A DNA stretch of 64,000 bases from Thalassia testudinum (taxonomy: Eukaryota > Streptophyta > Magnoliopsida > Alismatales > Hydrocharitaceae): assembly GCA_037157565.1 (NCBI GenBank), contig JAZHRO010000013.1, positions 74,331,501-74,395,500 of the forward strand. Reading direction: 5' to 3'. Position 1 is the stretch's first letter. The number at the start of each line of letters is the position of its first letter. The position numbers and the translations under genes are program-made. Below are positions 1 through 64,000 of this stretch, piece by piece. The notes under the pieces are model-generated. The model was not told the origin of the DNA. It did no database searches and saw only the letters and a program-made list of their open reading frames with translations.

Positions 1-470
1 AAAACAAACTCAGTACATTTATTCTGAGATAGAAAGGATAACCAATGATGTTTGCCAAGTTGGCAAACCTCACACTGAAAAGAATTCGAGAAAGACAAAT
101 ATGGAAACTAGCAACGAAGCATAAAAAGACTAGGATGGCCAAAACGAGCGTGCCACTTAATAGACATTAAATTAAGTGCAAATCTCAATGCATGCATCAC
201 ATTAGAAAGAGGCCAAGTAGGTGACAGGGAAATATTCCCAAGTCCTGTAACAAGTGATAAGCCTCCATTTGCTACCTTGACCTAGAAAGGGGTAATAAGA
301 TCATGAAGGGAAGAAAAAAGACCAGCATCACCAGTGATATGAGAAGAAACACCTGAATCAGCAATCCAGGTTGGAGTATAGGACTTGGTAGATAGTGCAA
401 AGGTACTTGAGGGCTGCAAAATAAATGTTGGAACGAAAGTGGAAGCTCGAGACACAATGAAACCTCTCAT
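1..470 (-). pseudogene. copia polyprotein relic: protease and GAG-pre-integrase
   Basis: Read on the minus strand, the peptide WIADSGVSSHITGD near 320-375 is the copia aspartic-protease active-site region. The catalytic D-S-G is retained (usual form W-x-x-D-S-G-A/C-S-x-H-x-T). Further down, around 40-170, the peptides WHARFGHPS and CEVCQLGKHH match the GAG-pre-integrase zinc-binding domain (H..H..C..C), which precedes integrase in copia polyproteins. An in-frame stop between these two peptides and a frame change show it is not functional. Integrase core and RT are expected left of base 1. Confidence 0.82.
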
Positions 471-1224
471 ACTCTACTTTAGAGATAGTAACCTGACTAT
501 CTTCCTCCTGAGCCTGGGTAATATCCTCTGTAGATACTTGATGATCACGTGGGTCCATCCCCTGAGGGTAGTCGTGCTTCACCTAGCATCTATCAGCCAC
601 ATGACCATTCTCGTGGTAGTACTCACAGAAGAGATTGCTCCGTCCACAACCACACCACCACAATGTCCAAAACCAAGATTCCTTCGTCCACAGCCAACAA
701 TCACCATGGCAGAGGAATCAAATGTGGGCACAAGTTCAAAAGTCTTTAGTTTGGAGAAGCAAGCATAAATCTGAGCAAGCGTAGGGACTAAGGATCTCAT
801 CCATGGTCATGAACTGGTCCTTGATCACCTTATACTTAGGTCTAAGGCCAGAGAGAAACTATATGGATCCAATCGCCTCTTGCTGCCTTGTTATGACAGC
901 TACATCAAAGGATCTAGACTGATGAATGTCCTACCCATCCCATAAATTCTTCATGGTACCATAATAATTAGTCATGGGCATATTACCCTTCCTGAGGGTG
1001 TACAGCTCCTCCACAACTCTGTAAAGACGGGTGATATTGCTCTTATGGAAATGTATCTCATGTAGAACTTCCCACATCTTCTTCGTTGAGGCATAAGCTG
1101 TCACCTGCTTAGCAATAGTTTGGGTCATGTTGTTCAGTAAACATGTCGCCACCCAATCATCATCTATGTTCCAATTGACAGACTTTATTGTAGGCACATT
1201 CTCCCTGAAAATGCACTTCTTCAA
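471..1224 (-). pseudogene. copia gag relic with decayed zinc knuckle
   Basis: The stretch 931-1224 encodes a UBN2/Retrotran_gag-like segment: W..D..V...LLNNM, then KKMWEVLHEIH and LYRVVEELYTLRKGNMPMTNYY. This is the usual copia gag pattern of short-range helix motifs around conserved Trp residues. Closer to the protease, around 590-660, the peptide CEYYHENGHVADRC corresponds to a CX2CX4HX4C zinc knuckle whose second Cys has become Tyr. Frames change between these parts. The gag N-terminus is unclear because the region upstream (1211-1540) is duplicated. Confidence 0.75.
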
Positions 1225-1540
1225 TGAGATCTAACGAATCGAGAAAAATAATGTAGACCAGAGAAGAAAGTTTGAAGTATCCAACTTGATAGAAGTCCCC
1301 TGCATGTATGGCGAAGCACTCGTAGTGGATAAGCTCCCCATCGAGTCACTTAGGGAATCTATGGTCTCCTATACCATAATGTACTTCTTTCAATGAGATC
1401 TAACGGATCGAGAAAAATAATGTAGACCACAGAAGAAAGTTTGAAGTATCCAACTTGATAGAAGTCCCCTGTATGTATGGAGCACTCGTAGTGGATAATC
1501 TCCCCATCGAGTCGCTTAGGGAATCTATGGTCTCCTATAC
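1211..1540 (-). repeat. direct tandem duplication, about 165 bp x 2
   Basis: Unit 1 (1211-1374) and unit 2 (1379-1540) match almost base for base, starting at ATGCACTTCTT / ATGTACTTCTTT and ending at GTCTCCTATAC. Differences are a few substitutions and a 3-base indel near 1311 versus 1480. It lies just upstream of the copia gag and duplicates the probable gag N-terminal or leader sequence. Only two units are visible. Confidence 0.9.
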
Positions 1541-1641
1541 TAGATCGGTTCGTAGAATACCTACTCCAATCAAATCCTTGTACCAAGTCATATGCTCTAC
1601 AGAAGGAACAAAAATCAGACCTAAAAGGGAAGATTTCATAC

Positions 1642-2678
1642 TATAGAGATTTTAGATGGAGAGAATAATTGTTGTTATTCAAAGGAAGCCCTAACCCTTT
1701 TTATATAGAGGGTCAAGGGTATACATGGAAACAACCCTAACCAGGGTTTAATGTGTCGCCAATATATCGATGATATATCGTCAAAATATCGCTATCGATG
1801 GTTTGGATGATATCGATATTACCCAAGGTATCTTTTTCCTGGATACCGACGATATATCACCGACATCTTGAGGATATCCCCAAGATATCGGTGATACATC
1901 GCCAATTTCAAGGTTGGGGTCTGTCGTAAGGGTGGGAAAGTTGGGCAGCAGCTAAGCGGCAACTTTTGAAATTGAAAGCGGTTGTTTGGGCGCCAGCAAA
2001 GGGTTCAAAACCATTGGGCGCCAGCAAGCAATTTTGAAATCGAAAAGGTGCCACTGGCGAGGGGCGCCGACAGAGGGTTTGGAAATTGAGAACGAACACA
2101 CACATTTAGTTTATCGATTTTCGTCTTCTAGGGACCTCTTTGTGTTGTATTAGTCACTAAAATATTAATATCCATAAAATTTGTGATATTTCTTATATTT
2201 TTTGCTTTTTTTACTTTTCTGAGCGATTTCCCCAAAATTCACCAATATCAACGATATATCCCCGACATTGATTTAAATGCCGACGGCATGTCATCGGCAA
2301 GGCCATTTCCTAGCAAGGGTCGTGCCGACATGAAGAAAACGTCGATTTACAAGGATTTCGTCGGCATGCCCTCGGTACGGTCGGCATGCTAGCGAAATTG
2401 GTGCCCATGTCGAGGTTGCTATTGGTTTTTTTAATTACTTTTGCTTTTTTTGTTGGTATGTATCGGCATGCCTTCGGCATGCCCACGAAATGCACACTTG
2501 GAATTTCATCAGCACGGCATCGAAATCGGCATTTCAAACCTTGATCCCCGATATATCCCTTTTTTAACTTATCGATTCGATATCGATATCGATATTTAAA
2601 ATCTTGACCCTAACAACCTTGTACTAAAAATAGAATAACTAAATGAGGAGATAAAACCTCCTAACTTATTTCCTAACA
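1642..2678 (-). repeat. 3' LTR of the compact element, split by a hAT insertion
   Basis: LTR sequence lies at 1642-1741 and 2615-2678, about 162 bp in total. It matches the right LTR at 3688-3854 base by base, including the TATATAGA-rich segment near 1700 and the end TTTCCTAACA. The interruption is the transposon at 1742-2606. Confidence 0.87.
1742..2606. mobile_element. non-autonomous hAT-like DNA transposon
   Basis: 865 bp flanked by a perfect 8-bp target duplication ACCCTAAC (1734-1741 and 2607-2614), the length typical of hAT insertions. Ends are imperfect inverted repeats: CAGGGTTTAAT at the left and, reading inward from the right, CAAGATTTTAAA. The interior is full of ATATCG/CGATAT steps and GGCATGCC palindromes and has no transposase. 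It sits inside the 3' LTR of the compact element, so it is the youngest of the three nested insertions here. Confidence 0.85.
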
Positions 2679-2690
2679 CTCCTCCGCAAG
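2679..2690 (-). other. polypurine tract of the compact element
   Basis: On the minus strand TTGCGGAGGAG directly abuts the LTR start TGTTAGG. A purine run at this place is the expected plus-strand primer for reverse transcription. Confidence 0.7.
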
Positions 2691-3675
2691 ACAAGATGCG
2701 AGAGATGGCGAAGTCTTGGATTCATAAGGTAGTGAAGACCCACCCTTGTCGATGTGGTATTCCGCTTCCTCGTATCTTCAATCCTGGGTGCCCCTACATG
2801 TACGCCCTCAAAGAGCCAGTTAATGCTCGATTTCTCTTGGGGTGCATGAGAGTGATGCCCAAACTTCGACATCTTGAGGCGGCTCCCGTCTTCAACTCGT
2901 GTGTCTTCTACTCAACATATAAGGAACCAACTGAGAGAACTCAAAACTTTGAGGGGTTATAGACAAATACCCCAACACTAAATGACTCAACTTTAAAGAA
3001 AACAAAAAATGTGGACTCCACTATAAAATACCCTTAAATATTTTTAAGAGAAATATCAAAACCTAAATGAGGACTTCTCCCTTCCGCCACTTCATTTTTT
3101 TAAAACACCATCAGGCTCCCTGAGGGTTCAAGAAAGCACCGGTGGCTCTGTTGCCTCTTAGGCCTCAACCTAATGAAGAAGCTTCCTTGATCTAACTCCT
3201 GCCGTAGATGCCTTCCACTCGCACGTCTGCCTCCGACAATGGTGCAGGGGCCACACCACTCCTCTTGCTGCCTGCTCCTGAGGCCACCGTGGAGCGCCGT
3301 CCGCGCAGATCACCACGGGGACACAGTCGCTGCCCTTCACCGTCGTTGTCGTCCGTGCAGGGTGGCGCCCCTCGAACATGCTTGATGGGGGGCTCCTTGG
3401 ATCACGCCCTCTAGTGGGGCGCACCGGACCTCGGCCTCGAGGCTGCCGTGCCTTCGCTCAAACGTGGGTCGCCCCTCGTCGAAAGAGGTGTGGGTATGAG
3501 AGAGGGGGCAAACATCGGTTCCCTACTTCCTTCTCCTGATATGCTGCACCCAGGAACATGGCTTGGAGAGGAGACTCCCAGGATGCTCGCCAGAGATCGG
3601 CGACGTCACCGAAGGTCCCCTCCCATCTCTAAGGTTTTTCTTTTCCTCTTTTCTCTTTCCCACAGGATCAAACCC

Positions 3676-3687
3676 GCTCTGATACCA
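3676..3687 (-). other. primer-binding site, initiator tRNA-Met type
   Basis: Minus strand TGGTATCAGAGC, the standard plant copia PBS, directly follows the LTR end TCTCTAGA. It fixes the orientation of the compact element: the 5' LTR is on the right. Confidence 0.92.
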
Positions 3688-3854
3688 TCTAGAGATTTTA
3701 GGTGGAGAGAATAATTGTTGTTATTCAAAGGAGAAGCCCTAACCCTCTTTATATAGAGAGGGTCAAGGGTATACATGGAAACAACCCTAACAACCTTTTA
3801 CTAAAAAAGAATAACTAAATAAGGAGATAAAACCTCCTAACTTATTTCCTAACA
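3688..3854 (-). repeat. 5' LTR of the compact element
   Basis: 167 bp, starts TGTTAGG (minus strand), with a TATATAAAG promoter-like box around 3751-3760, and ends at the PBS. It is nearly identical to the left copy apart from the hAT insertion there. Confidence 0.88.
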
Positions 3855-4450
3855 CATACCATTAGAAGATTTCAGTCCATAAGATGGGCGTAGCAGCCAC
3901 CTACTGGAGCAAGAGGAGGCCCCAGCGAGGCTACCGCTTCCTCCTAGGCTCTTGTTGACATGAGAGTAGGAGGAAGGAGAGCACTACAGTGCCCCTGCTA
4001 AGAAGATGGTCCTCCCTACATGCAAGGGCAGTCCCTATGATGGCACTGGGGAGGCCTAAGAAAGGAGGGCACCAGCAGCGGTGTTGGACCGGCAGAGGCA
4101 AGGAGAAGGCCCAGTAGTGGTGCTAAGAGCCTTGGAGACCTCGCAACGGCGACGCTAGACCAGCAAGTGAGAGGAGGCCTAGCAGCAGTGGTGCTGGGCT
4201 GGCAACGTCAGCAATGGGGCTGGTGGCACCCAAGGAGAGAGAAGAGGGGTTCGGGTGGAAGGGTTTTGGACCCTAAGGTTTGGTGGGGTACCTAGGCATC
4301 GATCTAGGACTGCCATCGTGATATCACGTTGGGACAAATGAGTGAATTTTTTATTTCACGAGTCCCTACATGCCTTTATATAGAGAGGCACAAGCATGGA
4401 TTAGATAGTATCCAACTCTATAAGAGAAAGGGAGCTGATACAGTGAATTT

Positions 4451-6072
4451 CAACTGGGAAAGATAACATTGGAAAAGGATTCCAAGATCAATTTCAAGCA
4501 ACATTTATCCAGATGAAATGACCAAGTTTTTATCAAAATATTCAATGTGCTCTGATAGAGTATCTGACAAGGAGGTTGGTATATATCCACACCGAGAGGA
4601 AGGGAGATGAAAGATAGAGAGTGCAAGCAACACAGTAGCTTTTACCAAATTTACCCCTCAACATTGCATCTGTTTCCTGATCACTAAACCCCACCTTCTA
4701 TTCTCAGGCCTCCCTTGTTGCCTGACACATCAGCAACAGTGTCTGCAGCCTTGAAAATCTTTCACAAGCTAACCATGGCCCCAAAAGTGCGAAGAGATTG
4801 TACCAGGGAAGCACACACGCCATAAGAAAAGGGCCACTAGCTATTTATTCTTATCTATGACCTAGAATAGTTGTAAGGGTGTAATTTAGCTCTAAGAAGG
4901 GTGTAAAGGATGGCAATTATAATCCTTGACCCTCTGGAGGCAGCTGGTGTGCAGCAGATGAGTGCTTCCATTGGAAGAAGTTGATTTAGAGTGAAGGTTG
5001 GACAAGGAAGAACATTCTCGAGTTTCTAACTTGACTAAGGAAAGGCTTCCAAGGATACAAACTTGCATTGTTGGATGGAGTTTCTTTGCACATTCAGACT
5101 GTGAGTCAAAGTAATCAAAGGGATGCAACAGTAATTCAAGGGATGCCTCTAAAAAACACTTTTTTTGAAACAAGCCTACATCACTGATCTCACTTGTCGA
5201 GACAGAAGCTAAAGATGCTTGAGGCAACCCCTCTTTGAGAACTTATGGTTACATTTGGATGACGGTTGGTATTTAGCCCTGGCTAAGTTTTAGGAAGTGT
5301 TTAGTTACAAAGGTGGTGGATTTGGTGGTTGGATAGATTATTGCAGACCTTATGTGATAGACAAGTTCATGCGACTTAAGAAGAGAGGAAACCATAGTTA
5401 TTTTGCTTCGTATTTGCTATTTGGTTGCTTGTTGTTATTGTTTAGCCGTTGAGTGAATATATTATAAGTATGCATGTGAAGTGGCACCCCTTCTAATCCA
5501 TGCCACACTTTCCATCCCAACCTGGCAACTCATCCTAAGCCCATGCACTAACATCCAAATAGGAACTATCGGATTATTATCCCTTCCATTCAAAACCTAG
5601 AATAAAGAGGACAGATGCATATCTTCATGATTATGGGCTGCTCTTGAGCACAAGGACTCTAATAATAAGCACAATTTTGAAGTGGCATAAGACTAGCGAG
5701 AGTACACCACCCAAAAGAATGCTTATGCCTCCTTGCAATGCCAATGACATTGTGCCCCTCTTCACAAAAGCACCATGATAAGAGTATCAACTTAAATTCT
5801 CTCTACAGTCATCATGGATATCCAAGTACACCCTAAAGTTTAACTGTAACTGCAACGTATGATTTCCTTTTTTATTTTTTTTTGAAGGGGCAAAGTATGA
5901 AATATAAGATATCACAAAGCATCTCGATCAAATTCAGGCTTTAGCATTTCAAGAACTCTGGCAAATAAATGCAATATTTGAAATCCACAAATTGCACATC
6001 TAGATGATACCAAGGCAAGGAATGTTGTACCAGAAAGGCTAATAAAGTATTAAAAGAGGTAAGAATGACTAC
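4451..6072. other. probable GAUT intron 3 sequence, no gene recognised
   Basis: Follows the splice donor of GAUT exon 3 in the direction of transcription. The long catalytic-domain exon expected next in GAUT genes is not found here in any frame. The minus-strand frame 4892-5227 (111 codons) has no familiar motif. A candidate MITE lies at 5245-5568. The rest looks like unconstrained intronic or intergenic DNA. Confidence 0.5.
5245..5568. mobile_element. candidate MITE
   Basis: Left end GTTACATTTGGATG (5248-5261) pairs with right end CATCCAAATAGGAAC (5552-5566), an imperfect terminal inverted repeat around a 0.3-kb interior without coding capacity. No clear target duplication is seen, so the assignment is tentative. 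Confidence 0.35.
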
Positions 6073-6123
6073 TTAAAAGAAAAGAAAAGAGGATGTAAGA
6101 ATAACTGGGCAATCATAGCATAC

Positions 6124-6279
6124 CATGGCCTTCAACCGCACGGCAAATGTCTTTGCATCAAAGTGATTATCCTTCATCTCTGAAAGGAAGTCACCAAATG
6201 TTTCTGGAAGTTGCAAACCTTCAGGAATTTCAACAGAATCTACTTGACTAAGTATCTTATATAAATCTCTGACCAATCT
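6124..6279 (-). CDS. GAUT14: GAUT13/14-like galacturonosyltransferase, exon 3 (partial gene)
   Basis: 156 bp, 52 codons, from RLVRDLYKIL to TFAVRLKAM. It matches the stem region of plant GAUT13/GAUT14, which have RLVRDFYKIL and DAKTFALxxRAM in the same order. The acceptor is CTGCTGCAG before AGA and the donor is ATG followed by GTATGC; both are phase 0. It directly continues exon 2. GAUT proteins are Golgi type II membrane glycosyltransferases that transfer galacturonic acid during homogalacturonan synthesis. The GT8 catalytic domain, including its metal-binding DxD region, would be encoded by the next exons, which are absent from this window. Coding appears intact here. Confidence 0.9.
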
Positions 6280-6425
6280 CTGCAGCAGTACCAAATGAAA
6301 ACCAGTTGTTTTTGCATTAAAACGATTGAGCCTCACATCCCCATTCCCACACTTTTACTAGATTTTGATACAATCAGATAAGGGGAACTTCCCTTAAAAC
6401 AAGAACAAGGTAACAAGGTACTTAC

Positions 6426-6481
6426 CCCTGAGTGATCAGTCCCACCAAGGAATCGGGGTCCAAACCGCCTACCCAGACAGT
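6426..6481 (-). CDS. GAUT14: GAUT13/14-like galacturonosyltransferase, exon 2
   Basis: A 56-bp exon. It completes a codon split with exon 1 (A plus AC, Asn) and then encodes CLGRRFGPRFLGGTDHSG, which matches the conserved C-L/F-G-R-R-x-G-P-R-x-L-G segment of GAUT13/14. The acceptor is a long T tract ending in GCCAG and the donor is GGG followed by GTAAGT. The phase (1 in, 0 out) fits both neighbours exactly, which is strong evidence that this is a real exon. Intron 2, between it and exon 3, is only 146 bp. Confidence 0.9.
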
Positions 6482-7999
6482 CTGGCAAAAAAAAATCCAT
6501 AAAAAGTTCTAAGAAAGCATTTTCTTGGGGGAAAAAAGACTTAAAAAAGGCCCTACCGGGATTATAATAGAACTGTAAAATCAATCAAATAGAACATATA
6601 AAACTGAATGCCAGCATGAACAACAAAAAGACTCTAACAACATAAATAAAATAACAAAACAACAGGTATAAAAGGCCAAAATCAATCATTTTTCCACATT
6701 AAACAGTATGACCTCCATGGTCTCTTCGTCACCACAAAAGGCAAATCAGGAAAGTGAGACATAATATAAGGGAACAACACAATAAAATAATAAAAACAAA
6801 AGGAAGCTAGAGACTGCATTGCCAATCGACAATCATTAAAGCCATCTATAATCTCAGACTGATAGAATAACATTTGTCAATGGATACTCTCTTTGAATGG
6901 CTTATATTTCTATTCCTCACTGTATTGTGAAATTGAGAAAAGCCATATTTGAACCTTACATTTTGGGTGAACACCAACTGCTCGGGGCTAATATTGTTTA
7001 TGGGAGTTCAAAAGAAAAAGGATTTCTTCTATCTCATACCCAAATTCCTGTTTTATTCCCCTAAATGGGCTACATATAGGGCGTCCATACTGAGAGTTTG
7101 AACCTTGAAGCTCCTGTCTAATAGCATTAAGGTTTTACTGAGGCAACTTTTTGGATCCATCCAAATGTTCCCTAGTAGCCTTCAGAGCTAAACTGTGAGA
7201 ATAGCAAAATTTGGATGTTATATACTGTACGAACAAGAAAATTTTGACACTTCAATGTGCTATAAGAACGCATCACTAGTAGTAAGGAAGAAGCAACTTC
7301 TAAGCATAATCAACATCCAAGGTGCAAGACTCTCCATATAATCACCTCAGGTGTTCAAAACAAAAGCCCATACACAGCATGGAGATCAAAAGTTTTATAC
7401 ATATATCCTAACCAGAAATAGAAGGTAGAGCAACTTTAGTAAAAAAGATACTATCAAGGACAATTATCAGCTGGAAAAGTATCCAAGACAACTACTAGAA
7501 TAATGAAGCTTGATTATTTTAAAACTATATTTGATTTTTTTTATATGAATCATGATCCACCATGACAGCACTTTACTGAAAACTGAAAAGACTAAAAACA
7601 AAATCACCTCAATATGTTCAATGGAAAAGGCCTAACAAGTAATTTAAGTAACATAACTAACCCAACTCCAGCTAGAAAACCCTTTCCTATAAATGCATTC
7701 AACACAGCATTCGTTCGTAGCAACAAATGATCAATCATCAGAACCAATCATCTAGTCAAGAAGCCTAGAAATGCCCCAATCAGTTTCCATGTCATGCATC
7801 CTACACTTGCAAATGAATTGGAAGCATAAGGGGATGCACTCTTCCAGAAACAACACAATCAGAACAGCTAGGGAAACTATTCTCTATCACAAGAAAATCT
7901 CAACATCCATAACATAAGAAGACACAGGGAAAGCATTTCCTCAGGCTTCCTATAACCTTAACTTGCAGTTAAATTTCCTCAACTTCAAAAATCCTGGAG

Positions 8000-8343
8000 A
8001 ACCCTGCCAGGTTCCAAAATATATGCATTCTCCTCAATGGCTCAATCACAAAATCCCCAAAAACTGCAAAAAATGTAATCAACCAGAATCCACCACTAAC
8101 CATGATTTCTTTGAATGCTCTAAAGCACAAATACTCTGAAGCCTCTTCAAATTTTAATGCATAGAAAATTCACATGTCCAAATCTCCAAAAACTGCAGAA
8201 ACATATGGTCAAACATGATCCAGTTCTTCTCATCCCACACCCTTCTAATTCGTCGGCTTCCATCATTAAAAAGTCAACAATTTCTCTAAAGGATGGAGAC
8301 CCCTAACGACCTCACAAAATTCCAATGCACTAACATTCACTTC
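8000..8343. repeat. diverged tandem repeat in the intron
   Basis: A segment of roughly 130-170 bp recurs with heavy divergence. The phrase AATCCCCAAAAACTGCAAAA near 8055 returns as AAATCTCCAAAAACTGCAGA near 8182, and as TCCTCCAAAACCACGAAAAC at 9664 across the LTR element. Each is preceded by an AATGCA phrase (about 8020, 8158, 8322). It is intronic and non-coding. Confidence 0.5.
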
Positions 8344-9250
8344 TGCTGGAGTTTTTGGAAATAAGTTCAATTGAATGAAAAGTGAGAGACTAACCTCTCT
8401 TTGAGAGAGGGGATTACAATGAAAATCTTAATCCTAAGTCTAGCTTGGAAACAAATCAAATCCTAATTAAATCAAATGCCTACAAAATGAAAGACAAAAA
8501 TCAAACTTTTGCCTAATTGACCTAATCCTAAAATATCTCTAATATTCCCCCCCAAGTTAGAGCATATAACATCTAACTTGCAGAAGTAGAACAAAACTAG
8601 GAATCCCCCTTCAAACTGAATTCTTGGGCTGAAGCAAGCAAGTAGGCAAGCAATCAAGCCATCAAGCAAGTAGTTGTCTCTTATCAGTGAAAAACCTAAC
8701 TCACTAGGAGTTAGAAAAAAACTGGTGAAGAGATCTTCGAGCAAGATTACTCAGCAAGTAGAGGCAACAATAGTCGCCTCACACCAATTGAGAACCCTTC
8801 TCACTAAGAGGAGGGAAAAAAACTGAGAGGCATTCAGGTAGGAGATCACAAGCAAACAAACAAAATAGCAGAGACAATCCCAAGCAGGCATAGAGGAGGG
8901 AATGAGCATGACGCTTAGTTTCCCCACCAATCATCGAAGTTATCGGTCATCAAGACACAGAGTCTCACCTAGGCAGAAGAGAGCAATAACCGGCAAGATA
9001 GGAGCAGTCACGTGAACTGGCAAGAGTAGCAGTGGGTTGAGCGGTGCAAGGAGTCGGAGCAAGTGAAGGTGATAAGAGGCCTTGCCTTTAGTGGTGGTGG
9101 TTGAAGCTAGTGTTGCGGCAACCAAACAAGATCGAAACCAATCAGTTTTGTTTGCTACAATCAAACTCGACGATTCCAATGAAGGAGGGTTTCCAACGAT
9201 AGTGAAATTGACAATAGAAAGAAGAGGTAAAGGTGATGGGGGAGTCAAAG

Positions 9251-9251
<1 letters not shown>

Positions 9252-9298
<47 letters not shown>
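9252..9298. repeat. (GA)n microsatellite
   Basis: About 23 uninterrupted AG repeats inside the compact LTR element. It produces spurious Glu/Arg and Ser/Leu reading frames on both strands. Confidence 0.98.
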
Positions 9299-9299
<1 letters not shown>

Positions 9300-9438
9300 C
9301 AACGAAAGAAGGAGAGCAACCACGACAGAGAGGAGTAGGTAGGGGTGGTGCAAGCTGCAAGTAGGCGACATGCGGCTTTAGGCAGAGAGGTACCAACATC
9401 GCCTCTAGGTGGGGAGGAGAGGAGAGTGGATCCCACCT

Positions 9439-9450
9439 GCTATCATACCA
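9439..9450 (-). other. primer-binding site, mutated tRNA-iMet type
   Basis: Minus strand TGGTATGATAGC directly after the LTR end CTCTAACA. It differs from TGGTATCAGAGC at three positions. Confidence 0.75.
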
Positions 9451-9705
9451 TGTTAGAGTTTTTTAAAATGGGTTTAATTAAACGAAAAGATAGAGACTAA
9501 CCCATCTTCATATAGAGGGGATTACAAAGGAAAACCTAATCATACTTTGGAAACAAATTCATAACAAATCAAATCTTAATTAAATCAAATCTCTACAAAA
9601 TAGAAGATAAATCATACTAACTTTTACGTAATTGACCTAATCCTAAAATATCTCTAACATCTGATCCTCCAAAACCACGAAAACATGATTGAATAGAATG
9701 CAACC

Positions 9706-10237
9706 TGTTGGGAATAAGAGAGGTCACGTGGCACTGCCACATGGCAGCAAGCCAGGCCACGTGCTAGTGTCACATGGCAGCAGATCAGGAGACCACTAGG
9801 GCCATAGGTTTTGAGTCCTACGGTTTGGTCTTTTGCTTAGTTTACAAGTTTGTTTATTTGTTAAGTTGTTTAAAGGATTTTATTTTGTTTAAGATTTATT
9901 CCTTATTTAGCATATAAGATTAGTTTTTTTGTTTTAGAGGATATGTTCTCTATTCTCTAAAAAGAGCCTTCCTATTGTATTTGTTTTTTGAATTAGCAAT
10001 AATATTTCCTATTCTCCACAAACTCCTCTTCCCCCCCCCCCCCCTCTCTCTCTCTCTCTCAAAGGCAGCTAACCACCCTTCCTTGCAGCTAGTCACCACC
10101 ATCACCACCGACCACCACCACCAGCCGGTGGCTGCTGTTGCTCTTCCTCTCCCTGTTCCAATGTGTAACAGTCCCACATGGGTTGTTTTTCCCATGCCTA
10201 GGAGCCTTCACGCTCCAAACGTACGCAATTCCTGACA
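9706..10237 (+). repeat. 5' LTR of the gag-only copia element
   Basis: Begins TGTTGGGAATAAG and ends CCTGACA. It contains several ACGTG cores (CACGTGGCA, CCACGTGCT) near 9725-9765, and a C12 run followed by a CT microsatellite at about 10030-10060. Confidence 0.92.
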
Positions 10238-10368
10238 TTGTATTAGAGCCTACGATCTAGGCCCCTTGACGTGCGTGTGTTCGTGACCACACACGTGTAG
10301 TTTCCGTCTCCAACAAAATCTTACTCGACAAATCTGACACCTTACGTGGAAAAGGAAGATCACAGAAG

Positions 10369-11408
10369 ATGATGGACGCCACCGCTTCAATCACCGGTGC
10401 CACGTTGGCCCCAAGGGAGGGCAAGGTGGTTGTTCAAGGAACTTCCATTAAGTTGCAAGGTGCCTCCAACTATGTCTTGTGGGCCCGCGCCTTCAAGATA
10501 TTCATTGGAGGGCAAGAGAAACTTAATATTCTCCTTGAAGAACCACCGAAGCAAAAGGACAGAGCAAAGAAAAAGAAACAAGAGAAGGAGAATCACATTG
10601 TTATAAATTGGCTCATGAATACAGTGGATCCAACCATCTCCTCAAACATGCTCTATAAAAAGCACGCATATAAGATTTGGATGGCCCTCGAGAAAAGGTA
10701 TGCCCAAAAATCGAGCAACGCCCGTATTACTGATCTATATACTCGTTTATAGATAGCTAGTTAGGGAGATCTCTCCTTGACTAAACATTATGAGAAGATG
10801 GAGGCACTGTTCAAGGAGTTGGACATCTATGAGCTCTTATGCTGCGACAAACAAGGGGAGACACATGCGGTTTAGCAATCTACCAAGTTTTTATCGAGGT
10901 TGCATCCCCATTATCAAGCCGCTCGCAATCAAATTCTTGCATCTGACAAGAGGATAGATCTTGAGACCACCTTATGCCGTCTTGAGAAGATGAAGATTTC
11001 AGAATAAGTCATACCCAAGGGCGAGAACTCCACACTTGCAATCCCAGAGACAAGTGCAAGGGGTGAAAGGGGGTGCGGCGAGGCCCTAGTCACGTCTACC
11101 CCAAGTGTCAGTATTGTGGATGTACAAATCATCCACAAGAAAGATGCTGGAACAACTTCGATAGGCCTCCACGTGGGGTTACTAGCACCTCACAAATGGA
11201 CTCCTTGACTCCCGAGGATCTCAAAAAGATATGGACCATGATTCGTGAAGAGGAGAAGACAACAACGATCGTCGCAACAACTATAAAGGTTGCCACAGAC
11301 GCAACGACTTCGAAGGTCGCAAGAGGCTACACTGTCACTTCTTCAAAAGACAAGGACGAGAGCACGACTTTTGAAGATGAAGAAGAGTGGTGGGCATCTA
11401 ACGCATAA
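10369..11408 (+). pseudogene. copia gag relic
   Basis: From the ATG at 10369 the frame encodes LQGASNYVLWARAFKIFI, then WLMNTVDPTISSNM and KIWMALEKRYAQKSSNAR, the standard copia gag (UBN2-type) order. In-frame stops follow at about 10750, but the gag-like peptide continues (GDLSLTKHYEKMEALFKELD). Farther on, CQYCGCTNHPQERC (about 11107-11148) is a complete CX2CX4HX4C zinc knuckle that would bind nucleic acid in a virus-like particle. The last frame ends at 11408 in an acidic tail, just before the purine tract. No pol follows. Confidence 0.85.
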
Positions 11409-11455
11409 ATTTGAATACCAAGTCATCACCCTCCCAGTCTCAACTTGAGGGAGGA

Positions 11456-11944
11456 TGTTGGGAATAAGAGAGGACACGTGGCAGTGCCACATGGTAGTAG
11501 ATCAGGAGGCCACTAGGGCCATCGGTTTTGAGTCCTACAGTTTGGTCCTTTGCTTAATTTACAAGTTTGTTTATTTGTTAAGTTGTTTAAAGGATTTTAT
11601 TTTGTTTGAGATTTATTCTTCCTTATTTAGGAGATAAGATTAGTTTCTTGTTTTAAATGATATGTTCTCTCTTCTATACAAGAGAGCCTTCCTATTATAT
11701 ATGTTTTTTGAGTTAGCAATAATATTTCCTATTCTCCACTCCACAAACTCCTCTCCCTCTCTCTCTCCAAGGCAGCCGACCACCCTTCCTTGCAGTTGAT
11801 CACCATCATCACTGTCGGCCACCATCACCAGCCGGTGGCTGCTGCTACTCTTCCTCTCCCTATTCCAACATGGAATAGTCCCACGTGAGCTGTTTTTCCC
11901 ACGCCTAGGAGCCTCCACGCTCCAAACGTGCGCAATTCCTGACA
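11456..11944 (+). repeat. 3' LTR of the gag-only copia element
   Basis: Direct repeat of 9706-10237, lacking the local duplication near its start. It is followed by the target duplication CAACC. Confidence 0.92.
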
Positions 11945-11949
11945 CAACC

Positions 11950-13248
11950 CTTTCCCATTCCACCCCACCCATTGTCCTTTACATTTTCACCATCAACAAG
12001 CCACCACATCCACATATAAGTCACCTAGTCTTTCTATTTCTCTCAAGCAACAAATTTCCTATCACCCCTTCAAACACCATTTTTTAAGGGGACCACCCTT
12101 CCAAATTTGAATAACCCATCATCTCAAACAAATAAAGAAAAAAATCCCTTAAAAAGAAATAGAAGCATGATTTAAAATCCCATTTACCTCATTCAACACC
12201 CAAAACCAGATCCAAACCACCATCTGTTCAGAGCACATTTGGAGCCCTCCCTTATTTCCATTCCTCTTGATCACAACTCCCCCCTCCCCCCCTCAAATTC
12301 TACCTCCAGCACCACCACCAGAAAATCCCAAATTCCTCTTTCCACCACCAACAACACAACAATTCCAACCAATCATACAATTAGTGAGATTCCTCCAAAA
12401 GACACCAAATATGCGACCTCCCCTTTCTTCCATTTCCCCAAACACAAATCCCAAGCATCACTCTCTACACACCACCAGCATCCTAAATTCCTGAATTTCC
12501 CCTGATAACCAACTCTAGCACCATTCCCCCCCTCCTCCACCACCATGAGATCCAAACCAGTTATTCTGGACTGAATCCCAACAGGCCCATTCTTCCGCTT
12601 CCCACAAAACGTAAATCCTCCAGCAACCCCCTCAGATTCTCAATTCCCAATGCCACCTATGACATTCCCACACCCTACACTCCCAAAACCGACCCAGTAC
12701 TTCCCAACAGAAAATGCTGACTATCAACCTCACATTTCTTCCATTTCCTCCAAACAGAAAATCCCCCAACTGCTCAGATTCCCCAATCCCAATTCACCAA
12801 CAAGATTCCCACCCCAAACCCCTTCCGCACCCCCCACCCCAGTGACCCACTCCACCCCAACAACAAAGACAAAGAAAAAGGAACAACCCCGTTTCCCGCT
12901 CCATCCCCACCACCACGAACCAAGATCCAAATGCAAACCATCAGCAGCAGCCAAACCCTTACCTCCCCTCTCTTCCCACCCTTCCCACCCCTGCCGCCGG
13001 GCCCCAACACACACACAGATCCCCAACAACCTCCTCGAATTCCCGAACCCCAAAAGCATCAATCGCACCCACATCCCCCATCCAAACTCTCAAATTCAAC
13101 CCCTCTTCCACCAACAACCCCAAGATCCAATCCAATTACTCGCGACACTTCCGTCCAAAGACAATGACCCCCTAATCTCCACTTCCCTTTCGTCTCCCCC
13201 ACAAACACAAATCCCCCCAACGCCTCAAAACCAACCGAATCCCTGAAG
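11950..13248. other. C-rich intron sequence with diverged repeats
   Basis: The plus strand is C/A-rich and nearly G-free, giving long Pro/Ser/His-rich open frames that are compositional artefacts. Phrases such as TTTCTTCCATTTCC recur near 12425 and 12738, and a related TTCTTCCGCTTCCC occurs near 12588, suggesting a decayed repeat with a period of about 150 bp. It lies in GAUT intron 1 close to the exon 1 donor. Confidence 0.6.
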
Positions 13249-13358
13249 TCACCACATGATCCGATCAGATCCAATCCAAACGATTATTCTATTAAAAGGA
13301 ATAAATTGCGAAAGAAAGCAAGAGAGAGAGAGGAGACGGCGATGGAATGGATCCGTAC

Positions 13359-13626
13359 TTAGGGAGGAGCAGTCGTTGACGCCCTCGAGGGTGACGAGGG
13401 CGGTGAGGATGAAGACGAAAGGGAGGAGGAACGCGAGCACGAGGATGGTGTGGAACAGCGTCCTGTGGGATATGTGCCTCGCCGCCACCTTCACCTTCAT
13501 CATATCGAAGATCCCATTCCCATTACCGTTGCTGCTTCCCCCGATCCCTCCTCCTCCGCCTCCTCCTCCCCCCACTCCCGTGGATATCGTGATGCTCCTC
13601 ATGCTCGGAGACAGCCGTATCTGCAT
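13359..13626 (-). CDS. GAUT14: GAUT13/14-like galacturonosyltransferase, exon 1 with start codon
   Basis: 268 bp, 89 codons plus one base, starting at the ATG at 13626-13624. The N-terminus MQIRLSPSMRSITIS and the segment KVKVAARHISHRTLFHTIL closely match the cytoplasmic tail and membrane anchor of GAUT13/14. Residues 57-80 form one hydrophobic helix (LVLAFLLPFVFILTALV), the type II Golgi anchor, followed by TLEGVNDCSSL. A lineage-specific run of nine Gly then GIGGSSNGNGNG (residues 19-38) replaces the short linker usual in the family. The donor is A followed by GTACGG (phase 1), fitting exon 2. With exons 2 and 3 this gives 160 of the roughly 530 residues typical for the family. Confidence 0.93.
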
Positions 13627-14060
13627 CCTCGTTCACCTCCCCCTCCACCTCCACGCCGACGAGGAGGGGAACAAGAAGAAGCAGGAGCCCGCCGACGCCT
13701 CCAGCTCCCTCCCCTCCTCAGCAGCAGCATCGGATCGCCGAGGCCGATCACCTCCTCCTCGCCGCGCCCCTCGGGGGATCCGGGGGGGACGACTCGGCGC
13801 CAAAGCTCATGCCCTCATCCACCCCTTCGATTGTTCCAGCGACCTCCAGATGCTCTCCCGGTGCTCTTCCGAAGTCGGCCTTCGTAAGTGCCCGGGATCT
13901 TTGGCCGGCGAGTCTGTGTTTTAAGATGAGCGGGGGAATGGGGACGACATCGGCCAGAATTGGCGGAGGGAAGACGAGGGTGCGGGGAGGGGAGGAGGAA
14001 GCTTCTTGTATCTGTTGCCTGTCTCTCTCTCTCTCCCTCCCTCCCTCCCTCTCTATGTAG
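13627..14060 (-). promoter_or_regulatory. GAUT 5' leader / proximal promoter with upstream ATGs
   Basis: GC-rich (GGAGG-rich on the minus strand) sequence upstream of the start codon, ending in a GA/GGGA microsatellite at about 14020-14056, as is common in plant 5' leaders. Several upstream ATGs precede the main start on the minus strand: 13950, 13818 (3 codons), 13810 (20 codons, stop at 13748) and 13730 (43 codons, overlapping the GAUT start and ending at 13599). No clear TATA box is visible and the transcription start is unknown. Confidence 0.55.
14020..14056. repeat. CT / CCCT microsatellite
   Basis: CTCTCTCTCTCTCCCTCCCTCCCTCCCTCTCT, a polypyrimidine tract upstream of the GAUT gene; on the gene's sense strand it is GA-rich. 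Confidence 0.95.
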
Positions 14061-15900
14061 AGAGAGGAAGGCCTTCTGCTGTGGTTAATGGTCTTCTTTC
14101 TTTCTTTTTTTCTTCTCTTTAGATACGTGTCCTTGTGAAATATCGACGTTATTGCATACCCCTATATTTTGTGTATATGCAGGGGTGGCTCTAGGGAGTC
14201 GGTGGACTTTACGTAAATGCCCCTGGTATCTGGGGACGCTAATTTGGGTTTACCGGACCAAACTTGCCCTACGTTGGAGCAAATAGAACCCAACTTATTT
14301 AATGTGTAGTATACAAACTCCGAGAGGTACCATTCGGAGCCCGGAGCAAGCTCTACTAGACTCAGAGTAGAAACTGAGTCTAACAAAATATTACAAGCAA
14401 GTGAAAACACAAGCAACTTAAATGGGTTGACACTTTATTCAATCAAGGCTTTATGGTAAAGCACTTGAGTGTCAAGTTAGTATCATGGGTTGAATAGGTA
14501 GTTTAAGATTGGCTCTTAGGGTAAGTTGGAGTATATTGAAATCATGTGCATTGGCATGCTAACTTTAATGGAAATCAATTGATCGGCGATTCAAATCTTA
14601 ATATCAAATCACCTGGACATACTAATATGATTAGTTAGGTCCCTTAGTATAATTGGAAGAATGTACTATAGCCATGTTCGATGTAACTGATGACAAATAT
14701 CAAATATTCAAATGTTTGGATTAAAGATTTCAATAAGTCATGAAGAATCATCATGATACCCAATGGTTATCTCCAATCTAAGAAGATATCGCAATCTTCT
14801 TAAGAGATTGTTGCTCGACGAATACCTTTGATGCACATCCTCAGTATAAGCATAAAGATTCAGTGTTATCACACAGGTTAACTCAAAGGGTTGGCTCAAT
14901 GAAATTGATATGTGAGAATACCTTCTTTTATCACCATTATGAATAAGACGTATCCTTTGACCTAAGATAGATATGTATCTCTGTACTTGAATATATACAT
15001 TTAGTAGATCAATAGCTAATGCACCCACCACATCGTTGAAGTTGGAAAGTTGGTGTGTATATAAGAGCACAGGAGATACGTGTTACGTCAAAAGGATCTT
15101 ACAAATCCATTATTTGTAAGTATACATAGTTGTTCGGAAGACACAGACTTACTCCACGTATATTGGGATGTACAAAATTTCTATGCATGGTCGTATGGGT
15201 CCTGATCAAACCCATACATGAAAGAGAAGACGGTCCCTTTGGAATAGAAATGATCTTCATTCTTATCCTAATAATACTTAAGGAACATGAATATGTGTAG
15301 CCCTTAGTAGGGATGACAATGGATTTGTAAATTAATCATCGGAGTTACATAAGTCTTCAAATATGAAAATTCATCTATTTTTGGAATACCTAAGGGAGAC
15401 AGAGTGTCATAAATCCCAAATCCTAAATGCTTCATTATTGGTGTGGTGAAATCAATAATGATTTTTGTGGGGTTTGATGGGAGCCTTGCGTAAATCTTAC
15501 TTAGCCATAAACACAAGATGAAGCGTGATAAAAGAATAAGTCACAATAAAATTAACCACTCAATATACACTATTTTATAGTGAAAAACCCCCTTTGGATA
15601 AAAACTACTATTTAAGCCTTCCGGCTTATAATTTTTCCCAAGCAATTCACACCGATCAATTCACTATCCAAGACAATTAACGGGTTATCTCAACCCTTAC
15701 AAAACCTTCAAGGTGAAGTGTGGGTCACCCTAGCCAAGCTCAATGCCGAGCCATTTAACATGTTGTCTCTCCCAAATTACAAGAGAGGAAGATATAGAAC
15801 AGAAAATACAAAAAATATAATACAACTTGAGAAGCCTATGAAACCTCAATATAATAGTAGTTCAAAAGATTTATCGAATCATATTGCAAGAGCTCGCTAA
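14061..15900. other. upstream intergenic or repeat DNA, unassigned
   Basis: AT-rich, with stops in all frames and no motif recognised. The part near 15500-15720 resembles LTR or leader DNA but no boundary can be set. The host gene's distal promoter may be here. I see nothing else to annotate. Confidence 0.45.
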
Positions 15901-15955
15901 GTGTGAAGCCTTTTTGAGATTAAAGCACGAAAAGATTTAGTCTATCAAATATATA

Positions 15956-16349
15956 TTGGTCAATTAAATTAAATTTTGATTGATTAACAAAATGTTATTA
16001 GTTTATCAAACTTTAGTTTGGTTGATCAAATAAAGTAAGAATTAAAGATAAAAATTATTACAAAATTGTTGGTTAGAAATATTTTTCGTTGATTAAAACA
16101 GTTTGCTTTTAGGATCTTTGAAATCCTTTGCACTTTGGTCGATTAAAGCATCATTTTGGCTGATCAATTTGTGTGAGTGATATGAAAGGAAGAATCCTTG
16201 CAAATTGATCGATCAAAATAAGGATTTAATCGATCAATTAACATTGTGGTTAATCAACCTAAAATTTTGGTTGATCAATTTGAGTGTTAACAGAGAGAAA
16301 CAAATGTTTTATGCAAATTGGCCAATTCCTTGGTCATTTGGTCGATCAT
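15956..16349. repeat. phased array of TTGATCGATCAA-type palindromes
   Basis: Twelve-base dyads start at 15956, 15976, 15998, 16018, 16085, 16135, 16156, 16205, 16226, 16246, 16267, 16318 and 16338. Neighbouring members are mostly 20-22 bp apart. The forms vary (TTGGTCAATTAA, TTGATTGATTAA, TTGGTTGATCAA, TTGATCGATCAA) while linkers are unrelated. The repeat continues beyond the solo LTR insertion (19924-20288 and 21273-21342), so the array belongs to an older repeat, probably an LTR. Confidence 0.85.
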
Positions 16350-17754
16350 TAAAATTCTTACGAGTTAACTACAAATTTTTTGTAACGACCCGATTCCCGA
16401 GTCCCTACGAGACACGAGAACCAGACCGACTCGACTAATCCTAAGACCTGGTCGTCCAACGAGGAAGTAACCAAAAGAGTAGTAAAATAAACCACATTCA
16501 GCATGAATATAACTAACAGTAAGAAAATACAGTAATAAGGAAAGAAATCACTACAGTATATACTACCACAACAGTAGAACAACATTCATAACATAATATG
16601 AAACTGCAGGTAAAGAAAAGTACAGCGGTAACAAGAACTACTCACTACAGTGGAACCAAAAAGAGGTACAAGAGAACAGTGGTAACTCTACTGGACCCTA
16701 CTCGACTCAGCGTCCTCTGCAGCCGCTGACCCTAGCTGCTCAACACCTGGTCCTGAAAGGTAACGAGTGTAACACGTCAGCAAAACGCTGAGTAGAGTGG
16801 CAGCTAAACTAAAGAAACAGTAAAGTGTACAGTAGCTATTTTAATTTTCTTTCTTCCTTTATTTACGTCTTTCTATTGTTTCAAAATTTATCTATTTCTC
16901 AGATCCTTCACTTGATCTCGAATGTTCCTCGTGGGAACGATCTTGATTGCAGTCTTTTCCGAACAGTAGAAGTAGCACGTGGTGCTCTCCTGGCCAGGAG
17001 AGTCCCCCGTGGTGATCCTACTTTCAGTCAACTACCCCAAGGTCACGGACAGGCGTAACGGTGACTACGGTACGCGCGATAAACGCACAGGTAGCTAACT
17101 CGCACTGGCATGCGGTCAGTCGTTTCCGTTAACGGGTGCACCCAAAGCACAGCACGGAACCAGTACAGGGCAGAGCCCTCTCAGTAACAGGGGTCCAACC
17201 CCTCCACAGTAACCAAACAGGGGCCTTGCCCCTCCACAGTCCGCGCACCCTCGCCTGACTACCCTGGTTTGCCCAGTGGGCCTAACAAGTCGGTGTAGGA
17301 GGCTAGCAGAACCCCGGGGCCCGTGGGGTAGCTAGTACCTCCCTACACTAGTAGCTCTTCTCGGTACTATGTACACGAGGGCCAGCAAGTCGGTACAAAG
17401 TGGCCAGTCTTGACCCTGGGTCCCTGGGGCGGCTTCGCTCTGCACTAAACAGGTACAGGTACTTCCCTTGGTACTACGTACCCAAGAGACAGCACACTAC
17501 CACGTCTTTCTTTATCAGTTCCATTCCTTTCTCTTTCCAGGAGTTCCACTCCTAATTCCCCATAGGGTTCCAGTTCTTTTAACTCAGCACATTCAGGTTT
17601 CACCTTTCCAGTTTCATGTTCATACATCCCATATTCTCAGACATGCTCATTTATTCATAACAGGCAGCTGTTAAACCAATTTACAGGTAGCTATTATTTT
17701 CTTTCCACATTTTCCAAGACTGCAGTATTCATATATTCCACTAGTTCTTCCCAT

Positions 17755-17910
17755 CCTAGGATTCATGCCATACCCTAGGATCTATCATACAATCTAGTTT
17801 TCCAACCCTAGGAATCATGCAACACCCTAGGATCTACCATTCATTCTACTTTCTCATTCCTAGGATTCATGCAATATCCTAGGTTCTATTTATGGTTTCA
17901 TAATTTAACA
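17755..17910. repeat. 3 x 52-bp tandem repeat with CCTAGG pairs
   Basis: Units start at 17755, 17807 and 17859, exactly 52 bp apart. Each contains two CCTAGG sites 19 bp apart (17755/17774, 17807/17826, 17859/17878). Inside the family-B solo LTR. Confidence 0.92.
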
Positions 17911-18182
17911 GATTATACTAATAAACTTAAAAGTCACTCTACCGGTTACAATAGGCGTACTGGGGGCGTGGTCGGGAATCCCGCGTACCTCCGCAACCCC
18001 CGAGACTGCAACGGAACGGGATCCTATCACAAGGATCAAACACAAGGAGTTTCTCAAAACAGTATACAACTACTGTAGACGGGTAGAGGATTTAATTCCA
18101 AAAAGCACGCAACTCGAAACGCGGAAAACGGACTCCGAACGGGCCCTAAACGGGTCGAAAACGACGAAACAGTGCAAAATCA

Positions 18183-18360
18183 GACGTCTGGAACCTCTTC
18201 CAGACGTCTTAAAAAGTGGATCAGAGGTTACCTTTGCTCTGCGTGGTCTCTCAGACGTCCAGAAGCCTGCAGGGGCGTCTGGCCTAGTTCCCAGACGTCC
18301 GATGGTCACCCCGGACATCTGGAAGTCGCTCCCGTCGTCTGGCACCACTGCCAGACGTCT
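18183..18360. repeat. 20-bp ladder of AGACGTCT palindromes
   Basis: Octamers begin at 18183, 18203 and (degenerate) 18223, then at 18253, 18273, 18293, 18313, 18333 and 18353, the last six exactly 20 bp apart. Perfect forms are AGACGTCT; others differ at one to three bases (AGACGTCC, GGACATCT, CGTCGTCT). The 12-base linkers do not resemble each other, so this is a spacing ladder, not an ordinary tandem repeat. Confidence 0.93.
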
Positions 18361-18463
18361 GATTCGCGTTGGATGCGAATCTCAGACCCTGCGCGTACCC
18401 ATTCCTCGTGCTCAGTACGGACGGTCGAAGGAAAGAAGAAGGTACGAAAATAACTTACTTACC

Positions 18464-18523
18464 AGACGTCTGGACAGTCCTCCAGACGTCTTCCTCGTCG
18501 TCTGGTTGGAAGCCCAGACGTTT
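18464..18523. repeat. second AGACGTCT cluster in the solo LTR
   Basis: Octamers at 18464, 18484, 18496 and 18516: spacings 20, 12 and 20 bp. Confidence 0.88.
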
Positions 18524-18971
18524 GATTCTGGAAAAATTTCCAAAACCAGGGCGCGACTCACCCTCCGCCCGCGACGCAAGGCCGCGCCTCGTTCGCCTGT
18601 TGCTCGAGCTGCAGCAGGCCTCCCGCGTCACTCCGTGCCTGCTACGCCCCCGCCGGCCGGCTCCCGCTGCCCCGGCAGGCTCGAGCCCTCCCGACCGATG
18701 CCTCCTCTTCTCGCGCAGCACCTCCTCCCGCACTCGCGCGCGGCTGCCACCGCCGTCGCTCGCTCGCGCTCGCACTCGCTGGAAGAAGAAGAAGGAGAAG
18801 CGGAGGTGGTGAGAGTGAGGGAGAGTGCGAGGCTTTTTAAAGCCTCGCGGGGAGGAGAGGGAGAGCGGGACAGGGGGCAGCGCCTGCGGAGGAGAGGGAA
18901 AAAAGGGCACCCGCAGGTCTGCGCACGCAAGCGCGCAGAAGCGACCGCGCGTGCCGCCGTAACTGAATCCC

Positions 18972-19043
18972 AGACGTCTGGGAGGGGTTCCAGACGTCTG
19001 GTCCGACGTCTGGGCCACCTCCCAGACGTCTTAAAAGACATCT
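18972..19043. repeat. third AGACGTCT cluster, at the LTR end
   Basis: Octamers at 18972, 18992, 19004, 19024 and 19036: spacings 20, 12, 20 and 12 bp. The homologous LTR at 58566-58625 keeps 20, 12, 20. Confidence 0.88.
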
Positions 19044-19923
19044 GAAGCCGTGCGTTCGTAACATTTTTTGAAGTGAAATTTATTTGAGTAATTTTTAGGA
19101 AGTTCCTTACAAAAAAAAATCTAATACAACACTTACAAAATTATACACTTATGTGCTTGAACTTAGACAATATCTTCATTTTCTTTTCTTCTTCATGTCT
19201 CTTTATGCCTTTATTTTCACTCAAGGATTCCTCATCACCATTATCCTTGATTAAACTCATTCATTCTTTTGCAATCCTTTGTTCATTACTTAATCTTATG
19301 TAAGATCTCAATTTCCTAAAATGTTACTTATGTAATTCATATATAATAATTTTTTTATCATCAAGACCAAGGGTGTCAACAAGTTCCTAATTGTAAAGAA
19401 ATTAATTATTATTTAAGACGGTAAATAATATTTTGATTTGCCATTTAATTGAGCCAAAAAAGTTTGACCTGGATTCAAAAGGATTTGAATAAAAATTAAA
19501 TGTATTTTGAATACTAAAATCCAATTGACTAAATTAGTTAAAAGACTAATTAAGCAAATGTCAATTAGAATTTAATTCAAACATTGGATTTGATCCAAGG
19601 GCTCCCTTAATATTAAAATCATTAGGATTCTTTACAAATATCTCGTAAAGACAAAGGCTTAACCTTAATTAATCATTTTTATGTGTAACATCTCCACATT
19701 CACAAGAGAAGAAAAGGAGTCACCACCCACCTTCTCTAAATCCTTCTCTTGTTGGACATTAGGGTGATTGCGTTGATTTTGGGAGCTTGTTGGCATTAAT
19801 TGAGATGTAATTGATATATAATAACATAGGGAATTCATGTTGAAATTAATGGGATTTAGTAGAGGTTTTTATTGCCACATTAGAAGTGGGCAAACTTCTT
19901 AGTGGGGGTAAAAATATATTAAT

Positions 19924-20288
19924 TTGGTAAATCAATCGTTGATCGATTAGTGGGTAAGTTTGATCAATCAATTAATTTAATCGATTAATAGATTAAAATT
20001 GATTGATCATTTGATGAATTTTCATAAAAGTTAGGTCATAGGTTCCATATAAAGGTCGCGAGAGGGTTCTCATTTGACACACAATATAACAGAAAAACTC
20101 CCCACTCTTCCTCTCTCTATCATTCTTATCTCTTGTTCTCAAGGCGCATTCGTTCAATGTAAGATTGGTAAATCAATCTCCAATTGGATTTGTCGATCAT
20201 TTCACGTAGGGAGTTGAGAGTGATCATTTGAGAAGTGATTGATTGATCCACCAATTACATTGGTTGATCAATCAAATTGATCGATCAA
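19924..20288. repeat. TTGATCGATCAA-type palindromes, clusters 2 and 3
   Basis: Dyads at 19924, 19939, 19960, 19977 and 19999, then at 20239, 20260 and 20277, with spacings of 15-22 bp. Same motif as 15956-16349 on the other side of the solo LTR. Confidence 0.8.
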
Positions 20289-20641
20289 ATTCCTTCAACT
20301 TAGTTCTCTTGAAGTGGTTTTCGAAAACGTTGAAGCTTAGAGTGCATTAAATCTTAGAGGTGGACCATTTTATCATAGGAGAAGCTCGTTAGACCCCAAT
20401 GCAACGGTATTGTGGGGGTGATACCTTCTCTAAAGATAATTCTTTATTGGCGCTTCAATCGGAATAACGTTTAATCTATTTCTATTTTATTTATTTATGC
20501 TAATACATATTTATTTTTTATTTTATTATGAATCTTGCCATATCTTGTCAAACTTGTTTGATTTAATACTTTTTATTTGTGTGAAATCATTAGAAATGCA
20601 TATGTTTTTATATTTCGTATATATGTTGATTTCAATAGGTT

Positions 20642-20758
20642 GTTGAACATCTAACAGCACCATTGGAAGACCAACAAGGGTGTTGGACTTCCAACATCAA
20701 CGTTGGACTTCCAACTCCTTCTTGGCTAGACATCTAGGCACATTGTTGGATGCCCAAC
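20642..20758. repeat. 20-bp ladder of GTTGGACTTCCAAC palindromes
   Basis: Fourteen-base dyads start at 20642, 20662, 20682, 20702, 20722 and 20745. The first five are exactly 20 bp apart and the last 23 bp. Two are identical GTTGGACTTCCAAC; the others are variants such as GTTGAACATCTAAC and GTTGGATGCCCAAC. Confidence 0.92.
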
Positions 20759-21272
20759 CTGTGTTGGAGTTGTGCCTGGTGCCATGGATTCTTGGAGAAG
20801 AAGACAAGCATCATCTTTGGGATTTGCGATGGAGTTCACAACACATGAGGATTGATCATTCTTGGCATGAAAGGCTTCATCCATACATCAGGACTGAGGG
20901 TCTTGGGCTACGTCGAAACGTATGGTGGGAAGTATTACACGTGTGGTGCTATGCAACGCCACTCCAAAGGTATATTTTCAAATATTTTCAAATACTCTTG
21001 AGGACCCTAGAATGGGAAGAAACTATTTCTTCCCATGTGACTCCAATTTAATCATTTAATGCTTTGATTATTTGATTTTGGGTATCGAACCGTTTTTGAA
21101 TTAAAGTTTTAAGCAACGATTTTTCATGCTGCCATGATGCCATGGATGAATATTCAACTTTTGGATGGAATCTTGGATTCTAAGCTATTTGTCTTGAAAT
21201 GCATGAATTACGTATTTTCATGTTATAACGTGAAATTTGGATTAATTTGGCTTGGAAACCCATATCATTCTA

Positions 21273-21342
21273 TTGGTTGATCAAAGATGAGCACACCATA
21301 TTATGTTGATTTGGTCGATCAAATTGGTATTTCGTCAATCAA
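21273..21342. repeat. TTGATCGATCAA-type palindromes, cluster 4
   Basis: TTGGTTGATCAA at 21273, TTGGTCGATCAA at 21311 and TTCGTCAATCAA at 21331 (the last two 20 bp apart). Confidence 0.8.
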
Positions 21343-21764
21343 AACTCCGTGTCTCTGGTGAATAAAACTTAGTTTGGTTAAGCAAGATAGGGGAAGAAGA
21401 GTATATCTCCAAGTGTAGATGAAGTGTATGATCCTTCACGTGGTTGTATCTTATTCATGTGGCTCAAGAGTTGATCCAATCCCAAGGCAGTGGGCTAAAA
21501 CAACCTGATTTCTATAAAGGTTTAACTCTATTCTTAGGGTTAATTAACTTGAAGAATTAACCTCCCAAAACATGTTTAGCTCTCATTTACTTAAGGGGCC
21601 AATGTTCCACTTGGAAACTTGAATTTCAAGGTAATTAGTTCACAGATTTCAAATACTTATAATTATACCATAATATGAAGGGAAATGTGCAGATATATCA
21701 TAATTCATGTTGTTGTATCTTCTGAACTACAATCTTATGTAAACCTAAGCAATGGGGATACTTA

Positions 21765-22700
21765 GGTTTGTCAAGCGGCTTGGGTTGGGTTAGACCTAAT
21801 CAGTTAAGTCTACACTTGTTTATAAATAGGTCGGGTTAGGTTGGATCCAACCTGGTTATTAAATGGGACCCGGACCCGGCTCACCTAAACCCACATAAAC
21901 CTGACCCAACCCAATTTAAGTAAATGGGTTAGGCGAGTGATCAAAACCTATCAAAATGGGTTCTAGTCGAGTTCGAGAATAGGAGTAGGTTCGTTCAATC
22001 AAGCAATCACACACAAACGAGGTAAGGGAATTGGTTACTAGTTCCACTAGTAGTCTACGTCTCGAGAAAGTAGCAAGACTCTCAAATTTCACTAAGTGCT
22101 TAGTATTGTATAAAATACAATTAATGCTCTCTTGCTCTATATGCGCACACCCCACTTTTCCAAGGATCCTAGTACTTATGGGTTGTGTGTCTCAACAATC
22201 CATGTGGCGTGCTTCGATCTGGTCGAGTAGTGGAGATAGTGGATATGCAAGTAGGTGGTTTATGATAACCTCCAGGTAGCTATGACTCCTGAAAATTCAG
22301 GGTCGTAGGTATGATAGTAGCTGTTAGTTTGTCGGCGAAAACCTTAAGAAACATCTACATGATTTGCTGTGCAATCTTAACTTAGTCGGCCTATTTGTTC
22401 TGCTAACCGAGTTGAGCTTGACAAGTTAACTTACCCTAATAGCAAAGCTTGGCTTATCGTGGTAATATATTTTAACGACTGAGGTACCTAGATCAACCCG
22501 GGTAGGCTTATTCCTTTACTTGCCTAACTCTAGACAGATTAGATATTCTACTCATTTATTTATTGGACCTTAAGAGGTCATTTTTGTTATTCATTGTTCG
22601 ACCTATTAGACCTATATTAATAGGAGAATTTTCCTTTCTTCATCCACAGGTAAATGGGTTAGGTGGATTTTAGTGGGTTTATTGGTTAAACAAGTTTAAT
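21765..22700. mobile_element. G-rich hAT-like repeat, interrupted
   Basis: Runs of GGGTT, GGACCCGG and AACCTGACCCAACCC around 21780-21915 are typical of a widespread class of plant non-autonomous hAT repeats. The same phrase type resumes at 22650-22690. The part between is a candidate insertion (21934-22649). Ends and target duplication are not resolved. Confidence 0.45.
21934..22649. mobile_element. candidate insertion flanked by a 14-bp direct repeat
   Basis: GTAAATGGGTTAGG occurs identically at 21920-21933 and 22650-22663 and the 716 bp between are unrelated to the flanks. No poly-A tail, terminal inverted repeat or coding sequence is seen, so the class is unknown. The flanking repeat could also arise from a repeated motif in the host element. 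Confidence 0.4.
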
Positions 22701-25700
22701 TACTATTGATGATATCTAAGCATGAATAGATAATATTTAAGTTTTGAATTAAATTATACAAGTGATATTTTGATTTGAAATCAAATATCTCTTGTGATAT
22801 TTAGTTGAGAATTGAAATATCATTGATGATATTTTAAAATATCACTCAAGATCTTTGTGTGGTTGGGATGTATTTTTTATTTATTTTTAAATATAATTTT
22901 TGTCTCAATCGAGGTAACCGAGTTGGGGGAGTGATGAGTGGCTACTCATCATGGCTAAAAAACTGAAGTTAAGCTAAACATCGAATAAAACAACATCAAA
23001 TTAACAGATAAAAAGGGTTAAGTGTGGGAATTAAAGAAAAAGACCTAAAACCTTTACTCTGTGTTAAAACTTCATAATTAGGTCACAAAACGAGATATTC
23101 TGAAAGTAAAGCACAAATGATGATCCATGCGTCAATTGAACACATAAATAAGTTTGAAAGGCCAAATCAGAAGTATAACTAATGTCTTAAATGTTCAATT
23201 AAGCACATATAAAAATTTGAAGGCATTTGGACATCATTTAGGCTATGAAATAGGTAGTTTACACTTAGGTCCTTCATGCATTACACTCTTGCCCTTAAAA
23301 ATTCCTCTTTGGACCTACTTGTAAGCTGCAGGGACCCTTTTGAAAGGCTGCAGGGTCCTTCCTGTTGTAATTCTTTTCACTTATGGGCCTGCACGCAAAT
23401 CTTCTATCCCTTCCCGCAAGGGTCTGTCTGCAATTTTCTCGTTATTTCAGAGAACGGCCTGCTGCTCTTCGCACGCACTATAGCGCGCGAAGAATACGGC
23501 CAATCTCAGCCGTCCGTTGCTTTTCATAATTCTGATCTGTGGTTAGATTTGAATGGAAGCTTCACGCGATTCGGCGCGTGCGATCACCCCTTTCCCCAAA
23601 TCTCTTCTGACAGTCAGATTTTGAGATAGCTCGCCGCGTGCTCCGCTCCTCTCATCCTCGCCGCCGGTTACCTTTTGATTATCCTCACCTGCGCGATGAT
23701 CTCAGCCACTAAGTATGCTACTTAAGCATCTTAGTGGTGTCACGCGCAACGAATCGCTCCCTCCTACACCTCTTAGCGATCGTTCGTCCACTCCAGTTCC
23801 TCCTCCCCATCAAGCCTCTGATTTCACAGCCACGGGCTGCGAAATTATCACCTTCTCTCGACCTCCTCTTCGCTAAGGACTTCGTAGCACCTGAGGACAA
23901 CCCTGGAGCCTCACTAGCAGACTCTTCTCTCCGCTGGAGTCATATTCCTCCCTTCTTCCTCCTTAGCCATCGGCTAAGGACCCATAGGTTCCATTCTTCC
24001 TGTTAGAATAGATTTATAATTCTGCAGATTAGTTGTAGCTATAGTTAAGTAGGTTTAGAGTAGAATTAATGTAATTGGTAGTGTTTAATTTAGCTGTTAG
24101 GATAAAGTAGCTATAGTAGTAGAATTAGGCTTTAAATTCCCCCCCTCACCTCCTCTGATCATTCCAGATCAGAGGGGAAGGTTTCACATAGCCATGTTTT
24201 CAAATTCTTTCCCTCTCCATACTTTCATATTCATTTCTGATTTTCCACGACCTGTTTCTCGCTTTCCACCCATACACTCTGACCCAATTTCAAATCTGAT
24301 TGGTTTTTAACCTCAGATCTGAAATTGGCGTCAAAAAACACTTAAGGGGCTTCCCATTCACCTCACTCTTGGTCACAAAAAGCCCCTGGTTCGAGTTGAA
24401 ATTATCAGTTTGTCAGATTTCTCTTTAATTTGGATTTCAAGGATTTTTCCTTCAATTTGGTTTTAACTATTTGATCTGAAAAATTGAATAAATTCTGATT
24501 TGAGTTCATTGTTGGCAAGGAATCTAAGAGGTTTTCTGGTGTCAGAATTCATCTCAGAAGAGTCATATATAGATCTAATTTGATGAAGTTTTTAATGCAT
24601 TGAATGCAAGTCAGAACTAAGGAGAATCACTATAGTGATTTGAAGTTTGATCTTGCATTCATGAGTTTGTTTTGAATGGATGTTTTGGTGATTTCCTAAC
24701 CTAAGGAGTTCTCAATACTCCTTAAGGTTTCAGAAACTGGGATTTGAACTAGGGACTTCAATTGACTGAATTAACTCTTTCTTTATGCTATCTATAGCAT
24801 TAGGAAGAGTTAAATCAGTGTCTTTTGTTAATTTAATCTGATGTGAAGTTTTTGATAAGGGTTTTTGCATTTGAATTGGTTCGATTTTCTTTTTATGAGA
24901 GTGAGACCCATATCAGATGAAGGATTGAGAGAGAATTTCTGTTTTTGTTGGATTTATGATTTTTTTTAATCCCAGTGGTCACAGTAAAGTGATGCATTTT
25001 GCAGCTACATTCCCCTTCTTTCCCTACTCAGATTTTATTCCAAATGGACTATCTGCAGCAGCAGTTAGCCCATCTAGAATTAGATCTGAGCTGATGCAGG
25101 GTTTTTCTGTAGGATCAATGCTATTGCTGCTGTCTAACTGTTTAATTTCTAGCAGACCAAATCTAATGTAATACCCTGTACAATGTGCTTTGAATTGTAG
25201 CTAACACACATAAATTTTGATTCCATTATAAACACAAGCTTTCCTGTTAGATAATTCCTCTTTCATTTCTGTGAATGCTTGTTTTTAATTCTTTCAAGTG
25301 CTGTTAGCTAGTTTAACTAAAGCTAACCATCCAAACATGATTTAAAATGAGAAATTTAACTAAGGAATGTTTTAAAATTGGTAAACACATCCTAAATTTC
25401 ATGCTGTATAAAAAGAAGGCATTCATGAAAGATGATAAAAAGGGTTAACTTAAAAAGACAGTAAAACATGCCTCTTTCTCTCCTCAGCCAACTCTTCTCT
25501 TCTTATCTCCTAATTCTATAAGATTTGTAAAAATAGTAAAAAGTAAAATAAAATACCCAAACGGACCAAAAATAAATAAATAAATATATATATATACATA
25601 TATATTACTTTGTATATTAGGTATACTCCTATAGATATAAGCTATATACTAGGCTATATATGTAAATAGGTAGTATATATATCTATATACTGTATAACTA

Positions 25701-26457
25701 ACTATGTACATATATTGTTTACTGTAAATTAGGTTTCTGATTTAGTTTAGACAGTATATACAATAATTATATAACTATCTATAAATTAAACTAATTTATA
25801 TGTATTATTAAACCAACTAAATCGGTAGATAGTATAAATAAGGAAATTAAACTATAAAACTATATATATCTATGCATATGTAGATTACAAGTAAATAAAA
25901 TCCTTTACATTAATTTAATCCTTTATACATAATAAATAATGAATTTATTAAGTTTATAGCTAAGTTGTTAAATTAAATTAGATAAATTAGTAATTTAGAG
26001 TTATAATTAAGTTAATTGAATCTGTATACTAAGACTAATATACCTTAAGTAATTTAAGCTAATTGAAGTATATTTACACCTGATTATATTATTTTAACTT
26101 AATTTATAAGTAAAACAATCAAAACTACTATTTAAATGGAAATAACACAGAAATTAATTCGAAAAAATATAATAAAAATGTTTATAAAATACTTATACAC
26201 GTATTCTAATTCTGTATGAGGTCAATTAGACCATTTAGTAGTTAATTTATAAGTAATTAAACAATAAAACACCAAAATCAATGTGTAAAAATAGTATACT
26301 TCAGTGAATTTATTTATATAGTAAATCTAATTAAAATCTCAAATTAATTGTACAATTGTATAATATTATGTAAATACTTCATTTTCCCTTAATTTATTTT
26401 TATTTTTAAATAAATTATGGCCCTCGAATTGAGGGTCAAAATCTCCTTCAGCCTACA

Positions 26458-26529
26458 GCTGCGCACGTTTTTCAGCGCAGATGTGGCGTTCGAATAGCGC
26501 CACATCATGCGCTGCAAAACGTGCACAGC
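26458..26529. repeat. long near-perfect hairpin
   Basis: Arms 26458-26488 and 26498-26529 pair over about 30 bp with two mismatches and one bulge around the 9-base loop TTCGAATAG. The core reads GATGTGGCG / CGCCACATC. A second small dyad, CGGGTGCCGGGCACCCG, follows at 26569-26585. Confidence 0.9.
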
Positions 26530-27067
26530 GATTTTTATTGAATTTGTGAATAGGCAGTGTAGTCGTCACGGGTGCCGGGCACCCGAAACAACATACGCTG
26601 CATACTATACTGAAAATATATTCTGAACATTTGAATGTGGGGCCGGGGGCTCGGTGAGGTGTGCTGTGTGTGGGAGCTGAGAAGGCCCTGAGCTGAGTTT
26701 GGTAACACGTAATTAAGCGGGCTAATGAGAATTAGGGCGAGCTTAGTAGAGGTTTGGTCTCACCCTTTGGATGCTGTGTATCCCTCGAAAAATGTGTCCG
26801 CAAATTAAACACATTTTTAATTAATTAAAGAGAGCTAATGACGATAGTTAATTGCCTCTCCGCAGCAGTGTGTGAAACCTATTAAGGCAGAATTAAAACA
26901 AAGAAGAAGAAGAATAACTGAAGAAGATTAGTGTGGAGTAAGAGAGAGAGAAAAGATGTACATACGAAGGTAAATACAAATACAAGAGAAATATAAATAT
27001 ATATATGTATACGTATAATAGCCAATTACTTCTATATAAATAAACTCATACATTTACTAACAGAATA

Positions 27068-27148
27068 AAACGTCGCCATAATCGTCGCTACAGACCCCAG
27101 TTTCCCTCCTTAAGTTTGTATATAGTATTTTCTGGGATCCAGCGACGC
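27068..27148. mobile_element. CACTA-like subterminal fragment
   Basis: CGTCGCCATAATCGTCGCTA at 27071-27090 and CCAGCGACGC at about 27140 resemble the GCGACG-rich subterminal repeats of plant CACTA transposons. They can pair with each other. No CACTA terminus is present, so this is only a suggestion. Confidence 0.3.
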
Positions 27149-27600
27149 TTATATCTGTCACTATAACTATTGTATGTGTTACTGTAGGTATCAGATTAGT
27201 AAGTTAAGTTAGTATACTATGTAATCTTAGTTGATAATGTACTTTCATATAAGTATTAATACTATAACTTGCAAAGAGTTAGTTTAAAGTGTAATGATGA
27301 ATTGTTTGGTGCTTGTTATAGTTAGTTTTTGCAAGAATTACGATTAATTCTTTGTGAGTAGGCAAATCATGTCTACATTCATTCATTCTTTGTTAGATGT
27401 AAAGCTTCTTTTTGGAATTAGAGGATAATTTTGAGATCAAAGAACGATGTAATTCAATAATTGCCTCACAGTGAACGACCTGAAATAAAATCAATAAAAA
27501 TTAGATAAGTAAATAATAATGGTTAAATGACTGATATCCTATATAACTCACGGCAATAACACTAATGATGTTTTCAACAATCAATTACATCACATAAACC

Positions 27601-28840
27601 TATCATTCCACAATACAAACCAAATCATATTAGGGAGTACATGAGAATCAAATTCGGCCGCTCAGGTGGGATACTTTGATAGCAGACGAGTCAGGTTAGG
27701 GGAGCTCATTTTGACTTGATAGCCTTTAGGGATACCATTGATGCTTTGGGGGATACAGGAAGGACCATCGGTGCTAATATTCCCTCGTACGTATGCATTA
27801 ATAGGGTATAGTTTTGTGAAATTTATGAATTTTTTATTTGCACGTGACCATTTCAGACCACTCGGCCATCATTCGAAACCATTTCATCGGTTTCGATTAA
27901 TCGCGACATGAAGATGGTGTAATTAAATTTTGGACCTATGAATTTTTAGGTTTAGTTTGATTGAAAGTTAATTTTTAAAAAAAATTTAATTTGACTACTT
28001 AAATCTATGATAGTAAATTTTGTATTAAAATTATACATTACTAGTATCTCTAATATTTTTTATATTTTATAATGTTAACATTATTATCAAGTAAATGTGG
28101 TAGGAGTTAATATTATAATTTAATATAATTTAAGTAAACATAAATTAATGTTAATATTTCTCTATAAATAAATATAATTACATATTAACATTAATTTTAT
28201 ATTATTTAATATCATTTTCTTAATCTCTAAAGTAACTTGCCCTTAGGTGGTATTCGGTGAAGGAAAGATATTTATGAAATAAGTTACAAAATATCAAAGA
28301 AGTGGTGGAATAAGTAGGTTTTAAAATTAGATGTTTAGATAAATTAAAATTATTTTACAAATGATATGAAATAACTTTATAAGTTAACCGTCCTTAACCT
28401 GATACAAGTGACAAATAAGTTAAATGATGAATAAATATGGGTTAACTCACTTAAACTTATGTACCAACATCACCATAAAATTTTCCCATACTCGTTGCTC
28501 TTACTGAGCCATTTACTTGAGACATACCAACTACTGCGGTTTTATCTGTTTTACGATCCAGGTCTGGGGACACGTACCGAACAATGGACATATTTGAGTA
28601 TCCGAATTGAAAGTAACTTTGAGATAAAAAGAAGTTCCTTCAAATGATACGAGACAAAAAGAAATACAATTATTAGCTTAAGGTGAAGCACGTCATACAT
28701 CAGTGATGCATGTGATGCTAAATCTCAACCAAACTAATATTACAACACCGACAAGGCACATGTTTGTAATTGGATCTTTAGAATAATATCCATTCACACC
28801 TATGGTCTCTACTTTATTTCGATTCTTTTACCCTTTTTCT
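27601..28840. other. AT-rich intergenic DNA
   Basis: No coding frame or repeat boundary is recognised. The phrase TTAGGTGGTATTCGGTGAAG near 28252 recalls MITE ends but no partner arm is found. Confidence 0.5.
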
Positions 28841-29660
28841 TCTTTTTTTTTTTTCTTTTTCTTTTTCAAATATAATATTTTATTGATAAGATAAAGTAGA
28901 TTACATCATAACAACACACTTTCTAGAAAGGGAAACAACATCTTCCAAAAAAGGAAGCAACACTCGCATAAGGTGAAAATTAAAAAACATACCAACACTT
29001 AAATACCGATGCACAACCTAACCTCTTCAGAAACATTTTCTGCATCATGTATAACGATTGACAACATCAACTAAAGTCGATGATTTACGCGAGAAAGGCA
29101 AGACCAGTAGACGGACATTGGTCAGAAGAAAATGATAAAACACGACCACAAAATTGTCAAGGATGCCAATTATCAGAAGTGGGGATGGTGATGGAGGCGA
29201 CTCGACCCAGGATTACCCTCAGCCACTACATCTTGAACATACACGTCCAGAACAACCAACTTGAATGCAGTGGAGGAGCCACCGAAGTTGTCCTCACAAC
29301 ATCTACTTTGAGGAGCCCTAACCAAATCGAAAGGAGGGAGAGGAGGGGCAACCGACAACCAACAAAGTTGTCGACAAGGAACAAAGGAACAACCCGCAAC
29401 ACATTGATCGATCATCGGGAACCTATGCACACCACCTCGAGGCCCAAGACGCTCAAAGATAGTTGGTTGGGTTGGGGGGGGGGGGGAGGGGTGGCGCCTT
29501 GGGGGTGCAGAGGATCCTCGGTAGCGGCAGAGGGAGGTTTTCTTCGGCCGCAAAAGACGTGACCTATCCGGAAAATGGTAGCAAATCAAGTTGGTGGAGG
29601 TCAATTTGTAAAAAAAAAAAAAAAAAGGTTAGCGGCCAACCACCAAAAGGCAGCTTAGAT
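28841..29660. other. unassigned segment between a T-rich and an A-rich tract
   Basis: Bounded by a T-rich run near 28845-28870 and a pure A17 run at 29610-29626, with a G10 run at about 29477-29486. Frames on both strands (29080-29562 plus, 29173-29604 minus) overlap, have no recognised motif and look like by-products of GC content. A decayed transposon or retroposed fragment is possible. Confidence 0.35.
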
Positions 29661-32600
29661 GGAGTGCACTGATTTTTTCTTCGACTGCAATTCTTCGACG
29701 CAAAAGGATACACGAAAACTTATGCACTCTATAAAAAAGTGAATGCAACTGGTAATATTTGATTAGAGTACTTTCGGTGATATTTGATTTAGATTAAATA
29801 TTAGTGAAATTTAGTTTAAATTTAAATATTATATGTTTAATTTGATTCATAATTAAATATTATCAATATAATTTATTTTATAATTAAATATAATTATCGA
29901 TGTAATTGAATTTAGGGAGAGGAATATAAACTTTAGTGTTAACATACAAGTATGACCCTTTTATTGTAAGAAAAAAAAGGTAAAATTACAAAAAAGGTCT
30001 TGACCATTGCTTAATTTGTTTGGATCTTTCAAAATTCTGTTTGTAGTACCAATTTTCTTGTGTGGTATTGGTGAAGTTCATTTAGAAAATCTTCAATAGC
30101 ATTGAAGTATTGACAAATTTGTCCACGTTAAAGTATTGACGATTTTGTCCTTTCTTACCACCAAATCTCCCTTGAGGGCTTGTTTGATTACATGAATAAT
30201 TTGTGTTATTCCTTGTTTGTATACAAAAATTTCATAAGTAAATAAAATTGGAATTGAACTTTTTTAAAAAATAAAATAATTCTATCTTCAAGGTGGAGTT
30301 ATTTAATATCTCCTTTTTGTCTTTGCTAATTTTATGATGTGACCCACTTTCTCTTAAGCACTTATTTTGATTCCAATTTTTTATCCAAATACAAAAAGCA
30401 CTTAATTCATCAATTTATTCCACAAATTCATGATTCCTCGTGCGATCCCTTTTTCTTTTACTTCCCTCTACCAAGTGGACCCTATGGACCTCATTTCTTG
30501 CTTTATTACCATGGATAGCCATCTCTTTCTCACCCTTCCACATCAATGCCTTCCTCAAATTCTTACTTGACCTTCTTCAGCTACTCAACTTTCACCATTA
30601 GCTCGTTGGTGATAGATCAAGTGTATCCCACCACTCCTTCTCGACTCCCGAACTTCCATCCTTCAAGTAGGCCTGTAAATGCATATGAAATTTCATGAGA
30701 GTGTGTATTACCATCTTAAAACTTTTTTAAGTAGTTGAAACTATCAGCTAGAACTGATTCCTTTTAGATTTAGTTTGAGCTCTTATCAGGTTCTAGCAAT
30801 CTTATAAGATTCTTTATTTCTTTTGGGCTAATTCTCATTGCAAGTATCTATCTCATAAAATGATTACTTCTTGAGAATCCTCTTTTAGGGGTAGGAACAT
30901 TTCCATATCCTATTTGACCATTAAAACTAATAATTGCCTTTATATTCAACTAGTTTGGATATACTGCGAGCCCAACCATTTGATTTGCATGGGTTGATCT
31001 GGACAAGTTCTGCAACTCTCCCGTCATGTATCATCCTTGGATTGAATCCCAATTGGACATTCATCATTAGGAAAACTGACATTCCATAAGTCTAAATTCT
31101 CTTTTAGAATTCTCATTACACGTGATAACCATTGTCATGTGCGAAATCCATGAATATTGCAATGTCTTAAATTCCACGCACTTGGATAGGACATTAGCTA
31201 AACAAATTTAATGTTGGTGTCCTTATCTTGTCGAGTTTAAGTAACTCTCCAAGAATTATTCCTTATATTGGATTAAGCATACGTTCTTTGGAAATCTAAC
31301 ATTTTGCAAATCAAAATGCTAGACTAATCCAAATCACAACATCGATAATCATTATCATGTTTGTGATATCCAAAGGATTGTTCTCTAGAGTCGAACTTGT
31401 TTAGACTTGGGCATAGGCAGTTAATATTAAATCTAAATATCTAGATCCTTGTCCACATCATATGTGATAAAAGAAAATATATTCGATCTCATAGAGGACA
31501 TGCATATTCTAATGTAAATCCTCATTGAATCCAAGGAATCCGACATTCATCATCATTTAAACTTCTTTAAATTCGATCATTTTAAGAAGACAAGACTAGG
31601 TTGAGGTGCCTTAAGAGTAACGAGTTGGAAGCCATGTTTGTTACTCATTGAGATATCCCTTTTAAGATATCTAATTAAGATCTATTATTTAAGTTCACTC
31701 AAATCTCATATGATCGATTAATGATTTATGAAATTCACTAACTTCATAACTAGCACTTGAAAAGTCTTCGAACTTTCTAAAATATCATTAACCTCTTTAC
31801 ATTCGAACATTATCACATTTGAAATAATCATTAACGAACGTCGCCATCTACGAAAGATCCTCTTTAGAGTGTACACCATTGTGTATCGACCTAGTCTTGA
31901 TTACTATTAAATCACTAACCTTGACCTAATCTAAATTAAAATCGTAAATCGTATTTGTGATTACATCTTCATACATCCAAAATCATACATATACATTAAT
32001 CATTCTATAACAATTACATCAAATATAAAAGACTTCTAAATTATAGTAATTATATAAAAATAACTCAAACTTACCCACCAATACTCCGTATGTCGTCGTT
32101 AATGACGTCAACATGCAACCGACACAAAACCATCCCTTTGACCTCTTTCTTTTTTTCCTTTTTTTTATTTCTAACTCCTTGCATCAATGGGAAGACTCGA
32201 AATAGGCTGTACCATTACGTCCAAAAGTCTCCACGTCTCGCCCCTCCGTGTCGGCAACTACGTTGAAAAGACGTCCTCCTTTAAATTAGTCCCTTGTAGG
32301 GCTAAAAAGTTTCCATGTACAAAGTTTGCAATGAAGGGTAGCTATAAAATCTAGTTGGGTGTGACCCCCTACCGGAATCTGATACTGTTACCGATTATCT
32401 CAGACTTCCACGTAGATGAAAACTATCAACAAATTTATAGTTGACTGACGGAACCCAAAAGACGAGAAGTTTACTATCAACAAGTGATTCCCGCATCCAT
32501 ATATATGAAAAGTGATATACCGAGTTGTACGTATGTATTCTCACAGATACATGACATGTTTTTGGTTACTTGACATAACCTGAAATATATGATCATTTAA

Positions 32601-34999
32601 AAAAATAATAATAATATCATATGTACGTAATTATGTGCACAATTTGCTATCCACAGAATATTATTCTATATATGTACATGGTTGACATTACTTTTTGTTT
32701 GAGGGAAATTTGTGAGAGACTTCAATGTTGAGAAACATACTTTTAATTTGTGTTAGACATGAATTTGGCATGACCTATTTGTCTAATTATTCTTTATTTA
32801 ATGTGTGTATTAACCAATAATGCAATTTTAGTCTTTTTCATTGATCAATTGTATGAAACTCATCAGAAATGCTTTTGTCCATTGCCTTAGATGCCAAATA
32901 ACTTTGTGTCTTTTATTGAAGTTTGCTTGAAGTTTATGTAATGTTGGTATTGATCGAGAAAGTAATTCTATTTTTTTTCTCTTTCGATGTAGAACTTTTG
33001 TAATAAGTTGTGAGGTATTTTTCTCAGTTGCTCTAGATGCATTAGGGATGTTTAACAGATAAGTTAAGAGGGTTAAGTCTACTTAACTTCTATTTAGTTG
33101 CACTTAATGTGTCTATTGTTTACACTTAGTTGAGGGAGGCTTAATCAAGGGAAATTTATTTCACTTCCTCTGAGGATAAGTTCAACCTGCCCATTCCTTC
33201 AAATGGATTTACCTATTTATTTATCATTTTATTATCCTCCTTTCTTATTCCATAAATCTATTCATTTTACCAAACACCACCATAATATCTTTGTACTTTT
33301 TTCTCTTTGCTATAGCCTACTTTTGTAGCATGGAAGCAATAGTGTTATATATGCCACAAATTTAAGTTAGGCATAGAAAATAAGGTTTTTGGATTATAAA
33401 TACATATAAAATCTAAGTTTGCAAAAATTCAAACGAGAATATAGTATCATTGAATAATTTTCAATCACTTACCATGAAAAAGTACAAGTTTAGCATTTGG
33501 AAAAAAAATAGTAAACTTTAATTATTTTCCTTTGTCGGTTGAGGAGTCCACTATTTGTCTTGAATGCACCAATCACCTTTACTTGTGACATTATTCTTAG
33601 TTATTGCTTATTCACCAAAGTTAAATGGTTCTTTTTCCTTTTTTTTTTACCTTCTTGAGTGAGAGCATGTGCCCATGGTCCACAAGGGGTAGCTCTACAC
33701 TACTTGTCATCCTTGCAAGTAGATGTTCGAATGCCTCATGTGATTTAGGTAGGGAGTTGGAAGTTATAGCTTGATTATTTTATATTTGATGCTTTTTTAG
33801 CAGTAAATAAGTGCATTATTACATTGAATTGGAGGGGACCAAGATTTTGAGCCCAAGGTTTCTTGCCCATACATGATTGGCCGTAGAGCAATTAAACAAA
33901 TCACAATTAAACAAAATGTCTCCAAAACTTACAAAGAAGACGTCCTTGGGATCAATTGCTTTATATTTGAGGTTGAATTCCTTTTTTAATCAAAGTTGAA
34001 TCACATTGAAAATTATAAGGACTAACTTACCTTTTCACTTAATCTTTGTACACTCAAATAACAAAAAAAGAAAGGAAGACAAAATATTGCACAACCTTAG
34101 GTGATATTTGGCAAGTATAATATATAAAGACGTAAGAATTAGGGATGGAATTGGGTTCTATTTCGAAATGGAGGAGATCTAACTCAGAATTAATTAATTT
34201 TTAAAAGTAAAAGGAATTATTTTAGGATGAAAATGAAGACTCTTGTTCTAGCTTCATCTAAGGCCGAAATAAACTTAGCTAAATGAAAAATAATAAACCT
34301 TATTCCCGCAATCAAGCGAGCCCAAAAGATTAATAAAAAACAACTTAAGTCTTTTCTTTACTTTCCATCTTCGTGGGCAACCACACACTCTACCAAGTTC
34401 ACCCACTCTTCCTCCACCAAAGGTCGAAATGGTGGCTACTTTCCTCATCACTATAACCACGAAGAAGTGAAGGGAACAAATGCCATTGTTGACTTTGAGA
34501 AAAGTGGAGCTTGACAGCCCAACAACATCCGCAAACACCGGATCCAAAACATAAAATAATGTCACCCTCCAATCCCTCAATGGACATGGCAAGCAATACA
34601 AGCTTTGACCGAGCATGACCGACACCAAAGAGGAGTGTATGAGGAGGATTTTTTATTTGGTTGCATTTGGTCCCTTAATTATATTTTAGATACATGTCAA
34701 CTCGACTAAACCTCGGGTCAACTTCGTTTGAGTTAAAATAACAAAGTGGCACGTTTACAAAATGGAGAAAATTTGTAATATCTAGCAACTAAATATGATT
34801 TCCAATATATATATATATATATAAACCTGTTATGGTTCAATAAATCAGGTGACTTGTGACTACACACTAATATATATATATTTTACTCTTTGAAGAATTT
34901 TTTGATTCAATTAGTCGTATCTTTGTTTTGAGTATGATATCACTGTCAAACTTGGTTAATCACTTCTTACCGTGCAAAGCCCTATATATATATATGATA
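29661..34999. other. long AT-rich intergenic stretch
   Basis: No gene recognised on either strand. The minus-strand frame 34275-34628 (117 codons) has no family motif. A (TA)n run lies at about 34807-34823. The part at 30170-30430 looks MITE-like at one end (GGGCTTGTTTGATTAC) without a matching other end. 31000-32000 has the texture of LTR DNA but gives no boundary. Confidence 0.5.
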
Positions 35000-36120
35000 T
35001 AATTTGAATAATTTTGATAGTAACCCAAGGCAAAAGATCTCGAATATTTAGATTATTCATAAATTTATTCCCCGCGAGAATTTGCGAAACATGTAGATGC
35101 ATGGGATTCGTAGTAAGTAGAGAGGTGATAGAGCCTTCATTGAGTTGTGAACCTCATCAAGTTATTTGGCTACGATATCTACTTTATTCAATTTCTCTGT
35201 AATAATATCTAAATCCCGTAAACTAGATTGACTCTAGATCTCATGGGTGCCCTTCAGATTCATCTTCCTCTGCTAAACTAGGACATGGAGGCAGGATTGA
35301 TAGAGTTCTCTACTATTCCCTTAAAGAGTTTGTGAGCGGATTCCTCATCCCGATGCAAGAAGTTGCCCCCACAGGAAGCCTCCATGAGATTCCGCACGCT
35401 CTCGTGTAAATCATAGTAGAATATGTGCATGAGTTGCCAATGTGGGATGTCACGGTATGGACATTTTCTAAGTAGATCATGAAATCGTTCCCATGATTTG
35501 TGAATAGGTTCCCCTTGATTCTGAGTAAAAGTCGTGATGGCTCACCTAAGTGAGTTGGTTTGACTTATGGAGAAGACTTTATTTAGAAAAGCAGATTCGA
35601 GTTCAGCCCAAGATGTAATAGGTCTAGCTATGGTTCGATACCGGTAGGAAATTTTATCCTTTAAACTGAAGGAGAACATCTTCATCAACAAAATTTCTCG
35701 ATTTTGATTCTATGGGTCCAAAGTCTGAGATAGATTTTTAAGATCCTCGATGTGTTGAAATGGATTCCCGGATGCGTGTCCGCGAAAGTGTGTGATAAGA
35801 CTAATGATATTCAATTTTAGCTTAGGGTCGTTTTCTCCAACGGGAATCCTAACACACGGATCCACCTGGGCATTAAAGGGATTGTAGTAATCTCTCAGCA
35901 AGGACCTAGGTGGAGGACGTGGACCGAAACCAGGACTCGCCTCAAGTCAACGAGCTTGGAGATTCTAGAGAGCAACTGTCAGCAGATTGATCTGACGGTT
36001 CTGCTCGAGCATATGAATGTTCTAGTTCAGGGAATCAGGAGTGCCTCATAGATATCAAAAGGCGGCATCTCCTCTTGACCAAAAGAAGCTAAAATCTTGG
36101 GATTCTATAGTTGATCCATG
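35000..36120 (-). pseudogene. Athila/Tat-type gypsy gag relic
   Basis: Minus-strand peptides in order: MDQL near 36118, LRDYYNPFNAQVDPCVRIPV and LKLNIISLITHFRGHASGNP (35710-35901), then across frame breaks SLKDKISYRYRTI, ITSWAELESAFLNKVF, GEPIHKSWERFHDLLRKCP and IPHWQLMHIFYYDL (about 35350-35690), and MEASCGGNFLHRDEESAHKL near 35300-35380. This is the classic Athila/Tat gag order (F.G....DP..H......C; W..L...FL..FFP; GE.....WERFKDLLR.CPHH; ASCGG). Stops and frameshifts occur throughout, and it ends near 35000 with no protease or RT behind it. Confidence 0.85.
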
Positions 36121-37182
36121 GGATCAAACACAGAAAAAGCAGAAGTAGTAGACGAGATAGAGTGCTGCATAGAAGCAGCGAGTCTAGGTAGATTTGTCAA
36201 CGGAGGAACTAGGAGCGGTCTCAGCGATCGCCTCCTGTACATAAATAGAAAAAAATGTGCAAAGGCACACTTGCGTCATTGCGAGAAACAGTGGCAAGCA
36301 AAACCCGAATACAACAAACAAAAAATAAGTTTTCTTCTTTTCAAAGGAAAAGAATACCTAGAATACGTGGGAAAATATGCGAAGATGCAAACAGATAGTA
36401 TATCAATATAAATGCACATCCTGCGTGTCTACGTGGTACGTATCCTGTAAACTCAAAAGTCCAAGGTCTAGGATCGAGATCGCTTACTACTGGTTCCCCG
36501 ACGCTCTAGTAGTGAGATAGACTTGTTGATCTTCGACTAAGGTCTTAAGAGGTGAAAAGAGGAGAGGTAGAATGACAGACTCATGTGTCTCTAGTGTGGT
36601 TGCACTGTGTACGCAATAGCATGCAATAGATAGCGATGAAAAACTTGCACACAAGTTCGCAAACAAAGTATGACACAAGTTTTATAATGTTCCTCTTTTT
36701 ATCAAATGTCTTCTAAATGAAAAGAAGATATAAAATGTGTTCGCTTTTTGTATTTTCAAATAAAATGTGGTCTTGCTTTAGGTTGAAGATAGGGATCTAT
36801 GTAGGAATGCATACTCTATCTCCGCAAAATAATCTCCCGAATCAGATACTAGTAGGAATGATGCACCCTAATGTATGCCTAAACATACAACTGCTAGTCA
36901 CATAGAATGTCTTTTTGTATTTTTTATATATCTAATCTAAATGCAGCAAACAATCTACACTAAAGACTAGGGAAAGAGTATCTCATAGAGTACATAAAAA
37001 TTGTCGGATATACAGAGAGAAGCGGGAAAATGCAGAGAAAAACTAGTTTCCTTTCTGCCTAGATATCTATCAGGCAAATACCTAAAAGAAGACAAGCAAA
37101 ACGTAATAAACTAGAAATAAACAATATAGAAAAAACATGAATAATTTAGATGATAATGATGAATATAAATTATGCGAGTTGC
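36121..37182 (-). other. Athila 5' leader between gag and PBS
   Basis: About 1 kb of non-coding DNA between the primer-binding site and the gag start on the minus strand. The plus-strand frame 36118-36411 shows no known motif. Confidence 0.6.
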
Positions 37183-37201
37183 CTCCCCAGCAATGACACC
37201 A
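37183..37201 (-). other. primer-binding site, tRNA-Asp type (mutated)
   Basis: Minus strand TGGTGTCATTGCTGGGGAG corresponds to the TGGCGCCGTTGCCGGGGA-type PBS used by Athila/Tat/Ogre elements, with several C-to-T changes of the kind expected from cytosine deamination. It places the 5' LTR to the right. Confidence 0.8.
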
Positions 37202-37206
37202 AAAAA

Positions 37207-38040
37207 ATGATGATGCAAATTCTCAACACTATTAATTAAAGTTATTAACTTAATCAATGGTGCTAAAAATGATGCTTAAGCTATCTTGCTTATTTAATTT
37301 GTCATTGTTAATTATAGTATAGGGCAAAAGGTAGCCTAGCATTTTATAGAAATACTTTTAACTGATTGATTCTAGGTCGTTCACAGGGAGGCTTAATTAG
37401 CTTAATTAATCACCATTTATTCTAAATTAATCTGTATTCTTAATTACTTAAGTTATACTACTTATATTATGTTAATATTGTTATTATTGACTAATATAGC
37501 ATATATTACTTTATAATATAGATTACTATCCTAATATTTACTTAATTAAGCTAATTACTTATTTAGAGACTTAATTATTTACTAATTACCTACAATATAT
37601 TAACTACATGAATAATTGCATCAAAATAAATAATAGAAGCATGGCAATCATTCCATATGCAAAAAGAAATGATATTCATTTAATTAAAAAGAAATTACAT
37701 GAAAACGAGTAGTTTTATAACAACTACAATTAAGTTCAATTTCTATTTACAACTCAGGCATATATTTCTGATTTAACACTTAGCACACATGCCCTTTTAT
37801 TTCCTTTATATCTCAACTTTCATGCTTCTCTTAAGCCTTCACTTACGACTCCACACTTAGTCATTTTCACACACAGCCTCCTCAATACATAGGCTTAACA
37901 AAGCCTGCTTAACATCTCTTTGTATCAAAAGGTTAGATGGGGCAATGTGGCTTTTCACAGGATCAATGACCTAGATGGGTCGGATTGGTACCATTACTAG
38001 GTCCTGTGTCACCCATCTAAACCTTCCACCTAGTGCTCGA
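37207..38040 (-). repeat. Athila 5' LTR, 3' part
   Basis: Adjoins the PBS; on the minus strand it ends in GAATTTGCATCATCA plus a T run. It carries GCCTCCCTGTGAACGACC at 37370-37390, a motif shared with the long LTR at 22932-27600. Its upstream part is cut by the family-B LTR at 38041. Confidence 0.7.
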
Positions 38041-38384
38041 TGTTACGACCCTAACCGGCTCCACATGGAACCCAGGTCGGATCGCCTCGACTAACCCAAG
38101 ATCGAGTCGTCTAACGAGAAATATACCAAAAGGAAATCATTCCACACATGCAACATAGTTAGAAGTATAAATAAAAGACAGAAAGTTGTAAGGTAGCCTG
38201 TAACTGTAAACAGTATAACAAGAGGATTGCAAAGTTCCTAACATAGCCATCACAACTTTAATAGAAAGGTGGAAACAAAACTACTAGTTTCAAGAATGGA
38301 TACTCACGACAACAGAATGAAAAGTCTAGCTACAGTCAAAACAGAAAATGGAAACAAACTAAGGCGGGACTTGGCTAGGCCCAG
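38041..38384 (-). mobile_element. partial family-B gypsy LTR
   Basis: TGTTACGACCCTAACCGG onward aligns with 16381 and 57555 (GTCGTCTAACGAGAAATA..CCAAAAGG and following). It stops at GGCCCAG, where the other copies continue CACCCTCTGCAG, because a family-C LTR begins at 38385. Confidence 0.8.
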
Positions 38385-40852
38385 TGATGAGAACCTCATC
38401 GTGATCCCTATCTAGCTTATTTTGACCTAATAAAGTGAACAAAAGCTCTTGCATAACCTAAAGGAGGGCCTAACTCAAGAGATTATTAATCTAGAAAGAA
38501 AACATGAAACAAAGGGTAAACTACAATTTTACCATTGCAGTATATCAACGGGATTTATTAGGGTCTAGACATAGGTCAATTGGACTTAATAAGAGAAAAA
38601 GTGGGATGGTTCAGTCAGAAAAGGGTTATTGTGAAATTTAAGAATTAAATGACATTTTGTACCCTAAAACACACCCACTTAATTTCACAAGATTTCAGTT
38701 AGGATAAAAATCAACCAAACCATATAAAATTCATGGAAAAATATCCCCTAGGGTTCAGAACCTTCAATTTAGCCTTTGGAACCTATTTTGACTTAGATTG
38801 GGGTCCAAGCTCAATATTTGACCTAATTTAGGTTTTTGTGCAAAATATCCAATTAAACGTGATCAAACCTAAAATCCAACTTCACCAATGGATTTCTTAA
38901 ATCCAAATTAGGTTTGTACCAAAATTTGGACCTAAGGGAAGGTCATCTTGACCTACTTTGCAAAATAGTCCACCAAATTACATTCTGACCCCTAACTTTT
39001 GAAAACCCTTGCGAAAACCCCCTCAACTTCTTCATCACTTTTTGCATTCCGGTCCCTCTACCATTGTAGCAGAGGACCCATACCTCCAGCAAAGTTTCAA
39101 GGAGGATTTCACCTCGCTTCCCCAGGGAGTTGCTCTCAGATTTGAAAGGGGAGTCCTTTACGAAATCCCCTACCGCTTGAGTAGCTTCCCATGCCTTGAT
39201 TCTCACCATACCTCTCGTGCGAACACTCGAGAGGTATGGGTATCGTACTTGCGGCGACCTCCGATGAGGATGTTGCTTGCTTTCCATGCGTCTAACTCTT
39301 CGCCTTTGCTTATAAATGAAGCTCCAGGTCCAGCCGCTTCGAGCAAGCTTGATTTGGCCTGAGAAAACCCCTAAATTCGTCCTCCTTCTCCTCCAACCAA
39401 CAACCCGCAATCTCCGGCGATCTGTCCTCCCTCTTCTCGTTGCTCTGCCACCATACCAGTGGCAGAGTAATCTCCGCCTTGCTCCTCCGCGTCGCGCCGT
39501 ACCCACACGTGCCTCTCTAACCCCTTCCTCGTCGCCATCATCTCCACCTCAGGGCCTTCGTCTCTGGTGATGGCAGATACGTGCTGTCCGCCCCTTTGCC
39601 TCCCCTTCTCTTCAATCACCACAGATAAGTCCCTCCTCTCCTTCTCTTCATTTTCCCCCACTTTATTTCCCAAAACAACCCCCGACAACTACAGACCACC
39701 TTCGCCTTCCTCATCTCCGGCAGACCACCGGTGAAGGCGCAACCATCACTTCATGCACCTACATGCCTTGCCACCAACCGCAGAAGCTTCACCATCATCC
39801 ACTGATCATCGCCCACCTCTTTATTGACCGCCATTCGCACCCAACACTCTCCCCGAACAAACCCACACACACGGTCACAGTCTGACCTAGGCACCACGCC
39901 TAGGCCATTCTGCGCCATGCCACCTCCCGCCTCAGCTTCGCCATGCCATGGTGAAGCTACCTGTGTGCTCTAATGGGGTCGAAAGGCCGTGTTCAGTGAT
40001 CGCAGGTTTCGACCCCCTGCCGCCATTGGAGTAGGAGCAAAGCTTGCTCGCAAGCTCGCTCCAGGTTGCCCCGCTCTAGGAGATTGAGTCCCAGGTGTGC
40101 GGAAGCATTCCATGATTCTTACGCACCTAGCAATAGAAGCCTTCATTGACCGCAGCAGTAGCAATTGAGCAAAGCACCTCCCTACAGGCGTGCGAAGAAG
40201 CGGGTGGGACTTTAGTCCCACCTCGAAAGTTTTCAACGCAGGTGAGAGGCTTAAATTGATTTTGTGTTTTCTCTTCGTTGCCTCTGAACACGGGGTGAGG
40301 TCCCCTCGCCCACTCACTCGCTTCGTCCGCGCTCACTCCTCCGTGGACCTGGCTGACCTGACCTGATAACCTTGCGCTCCTCAGGCATCACCCACGCCGG
40401 TGCGCCTGGACCCGGGTGCGCTCGACCCGACCCATTTACTCGATTGGCTCTAGGAGAGCGAATCGAAGAGAGAAAAGAGAGAGAGAGCGTACGCGGGGGA
40501 GGGTAGGGGTAGGTTTTGCCCTGTGTTGTGCAGGGGAAGGAGGAGGAGGAAGGAGCTGCGGGAAAGAGAAGAAGAAGAAGCCAAGGAAGGAGCTGAAGGA
40601 CTTAGCAAGGAAGAAGATGAGGAGCAGCTGAAGACAGAAAAAAGGTGAAGACAAAGCACTGTAGCAGAGGAGCGGCAGAAGAAGAGAAGAAAAAGAAGAA
40701 GGGGGCGCAGTTGAAGAAGACTACAGAGGAAGAAGACAGGAAGGAGGAAAGCCAAGTGCAAGAAAAAGAAGAAGAAGACTGCAGAGGCCAAGGAAGAAAA
40801 GGTGGAGGTGCAGCAGAGAATAACAGAAGAAGAAGGAATAGCAGAAAAAAGC

Positions 40853-40892
40853 AGAAGAAGAAGAAGAAGAAGAAGAAGAAGAAGAAGAAGAA
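40853..40892. repeat. (GAA)n microsatellite
   Basis: Thirteen uninterrupted GAA/AGA units in the 3' part of family-C LTR copy 1. The equivalent regions in the inverted copies are TTC/CTTC-rich on the plus strand. Confidence 0.97.
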
Positions 40893-40926
40893 TAAAGAGT
40901 GAAAGTACCGTAGGATTCGCCAGTTA

Positions 40927-40955
40927 AGACGTCTGATTTACAAAATTAGACGTCT
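40927..40955. repeat. AGACGTCT palindrome pair, family C copy 1
   Basis: Perfect AGACGTCT at 40927-40934 and at 40948-40955, 21 bp apart. Confidence 0.95.
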
Positions 40956-41329
40956 AAGAAAGGAAAGACAGAGAAAGAAAGAAGGAGAAGGTGCAGCCAA
41001 GCAGAGGAAAGAAAAAGGAAAAGAAAGAGAGAAGAAAAAGAAGAAAGGAGAAGTCACAAAGAGAAAGAAGAAGGAAGAAAAGTGAAGAAGAAAGACAATT
41101 CATTTCTTTTTGCATCTTCCCTCTCTAGCTTTCATATACATTGGATTGCTATCATCTTTTGAGTAATTAGAGATTGTGATTTTAGTTTCTAAAATACCAA
41201 TTTGCTCCCTAAGTTAGACCTCGGAAATTTTAACTTTCGAGTAATAAAATTGTTATTTGTTTTCGCGACAATTTCAACTATACTGCAACTAACATCTTTT
41301 TAAAAAACACGATCTCGCCTCGCAAAACA

Positions 41330-42136
41330 ACTAAGAGACACCTGCTGGCAGGTCTTGAGGTGAATCTTTTTCTTTTGATTCTGACCTTTACGTGTGAATT
41401 CTTTATTTCTTCATTATTGGTGTAGTGTGCCTAGTTGAAGACACTAAACTTAGCATGTATACAGTTTGTTTTATCTCGGAGCTGATCAGGTAATCACAAA
41501 ATTCAGGTGTTTTCTTCTTTACTCCGCTCTTTTTCGTGTCTTTTTAAAGCAATGAAGACATTGCATTAGATAGATATGGGGGGGTGGATATTCATCTCTG
41601 AATCATCTTATTAGCTCTGTAGATTCTTTTTATTTTCTCTTTATTATTTTTTTTTAAAATTGAATTAGAAAAAGAGAATTTGGGCATTAGAGCTTTTCAA
41701 CTTTAGGAATGATACGATAGGACCTGAACACTTAGATCCTTCAGGTCTTTGGGCTTAATCAACTTGGGTGTCGACTATTTGAGCGTGGAAATTGCATATT
41801 TGAAAATAGTGTCATAGCTTATAGTATAGTTGCGAAATTTTCTCGGCAAAAAATATTTCTAGATTAGTGAGACTATGAGTTCCGGTTGTTCGTCTTTGGG
41901 AGGCGTTTATGGAAATTGTAATCTTGATTTCGATCTTTTCCTCTTTACTTGCTTAAAAAGACATGCCAATTTGTAATTATTTACGTATTCATGCACGACA
42001 TGCTGTTAAAATAATATCATAAATCAAAGCAGGCAACTTATTATCACAAGAAAGATATTGCAAGCATGCTCATGGTGATTTTTCACACATAGATATATAT
42101 ATATAGAAAGAACTTAAAGGTTTTTCATTGACTGCA
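41330..42136. other. interior stub between inverted LTRs, continues at 49033
   Basis: Non-coding. GCAATGAAGACATTGCATTAG followed by a G7 run near 41555-41585 is a dyad-plus-purine pattern I associate with the 3' non-coding part of Athila/Tat elements. The solo LTR to its right duplicates CTGCA, so this segment was once joined directly to 49033. Confidence 0.45.
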
Positions 42137-42504
42137 TGTTCGTCGAGGCGAGATCGTGTTTTAAAGAGACGTTCGTTGCAGTATAGTTGGAATCGCCGCG
42201 AAAACAAATAACATTTTTATTACTCGAAAATCAAAATATCCGAGGTTAAACACAGGGATCAAATTGGTATTTTAGAAACTAAAATCACAATCTTAAATTA
42301 CTCAAAAGATGATATCAGTGTAATCCAATGTGTATGAAAGCTAGAGAGAGAAAATGCAAAAAGAAATAGGTTGTCTTCTCTTTTCTTCCTTCTTTTTCTC
42401 TGTGACTTCTTCTTCCTTCTTTTTCTTCTCTCTTTATTTTCCTTTTGTTTTCCTCTGCTTGGCCGCACCTTCTCCTTCTTTCTTTCTCCGACTTTCCCTT
42501 TTTT

Positions 42505-42533
42505 AGACGTCTGATTCTTTGAGTCAGACGTCT
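42505..42533. repeat. AGACGTCT palindrome pair, family C copy 2
   Basis: Perfect AGACGTCT at 42505-42512 and 42526-42533, 21 bp apart, the same geometry as copy 1. Confidence 0.95.
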
Positions 42534-42630
42534 TAACTTGTGACTGCTACAGTGCCTTTAGCTCGTTCTCCTTCTCTGCCTTTGTCTGTCTTCTTCTTCT
42601 TCAACTGGCTTCTGCTTCCTGTCTTCTTCT

Positions 42631-42693
42631 CTTCTTCTTTCTTCTTTCTTCTTTCTTCTTTCTTCTTTCTCCTTTCTTCTTTCTTCTTTCTTC
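42631..42693. repeat. (TTTCTTC)n minisatellite
   Basis: Seven-base unit TTTCTTC repeated about eight times with one CTCC variant, within the pyrimidine-rich (plus strand) part of the family-C LTR. Confidence 0.92.
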
Positions 42694-43753
42694 AGCTTCC
42701 TCTGCAGTCTTCTTCAGCCATGCCTCCTCCTTGGCTTCTTCTTCTTCTCTTTCCTTCTCCCTTGCCTTCTTCTTCAGCCTCTGCCTCTGCCACTCCTCTT
42801 CTATAGTGCCTCTCTTTCCTTCTTCTTCTTCAGTCTTCTTTCTTCTGTCTTCAGCTTCTCCTCTTCTTCCTTTTCTGCGGCTTCCTCCTTGGCTTCTTCT
42901 TCTTCTCTTTTTATTTCTTCTTTCTTCAGCTTCCTCTGCAGTCTTCTTTAGCCACTCCTACTCCTTGGCTTCTTCTTCTCTTTTAGCAGCTGCCTCCTCC
43001 TCCTTCTTCCCCTGCACAGCACAGGGCAAAACCTACCCCTACCCTCCCACCGTGTCACTCTCTCTCTATTTCTCTCTTCGCTCCCTCAGAGCCGGACAAT
43101 CGGGTATACGGGCCGGGTTATGCACGCCCGGGTCTAGGTGCACCGGCATGGGTGGTGCGCGAGGAGTGCAGGGTAAACGGGTCAACCAGGTCCGCGTAGG
43201 GGTGGTTGCGGATGAGGCAAGCGAGGGCGAGGGGACCTCACCTTGTGACTTGAGGCGCTAAGGAGAAAACACAAAATCAATTTAAGTAACGCACCTGCAC
43301 CTACTGTTTCTGAGGTGCGACTAAAGTCCCACCCGCTTCTTCGCGCACCTGTAGGGAGAAATTCGCCTAATTGCTACTGCGATGATCCCTCTCCAGGCTT
43401 CTCACTTGTCTAGATGCATGCCCGAGACCAACCCGCACCGCCTGGACTCGTTCACCTGGAGCGCAGCAGCCTGGAGCGAAGCTTGCAAACAAGCTTGCTC
43501 GAGCTTCAATGGCGGAAAGGGGGCAGGACCTGAAATCACTCAATACGGCCTCGCGGCCTCATTAGACCACATGGGCAGCTTCGTCGTGTTACGGCGAAGG
43601 TGAAGTAGTGGGTGTTGGCTGTGGGGCAACCTAGGAGTGCGTGCTTAGGTCACTTTGTGGCTGTGGTGATGGGTGTGGTCGAGGGGAGCTTGGGCCGATG
43701 ATGGCGGTCGATGGAAGGGCGGAATGTGCTCAGTGGATGATGGCTGGTGGCCC

Positions 43754-46676
43754 TGCTTTCATCTTTATTGTTATTTACAGTCGTTGTGGTATATGACAAA
43801 ACAGTTACCAGTTTAATACAAATTTTTTTACTCGGAATGACAAGTTTCCCGAGGTCGAACTCAGGGAGAAATTATAATTCTAGAAACATAAAAGTTCACA
43901 ATATACAAGGTTTTACAAAAATGAAGAGAGAGAGAGAGAGGGAGCAAAAGTTCTCTTTTTTTTGGCTTCTTCTTCTTCTCTCTTCCTCTTCTCTTTTCTT
44001 CTTCTCTTTCAGCTGGTTCTTCAATCTGCCTTCTTCTCTCTTTTTTTCTTTGCTGCGGCTGTGGTGACTCTTTCTCTTTCTCCTTTCTTCCTCTCTGATT
44101 TTCTTCTCTTCTTCCTTGCGGCTGCAGAGGCTTTTGCCTTCTCTTTCTTTCAACTGCTAAGTCTTCCTTTCTTCTGCCTTCTTTTCTTCTTCTTCTTTTT
44201 CTTCTGCTATGGCCGTTCCTCTTCTTCCTTTCTTTCTCCTTCCTGCCTTCTTCTTCTTCTTTGCATCTTCTTTCTTTCTTCTTCAGCCTGCCTTCTTCTG
44301 CTCTGGCTGCTGCCCTTCCGTCGTCTGACTCGGCGCTCAGACGGCTTAACTGTGCATTTGCTACAGTGCAGCTCCTTTTCTTCTCCTTCAGCTCCTCTCC
44401 TTCCTTTCTTCTTCAGCAGCTGCTCAGTGCAGCTAAGTCTTCAGCCGCTCCTCCTCCTCTCTTCTTCTTCCTTCGCCTGCTTCGTCCTTCTTTTTCCTTC
44501 TTCCCTGCGCACACACACAACTATCAGTGCAAAACCTACCCCTACCCCTTCCTTGCATCTCTCTTTCTCTCTGAATCTCTCTTTGGGAAAGCTCTCCCAG
44601 AGCCGGGCAATCGGGTTCGGGTTGCACGCCCGGGACCAGGCCCACCGGCGTGCGGTGGTGGGCGAGGAGTGCTTGGTCGGGTAGTCGGATTCGGCCCAGG
44701 CCCGCGAGGCGTGAGCGCGGGCGAGGGCGGGTGCGAGCGCGTGGCGCGCTGCGTGCGTGGGCGAGGGACCTGACCCCTGTGTATCGAAGGCGAACAACTT
44801 AATTCACAAAATCAATTTAAGTGTGGGCGCGAGGCCACACACTTACAAGGTGGAACTAAAATCCCACCTCCAGTTTGCGCGCCCGCAGGCGAGAAGGCGC
44901 TGCCAATTGGGGTAGTAGCGAAGGCTCGCAACCCCAATTGTGAACCTGGGCGTACTCGCGGAAGCAGCCCGCATTGCCTGGAGCTCGCGCCTGGGCTGGA
45001 GGAGTCCTGGAGCTGCTTGCGAAGTAGCTTCAACAGCTCGTCAATGGCGGAGAGGAGGCGGAGACCTGAAATCACAAGGACAGCCTCACGGCCACATCAG
45101 ATAATGCAGGGAGCCTCGCCGGAGTGTGGCGAAGGCAGTACGAGGGTCGGCGAGGCGCGAGTGTGACTGTGGAGGTGCACCTAGGGCAGATTGTGTGCGC
45201 GGAAATGGGTGTGTTTGGGGGGTGGTCGAGAGGTGAATGGAGTCGGGGAAACGCTTGAGTGGAGTGAGGGGGAGCTTCTAGGCTTGTCGGCGAGGGGTGA
45301 GGTGGTCTGTGGAGGTGGAGAGACCTCGCCAGAGATGGCGGCCGGAGGTGAAGCAGATGGGGGTGGAAGTGGTAGTCGAGGGGTCTGAAATGCTAATTAA
45401 ATGCGGGAAAAGAGAGAGGAGCATAAGGGGGAGGTTCCTACCTACTTAGTCGACGAAGGGGGAGAGGAAGGCGTTCGGCTCGTGCCTGCCGAAGCTGGGG
45501 ACGAAGGTGCCCAGGAGGGGGTTATCGGCGACGAGGAGGAGATCTGAGGACTCCAGCTGGTGCGGCCTGGCGTGGGAAGACGAGGCAGAGTGGGCTCTGC
45601 TGTAGGTATGGCAGCAGAGCGACGAGGAGGAGGAGGGAGGATCGTCGGAAGCTTGGGCTGCCTGACCGGAGAGGGGAGAGACGAAATCTAGGGTTTCTCT
45701 TGGCTAAAACTAGCTTGAAGGAGACGGCAGACCCTGCCGCTCCTTATAAAGGCATTGGCGAGGAGCGGGGACCGAGGGAGGTGACGTGCCATGCTCGCCG
45801 AAGATGGCCGGAAATGGACACCCATGCCTTTCATGCATTTGCACAAGAGGCATGGCCGGTTGCAGAGGTCAGGGGAGGGTCCCTCGATAGAGGACAACGC
45901 AGGGAACCCCCCGCTCGTTCCTAAGTACGGGCGCCTTACCCTGTGCGGCGCCATCCTCCGCGCAAGGTCGCCGGAGGTATGGCGCTGCGCAGAAATGGCA
46001 GGGAGGACCGTTCTGTAAAGAACGACGAGAAAATTAGGGGGCCTTTTGCAAGGGTTTCAAAAGATAAGGGTCAAAAAGTAATTCAAGATGACAAATTTGT
46101 AAAGTCGGTTAAGATGGTCTTCTCTTAAGCCCAAATTTTTATACCAACCTAATTTGAACCTAAGGATTTTAATGGTGAAAGTTAATTCTAGGTTGGACCA
46201 TGTTTGATCGATCAATTTGTGTAAAAACCCAATTTAAGTCATAAATTGGGCATGGTTCTCATTTTAGGTCAAAATAGGTTGCAAAGGTCAAATTGAAGGT
46301 TCTAAATCCTAGAAAATATTTTTCCACGAATTTTAGAGGATTTAGTTGATTTTTATCCTACCTCAACCTCGTGAATTAAAGTGGATTTGTTTTAGGGTTA
46401 TAGAATGTCATTTAATTCCTAGAAGTTGTTATAACCTTTTTCAGATCATATCATCCCACTTTCCTCCTTATTAAGCTCATTTGACCTTCATTTAGACCTT
46501 TAATTACCCTGTTTGCGCACTGCATTGGTGAAATTGTAGTTTTACCCCTTATAATTTATCTTATTCTTTAACTCAAAATTCTCTGAGTTAAGCCTCTCTT
46601 TAGATTTTGTAGGAGCTTCTTCACACTTATTTAGATTAAATTGTGCTAGTTAGGGTTCATGATGAGGTTCTCATCA
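43754..46676 (-). mobile_element. family-C LTR copy 3 (3' LTR)
   Basis: On the minus strand it starts TGATGAGAACCTCATCATGA at 46676 and ends GATGAAAGCA at 43754: 2923 bp with TG..CA ends. Preceded on the minus strand by the purine tract GCATGGGGGTA and an Athila-like 3' interior (46677-47786), so it is a 3' LTR of an element truncated on its 5' side. It sits inside solo LTR copy 2 and carries the palindrome pair at 44319/44339 (20 bp apart) in decayed form. Confidence 0.78.
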
Positions 46677-47786
46677 TACCCCCATGCCTAGCTTTTACTA
46701 GTCCCTTAGCAAAATTTTAAGGTTTCAACCCTTGTTCTAGACCATGAAGTTCTTAATGAGTTTAGATAAGTGTTTTTTCTTTCGTAACCTTGATTAGGTC
46801 AGAATGCCAACCATAGGCCTAAAAGGTACTCTAGTACCAACCAAGATTCTGATTTGTCTAGCCTTAGCCCCAGTCCTTAGCAAAGGTTTTTAAGGCCTAC
46901 AAGAGCTAACCTAAGGCTTATTGGACTTTGTGGTTAAAGTACCCGTGCTTGAGGTAATTTTAGCCTTGGTTCAGTTTGCAGTACGTTTTGTAAGAAATAG
47001 AGGTAGAAGATTTATATGTTTGGAGAGTTTTCTCTCTCTTTTTCTTTTTAATTCTAGCTTAGGATTGGCTTCTCAACACGGTCTGTATCAGATTCCTTGT
47101 CCCCATCATCAATCTCAAGGTTTCCTGGCAGTCGATGCTTCGTGATAGCACCGCCCATGGTAACCCCCAGAACCCTGGCTTTTGAGATTTCGAGATAATC
47201 CCATCCATGGTGTTCCGTGGCCGAGTTCAGACCCTGGCAATTGACACTTCGTGATAATGCAATCCATGGAATCTGAACCAGCAGAGCGCTTACATGCCCC
47301 CAGTAGGATATGTAAATATCTTAAGAGACAAGCACCGAGGAGATGATATTTTGATACGCATCTTCGAGGGGAATTTCCCACCTCTCCGCGTTAGGAACTC
47401 GTCCAAATCAACTTGTGTTGATCGGCCGCTCCTACTCTAGGTGTCATTTTCAGAATTTTTGTGATGCTTCTGCGTGATTTTGATTTTTATGCTTACTGAA
47501 CCAGGCTGTGTGTGAAGTTAGGGTGCTTAGGTTATTAAGTCTCGTAAACCAAAAGTTAGTTAACGAGGCCAAATACTCCATAAGCCTTGGACCTAATACT
47601 TAAGCTTTTCATTTTCCTCAACCTCTTGAGGAATTTCTAGATCTTAATGGGTACTAAGAGTCTATCCAAGAATGCCTAAGGTTTGCGTTCTTATTAATCT
47701 CACTGTGCACTTCCATTTTTTTTCCTGAATGAGGTCTAGAACTTTGGTTAACTCCTTAATTTCTTACTGATAACTATCACTTTTCA
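46677..47786 (-). other. Athila-like 3' interior attached to LTR copy 3
   Basis: Begins CCCCATGCCTAGCTTTTACT, matching CCCATGCCTAAGTTTTGCT next to the other Athila LTR at 53706. No coding frame is recognised; this element class has long non-coding DNA between pol and the 3' LTR. The phrase TTCGTGATA..CATGG recurs near 47142, 47187 and 47250, a small diverged internal repeat. Confidence 0.6.
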
Positions 47787-49912
47787 TAGTGGTGAGGAGA
47801 GTGGGACGAAGGGGGGAAGGCAGAGGACGAGCAGCGCGTAGGTGCCATCTCCAGAGAAGACGCCCTAAGATGGGGATGACGGCGACGAGGAAGGGGTCGG
47901 AGCAGCTCGCGAGGGTACGACGCGATGCGGAGGAGTAAGGAGGAGATGACTCTGCCACTGGAATGGTGGCAGAGTGACGAGAGGGGGGAGGAGAGGTCGC
48001 TGGAGCTTGTGGGATTTTTGGCCAGAGGGGAAAGGAGGAATTTTGGGGGTAATCTCAGGTCAAAACAAGCTTGGCCTTAGCAGCTGGACCTGAAGCTTCA
48101 TTTATAGGCACGGACAGAGGGTCAGACACTTGGAGGGCGAGCAAGGTTCTCGCCAGAGGTTGCTACGGGTACAATACTCATGCCTCTTGAGCGTTCGCAT
48201 GAGAGGTATGGTGCGAATCAGGGCATGGGGAGCTGCTCAGGCAGTAGGGGATTTATCAGAGAACCCCCCTTTCAAATCTGAGAGTAGCTCCCTGGGGAAG
48301 CGAGGAGAAATCCTCCTCGAAACTTTGCCAGAGGTATGGGTCTTCTGCTGCAATGGTAGAGGGACAGGAATGCAAAAAGTGAAGAAGAAGTTGAGGGGGT
48401 TTTCGCAAGGGTTTTCAAAAGTTAGGGGCCAGAATGTAATTGGGTGGACTATTTTGCATAGTAGGTCAAGATGACCTTCCCTTAGGTCCAAATTTTGGTA
48501 CAAACCTAATTTGGATTTAAGAAATCCATTGGTGAAGTTGGATTTTAGGTTTAACCACATTTAAATGGACATTTTTCATAAAAACCTGAATTAGGTCAAA
48601 TATTGAGCTTGGACCCCAATCTAGGTCAAAATAGCTTCCAAAGGCTAAATTGAATGTTCTGAACCCTAGGGGATATTTTTCCATGAATTTTATAGGGTTT
48701 GGTTGATTTTTATCCTGACTGAAACCTTGTGAAATTAAGTGGGTGTGTTTTAGGGTTACAGAATGCCATTTAATTCTTAAATTTTACAATAACCCTTTTC
48801 TGACTGAATCATCCCACTTTTTCTCTTATTAAGTCTAATTGACCTATGTCTAGACCATAAGAAATCCCGTTGATGTACTGTAATGGTAAAATTACAGTTT
48901 ACCCTTTGTTTCATGTTTTCTTTCTAGATCAATAATCTCTTGAGTTAGGCCCTCCTTTAGGTTATGCTGGAGCTTTGTTCACTTTATTAGGTCAAAATAA
49001 GCTAGTTAGGGATCATGATGAGGTTCTCATCACTGCATGTTGGCGGTTATAGAGCGAAGCTAGAGGAAAGCTTGTACATGAATGATTGAAAGCAGAAAAT
49101 TGTCTAGCAGAAAATGACTTCATGCGTGAGTCTATTAGGGGATTACACATGCATCATTGAGGGAGAATATGGATGTACACTACTAAGCATAAATAAAGTA
49201 GAGAGATTAGAAGAACTATTTAGCTAGGCTATCAGAAAGAAGGGCATTCAGAGGTGGTCTCTAATGACCTTTGAGTAGAGGTAGGGAGAAGAAGGAGGGG
49301 CGGCCAATGGTGCTTATGCCGGCACTTGGAGAAAGGAGGGAGAGATGATCCTAGCTTGGCGTAAAGGTGGTGGAGCTCATGGAGGTGCACATGAAGTTGG
49401 AGGTGGAGATGGCTATGGTGATGGGTGCATGATAAAACCAAGATTAAGCGAAGATGCCAAGATTGATGCAAATGACCACCTATGGGGTCTTTTTACAGAC
49501 CCTTGGCATTCTCTCTAGAGGGATGTAGAAATCTTTAGAGAGAGCCCCAAGTGTGGCCGTCCAAGCTAAGGTGGAGGTGGTTTTTAGATCCATAAAAGGT
49601 GCATCTAAGAGAAGACCCTTCCTTGGTTGCTATTTTTGGCAACCAAGGTAGTGCCACCTTTAGAAGAGACTAGAAGGCTCTAGGTGGTGTGGGAGTGCAT
49701 GAATGGGTGTGTGTGCGTGTGTGTGTGGGCGTGACTTAGGTGGCTAAGTGCTCTAGGTTAGGTCCTAAGGGGTTTGGGTTAAGGTAGGTCTCAAATTAGG
49801 GTTGCGAACCCTAATTGCTAATGGGCAAGTGCAATTAAACTTTACATAAGTTTAATTGAGTGAGTGTGAACTTAATTTAGAGTGAAATAACTTAATTAAG
49901 TTGGGATTAGAT

Positions 49913-50029
49913 CAATTGGACTCTCACTAAGTCTAATTGGACTTGTGTGAGTTGAGATCTGAGCTTAATTGGACTCTATGAGTCCAATTGACTAGGCAAT
50001 TGTAATTGACTATGATCCAAGTCAATTGG
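49913..50029. repeat. AATTGGACT-type dyads
   Basis: CAATTGGA at 49913, TAATTGGA at 49934 (21 bp apart) and 49966, TCCAATTG at 49983, GCAATTGT at 49997 and TCAATTGG at 50022. Spacing is less regular than in the other arrays. Confidence 0.7.
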
Positions 50030-50190
50030 GCTTAGTGAGAACCTAATTAGGTTCTTAGAAAGGTCTAGAGGTGGTGTACTAGGCTTAGGGTACCTTAATT
50101 TAGGTTCCCAGGGGTTTGGAATTGGGTTTAGGGACTTAGGAACTCAAGATCCAAGCTTGAATTCTAAAACAGGAAGTGGAGAGCAGTTCC

Positions 50191-50401
50191 AGACGTCCAA
50201 TAAGAGTGTCAAACATCTTATACTCAAAAATTAGAAGTCCAAACTTCTTGTCTGGACGTCCAATTTGAGTCAGGAGGGAATCAAGGTTCTATTTTGGGTA
50301 TTCTGCAGAAATTGGACGTCTGACCAAGTGTCTGGACGTCCAATAACATTGCAAACATGGGTTTAAGGTGTGTAAGTTGTGGCTAAGGGTCTTGGATGTC
50401 C
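50191..50401. repeat. GGACGTCC/AGACGTCC palindrome pairs
   Basis: Octamers at 50191/50211 (20 bp), 50233/50254 (21 bp) and 50314/50334 (20 bp), plus a single GGATGTCC at 50394. The pairs repeat the two-turn spacing seen in families B and C. Confidence 0.88.
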
Positions 50402-50641
50402 AAATAAGGGTTGGAACTAAGGTTTTGAGGCTTCTTAGGTTATGGTGACCTAATCTAAGGGTGGCTAAGGCTTAGGAGGACTTATGGGGCTATCCTCGGG
50501 CTAGGAATGAACCGAAGTTCTTCATAATTTAACTCTGCCTCATTCTTACTTAGTAGAATAACATACCTCAACCCTTACATTATTTCTCTACTACATTTAT
50601 TTTAAGGTCTCCCGCTCCAACTCTGATGCAGTACTAGCTTC

Positions 50642-50689
50642 AGGTTCAGCTTCAGATCCAGCTCCAGATCCAGCTTTAGATCTAGCTCT
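50642..50689 (+). repeat. 4 x 12-bp repeat
   Basis: AGGTTCAGCTTC, AGATCCAGCTCC, AGATCCAGCTTT and AGATCTAGCTCT in direct succession. One frame would give a short Ser/Asp/Pro/Ala repeat, but no larger coding frame surrounds it. Confidence 0.9.
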
Positions 50690-51419
50690 TAAGCTTCTTA
50701 TTACCTGTAATTTATATAATACACTTAATTAGTACATTATATCATTATTTCATGCATAGCCAAGGGAAAGCAGTAAAGATGCAAATAATGCTTATGCATG
50801 CATTAATTATACTAGCTTATGCTAAGTTCTAACCTAATTTAGGTCAATTAAGACCTATGATTGCTGCGCAATTATCCACTAAAATGTGGACTTATTTCTC
50901 GAGTTCTTACCATTTAAAAATTCATTTCTAATTGGTTAAATAAGTTGGGGTGATAAGTATACGACTTCTCAGCCCACCCTCTGATTTGAGGGGACTTTAA
51001 GCCTAAGCATCTACACATTCTTTGCACTGACTCACTTTTTGGCAATTTTTATGGAAATTGGCTAACTAATGAACCTTATAGGGTGGTATGGTTGGCAAGT
51101 TGTAGGTGGTATCAGCTCATTGGCCAGTTGACCAAAGTCCAGTCACACGACCATTCTCTTTCTCCTACCTTTAGGTAAATCTTAGATACGGGAAGCCACC
51201 TACTTAAAAAAAAAAAGAAAAATATCTAAAAAGAAAAAAATATATATGAGAAAAGAAAAAATAAATAAACCACATTTCACAGCACGAGTATGGCTAGTAA
51301 GTTGTCGTGGGTAATAGCCCATTGGCCAGCTGTTTAGAACCTAGCTCACAAAAATGTATGTTTAATTCCAAACACTTAGGAAGAAGCAGGGGAGTAGAAT
51401 TAGCCGAGGAGATATTGTT

Positions 51420-53730
51420 TAATTTCCTTGATTTTTTTTTTTTAAACCTGTGTCATAGTATAGTTGATCAAAGCGAATTAAACATTTAAAATTATAACTC
51501 GAATTAAAAGAGAAATCCGAGATCGTCTTTAGGAGCACAGAATCGCGCAAAATAATCACTATCGTAATGATTTTTTTTTTCTTGATCATTTTAGTGAACT
51601 TATGGTTAATTCTAAGAAAATAAAATAAGTTCACTGATTCACTTAATTTGTAGAGAATAGAGATTGTATGCAGTGCAAGAAAAAGAACTCAATAAAAGGT
51701 TATTAATGAATGACAATTGTATATGCATTAATTCAGGCACACATGAGCTTTAACAAAAATGTTTACAAGGTTATAGCAGGAAACCTCCAAAAGATACAAG
51801 AGGTTAAGCAATTACTTTCAGAGATTAAAATTAATCCCTCGAGCTTTACGAGCAGGTCCTTGAGAACTTGCAATTTGGTCCTCGAGTTTTATGATTTGGT
51901 CCCTGTAAATGTTTCCATCTCACAACCAAGCCCTTACCTTCTTCTTCCTCCTCTTCCTCTTCTTCTTTGGTTTGGCATTGGTAGCAGGAGGTTAGAGGAG
52001 GGCCGGCGAAGTCGGCCGAGCTCCTCGGGGCATGGTGTGACCCCCTAGAGGCCACAATGAAATGATGGTGTTTCTAGAAAGCTTCGTGCGCAGCTTTGGG
52101 ACGTGGGTCGAGGAGGGATGACTAGCGCGTGGTCGCACAGAGGTGGAGGTGATGGGTAGTTCTGGCGAGGGAGAAATGATCGAGCATTTTTCACTTCGTA
52201 GAAATGTGTTAGAAAAATAATATGACGTAGTAAATAATGTGGTGGAAAAACCTTTAATAAAAAATTAATAAACATATACTGACATTGAACCACAAAATCA
52301 AGTCATATCCACGGGAAGGCATAAACCAATAAATTCACCAATATTTTCAATACATCATTCGACTATGTTCTACGTAGCAAAAATGATGCAAAATTAATTT
52401 GTCAATACGTTGTTGCATCAAATGAGAGCAAGAGAGTCTTGAATAAGCATGCATGCGAAATAGAGAGAAAGAAAGGGGTGCACATGCAACTTCACTTCAT
52501 ATAACAAATATTAATGTCAAAATTCAACTCTCGGCAAGGGCATCAAATGTAAATATTAATACCCCCTTCACTGTAGAGAAACAGGGGACTTGCTCCCCTT
52601 TGCTCCACGAGGAGAAGAGGCCATGGATGACGGCGTGGCTTGTCGGAGGAGTAGGGACGGCGGAGAGGAACACTCCGATGGTAGGACAGCGGCGTGTGGT
52701 GGTCGGAGATGTTGTCGGCGCTGAGGAAGGCCAGTTGCGGTGGCAGAAGCTTGTCGGCACACGCATGCTGTCGAGTGCAGTTCTGAGGGCGTGGCTGCCC
52801 TCGTGGGGTCGAGGCGAGTTCATGGGCGTCAAAGGGACGAAGCTTCGAGGCCGGAAGTGATGGTTGCGAGGAGGAGGACCGGCGGTGGCTTTGGGTTCTT
52901 CTCTGTTGAAGAAGAAGATGAAGAAGGTTGACTTGCTAGGTTGTTGTGCACGCAAGGGGGAAGTGAGGGCATGCTCAAGGGCGTGCGAGGGCTGTGGTGG
53001 CATGCGTGCACTGGGGGGAGGCGTGACCATGCGTTTGTGGTGCACACGTGGCGAGGATGGCTAGTGGCTGCACGTGACAAGGGTGCTGGTGGTTTCTGGC
53101 CGTGAGGGAGAGGAAAGGTGGTATGGGTGCTTGATGAGTGCACACTGTCACCATGCACTCGTCCTTGGTGAAGGCAATAGGGCACGCCCAACTTACGATG
53201 CATACAAGAGATGCATGGTGCAGGTGTTTCTTCATGGTGGAGCGCACAAGGAAGAAGATGATTTGGATCTGGGTGAAGTGGCCTCTTTTTAAAACCTCCC
53301 GTCCATTTCGCTTAAGCCACCAACTTCTCCAACCACTTAGCAAAGATCGCGAGTGGTTGGAACATAAAGATAAGCGCTGGCGGTTCTCATCAGACGTTTG
53401 ATCAACACTCTAGATGTCTTAAAATGTATGGATAGCAGTGAGTCCACGATGGAGGTTCTCAGACGTCCAAACTAGGCTCCAGACATCTTATAAAGTGCCT
53501 TTGGACGTTTGACTGATGCCTTCAGGTGTCTTGCACCTTGCCTGCATCCATCAAATGATTATCATATCATGTCATATGTTATTAAATATAAAATTGGTGC
53601 ATAAGATTATATGCAGACAAAGGTGAATTCCCTTTTAACTCTTAATTAATTAACAATTACAAACAACTAATTAAAGAGAACTTAGGTCAAATAATGGTCC
53701 ACGAAAGTGAACTTATTAAATGCTCCCATG
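51420..53730 (-). mobile_element. Athila 3' LTR (approximate limits)
   Basis: Lies directly beyond the Athila 3' interior, whose end GGCATGGGAGCA (minus strand, about 53702-53713) is the likely purine tract. The far end is set near 51430, where GTCATAGTATAGTTGATCAA resembles the GCAGTATAGTTGGAATCG end of family C. It contains the palindrome array 53392-53531. Frames inside (for example 52524-53045 minus) show no known motif. Confidence 0.6.
53392..53531. repeat. AGACGTCT-type palindrome array in the Athila LTR
   Basis: Octamers at 53392 (AGACGTTT) and 53412 (AGATGTCT), then 53461 (AGACGTCC), 53481 (AGACATCT), 53503 (GGACGTTT) and 53524 (AGGTGTCT). Spacings within groups are 20; then 20, 22 and 21 bp. 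Confidence 0.88.
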
Positions 53731-53734
53731 CCTA

Positions 53735-55350
53735 AGTTTTGCTAGTCCTGAGCAAAAGTAAAAAATAATAGAAGTAACCAAAAATATTTCTTCTTTTCGT
53801 ATTCCAAAAATTTAGAGATCCAGACAAATGTGAAGTGATAGTAGCCCAGGTAACGGATCCAAGTGAAAAGTCAACTTACATTTGAAGTTCGTACTTCACC
53901 CTTAATAAAATTCTATCAGGATAGGCAACTAATTCTCTTGGGTATAAAGTAGAAAATGACCAATAATTGGACCCTGGCTTTTTGGCTTAGATAGGAGAGA
54001 CTGAGTTGAATTGATTTATATTTGGTGGCTCACACTCATTTGGTGTTACATGTAGTCTAGTACTGCAGACTCTAAATCTCTAGACTATCAAATGAGTTAA
54101 CCCAGAGAGAGGCTAAACAAAACTGTGCTCTGTTGATGTTCCTTTGCTCTAACTCACTCACTTTTTCTTTTTCCTTTTTCCTCTTTTTTTTTTTTCCTTC
54201 TGAGGTCACATATATTATCAGATTTTGTAATTGTACTCAATGTTTGGTAGCCTTGCATGGCATTCACACTTCAATTAAAGTCCTAATAACCCTACAACTA
54301 AGTTAGAAGTTCCCAGCCAGTATTCGGGCGATCAGAAATACTGAAAAGTTGGTATGGGTCATATTTGGTAGATCGCAATTTGTGTTTTTATTGTTGCCTC
54401 AAAACATCGACACATAATAAAAAATGACACGAAGATAAGACTATAAACTTGAACTCTTTTCTTTTTCTCTCTCTCTTCTCTTTTTTTATGTTTCTTTTTT
54501 TTTTCTTTCTTTCTTTCTTTTGTTGTTGTTTTTTTCTTTCACATGCTAACACAAAATGATGCATACTTTTATTTATGAGGCATTATTAGGGATGATGATG
54601 GTCAAGAGGATATTGTGTGACTTATTTGGTGGAAGTGCCTACTCTCGGCACTGGAATGAATGGATATGACAAGCGTATTTTTGACCTTTGACACTTTTAA
54701 CCTCCTTCAGCCGAGGACTCTATGAAGGACGGTCGTAACCATCCCCCATAGTCATCGTTCAATTATGACTCAATCTCTGTGTATCTGCCTTCTTTGGTGA
54801 CTCTCAGGAATTCACACAATGTTCGCACGCGAGAACAGAGAGTAAAAACTATGCCTAACTCTGAGGTATCATCATCTACTTATCCAGAACTTAAGAGTCC
54901 TTGCACTAGACTTAGCGCACCAGTTGTCTCTCTACTTTCTCCTCACAAATATTAGGTGGATCTAATAAAAAATAGTATGCCTGACTCCCTTCAAACTATC
55001 CAAGGACTCAGTAAACTAAAAATGCTTATTGTTTTTTCTACAAAGATCCATTACCCAGTCTATACGCAAGTGAAGTAACTGTATTGGATTTTAAACTCAG
55101 AAACAATTTAAGAAGAAACTCTTCAATGAAACCTCCTTGATAAAAACTTCTGCTAGGGACTAACCAATTCAGCTTAAGAAAATAAAAGTTTTTTTTTTCC
55201 GAATTAATGCACCTATCCTAAATGCATACAAATATTTATAAATGTCATAAACATCCTCAGGTTATACCCCCACATACCTAAGATTGACAATGTCCTCATT
55301 GGAAAAATAAAAACATAAAAGAATATCACCTGAGGAGGAGAGTGGGAGGA
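53735..55350 (-). other. Athila 3' non-coding interior
   Basis: Between the end of integrase and the 3' LTR. Rich in long T and CT runs on the plus strand (54160-54200, 54455-54540). No envelope-like frame is recognised. Confidence 0.6.
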
Positions 55351-55354
55351 GCTA

Positions 55355-57554
55355 AGGCTTCTCAAGCTAAAGTGCATCCAATACCTGGCCATCTGAAAAA
55401 GTAACATAAGGTTTACGCCGTTGGCCATGTACCTTAAAGCTCGCACCAGAAGTAGGGTTCCGAATTTCTACTGCTTCGTGAGGGAAGGCATTGATAACAA
55501 CGTACGACCCATCCCAGCAGGACTTGAGCTTTCCTTTAAATAATTTAAGTCTGGAATTGAAAAGCTAGACCCATTGGTTGAGCTCAAAAGTCTTTCTAAT
55601 AATGTGCTTATCATGGAAGGCCTTTGTATGTTGTTTGTAAGATTAAGAGGTTTCGTAGGCTTTAGCATGCATGCCTTTCCCGCTTTATCCATATTTAAGT
55701 TAATGTTTTTAATAGCCCAATAAGCTTTGCGTTGAATTTCAACGGGAAGGTAGCACGCCTTTTCGTAGACAAGATGGAAAGGCGGCATGTCCAAGGGAGT
55801 CTTATAAGCTGTTTCGTAGGCCCAAAGAGTATCATTCAATTTTGTCGACCAATCCTTATGATCGGGCCTAACAGTTTTTTCCAGAATCCGTTTAATCTCC
55901 CTATTAGACACTTCAACTTATTCACTTGTTTGGTGATGATAAGGTGTGGGTATCATGTGGTTAACTCCTAAATTTTGGAGTAGTCTTGTGAGGTGTACAT
56001 TCTTAAAGTGAGGTCCTTCATTACTTATGATCATCCTTGGGCACCCGTATCGAGAAATGATATTAGCCCTAACAAAATCGAAGACCATGGAATGGTCATT
56101 GGTTCGCATTGGAATGGCTTCTATCCATTTCGATACATAGTCCACGACCATAAGGATGTACTCATATCCAAAGGACATAGGAAATGGACCCATGAAGTCA
56201 ATGCCTGAAATATCAAAGTTTTCGACGAGGAGAATAGGTTGCTGGGGCATTTCATCCCTTTTTTCGATGGTTCCAGTCTGTTGGCAACATAGACATGCGC
56301 CCACATATGTATATGCATCTCGGAATAATGTGAGCCACCAAAAGTCAGACTGAAGAACCTTATGGTCAATCTTTTCCCCACTAAAATGCCCTCCACAGTG
56401 GAGGTCATGGCAAAACCTTAGAACACTCTTTTGTTCTTCGTCAAGGACGCAACGACGGAATAACTGGTCAGAGCCTATTCTAAAAGGCTCAGGTTCCTCC
56501 CAGTGATAAAATTTAGCATCGGCAAGAAACCTGTCTTGCTTCTGCTTGTCCCAAGTACTGGGGGTTATGCCCATGACCAGATAGTTCACTATGTCGGTGA
56601 ACCGAGGAGTTTTGGCCTCCATGGCCATTAGAAACTCATCAGAAAAAGTCTCTTGGATACTGCTAGTAGGGGTCGATACCTCAATAGGGATCCTGGACAG
56701 ATGATCAACTACCACATTCTCAACTCCTTTCTTATCTTTTATTTCTAGGTCAAACTCCTGGAGTAGCATAATCCAACGAATCAAACGAGGTTTGGTGTCC
56801 TTTTTATCAAGAAGATGCTTTAAAGAAGAAAGATTAGTGAAAACTACAACCTTGGATCCTAATAAATAAGATCTAAACTTTTCCAAAGCAAACACTATAG
56901 CAAGAAATTCCTTTTTATTGATCATGTAGTCTTGCTGGGGATCTGTAAGGGTCTTACTGGCATAATGCAAAACATGAGGTTTGCCATCAACCCTTTGACC
57001 TAAGATTGCTCCCACTGCGAAATCAAAAGCATCGCACATTAGTTCAAACGAGAGGGTCCAATCAGGTGCTTGGAGAATCGGCGCGGTAACAAGGGCTTTC
57101 TTCAAGACTTGGAAAGCCTCGCCACATCTGCCATCAAAATCGAAGGAAACATCCTTCACTAACAAGTCGCAGAGTGGCTTAGAGATTTTACTGAAATCTC
57201 TAATGAAGCGCCTATAGAATCCAACATGGCCAAAAAAAGATCTAACTTGACGAACGTTGGTGGGTGATGGAAGCTTAGAGATGAAATCAATTTTGGCGGT
57301 ATCCACCTCTAATCCTCTCTTATAAACTACTTGCCCCAAAATAATGCCTTGCTAGGCCATAAATTAGCTTTTCTCCCAGCTAAGCACCAGCTTTGCCGCT
57401 TTGCAACGGGTTAAGACTTTATCAAGGTGCGAAAGGCATAGGTCAAATGATGAGCCATAAATGGAGAAATCATCCATGAAAATTTCTACAAACTCGTTGA
57501 TTATATCAGAAAAGATACCCATCATACAACGTTGGAAAGTGGCAGGAGCATTAC
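55355..57554 (-). pseudogene. Athila/Tat gypsy pol relic: RT end, RNase H, integrase
   Basis: Minus strand. RT C-terminal part (about 57364-57554): NAPATFQRCMMGIFSDII and the catalytic FMDDFS. Then, after two stops, RNase H (LCDAF-type [36 protein letters not shown]) and integrase (zinc finger H..H..C..C around [18 protein letters not shown] and [11 protein letters not shown]; core [28 protein letters not shown], in a 473-codon open stretch 55918-57339). A stop codon interrupts just before the catalytic Glu region (SE-stop-VEVSNRE). The integrase C-terminus continues in other frames to about 55360. RT upstream of NAPATF is cut off by the gypsy insertion at 57555. Confidence 0.92.
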
Positions 57555-58663
57555 TGTTATGACCTGGTTCCCGAATCCCTACAGGACTCGAGACCTGCTC
57601 GACTTGACTAATCTTAAGACCCAGTCGTCCAACAAGAAATAACCGAAAAGCAGGAAAATAAACCACATTCACTATGCAATGTAACTAACAGTAAAAGCGT
57701 ACAAGCAGTAAAGGAAGTAAAAGCTGCTACTCAGTATATACCACCACAACAACAAGAAAGTAGAACAAAAGTACAGTAACAGGAACAGTAAACAAAGTCT
57801 GAAACTCACTAGCAAAAAGAGAGTACAACAACAGTAAGAAAACTACTGCTGGGCTCGACTGGGCCCAGCACCCTCTGCAGCCGATAACTCGGGCTGCTCA
57901 ACTCCTAGACCTGTAAAGGGTTATGAGAAAACAAAGTCAGCGAACGCTGAGTAGAGTGGTAACCAGATTATCTAAAGCAATAAAAGCTAGAAGATAAATT
58001 TATTTTTTCCAATTATTTTATTTTACAAGTAATTCCTTTTCACCCCATTGGTTTACTTTCAGATTTCTTTGTTGATCTTGCATGTTCCTCGTGGGAACGA
58101 TCTTGATTGCAGTCTTTTTCGAAGAGTAGAAGGTACACGTGGTGCTCTCCTGGCCGGGAGAGTTCCCCGTGATAGTCCTACACCCAGTCAACCACCCTGA
58201 GGTCACAGACAGATGTAGCGGTGACTATGGCACGCACGATAAGCACATGGGTAGCTACCCCGCACTGGCATGCGGTCCTCCTTCTGCACGCCCCGCGGTG
58301 GCCATGCAACACTTTAGCGAGCCCCCACGAAGCTCGCGAGCTCAATCTTCTCCTCTTCACTCCCTCTCCTCCTCCTCGCTCTCGCTCTCTCTCTCTCTCG
58401 TGCGCCTCACTCACAGTAGTGGAGTGGAGAGGAGAGGAAGGGGGCTTCTTATATAGGTGGGAGGGTTAGGGTTCGACGGGGGAAAAGTGAAGAAGAGAGA
58501 GAAGGAAAAGGTCTGAGCACTGGCTGTGCGCAGAACCAACATCGCGTACAGATTTTTCAATTTCCAGATGTCTGGGAAGGGATCCAGATGTTTGGCCAGA
58601 CGTCTGACTGACGATCCAGAGGTTTTAAAGGCTCAAATCAGGACAGGTCTTTACATCATAACA
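57555..58663 (-). repeat. 3' LTR of the gypsy element (family B, 1.1 kb)
   Basis: On the minus strand TGTTATGATGTAAAGACC to GGTCATAACA, so the ends are inverted repeats. A TATATAAGAAG box lies at about 58444-58454. It aligns with the longer solo LTR at 16381-19063 but lacks its middle 1.5 kb. Palindromes AGATGTCT 58566, AGATGTTT 58586, AGACGTCT 58598 and AGAGGTTT 58618 keep spacings 20, 12, 20. Confidence 0.86.
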
Positions 58664-58884
58664 AACTTAAAGGAAGTTTCATCCCCGAAACTTGAGTTAG
58701 CTAGGGTGCGAAAAAGGAATATGAAGTGCATAACAAAGTTAAGGAGGGCTGAAGTCGGTCCGAAAAGACGTACCCTCAAAAAGCTCCAGGTACCGCTCTT
58801 GCATCGCCGCCTCAGGCTCCTAGGTAGCCTCCTCGTACCACTGGCTCCTCCACAAAACCTTCACAAGGGGTACCTGATTCCGTT
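58664..58884 (-). other. pol 3' end to LTR spacer
   Basis: On the minus strand CTCAAGTTTCGGGGATGAAA followed by CTTCC and AAAG precedes the LTR; this phrase is typical of the 3' end of chromovirus pol just before the purine tract. Confidence 0.65.
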
Positions 58885-59700
58885 TCAGACTCCGGACAGC
58901 TTGTCTAGTATCTGCACTGGTCTCTCGGGGTAGGTCAGGTCGTCACCCACCTCGACACTCTCGTGGCTCAGAACGTGATTGGGATCGGTGACGTACTTCC
59001 TGAGGTTGGACATGTGGAACACATCGTGCACACTAGAAAGCTGGGGAGGATGGGCAAGTTGGTAAGCAACGGGTCCTACTCGCTCCAGGACCTCAAAGGG
59101 CCCTATAAACCTCGACGCAAGCTTCCCCTTCACTCGAAAATGCTGCAGCCCTTCATGGGCGAAACACGAAGAAAGATGTGATCCTCAACTTCGAATTGCA
59201 CCTCTCTGCGTTTCCGGTCAGCATAACTCTTTTGCCTGCTTCTGACAGTGCGGAGTCATTTGTGGATCTACTCTATCACCTCCTGACTTTGCTGGATCAA
59301 CCTGGGGCCAACCTCCCACTTGGTCCCCACCTCAACCCAACTCAAGGGCACAGTACACCTCCATCCGTATAGAGCCTCGTAAGGTGCCATGTCAATGCTC
59401 GAGTGATAACTGTTGTTATATGCAAACTTTGCCAAGGGTAAGTGCTCCTCCCAAGAGCCCCTCCAGTCTAGTACACAGGCGCACAAAAGGTCCTCAAGTG
59501 TTTGTGCAGTGCGCTTTGACTGTCCGACCGTCTGGGGGTGGTACGCGGTATTGAACCTCAACCGTGTCCCCAAAGCTTGCTGAAACTCAGCCCAAAATTG
59601 GGAAGTAAAACGGGTATCCCGGTCAGATACAATCTAACGCGGAACTCCGTACCACATCACGAATGTACCTCTCTGTTAACTATGCTGGTCCTAAAGTGAC
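58885..59700 (-). pseudogene. gypsy integrase core and C-terminal domain relic
   Basis: Integrase core: SDRDTRFTSQFWAEFQQALG runs into FNTAYHPQTVGQSKRT, then LEDLLCACVLDWRGSWEEHL and FAYNNSYHSSIDMAPYEALY. The family has HPQTDGQSERT here, with the third catalytic acid in SER; in this copy it is QSKRT, Glu to Lys, so the enzyme could not work. The C-terminal domain (58885-59133) reads KLASRFIGPFEVLERVGPVA and VHDVFHMSNLRKYVTDPNHV. No intact chromodomain can be made out. Confidence 0.9.
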
Positions 59701-59769
59701 TCAGATCTGCAGGAAACGTGTCGTCTTCATCAACCTATCCATTATCACCCAGATTGTGTCATGTCCTTG

Positions 59770-60159
59770 CTAGGTAACGGGTAGACCCACCACCAAGCCC
59801 ATGGTGATGCTCTCCCACTTCCACTCTGGCATAGGAAGTGCCTGCAACGGCCCTGCAGGCCTCTGATGCTCGGCCTTTACTTGCTGGCACACCAAACACT
59901 GCTGCACAAACTCACCCACATCCTGCTTCATCCCTCTCCACCAAAAGTCACGTCTCAGATCATGATACATCTTTGTGTTCCCGGGATGTATGGTGAACCT
60001 GGATCCGTGCACCTTCGTCAGGAGCTCTCTCAATAACTCCTCATCCCTGGAAACGCACAAACGTCCCCTCATGCGTAGCACCTCGTCTGAAAAAGAGTAG
60101 TCCCCTTGGTCCCCTGACCGCACTCTATCCCGCAATGACTGTAGGTACGGATCTGTCAT
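59770..60159 (-). pseudogene. gypsy integrase zinc-binding domain relic
   Basis: HGSRFTIHPGNTKMYHDLRR, WWRGMKQDVGEF and CLVCQQVKAEHQRP form the H-H-C-C domain that precedes the integrase core. The core start should follow at about 59770 (WESITMGLVVGLP in place of WE.I.MDFV.GLP, so the first catalytic Asp is Gly here). Confidence 0.9.
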
Positions 60160-60408
60160 TTGTCCTGTGATGATGCGATCTATCAGCTCTGGCCTCGTCT
60201 ATCGTGTCACCGTCACTGCTCCACAATATCCCTGTGACTCTCGGGGTCTCCAACTGCCTAACTCCTCCACAAGTCTCTAACCCTGTGCTTGTAAACTGGC
60301 CAAGTGGGCGGGCACCTTTCGGCTCAAGGCATCAACCACCACGTTGGCCTTCCTCGGATGGTAGGAGATGCTGCAGTCATAGTCCTTTAGGAGCTCTAAC
60401 CAATATCT

Positions 60409-60866
60409 CTATCTCATGTTAAGCTCCTTCTGATCAAACAAGTATTTGAGGCTCTTATGATCCGTGAAAATCTCAAAGATCTCACCGTAAAGGTAGTGCC
60501 TCCATGTCTTCAGCTTGAAGACAACAACTGCCAGCTCTAAGTCTTGGGTAGGGTAGCTATGCTCATGGGGCTTCAGTTGCCGCGAAGCGTAAGCGACAAC
60601 GTGACCCCGCTTCATGAGCACACCCCTTAACCCCTGCAACGAAGCGTCTGTGTAGACCACAAAATCACCACTGCTATCTGGGATGGTAAGCACAGGAACT
60701 GAAGTCAGTCTCTCCTTCAACTCCTAGAAACACTTCTCATGAGTGTCTGCCCAAGCAAAGGGCACGTCCTTCCGAGTCAACTAAGTCATAGGACGCGCAA
60801 TCTGCGAGAATCCCCTGATAAACCGCCGGTAGTAATCTGCCAATCCCAAGAAGCTGCGTATCTCTG
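60409..60866 (-). pseudogene. gypsy RNase H and RT thumb relic
   Basis: [39 protein letters not shown] and [19 protein letters not shown] match gypsy RNase H; the first Asp (YTDAS) and the second acidic position (QDLE) are present. To the right, EIRSFLGLADYYRRFIRGF is the RT-RNase H link, with several stops between 60720 and 60870. Confidence 0.9.
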
Positions 60867-61732
60867 TCACTTACGTAGCCTCTTCCACCTGAGTATGGCC
60901 TGAACCTTGGCTGGATTCACAGCCAAGCCATCCCCTGAGATCACGTGGCCCAAGAAAGTCACCTGCCGCAACCAAAACTTGCACTTGCTATACTTGGCAT
61001 ACAGCCTGCGCCGTCTCAAAGTGTCCAGAATCATCCGTAGGTGCTGTCCGTGCTGTGCTTGATCCCGCGAGTAAACGAGCACGTCATCGATAAATACCAC
61101 CAAAAACTGATCCAAATACGGTCTGAAAACCCGGTTCATCAAATCCATAAAGGCAGCGGGGGCATTGGTCAGCCCAAATGGCATGACCAAAAACTCGTAG
61201 TGTCCGTATTGGGTGTGGAAAGCTGTCTTGGAGACGTCGATCTCCCTGATCCTCAACTGGTGGTAGCCTGATTTCAGATCTTTCTTGGAGAATATCGTGG
61301 CACCTCGCAACTGATCAAAAAGATCATCAATCCTCGGCAGCGGATACTTGTTCTTGATAGTGACCTTATTCAACTGTCTGTAGTCAACACAAAGACGCAG
61401 GGTATCATCCTTCTTCTTCATAAACAACACAGGGGCTCCCCACGGGGATGCACTGGGCCTCATAAAGCCCTTCTCCAACAAGTCCTGTAGCTGTGACTTG
61501 AGCCTCGCACTTAAGTGGTGCCATCCGGTATGGTGCAGTAGAAAAGGGGCCAGTCCCCCGTACCAGTGAGATCTCAAACTCGATCTCACGCTCGAGCGGC
61601 AGTTCTGGCAGCTCCTCTGGAAACACATCGGGGTACTCACTAACCACCGGAATGCTCTGAAAGTTTGCCACGGGGTTGGGCTCCTCCACCACACAGGCTA
61701 GAAAACCCTTACACCCCTGACTCAAAAGTCTC
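60867..61732 (-). pseudogene. gypsy reverse transcriptase relic
   Basis: Shows [19 protein letters not shown] and PYRMAPLK (61405-61725), then in a second frame [77 protein letters not shown] and [11 protein letters not shown]. The catalytic DD pair is intact. A frameshift separates the two parts near 61500-61540. The peptide QGCKGFLA at the right end normally lies between protease and RT, so the break by the family-C LTR is just upstream of RT. Confidence 0.93.
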
Positions 61733-64000
61733 TGATGAGAACCTCATCATGAACCCTCACTAGCACATTTTGACATAATAAAGTGAACAAAAGCTCTTAC
61801 ATAATCAAGAGAAAGGCTTAATTCAAAAAAACACTAATCTGAGAAGAGAACATGAAACAAGGGCTACAACTGCAATTTTACCATTGCAGTGCATCAACGA
61901 GATTTCTAAGGGTCTAGACATAGGTCAATTGGACTTAATAAGAGAAAAAGTGGGATGGTTCAATCAGAAAAGTGTTATTGTGAAATTTAGGAATTAAATG
62001 ACATTCTGTAACCCTAAAAGAGATCCACTTAAATTCACAAGGTTATAGGCAAGATAAAAATCAAATAAACCCTCTAAAATTCATGGAAAAATATCCCCTA
62101 GGGTTTAGAACCTTCAATTTGTCCTTTGGAACCTGTTTTGACCTAGATTGGGGTCCATGCCCAATATTTGACCTAATTTGGGTTTTTGTGCAAAATATCT
62201 AGTCAAACGTGGTCAAACCTAAAATAAAACTTCATCATTGGATTCCTTAGGTCCAAATTAGGTTTATACCAAAAGTTTAACCCAAGGGAAGGTCATCTTG
62301 ACCTACTTTGCAATTTGGACCACCAAATTACATTAAGACCCTTAACTTTTGAAAACCCTTGCAAATCTCCCCTCATCTTCTTCGTCACTTTCTTCATTTT
62401 GGTCCCTCTGCCATCGTAGTAGGGACCCATACCTCCGGCGACTTTGCGCGGAGGTTTTCTCCTCGATTTCATGGGGAGCTGCTCCCAGATTTGAAAGGGG
62501 AGCTCCGTGCGAAGCCCCCCTACCGCATGAGCAGCTCCCCATGCCCTGAAACGCCCCATACCTCTCGTGCGAACGCTCGAGAGGTATGGGTCTCCTCCGG
62601 CCATACCTCTAGCGTGGTGTGCCCACCGCCTCCTTGCGAATCCTGCTCTGCCCGCGCCTATTTAAGGAAGCACAGATCCTTCCGCTTCCTTCAAGCTTGA
62701 TTTGGCCAGAGAAAGCCCCCCAAATTCCTCTCCTCCTCACTCCGGCCAACTGCCCGCAGCCTCCGGCAACTCTCCCTCCCTCTTCTCGTTGCTCTACCAC
62801 CGTACCAGTGGCAGAGCCATCTCCGTCTTGCTCCTCTGCACCGCGTCGTACCAGCGCGCGCCCTACGCCTCTCTTCCTTGTCGCCACTTCTTCACCACAG
62901 GGTCTTCGTCTCCGACGACAGCAGACACCCGCCACTCGTCCTCCGCCTCCCCCTTTCGCTCTAAACACCCTAGATAAGTCTTTCTCAATCTCTACATTCT
63001 TTTCCCCTCTTTATTTCCTTCAAACGACCACTGTTGCACTCCACTACCATCATCCCCTTCACCTCCGGCCACCACTCTAGCGAGTTTGCTCCACCACCAC
63101 AGACCACCTCCCTCCTCACCGACCGGTCCCTAAGCACTGCCCCAACTCACTGATCATAAACCCCCATTCACAACACTCTACCACTCACACAAACGCACCC
63201 CCGAACACACCCACACACATAGCCACAGTGTGCCTTAGGCACGCTCCCACAGGCGTTCCCATGCCTCGCCGACCACCTCTGCACATTCGCTGCACCTTTG
63301 CAAAGCTCCCTAAGCTTTTTAACGTGGCCGCGAGGCTATTGTCGTGATTTCAGGTCCAGGGGCTTTCCGCCATTGACGTGCAGCTCGAAGCTTCCTTGCA
63401 AGCTTCTCTAGGCCGTGCCCACTCCAGGACACAGTCCCAAGTCGCGCGGAGAGCTTTCGTGAACATCTCCAGGCCTCCAATTGGTGTTGAGGGCCATAGT
63501 TGCAGCTGTAATCAAAGGCACACTCTGCTGCAAGTGCACGTGAAAGGAGGTGGGAAGATAGTCCCACCTAGGAAAAATTTTGAGCGCCGCACCCGCATAA
63601 AAGGAATTTTTGCATTAGGCTGTTCGCCTCCTACTCACGGGGTGAGGTCCCTCTCTCACCCGACCCGACGCCTCATCTGCAATCACACCTCGTGGACCTG
63701 GTGACTCGACCCGACCAGCACACCTCGCCCACCACCACACGGTGGTGGGCCTAGTCCCAGGCATGCTTACCCGACCCGTTTACCCGAGAAAGGCTCTGGG
63801 AGAGCTGTGTCCTAAGAGCGAAATAGAGAGAGAGACATGGGGAGGGTAGGGGGTAGGTTTTGCTTCTCTGTGCTGTGCAGGGAAGGAGGAAGAGGAAGCA
63901 GCTACAGGGAAGAGGAGGAAGAGAAGAAAAAGGGCAACTGAAGGAGAAGGAGGAGGCGCAGCAACTCAAGAAGAGAAGAAGAAGCCAAAGAGGAAAGCTA
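61733..64000 (+). mobile_element. family-C LTR copy 4, runs off the window
   Basis: Starts with the hairpin TGATGAGAACCTCATCA at 61733 and aligns with copy 1 over its first 2.3 kb: TTGGACTTAATAAGAGAAAA near 61930, CCTCTCGTGCGAACGCTCGA near 62563, and the purine-rich part from 63820. A TATTTAAGG box lies at about 62659-62667. It interrupts the chromovirus-like pol. Its 3' end and any interior are beyond base 64000. Confidence 0.85.

Follow-up and report, generated by a model that had tools for sequence, protein, structure and literature searches.

Palindromic dyads at a 20-bp pitch in long terminal repeats of Thalassia testudinum, including Ty3/gypsy elements

Sireviruses, which belong to Ty1/copia, are the closest described carriers of palindromic motifs in long terminal repeats (LTRs). 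In the passages of Bousios et al. 2010 (PMC2829016) that describe them, the repeated motifs (RM boxes) are symmetric, cluster in the LTR's upper half a short way upstream of a TATA box, and occur as element-specific versions of one theme. They are called Sirevirus-specific within that paper's set of Ty1/copia elements. A preliminary description of a 64-kb stretch of Thalassia testudinum DNA (hereafter the window) proposed phased palindrome ladders in several LTRs as a candidate for an undescribed system. This does not hold entirely, since the same passages place palindromic repeated motifs upstream of the TATA box in Sirevirus LTRs.

Dyad words and their pitch in the window, sampled loci and genome

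The main class in the window is a 12-bp dyad with the core RGACGTCY that recurs at a step of exactly 20 bp, or in places of 12, 21 or 22 bp, with unrelated 8-bp spacers. Dyads at pitch 20, CCAGACGTCTGG- or TTGGACGTCCAA-like, were found at 18180-19045, 20643-20757, 50189-50403, 53390-53533 and 58564-58627, with 12, 21 and 22 bp as minority pitches (Table 1). In a motif-free test of the window that accepted any 5/6 dyad, lags 20-22 yielded 25 pairs against 6.8 expected; lags 8 and 45 were also in excess, and lag 12 gave 0 pairs and no excess.

Outside the window, we sampled 20 loci of 10 kb each (200 kb) at round-number genome positions. Similar dyads (at least 9 of 12 positions) formed 21 pairs at lag 20 versus 0.7 in shuffles. 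GACGTC formed 14 lag-20 pairs versus 0.22 per lag, the sole clear peak among 64 palindromic hexamers besides the simple repeats TATATA and ATATAT; TAATTA gave 3 (versus 0.16). In the 200-kb sample, and in the window as well, RGACGTCY at pitch 20 ranked first among 2,688 motif-by-pitch combinations, ordered by triples and then by pairs. Chains (37, L011 and L015 included) were called with pitches 12, 20, 21 and 22 only, so chain pitch counts are conditional on this choice; the similar-dyad, hexamer, 2,688-combination and genome-pair counts are not. Loci L011 and L015, copies of the clade of LTR B, were excluded from the half-site, spacer and base-composition statistics. L001-L008, picked by another motif, were excluded from the GACGTC statistics and showed no cluster in the one scan that included them.

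Perfect CCAGACGTCTGG pairs no more than 30 bp apart occurred at 11,999 places in the whole genome, versus 0 for both the reversed-CCAGACGTCTGG control pattern and pairs of the decoy palindrome CCAGTCGACTGG. Among the first 50 matches listed, the pitch was 20 bp (gap 8) in 42, 32 bp in 6, and 12 and 23 bp in 1 each. The 42 listed pitch-20 pairs contained 19 distinct spacers, several differing by one base, so many of the pairs belong to LTRs that are copies of one another. Spacers of the listed perfect pairs were partly constrained rather than free, many starting with RA and finishing with TT or TC. The diverged word TTGGACGTCCAA was paired at 8 places genome-wide, 7 of them at pitch 20. Chance alone was rejected as the origin of the ladders by the lag-20 excess in the sample, the hexamer peak, the first rank among 2,688 combinations and the genome pairs set against 0 controls. 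In viral contigs, we found neither a triple RGACGTCY ladder nor, by a Ty3 RT search, a relative.

These results bear out the phased ladders of the preliminary description in the window, in sampled loci and genome-wide. Its dyads of 8-14 bp at a pitch of 20-21 bp, sometimes 12, stood as to phasing and are sharpened to a 12-bp word at pitch 20, with 12, 21 and 22 bp in the minority. Phasing did not vanish in the larger sample, as had been considered; it was stronger in the 200 kb.

A second word, TTGATCGATCAA, was paired at 710 places genome-wide (control 0). The first 50 matches listed had pitches of 15-22 bp (23) or 35-42 bp (27), and none of 23-34 bp. One common class for all dyads was rejected, since this word differs and its pitch is looser; TTGATCGATCAA is a separate class without exact pitch, to which a single exact-pitch rule does not extend.

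Table 1. Dyad arrays, LTRs and promoter-like words in the window
Feature	Position	Strand	Details
TTGATCGATCAA/TTGGTCGATCAA class	15956..16349		loose phasing; stops just before LTR B
LTR B	16381..19063	- (sense read as minus)	2,683 bp; read as solo LTR; TG...CA ends, TTTTT on both flanks
Isolated B dyad pair	18180..18211	-	pitch 20
B internal ladder	18251..18362	-	6 dyads, exact pitch 20
B internal ladder	18462..18525	-	4 dyads, pitches 20, 12, 20
TATA-like word CTTTAAAAAG	18833..18842	-	downstream of B U3 ladder
B U3 ladder	18970..19045	-	5 dyads, pitches 20, 12, 20, 12; first core ~21 bp from sense 5' LTR end
TTGATCGATCAA class	19924..20288		opposite side of LTR B
TTGGACTTCCAA-type ladder	20643..20757		4 units at pitch 20, another 43 bp further
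TTGGTCGATCAA-type dyads, further set	21273..21342
Dyad pair	40925..40957		21 bp apart; beside one arm of large inverted repeat
Dyad pair	42503..42535		21 bp apart; beside other arm of the same inverted repeat
Repeat E	49033..51419	-	homologue in L025 (72%); LTR ends not fixed
E second array	49911..50055	-	GTCCAATTGGAC-like dyads; single pitch-21 pair, rest irregular
E ladder	50189..50403	-	dyads 50189, 50209, 50231, 50252, 50312, 50332, 50392; pitches 20, 22, 21, 60, 20, 60
Ladder F	53390..53533		dyads 53390, 53410; 53459, 53479, 53501, 53522
LTR C	57555..58663	-	1,109 bp; read as 3' LTR of minus-strand Ty3 element
TATA box CTATATAAG	58448..58456	- (sense)	~110 bp downstream of C ladder
C U3 ladder	58564..58627	-	4 dyads, pitches 20, 12, 20; aligns with B U3 ladder (76%, 66 bp)

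Retrotransposon families that carry the ladders

LTR B is 88% identical to L011 and 79% to L015, whose LTR adjoins pol with a Chromo domain, and is related to Ty3 chromovirus LTRs. A long open frame across it had no match in a protein search. Upstream of LTR C, in sense, its element contains RT (60870-61697) and an integrase zinc finger (59770-60198), with RT upstream of integrase. Since LTRs B and C are homologous (73% identity over 763 bp), they are not independent cases of the ladder. The related LTRs comprise B, C, L011, L012, L015, L028 and part of L010 and, separately, E and L025, the latter with RT and RNase H domains ~6 kb downstream. The claim that the ladder-bearing LTRs are unrelated therefore survives only in part: E did not align with B or C over 50 bp or more, but B, C, L011, L012, L015 and L028 belong together, as do E and L025. 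That the same phased-dyad design occurs in more than one LTR family was borne out.

The first recognised core lies near the 5' end of the LTR, ~20-60 bp in, in all four clade LTRs with a placed start (B, C, L015, L012). A TATA-like word follows the first ladder ~190-250 bp into the LTR in 4 of 5 clade members; the fifth, L028, has an unplaced LTR start and yielded none. The canonical TATA box was seen only in C, and 12 of the 17 dyads of LTR B lie downstream of its TATA-like word.

The pol region of L015 matched the Pfam domains RVT_1, RT_RNaseH, integrase and Chromo. Its chromodomain (PF00385, L015:7513-8793, 27.2 bits, cut-off 25.1) adjoins the ladder-bearing LTR. The tRNA-Met primer site TGGTATCAGAG follows the 5' LTR at L028:3916 and L012:85. 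The ladder carriers thus include Ty3/gypsy elements, at least the B clade, with the chromodomain coming from one sampled element.

Constraint on the dyads and what may read them

Across 29 pairs of spacers from the same chain, 1.86 of 8 bases agreed, which is chance level: two spacers taken from all 45 agreed at 2.14. A satellite or minisatellite was rejected on this figure, since the whole unit including its spacer should be alike. It is likewise very improbable that all segments derive from a single inserted satellite or MITE, which had been named as the finding that could undo the shared design: motif and pitch are common to the segments, but the spacers are unrelated, E aligns with neither LTR B nor C, and the place near the LTR start is similar in four clade members.

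Positions ±5 and ±6, which were not used in unit calling, were also symmetric (pyrimidine at -6 in 86 of 92, purine at +6 in 88 of 92). In the most diverged pair, B and L015, the bases kept were 89 of 96 in cores, 81 of 95 in dyad flanks, 46 of 80 in spacers and 616 of 866 elsewhere; CpG was kept at 15 of 15 core sites versus 53 of 93 elsewhere (P=0.0009). Between B and L011, spacers were conserved like the remainder (60/72 vs 715/856), and between E and L025 the dyads were barely better conserved than the intervening DNA (71/84 vs 117/147). E and L025 differ by a unit-sized 20-bp indel, and L015 has, by eye, one extra 12-8-12 module relative to B. Such whole-unit differences would suit ladders without present function that originated when a 20-bp unit was duplicated in tandem and were then kept by slippage, gene conversion or inverted-repeat template switching. 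We consider this unlikely: dyads are kept while spacers are unrelated, which argues against homogenisation, as it would carry the spacers along, and core CpGs are kept where other CpGs decay (B versus L015).

Binding sites for a dimeric protein, an option already listed in the preliminary description, stay the best reading. We put at about an even chance that the dyads are putative sites of a symmetric dimeric DNA-binding protein, likely a host bZIP, with neighbour contacts setting the spacing of enhancer-like LTR rows. The 12-bp dyad YYRGACGTCYRR, often widened to ~16 bp, would be one site per symmetric dimer, and neighbouring dimers would touch over the 8-bp gap, giving a pitch of 20 bp, or 12 where sites abut; the spacer bases would go mostly unread. 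In Ty3/gypsy LTRs such rows would together work much like an enhancer, one of them sitting in U3 ahead of the promoter, and would gain and lose whole units. The factor is most likely a bZIP-type host protein because GACGTC within the dyad is a classic C-box, and unrelated families could use such a factor via the same word. We infer the protein, its cooperativity, the enhancer role and the host origin alike. Against this reading, the pitch is 20 bp and not 21, the length of two relaxed B-DNA turns, and half-sites inside one dyad were no more alike than permuted ones (2.50 vs 2.61 of 4, P=0.98). The B dyads downstream of the TATA-like word, the canonical TATA box in C only, the B-L011 and E-L025 comparisons, the partly constrained spacers of perfect pairs and the looser TTGATCGATCAA class also count against it. 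Inverted sites of the auxin-response type were also considered as a candidate; their core-to-core distance seemed not to fit.

It is possible, though doubtful, that the ladder instead acts as a nucleic-acid structure in which two dyads 8 bp apart pair, in RNA or extruded DNA, into a stem of 12 bp closed by a loop of 8 nt. Transcripts include U3 at their 3' end. The structure may help in RNA dimerisation or export, or be a source of siRNAs as proposed for maize Sirevirus palindromes, whose clusters are small-RNA hotspots according to the relevant parts of PMC5311732 and PMC10760457. The two half-sites that border a spacer matched each other better than permuted ones (2.83 of 4, P=0.010; the comparison was one of five), a result compatible with hairpins and with dimers of dimers alike. 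Folding gave z < -3.8 in 7 of the 10 ladders folded, and several of 11 isolated pairs resemble inverted repeats of 12-13 bp whose loops measure 8-9 nt. However, any repeated dyad folds by construction, and full-arm comparison of pitch-20 neighbours gave 17 inverted versus 12 direct pairs (P=0.23). C (z=-0.7) and L028 (z=-1.6), clade members with the ladder layout, fold no better than shuffles, one B ladder reached only z=-2.0, and stem-loops require neither a loop of exactly 8 nt nor 12-bp units that abut. Together, the half-site, arm and folding tests do not favour a hairpin as the only explanation.

The protein could also be encoded by the element itself, countering silencing or activating transcription and co-evolving with its motif as VANC does in VANDAL elements, the families having diverged to TTGGAC, CAGAC and TTGATC versions. 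The variant word TTGGACGTCCAA holds the same pitch, and the unit indel between E and L025 recalls the repeat gain and loss by which short VANC motif arrays evolve in the sections of PMC5735166 devoted to them. We judge this improbable: a Pfam scan of 30 open frames gave matches in 10, all to retroelement Pol domains, and none in 20, with no VANC-type protein among them. The VANC21 motifs stand in one orientation and are not dyads. A CAGACG or TTGGACG word common to families with non-aligning LTRs suits a shared host factor better. Palindromes as integration targets (in the relevant part of PMC6911290) were rejected, as they would not yield phased rows.

Relation to described systems

In several retrotransposon families, the word and its 20-base step appear to have been retained while the surrounding DNA changed. 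We propose tentatively that one symmetric trans factor reads dyads only at 20/12 bp and that Ty3/gypsy clades, perhaps with Ty1/copia Sireviruses as well, have recruited it, so that ~100,000 or more LTR ladders in this genome (extrapolated) would come under a single regulatory input, word and pitch being selected while other LTR sequence turns over. The spacing rule makes it directly testable which factor plant retrotransposons depend on, whether it is common to several lineages, and whether one input could suffice for a genome to control many families. The 20-bp pitch also yields a structural prediction for the packing of neighbouring dimers. Among the titles and abstract starts of open-access matches listed, phased dyads in Ty3/gypsy LTRs were not described, and nothing relevant appeared for the motif words.

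VANDAL arrays, in the same sections of PMC5735166, are similar as short motifs in non-coding transposon DNA that differ between related elements, but their carriers are DNA transposons, which encode a DNA-binding protein themselves. Retand (Ty3/gypsy) tandem repeats likewise lie in non-coding Ty3 parts with possible DNA-binding proteins, as outlined in PMC11963269; these are family-specific tandem repeats between pol and the 3' LTR, whereas here dyads with unrelated spacers lie inside the LTR. Maize Sirevirus palindrome clusters (Bousios et al. 2016, as cited in PMC5311732 and PMC10760457) share a palindrome-rich cis-regulatory LTR region and are tied to small RNAs.

The nearest likeness remains with the Sirevirus RM boxes, which are also several palindromic motifs clustered in an LTR. 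In the motif descriptions of PMC2829016, Usier GTCGGACGTCCGAC has the central GGACGTCC in common with words here, and Tnd-1 ACAATCGATTGT resembles the TTGATCGATCAA class. Their core signature is CGG-CCG, whereas CCGG or TCGG made up 8 of the 183 half-sites listed here, CCAG 47 and TCAG 38. Sireviruses are Ty1/copia, whereas at least one clade here is Ty3/gypsy with a chromodomain (L015) and C has RT upstream of integrase. The fixed 20/12-bp pitch, the main feature here, does not figure in those descriptions. With the ladders, the range of repeated palindromes in LTRs would reach beyond Sireviruses to Ty3/gypsy chromoviruses, and such motifs would gain a rule of exact spacing that bears a footprint of constraint.

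Dyad rows in the window and across the genome

We scanned the window for palindromes and named words, and the pitch was then tested without naming any word. The ladders, rows of 12-bp dyads with an RGACGTCY core, usually 20 bp apart and separated by 8-bp spacers, are listed below with their carriers and other repeats. In the motif-free count, 5/6 dyads at lags 20–22 formed 25 pairs against 6.8 in dinucleotide shuffles, an excess that is real but weak; lags 8 and 45 were likewise raised. Mutually similar dyads gave 14 pairs at lag 20 and 15 at lag 21, with 0–7 at the remaining lags.

Dyad rows, LTR carriers and other repeats of the window
Feature	Position	Description
LTR B (minus strand)	16381-19063	reads as solo LTR, TTTTT either side
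LTR C (minus strand)	57555-58663	at expected 3′ LTR place; RT and integrase zinc finger upstream in sense
Repeat E (minus strand)	49033-51419	
CCAGACGTCTGG words (≤3 mismatches)	18180/18200	lags within rows 20 or 12
CCAGACGTCTGG words (≤3 mismatches)	18251-18351	intermediate units present; lags within rows 20 or 12
CCAGACGTCTGG words (≤3 mismatches)	18462-18514	lags within rows 20 or 12
CCAGACGTCTGG words (≤3 mismatches)	18970-19022	lags within rows 20 or 12
CCAGACGTCTGG words (≤3 mismatches)	58564-58596	lags within rows 20 or 12
TTGGACTTCCAA-type words	20643, 20663, 20683, 20703	
Mixed dyad words	50189-50392	
Mixed dyad words	53390-53522	
Second dyad array inside LTR B	17741-17889	52-bp repeats, CCTAGG-centred words
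GTCCAATTGGAC array in E	49911-50055	half-site TTGGAC common with TTGGACGTCCAA, but facing outward
Exact TGGTATCAGAGC primer-site word	3676 (minus)	possibly a further LTR junction
Large imperfect inverted repeat	40474-43071	~73–88% in pieces, CT/AG-rich DNA; a dyad pair (spacing 21 bp) adjoins each arm; related in part to two loci sampled elsewhere (L010, L022)
Region in four copies, both orientations	38382-39605, 47814-49035, 45953-46676, 61733-62958	one copy adjoins Ty3 RT; homology ends at 49032-49035, the start of E
Direct repeat, ~480 bp	9754-11944	85% identity, copies 1.7 kb apart
Tandem duplication, ~165 bp	1210-1540	94% identity

The out-of-sample set consisted of 20 loci of 10 kb, taken at round-number positions of the genome (4.26 Gb, 237 contigs; window at C12:74331501-74395500); none of them had contributed to the original observation. 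In these loci, similar dyads (≥9/12) occurred 21 times at lag 20 against 0.7 in shuffles, the runner-up lags being 40 (10) and 19, 31, 32 and 59 (9 each). GACGTC was the sole clear lag-20 peak among 64 palindromic hexamers, simple repeats aside (14 vs 0.22 per lag). When 2,688 combinations of 8-bp dyad and pitch were ranked by triples and then by pairs, RGACGTCY at 20 came first both in the sample (34 pairs, 8 triples) and within the window (11 pairs, 2 triples); in the sample, other motifs among the best 15 reached at most 1 triple and 8 pairs, excepting the pitches 32 and 40 of RGACGTCY itself. The phasing claimed in the preliminary description thus held in a larger sample. A scan of 2,080 hexamer classes over window and sample, with copies left in, placed the four strongest single-lag peaks at CAGACG (16), GACGTC (20), ACGTCT (20) and CCAGAC (14), as this one ladder would produce. 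CCTAGG also peaked in that scan, at lag 19. Of the 20 loci, seven contained clusters of at least three units. Extrapolated from the 14 clusters seen there, the genome would have on the order of 300,000, several per LTR.

Pairs of the main dyad word CCAGACGTCTGG within 30 bp were found at 11,999 places genome-wide, and at none for the reversed control or for a palindromic decoy matched in base composition. Among the first 50 pairs listed, all from one contig (C1), the gap was 8 in 42, 20 in six, and 0 and 11 in one each; the gap-20 pairs hold another dyad between. The 42 gap-8 pairs had 19 distinct spacers, several differing by one base, indicating that a good number of them come from repeated copies of one LTR or another. 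TTGGACGTCCAA pairs occurred at 8 places, with gap 8 in seven. The second, looser dyad class, TTGATCGATCAA, formed pairs at 710 places (control 0); its pitches, among the first 50 listed, were 15–22 in 23 and 35–42 in 27 with zero between, so that this class is quantised but not exact. The RGACGTCY ladders are real and very abundant.

Carriers and position within the LTR

B and C share 73% identity over 763 bp, and their ladders separately 76% over 66 bp, while neither aligned with E. Accordingly, at least two non-aligning sequences share this type of word and its pitch. The preliminary description had placed 8–14 bp dyads, at a pitch of 20–21 and sometimes 12 bp, in several unrelated LTR families; the rows were recovered in window and sample, but B and C are related to each other. 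E has a 72% homologue at a sampled locus, L025, where RT and RNase H domains lie ~6 kb downstream of the ladder; the LTR ends of E are not fixed.

The clearest sampled carrier, L015, a relative of B and C, encodes RT, RNase H, integrase and a Chromo domain followed by the ladder LTR, and three 12-8-12 modules are read close to the LTR start. In two further members of this clade (L028, L012), TGGTATCAGAG follows an LTR end, which fixes the sense strand. In the four clade LTRs with a placeable start (B, C, L015, L012), ~20–60 bp separate this start from the first recognised core, and a TATA-like word, canonical in C only, is reached at ~190–250 bp; no such word was found in L028, where the LTR start is unplaced. 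Downstream of this word lie 12 of the 17 units of LTR B, and TTGATCGATCAA-word stretches occur on both sides of this LTR.

Unit anatomy, conservation and folding

Mechanical calling, which admitted pitches 12, 20, 21 and 22 only, yielded 37 chains with 123 units in window and sample, with pitches of 20 (63), 12 (12), 21 (6) and 22 (5) conditional on that choice. Base composition was taken from 29 chains (92 units; L011 and L015 excluded). Position −6 was a pyrimidine in 86/92 and +6 a purine in 88/92, although neither was used in calling, and the dyad centre was CG in 57, TG in 15 and CA in 12. The 8-bp spacers shared 1.86 bases within a chain against 2.14 between any two, so the row is not an ordinary tandem repeat. 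Among the matches listed, spacers of CCAGACGTCTGG pairs often had RA at the start and TT or TC at the end, and the dyad may therefore extend to 16 bp.

With units defined on B, its identity to L015 was 89/96 in dyad cores, 81/95 in dyad flanks, 46/80 in spacers and 616/866 in the rest (dyad against spacer, Fisher P=2.8e-8), and CpGs were kept at 15/15 in cores against 53/93 elsewhere (Fisher P=0.0009). The contrast was weaker between B and its nearer copy L011, at 79/85 in cores, 76/87 in flanks, 60/72 in spacers and 715/856 in the rest (CpG 12/13 in cores, 67/91 elsewhere), and between E and L025 (dyads 71/84, between dyads 117/147, rest 1121/1545). In the most diverged B pair, dyads are thus kept and spacers are not, and the ladders show signs of constraint. 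The L025 ladder (2070-2302) has exactly one 20-bp unit more than the homologous window ladder (50189-50403), so that the gain or loss of a unit is seen directly.

The main rival to protein binding is that ladders act as hairpins. Since repeated dyads fold by construction, the test was put on which halves co-vary. Facing halves across the spacer matched at 2.83 of 4 positions against 2.61 permuted (P=0.010, one of five comparisons), as a hairpin would have it, but they would be coupled just as well in a dimer of dimers that has the spacer at its centre; the halves of one dyad were no better matched than permuted (2.50 vs 2.61 of 4, P=0.98). Whole arms of pitch-20 neighbours did not significantly favour inverted over direct agreement (17 vs 12, P=0.23). 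RNA folding gave z below −3.8 in 7 of 10 ladders, but only −0.7 in C, −1.6 in L028 and −2.0 in one B ladder. We infer, at about an even chance, that the dyads would serve as cooperative dimer sites within an LTR enhancer.

Relation to known LTR motifs

Among the open-access papers listed as literature matches, none described phased dyads in Ty3/gypsy LTRs. Sirevirus RM boxes are palindromic, many in each LTR, and upstream of a TATA box (PMC2829016), and the window dyads resemble them in form and perhaps in place. However, the B-clade carriers are Ty3/gypsy elements and the CGG-CCG core of RM boxes is rare among the dyads here, and we therefore do not class the ladders as RM boxes. The central GGACGTCC of the Sirevirus Usier motif also occurs in words found here, so that the two may share a factor or an origin. 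The ladders are a variant of already known palindromic LTR motifs.
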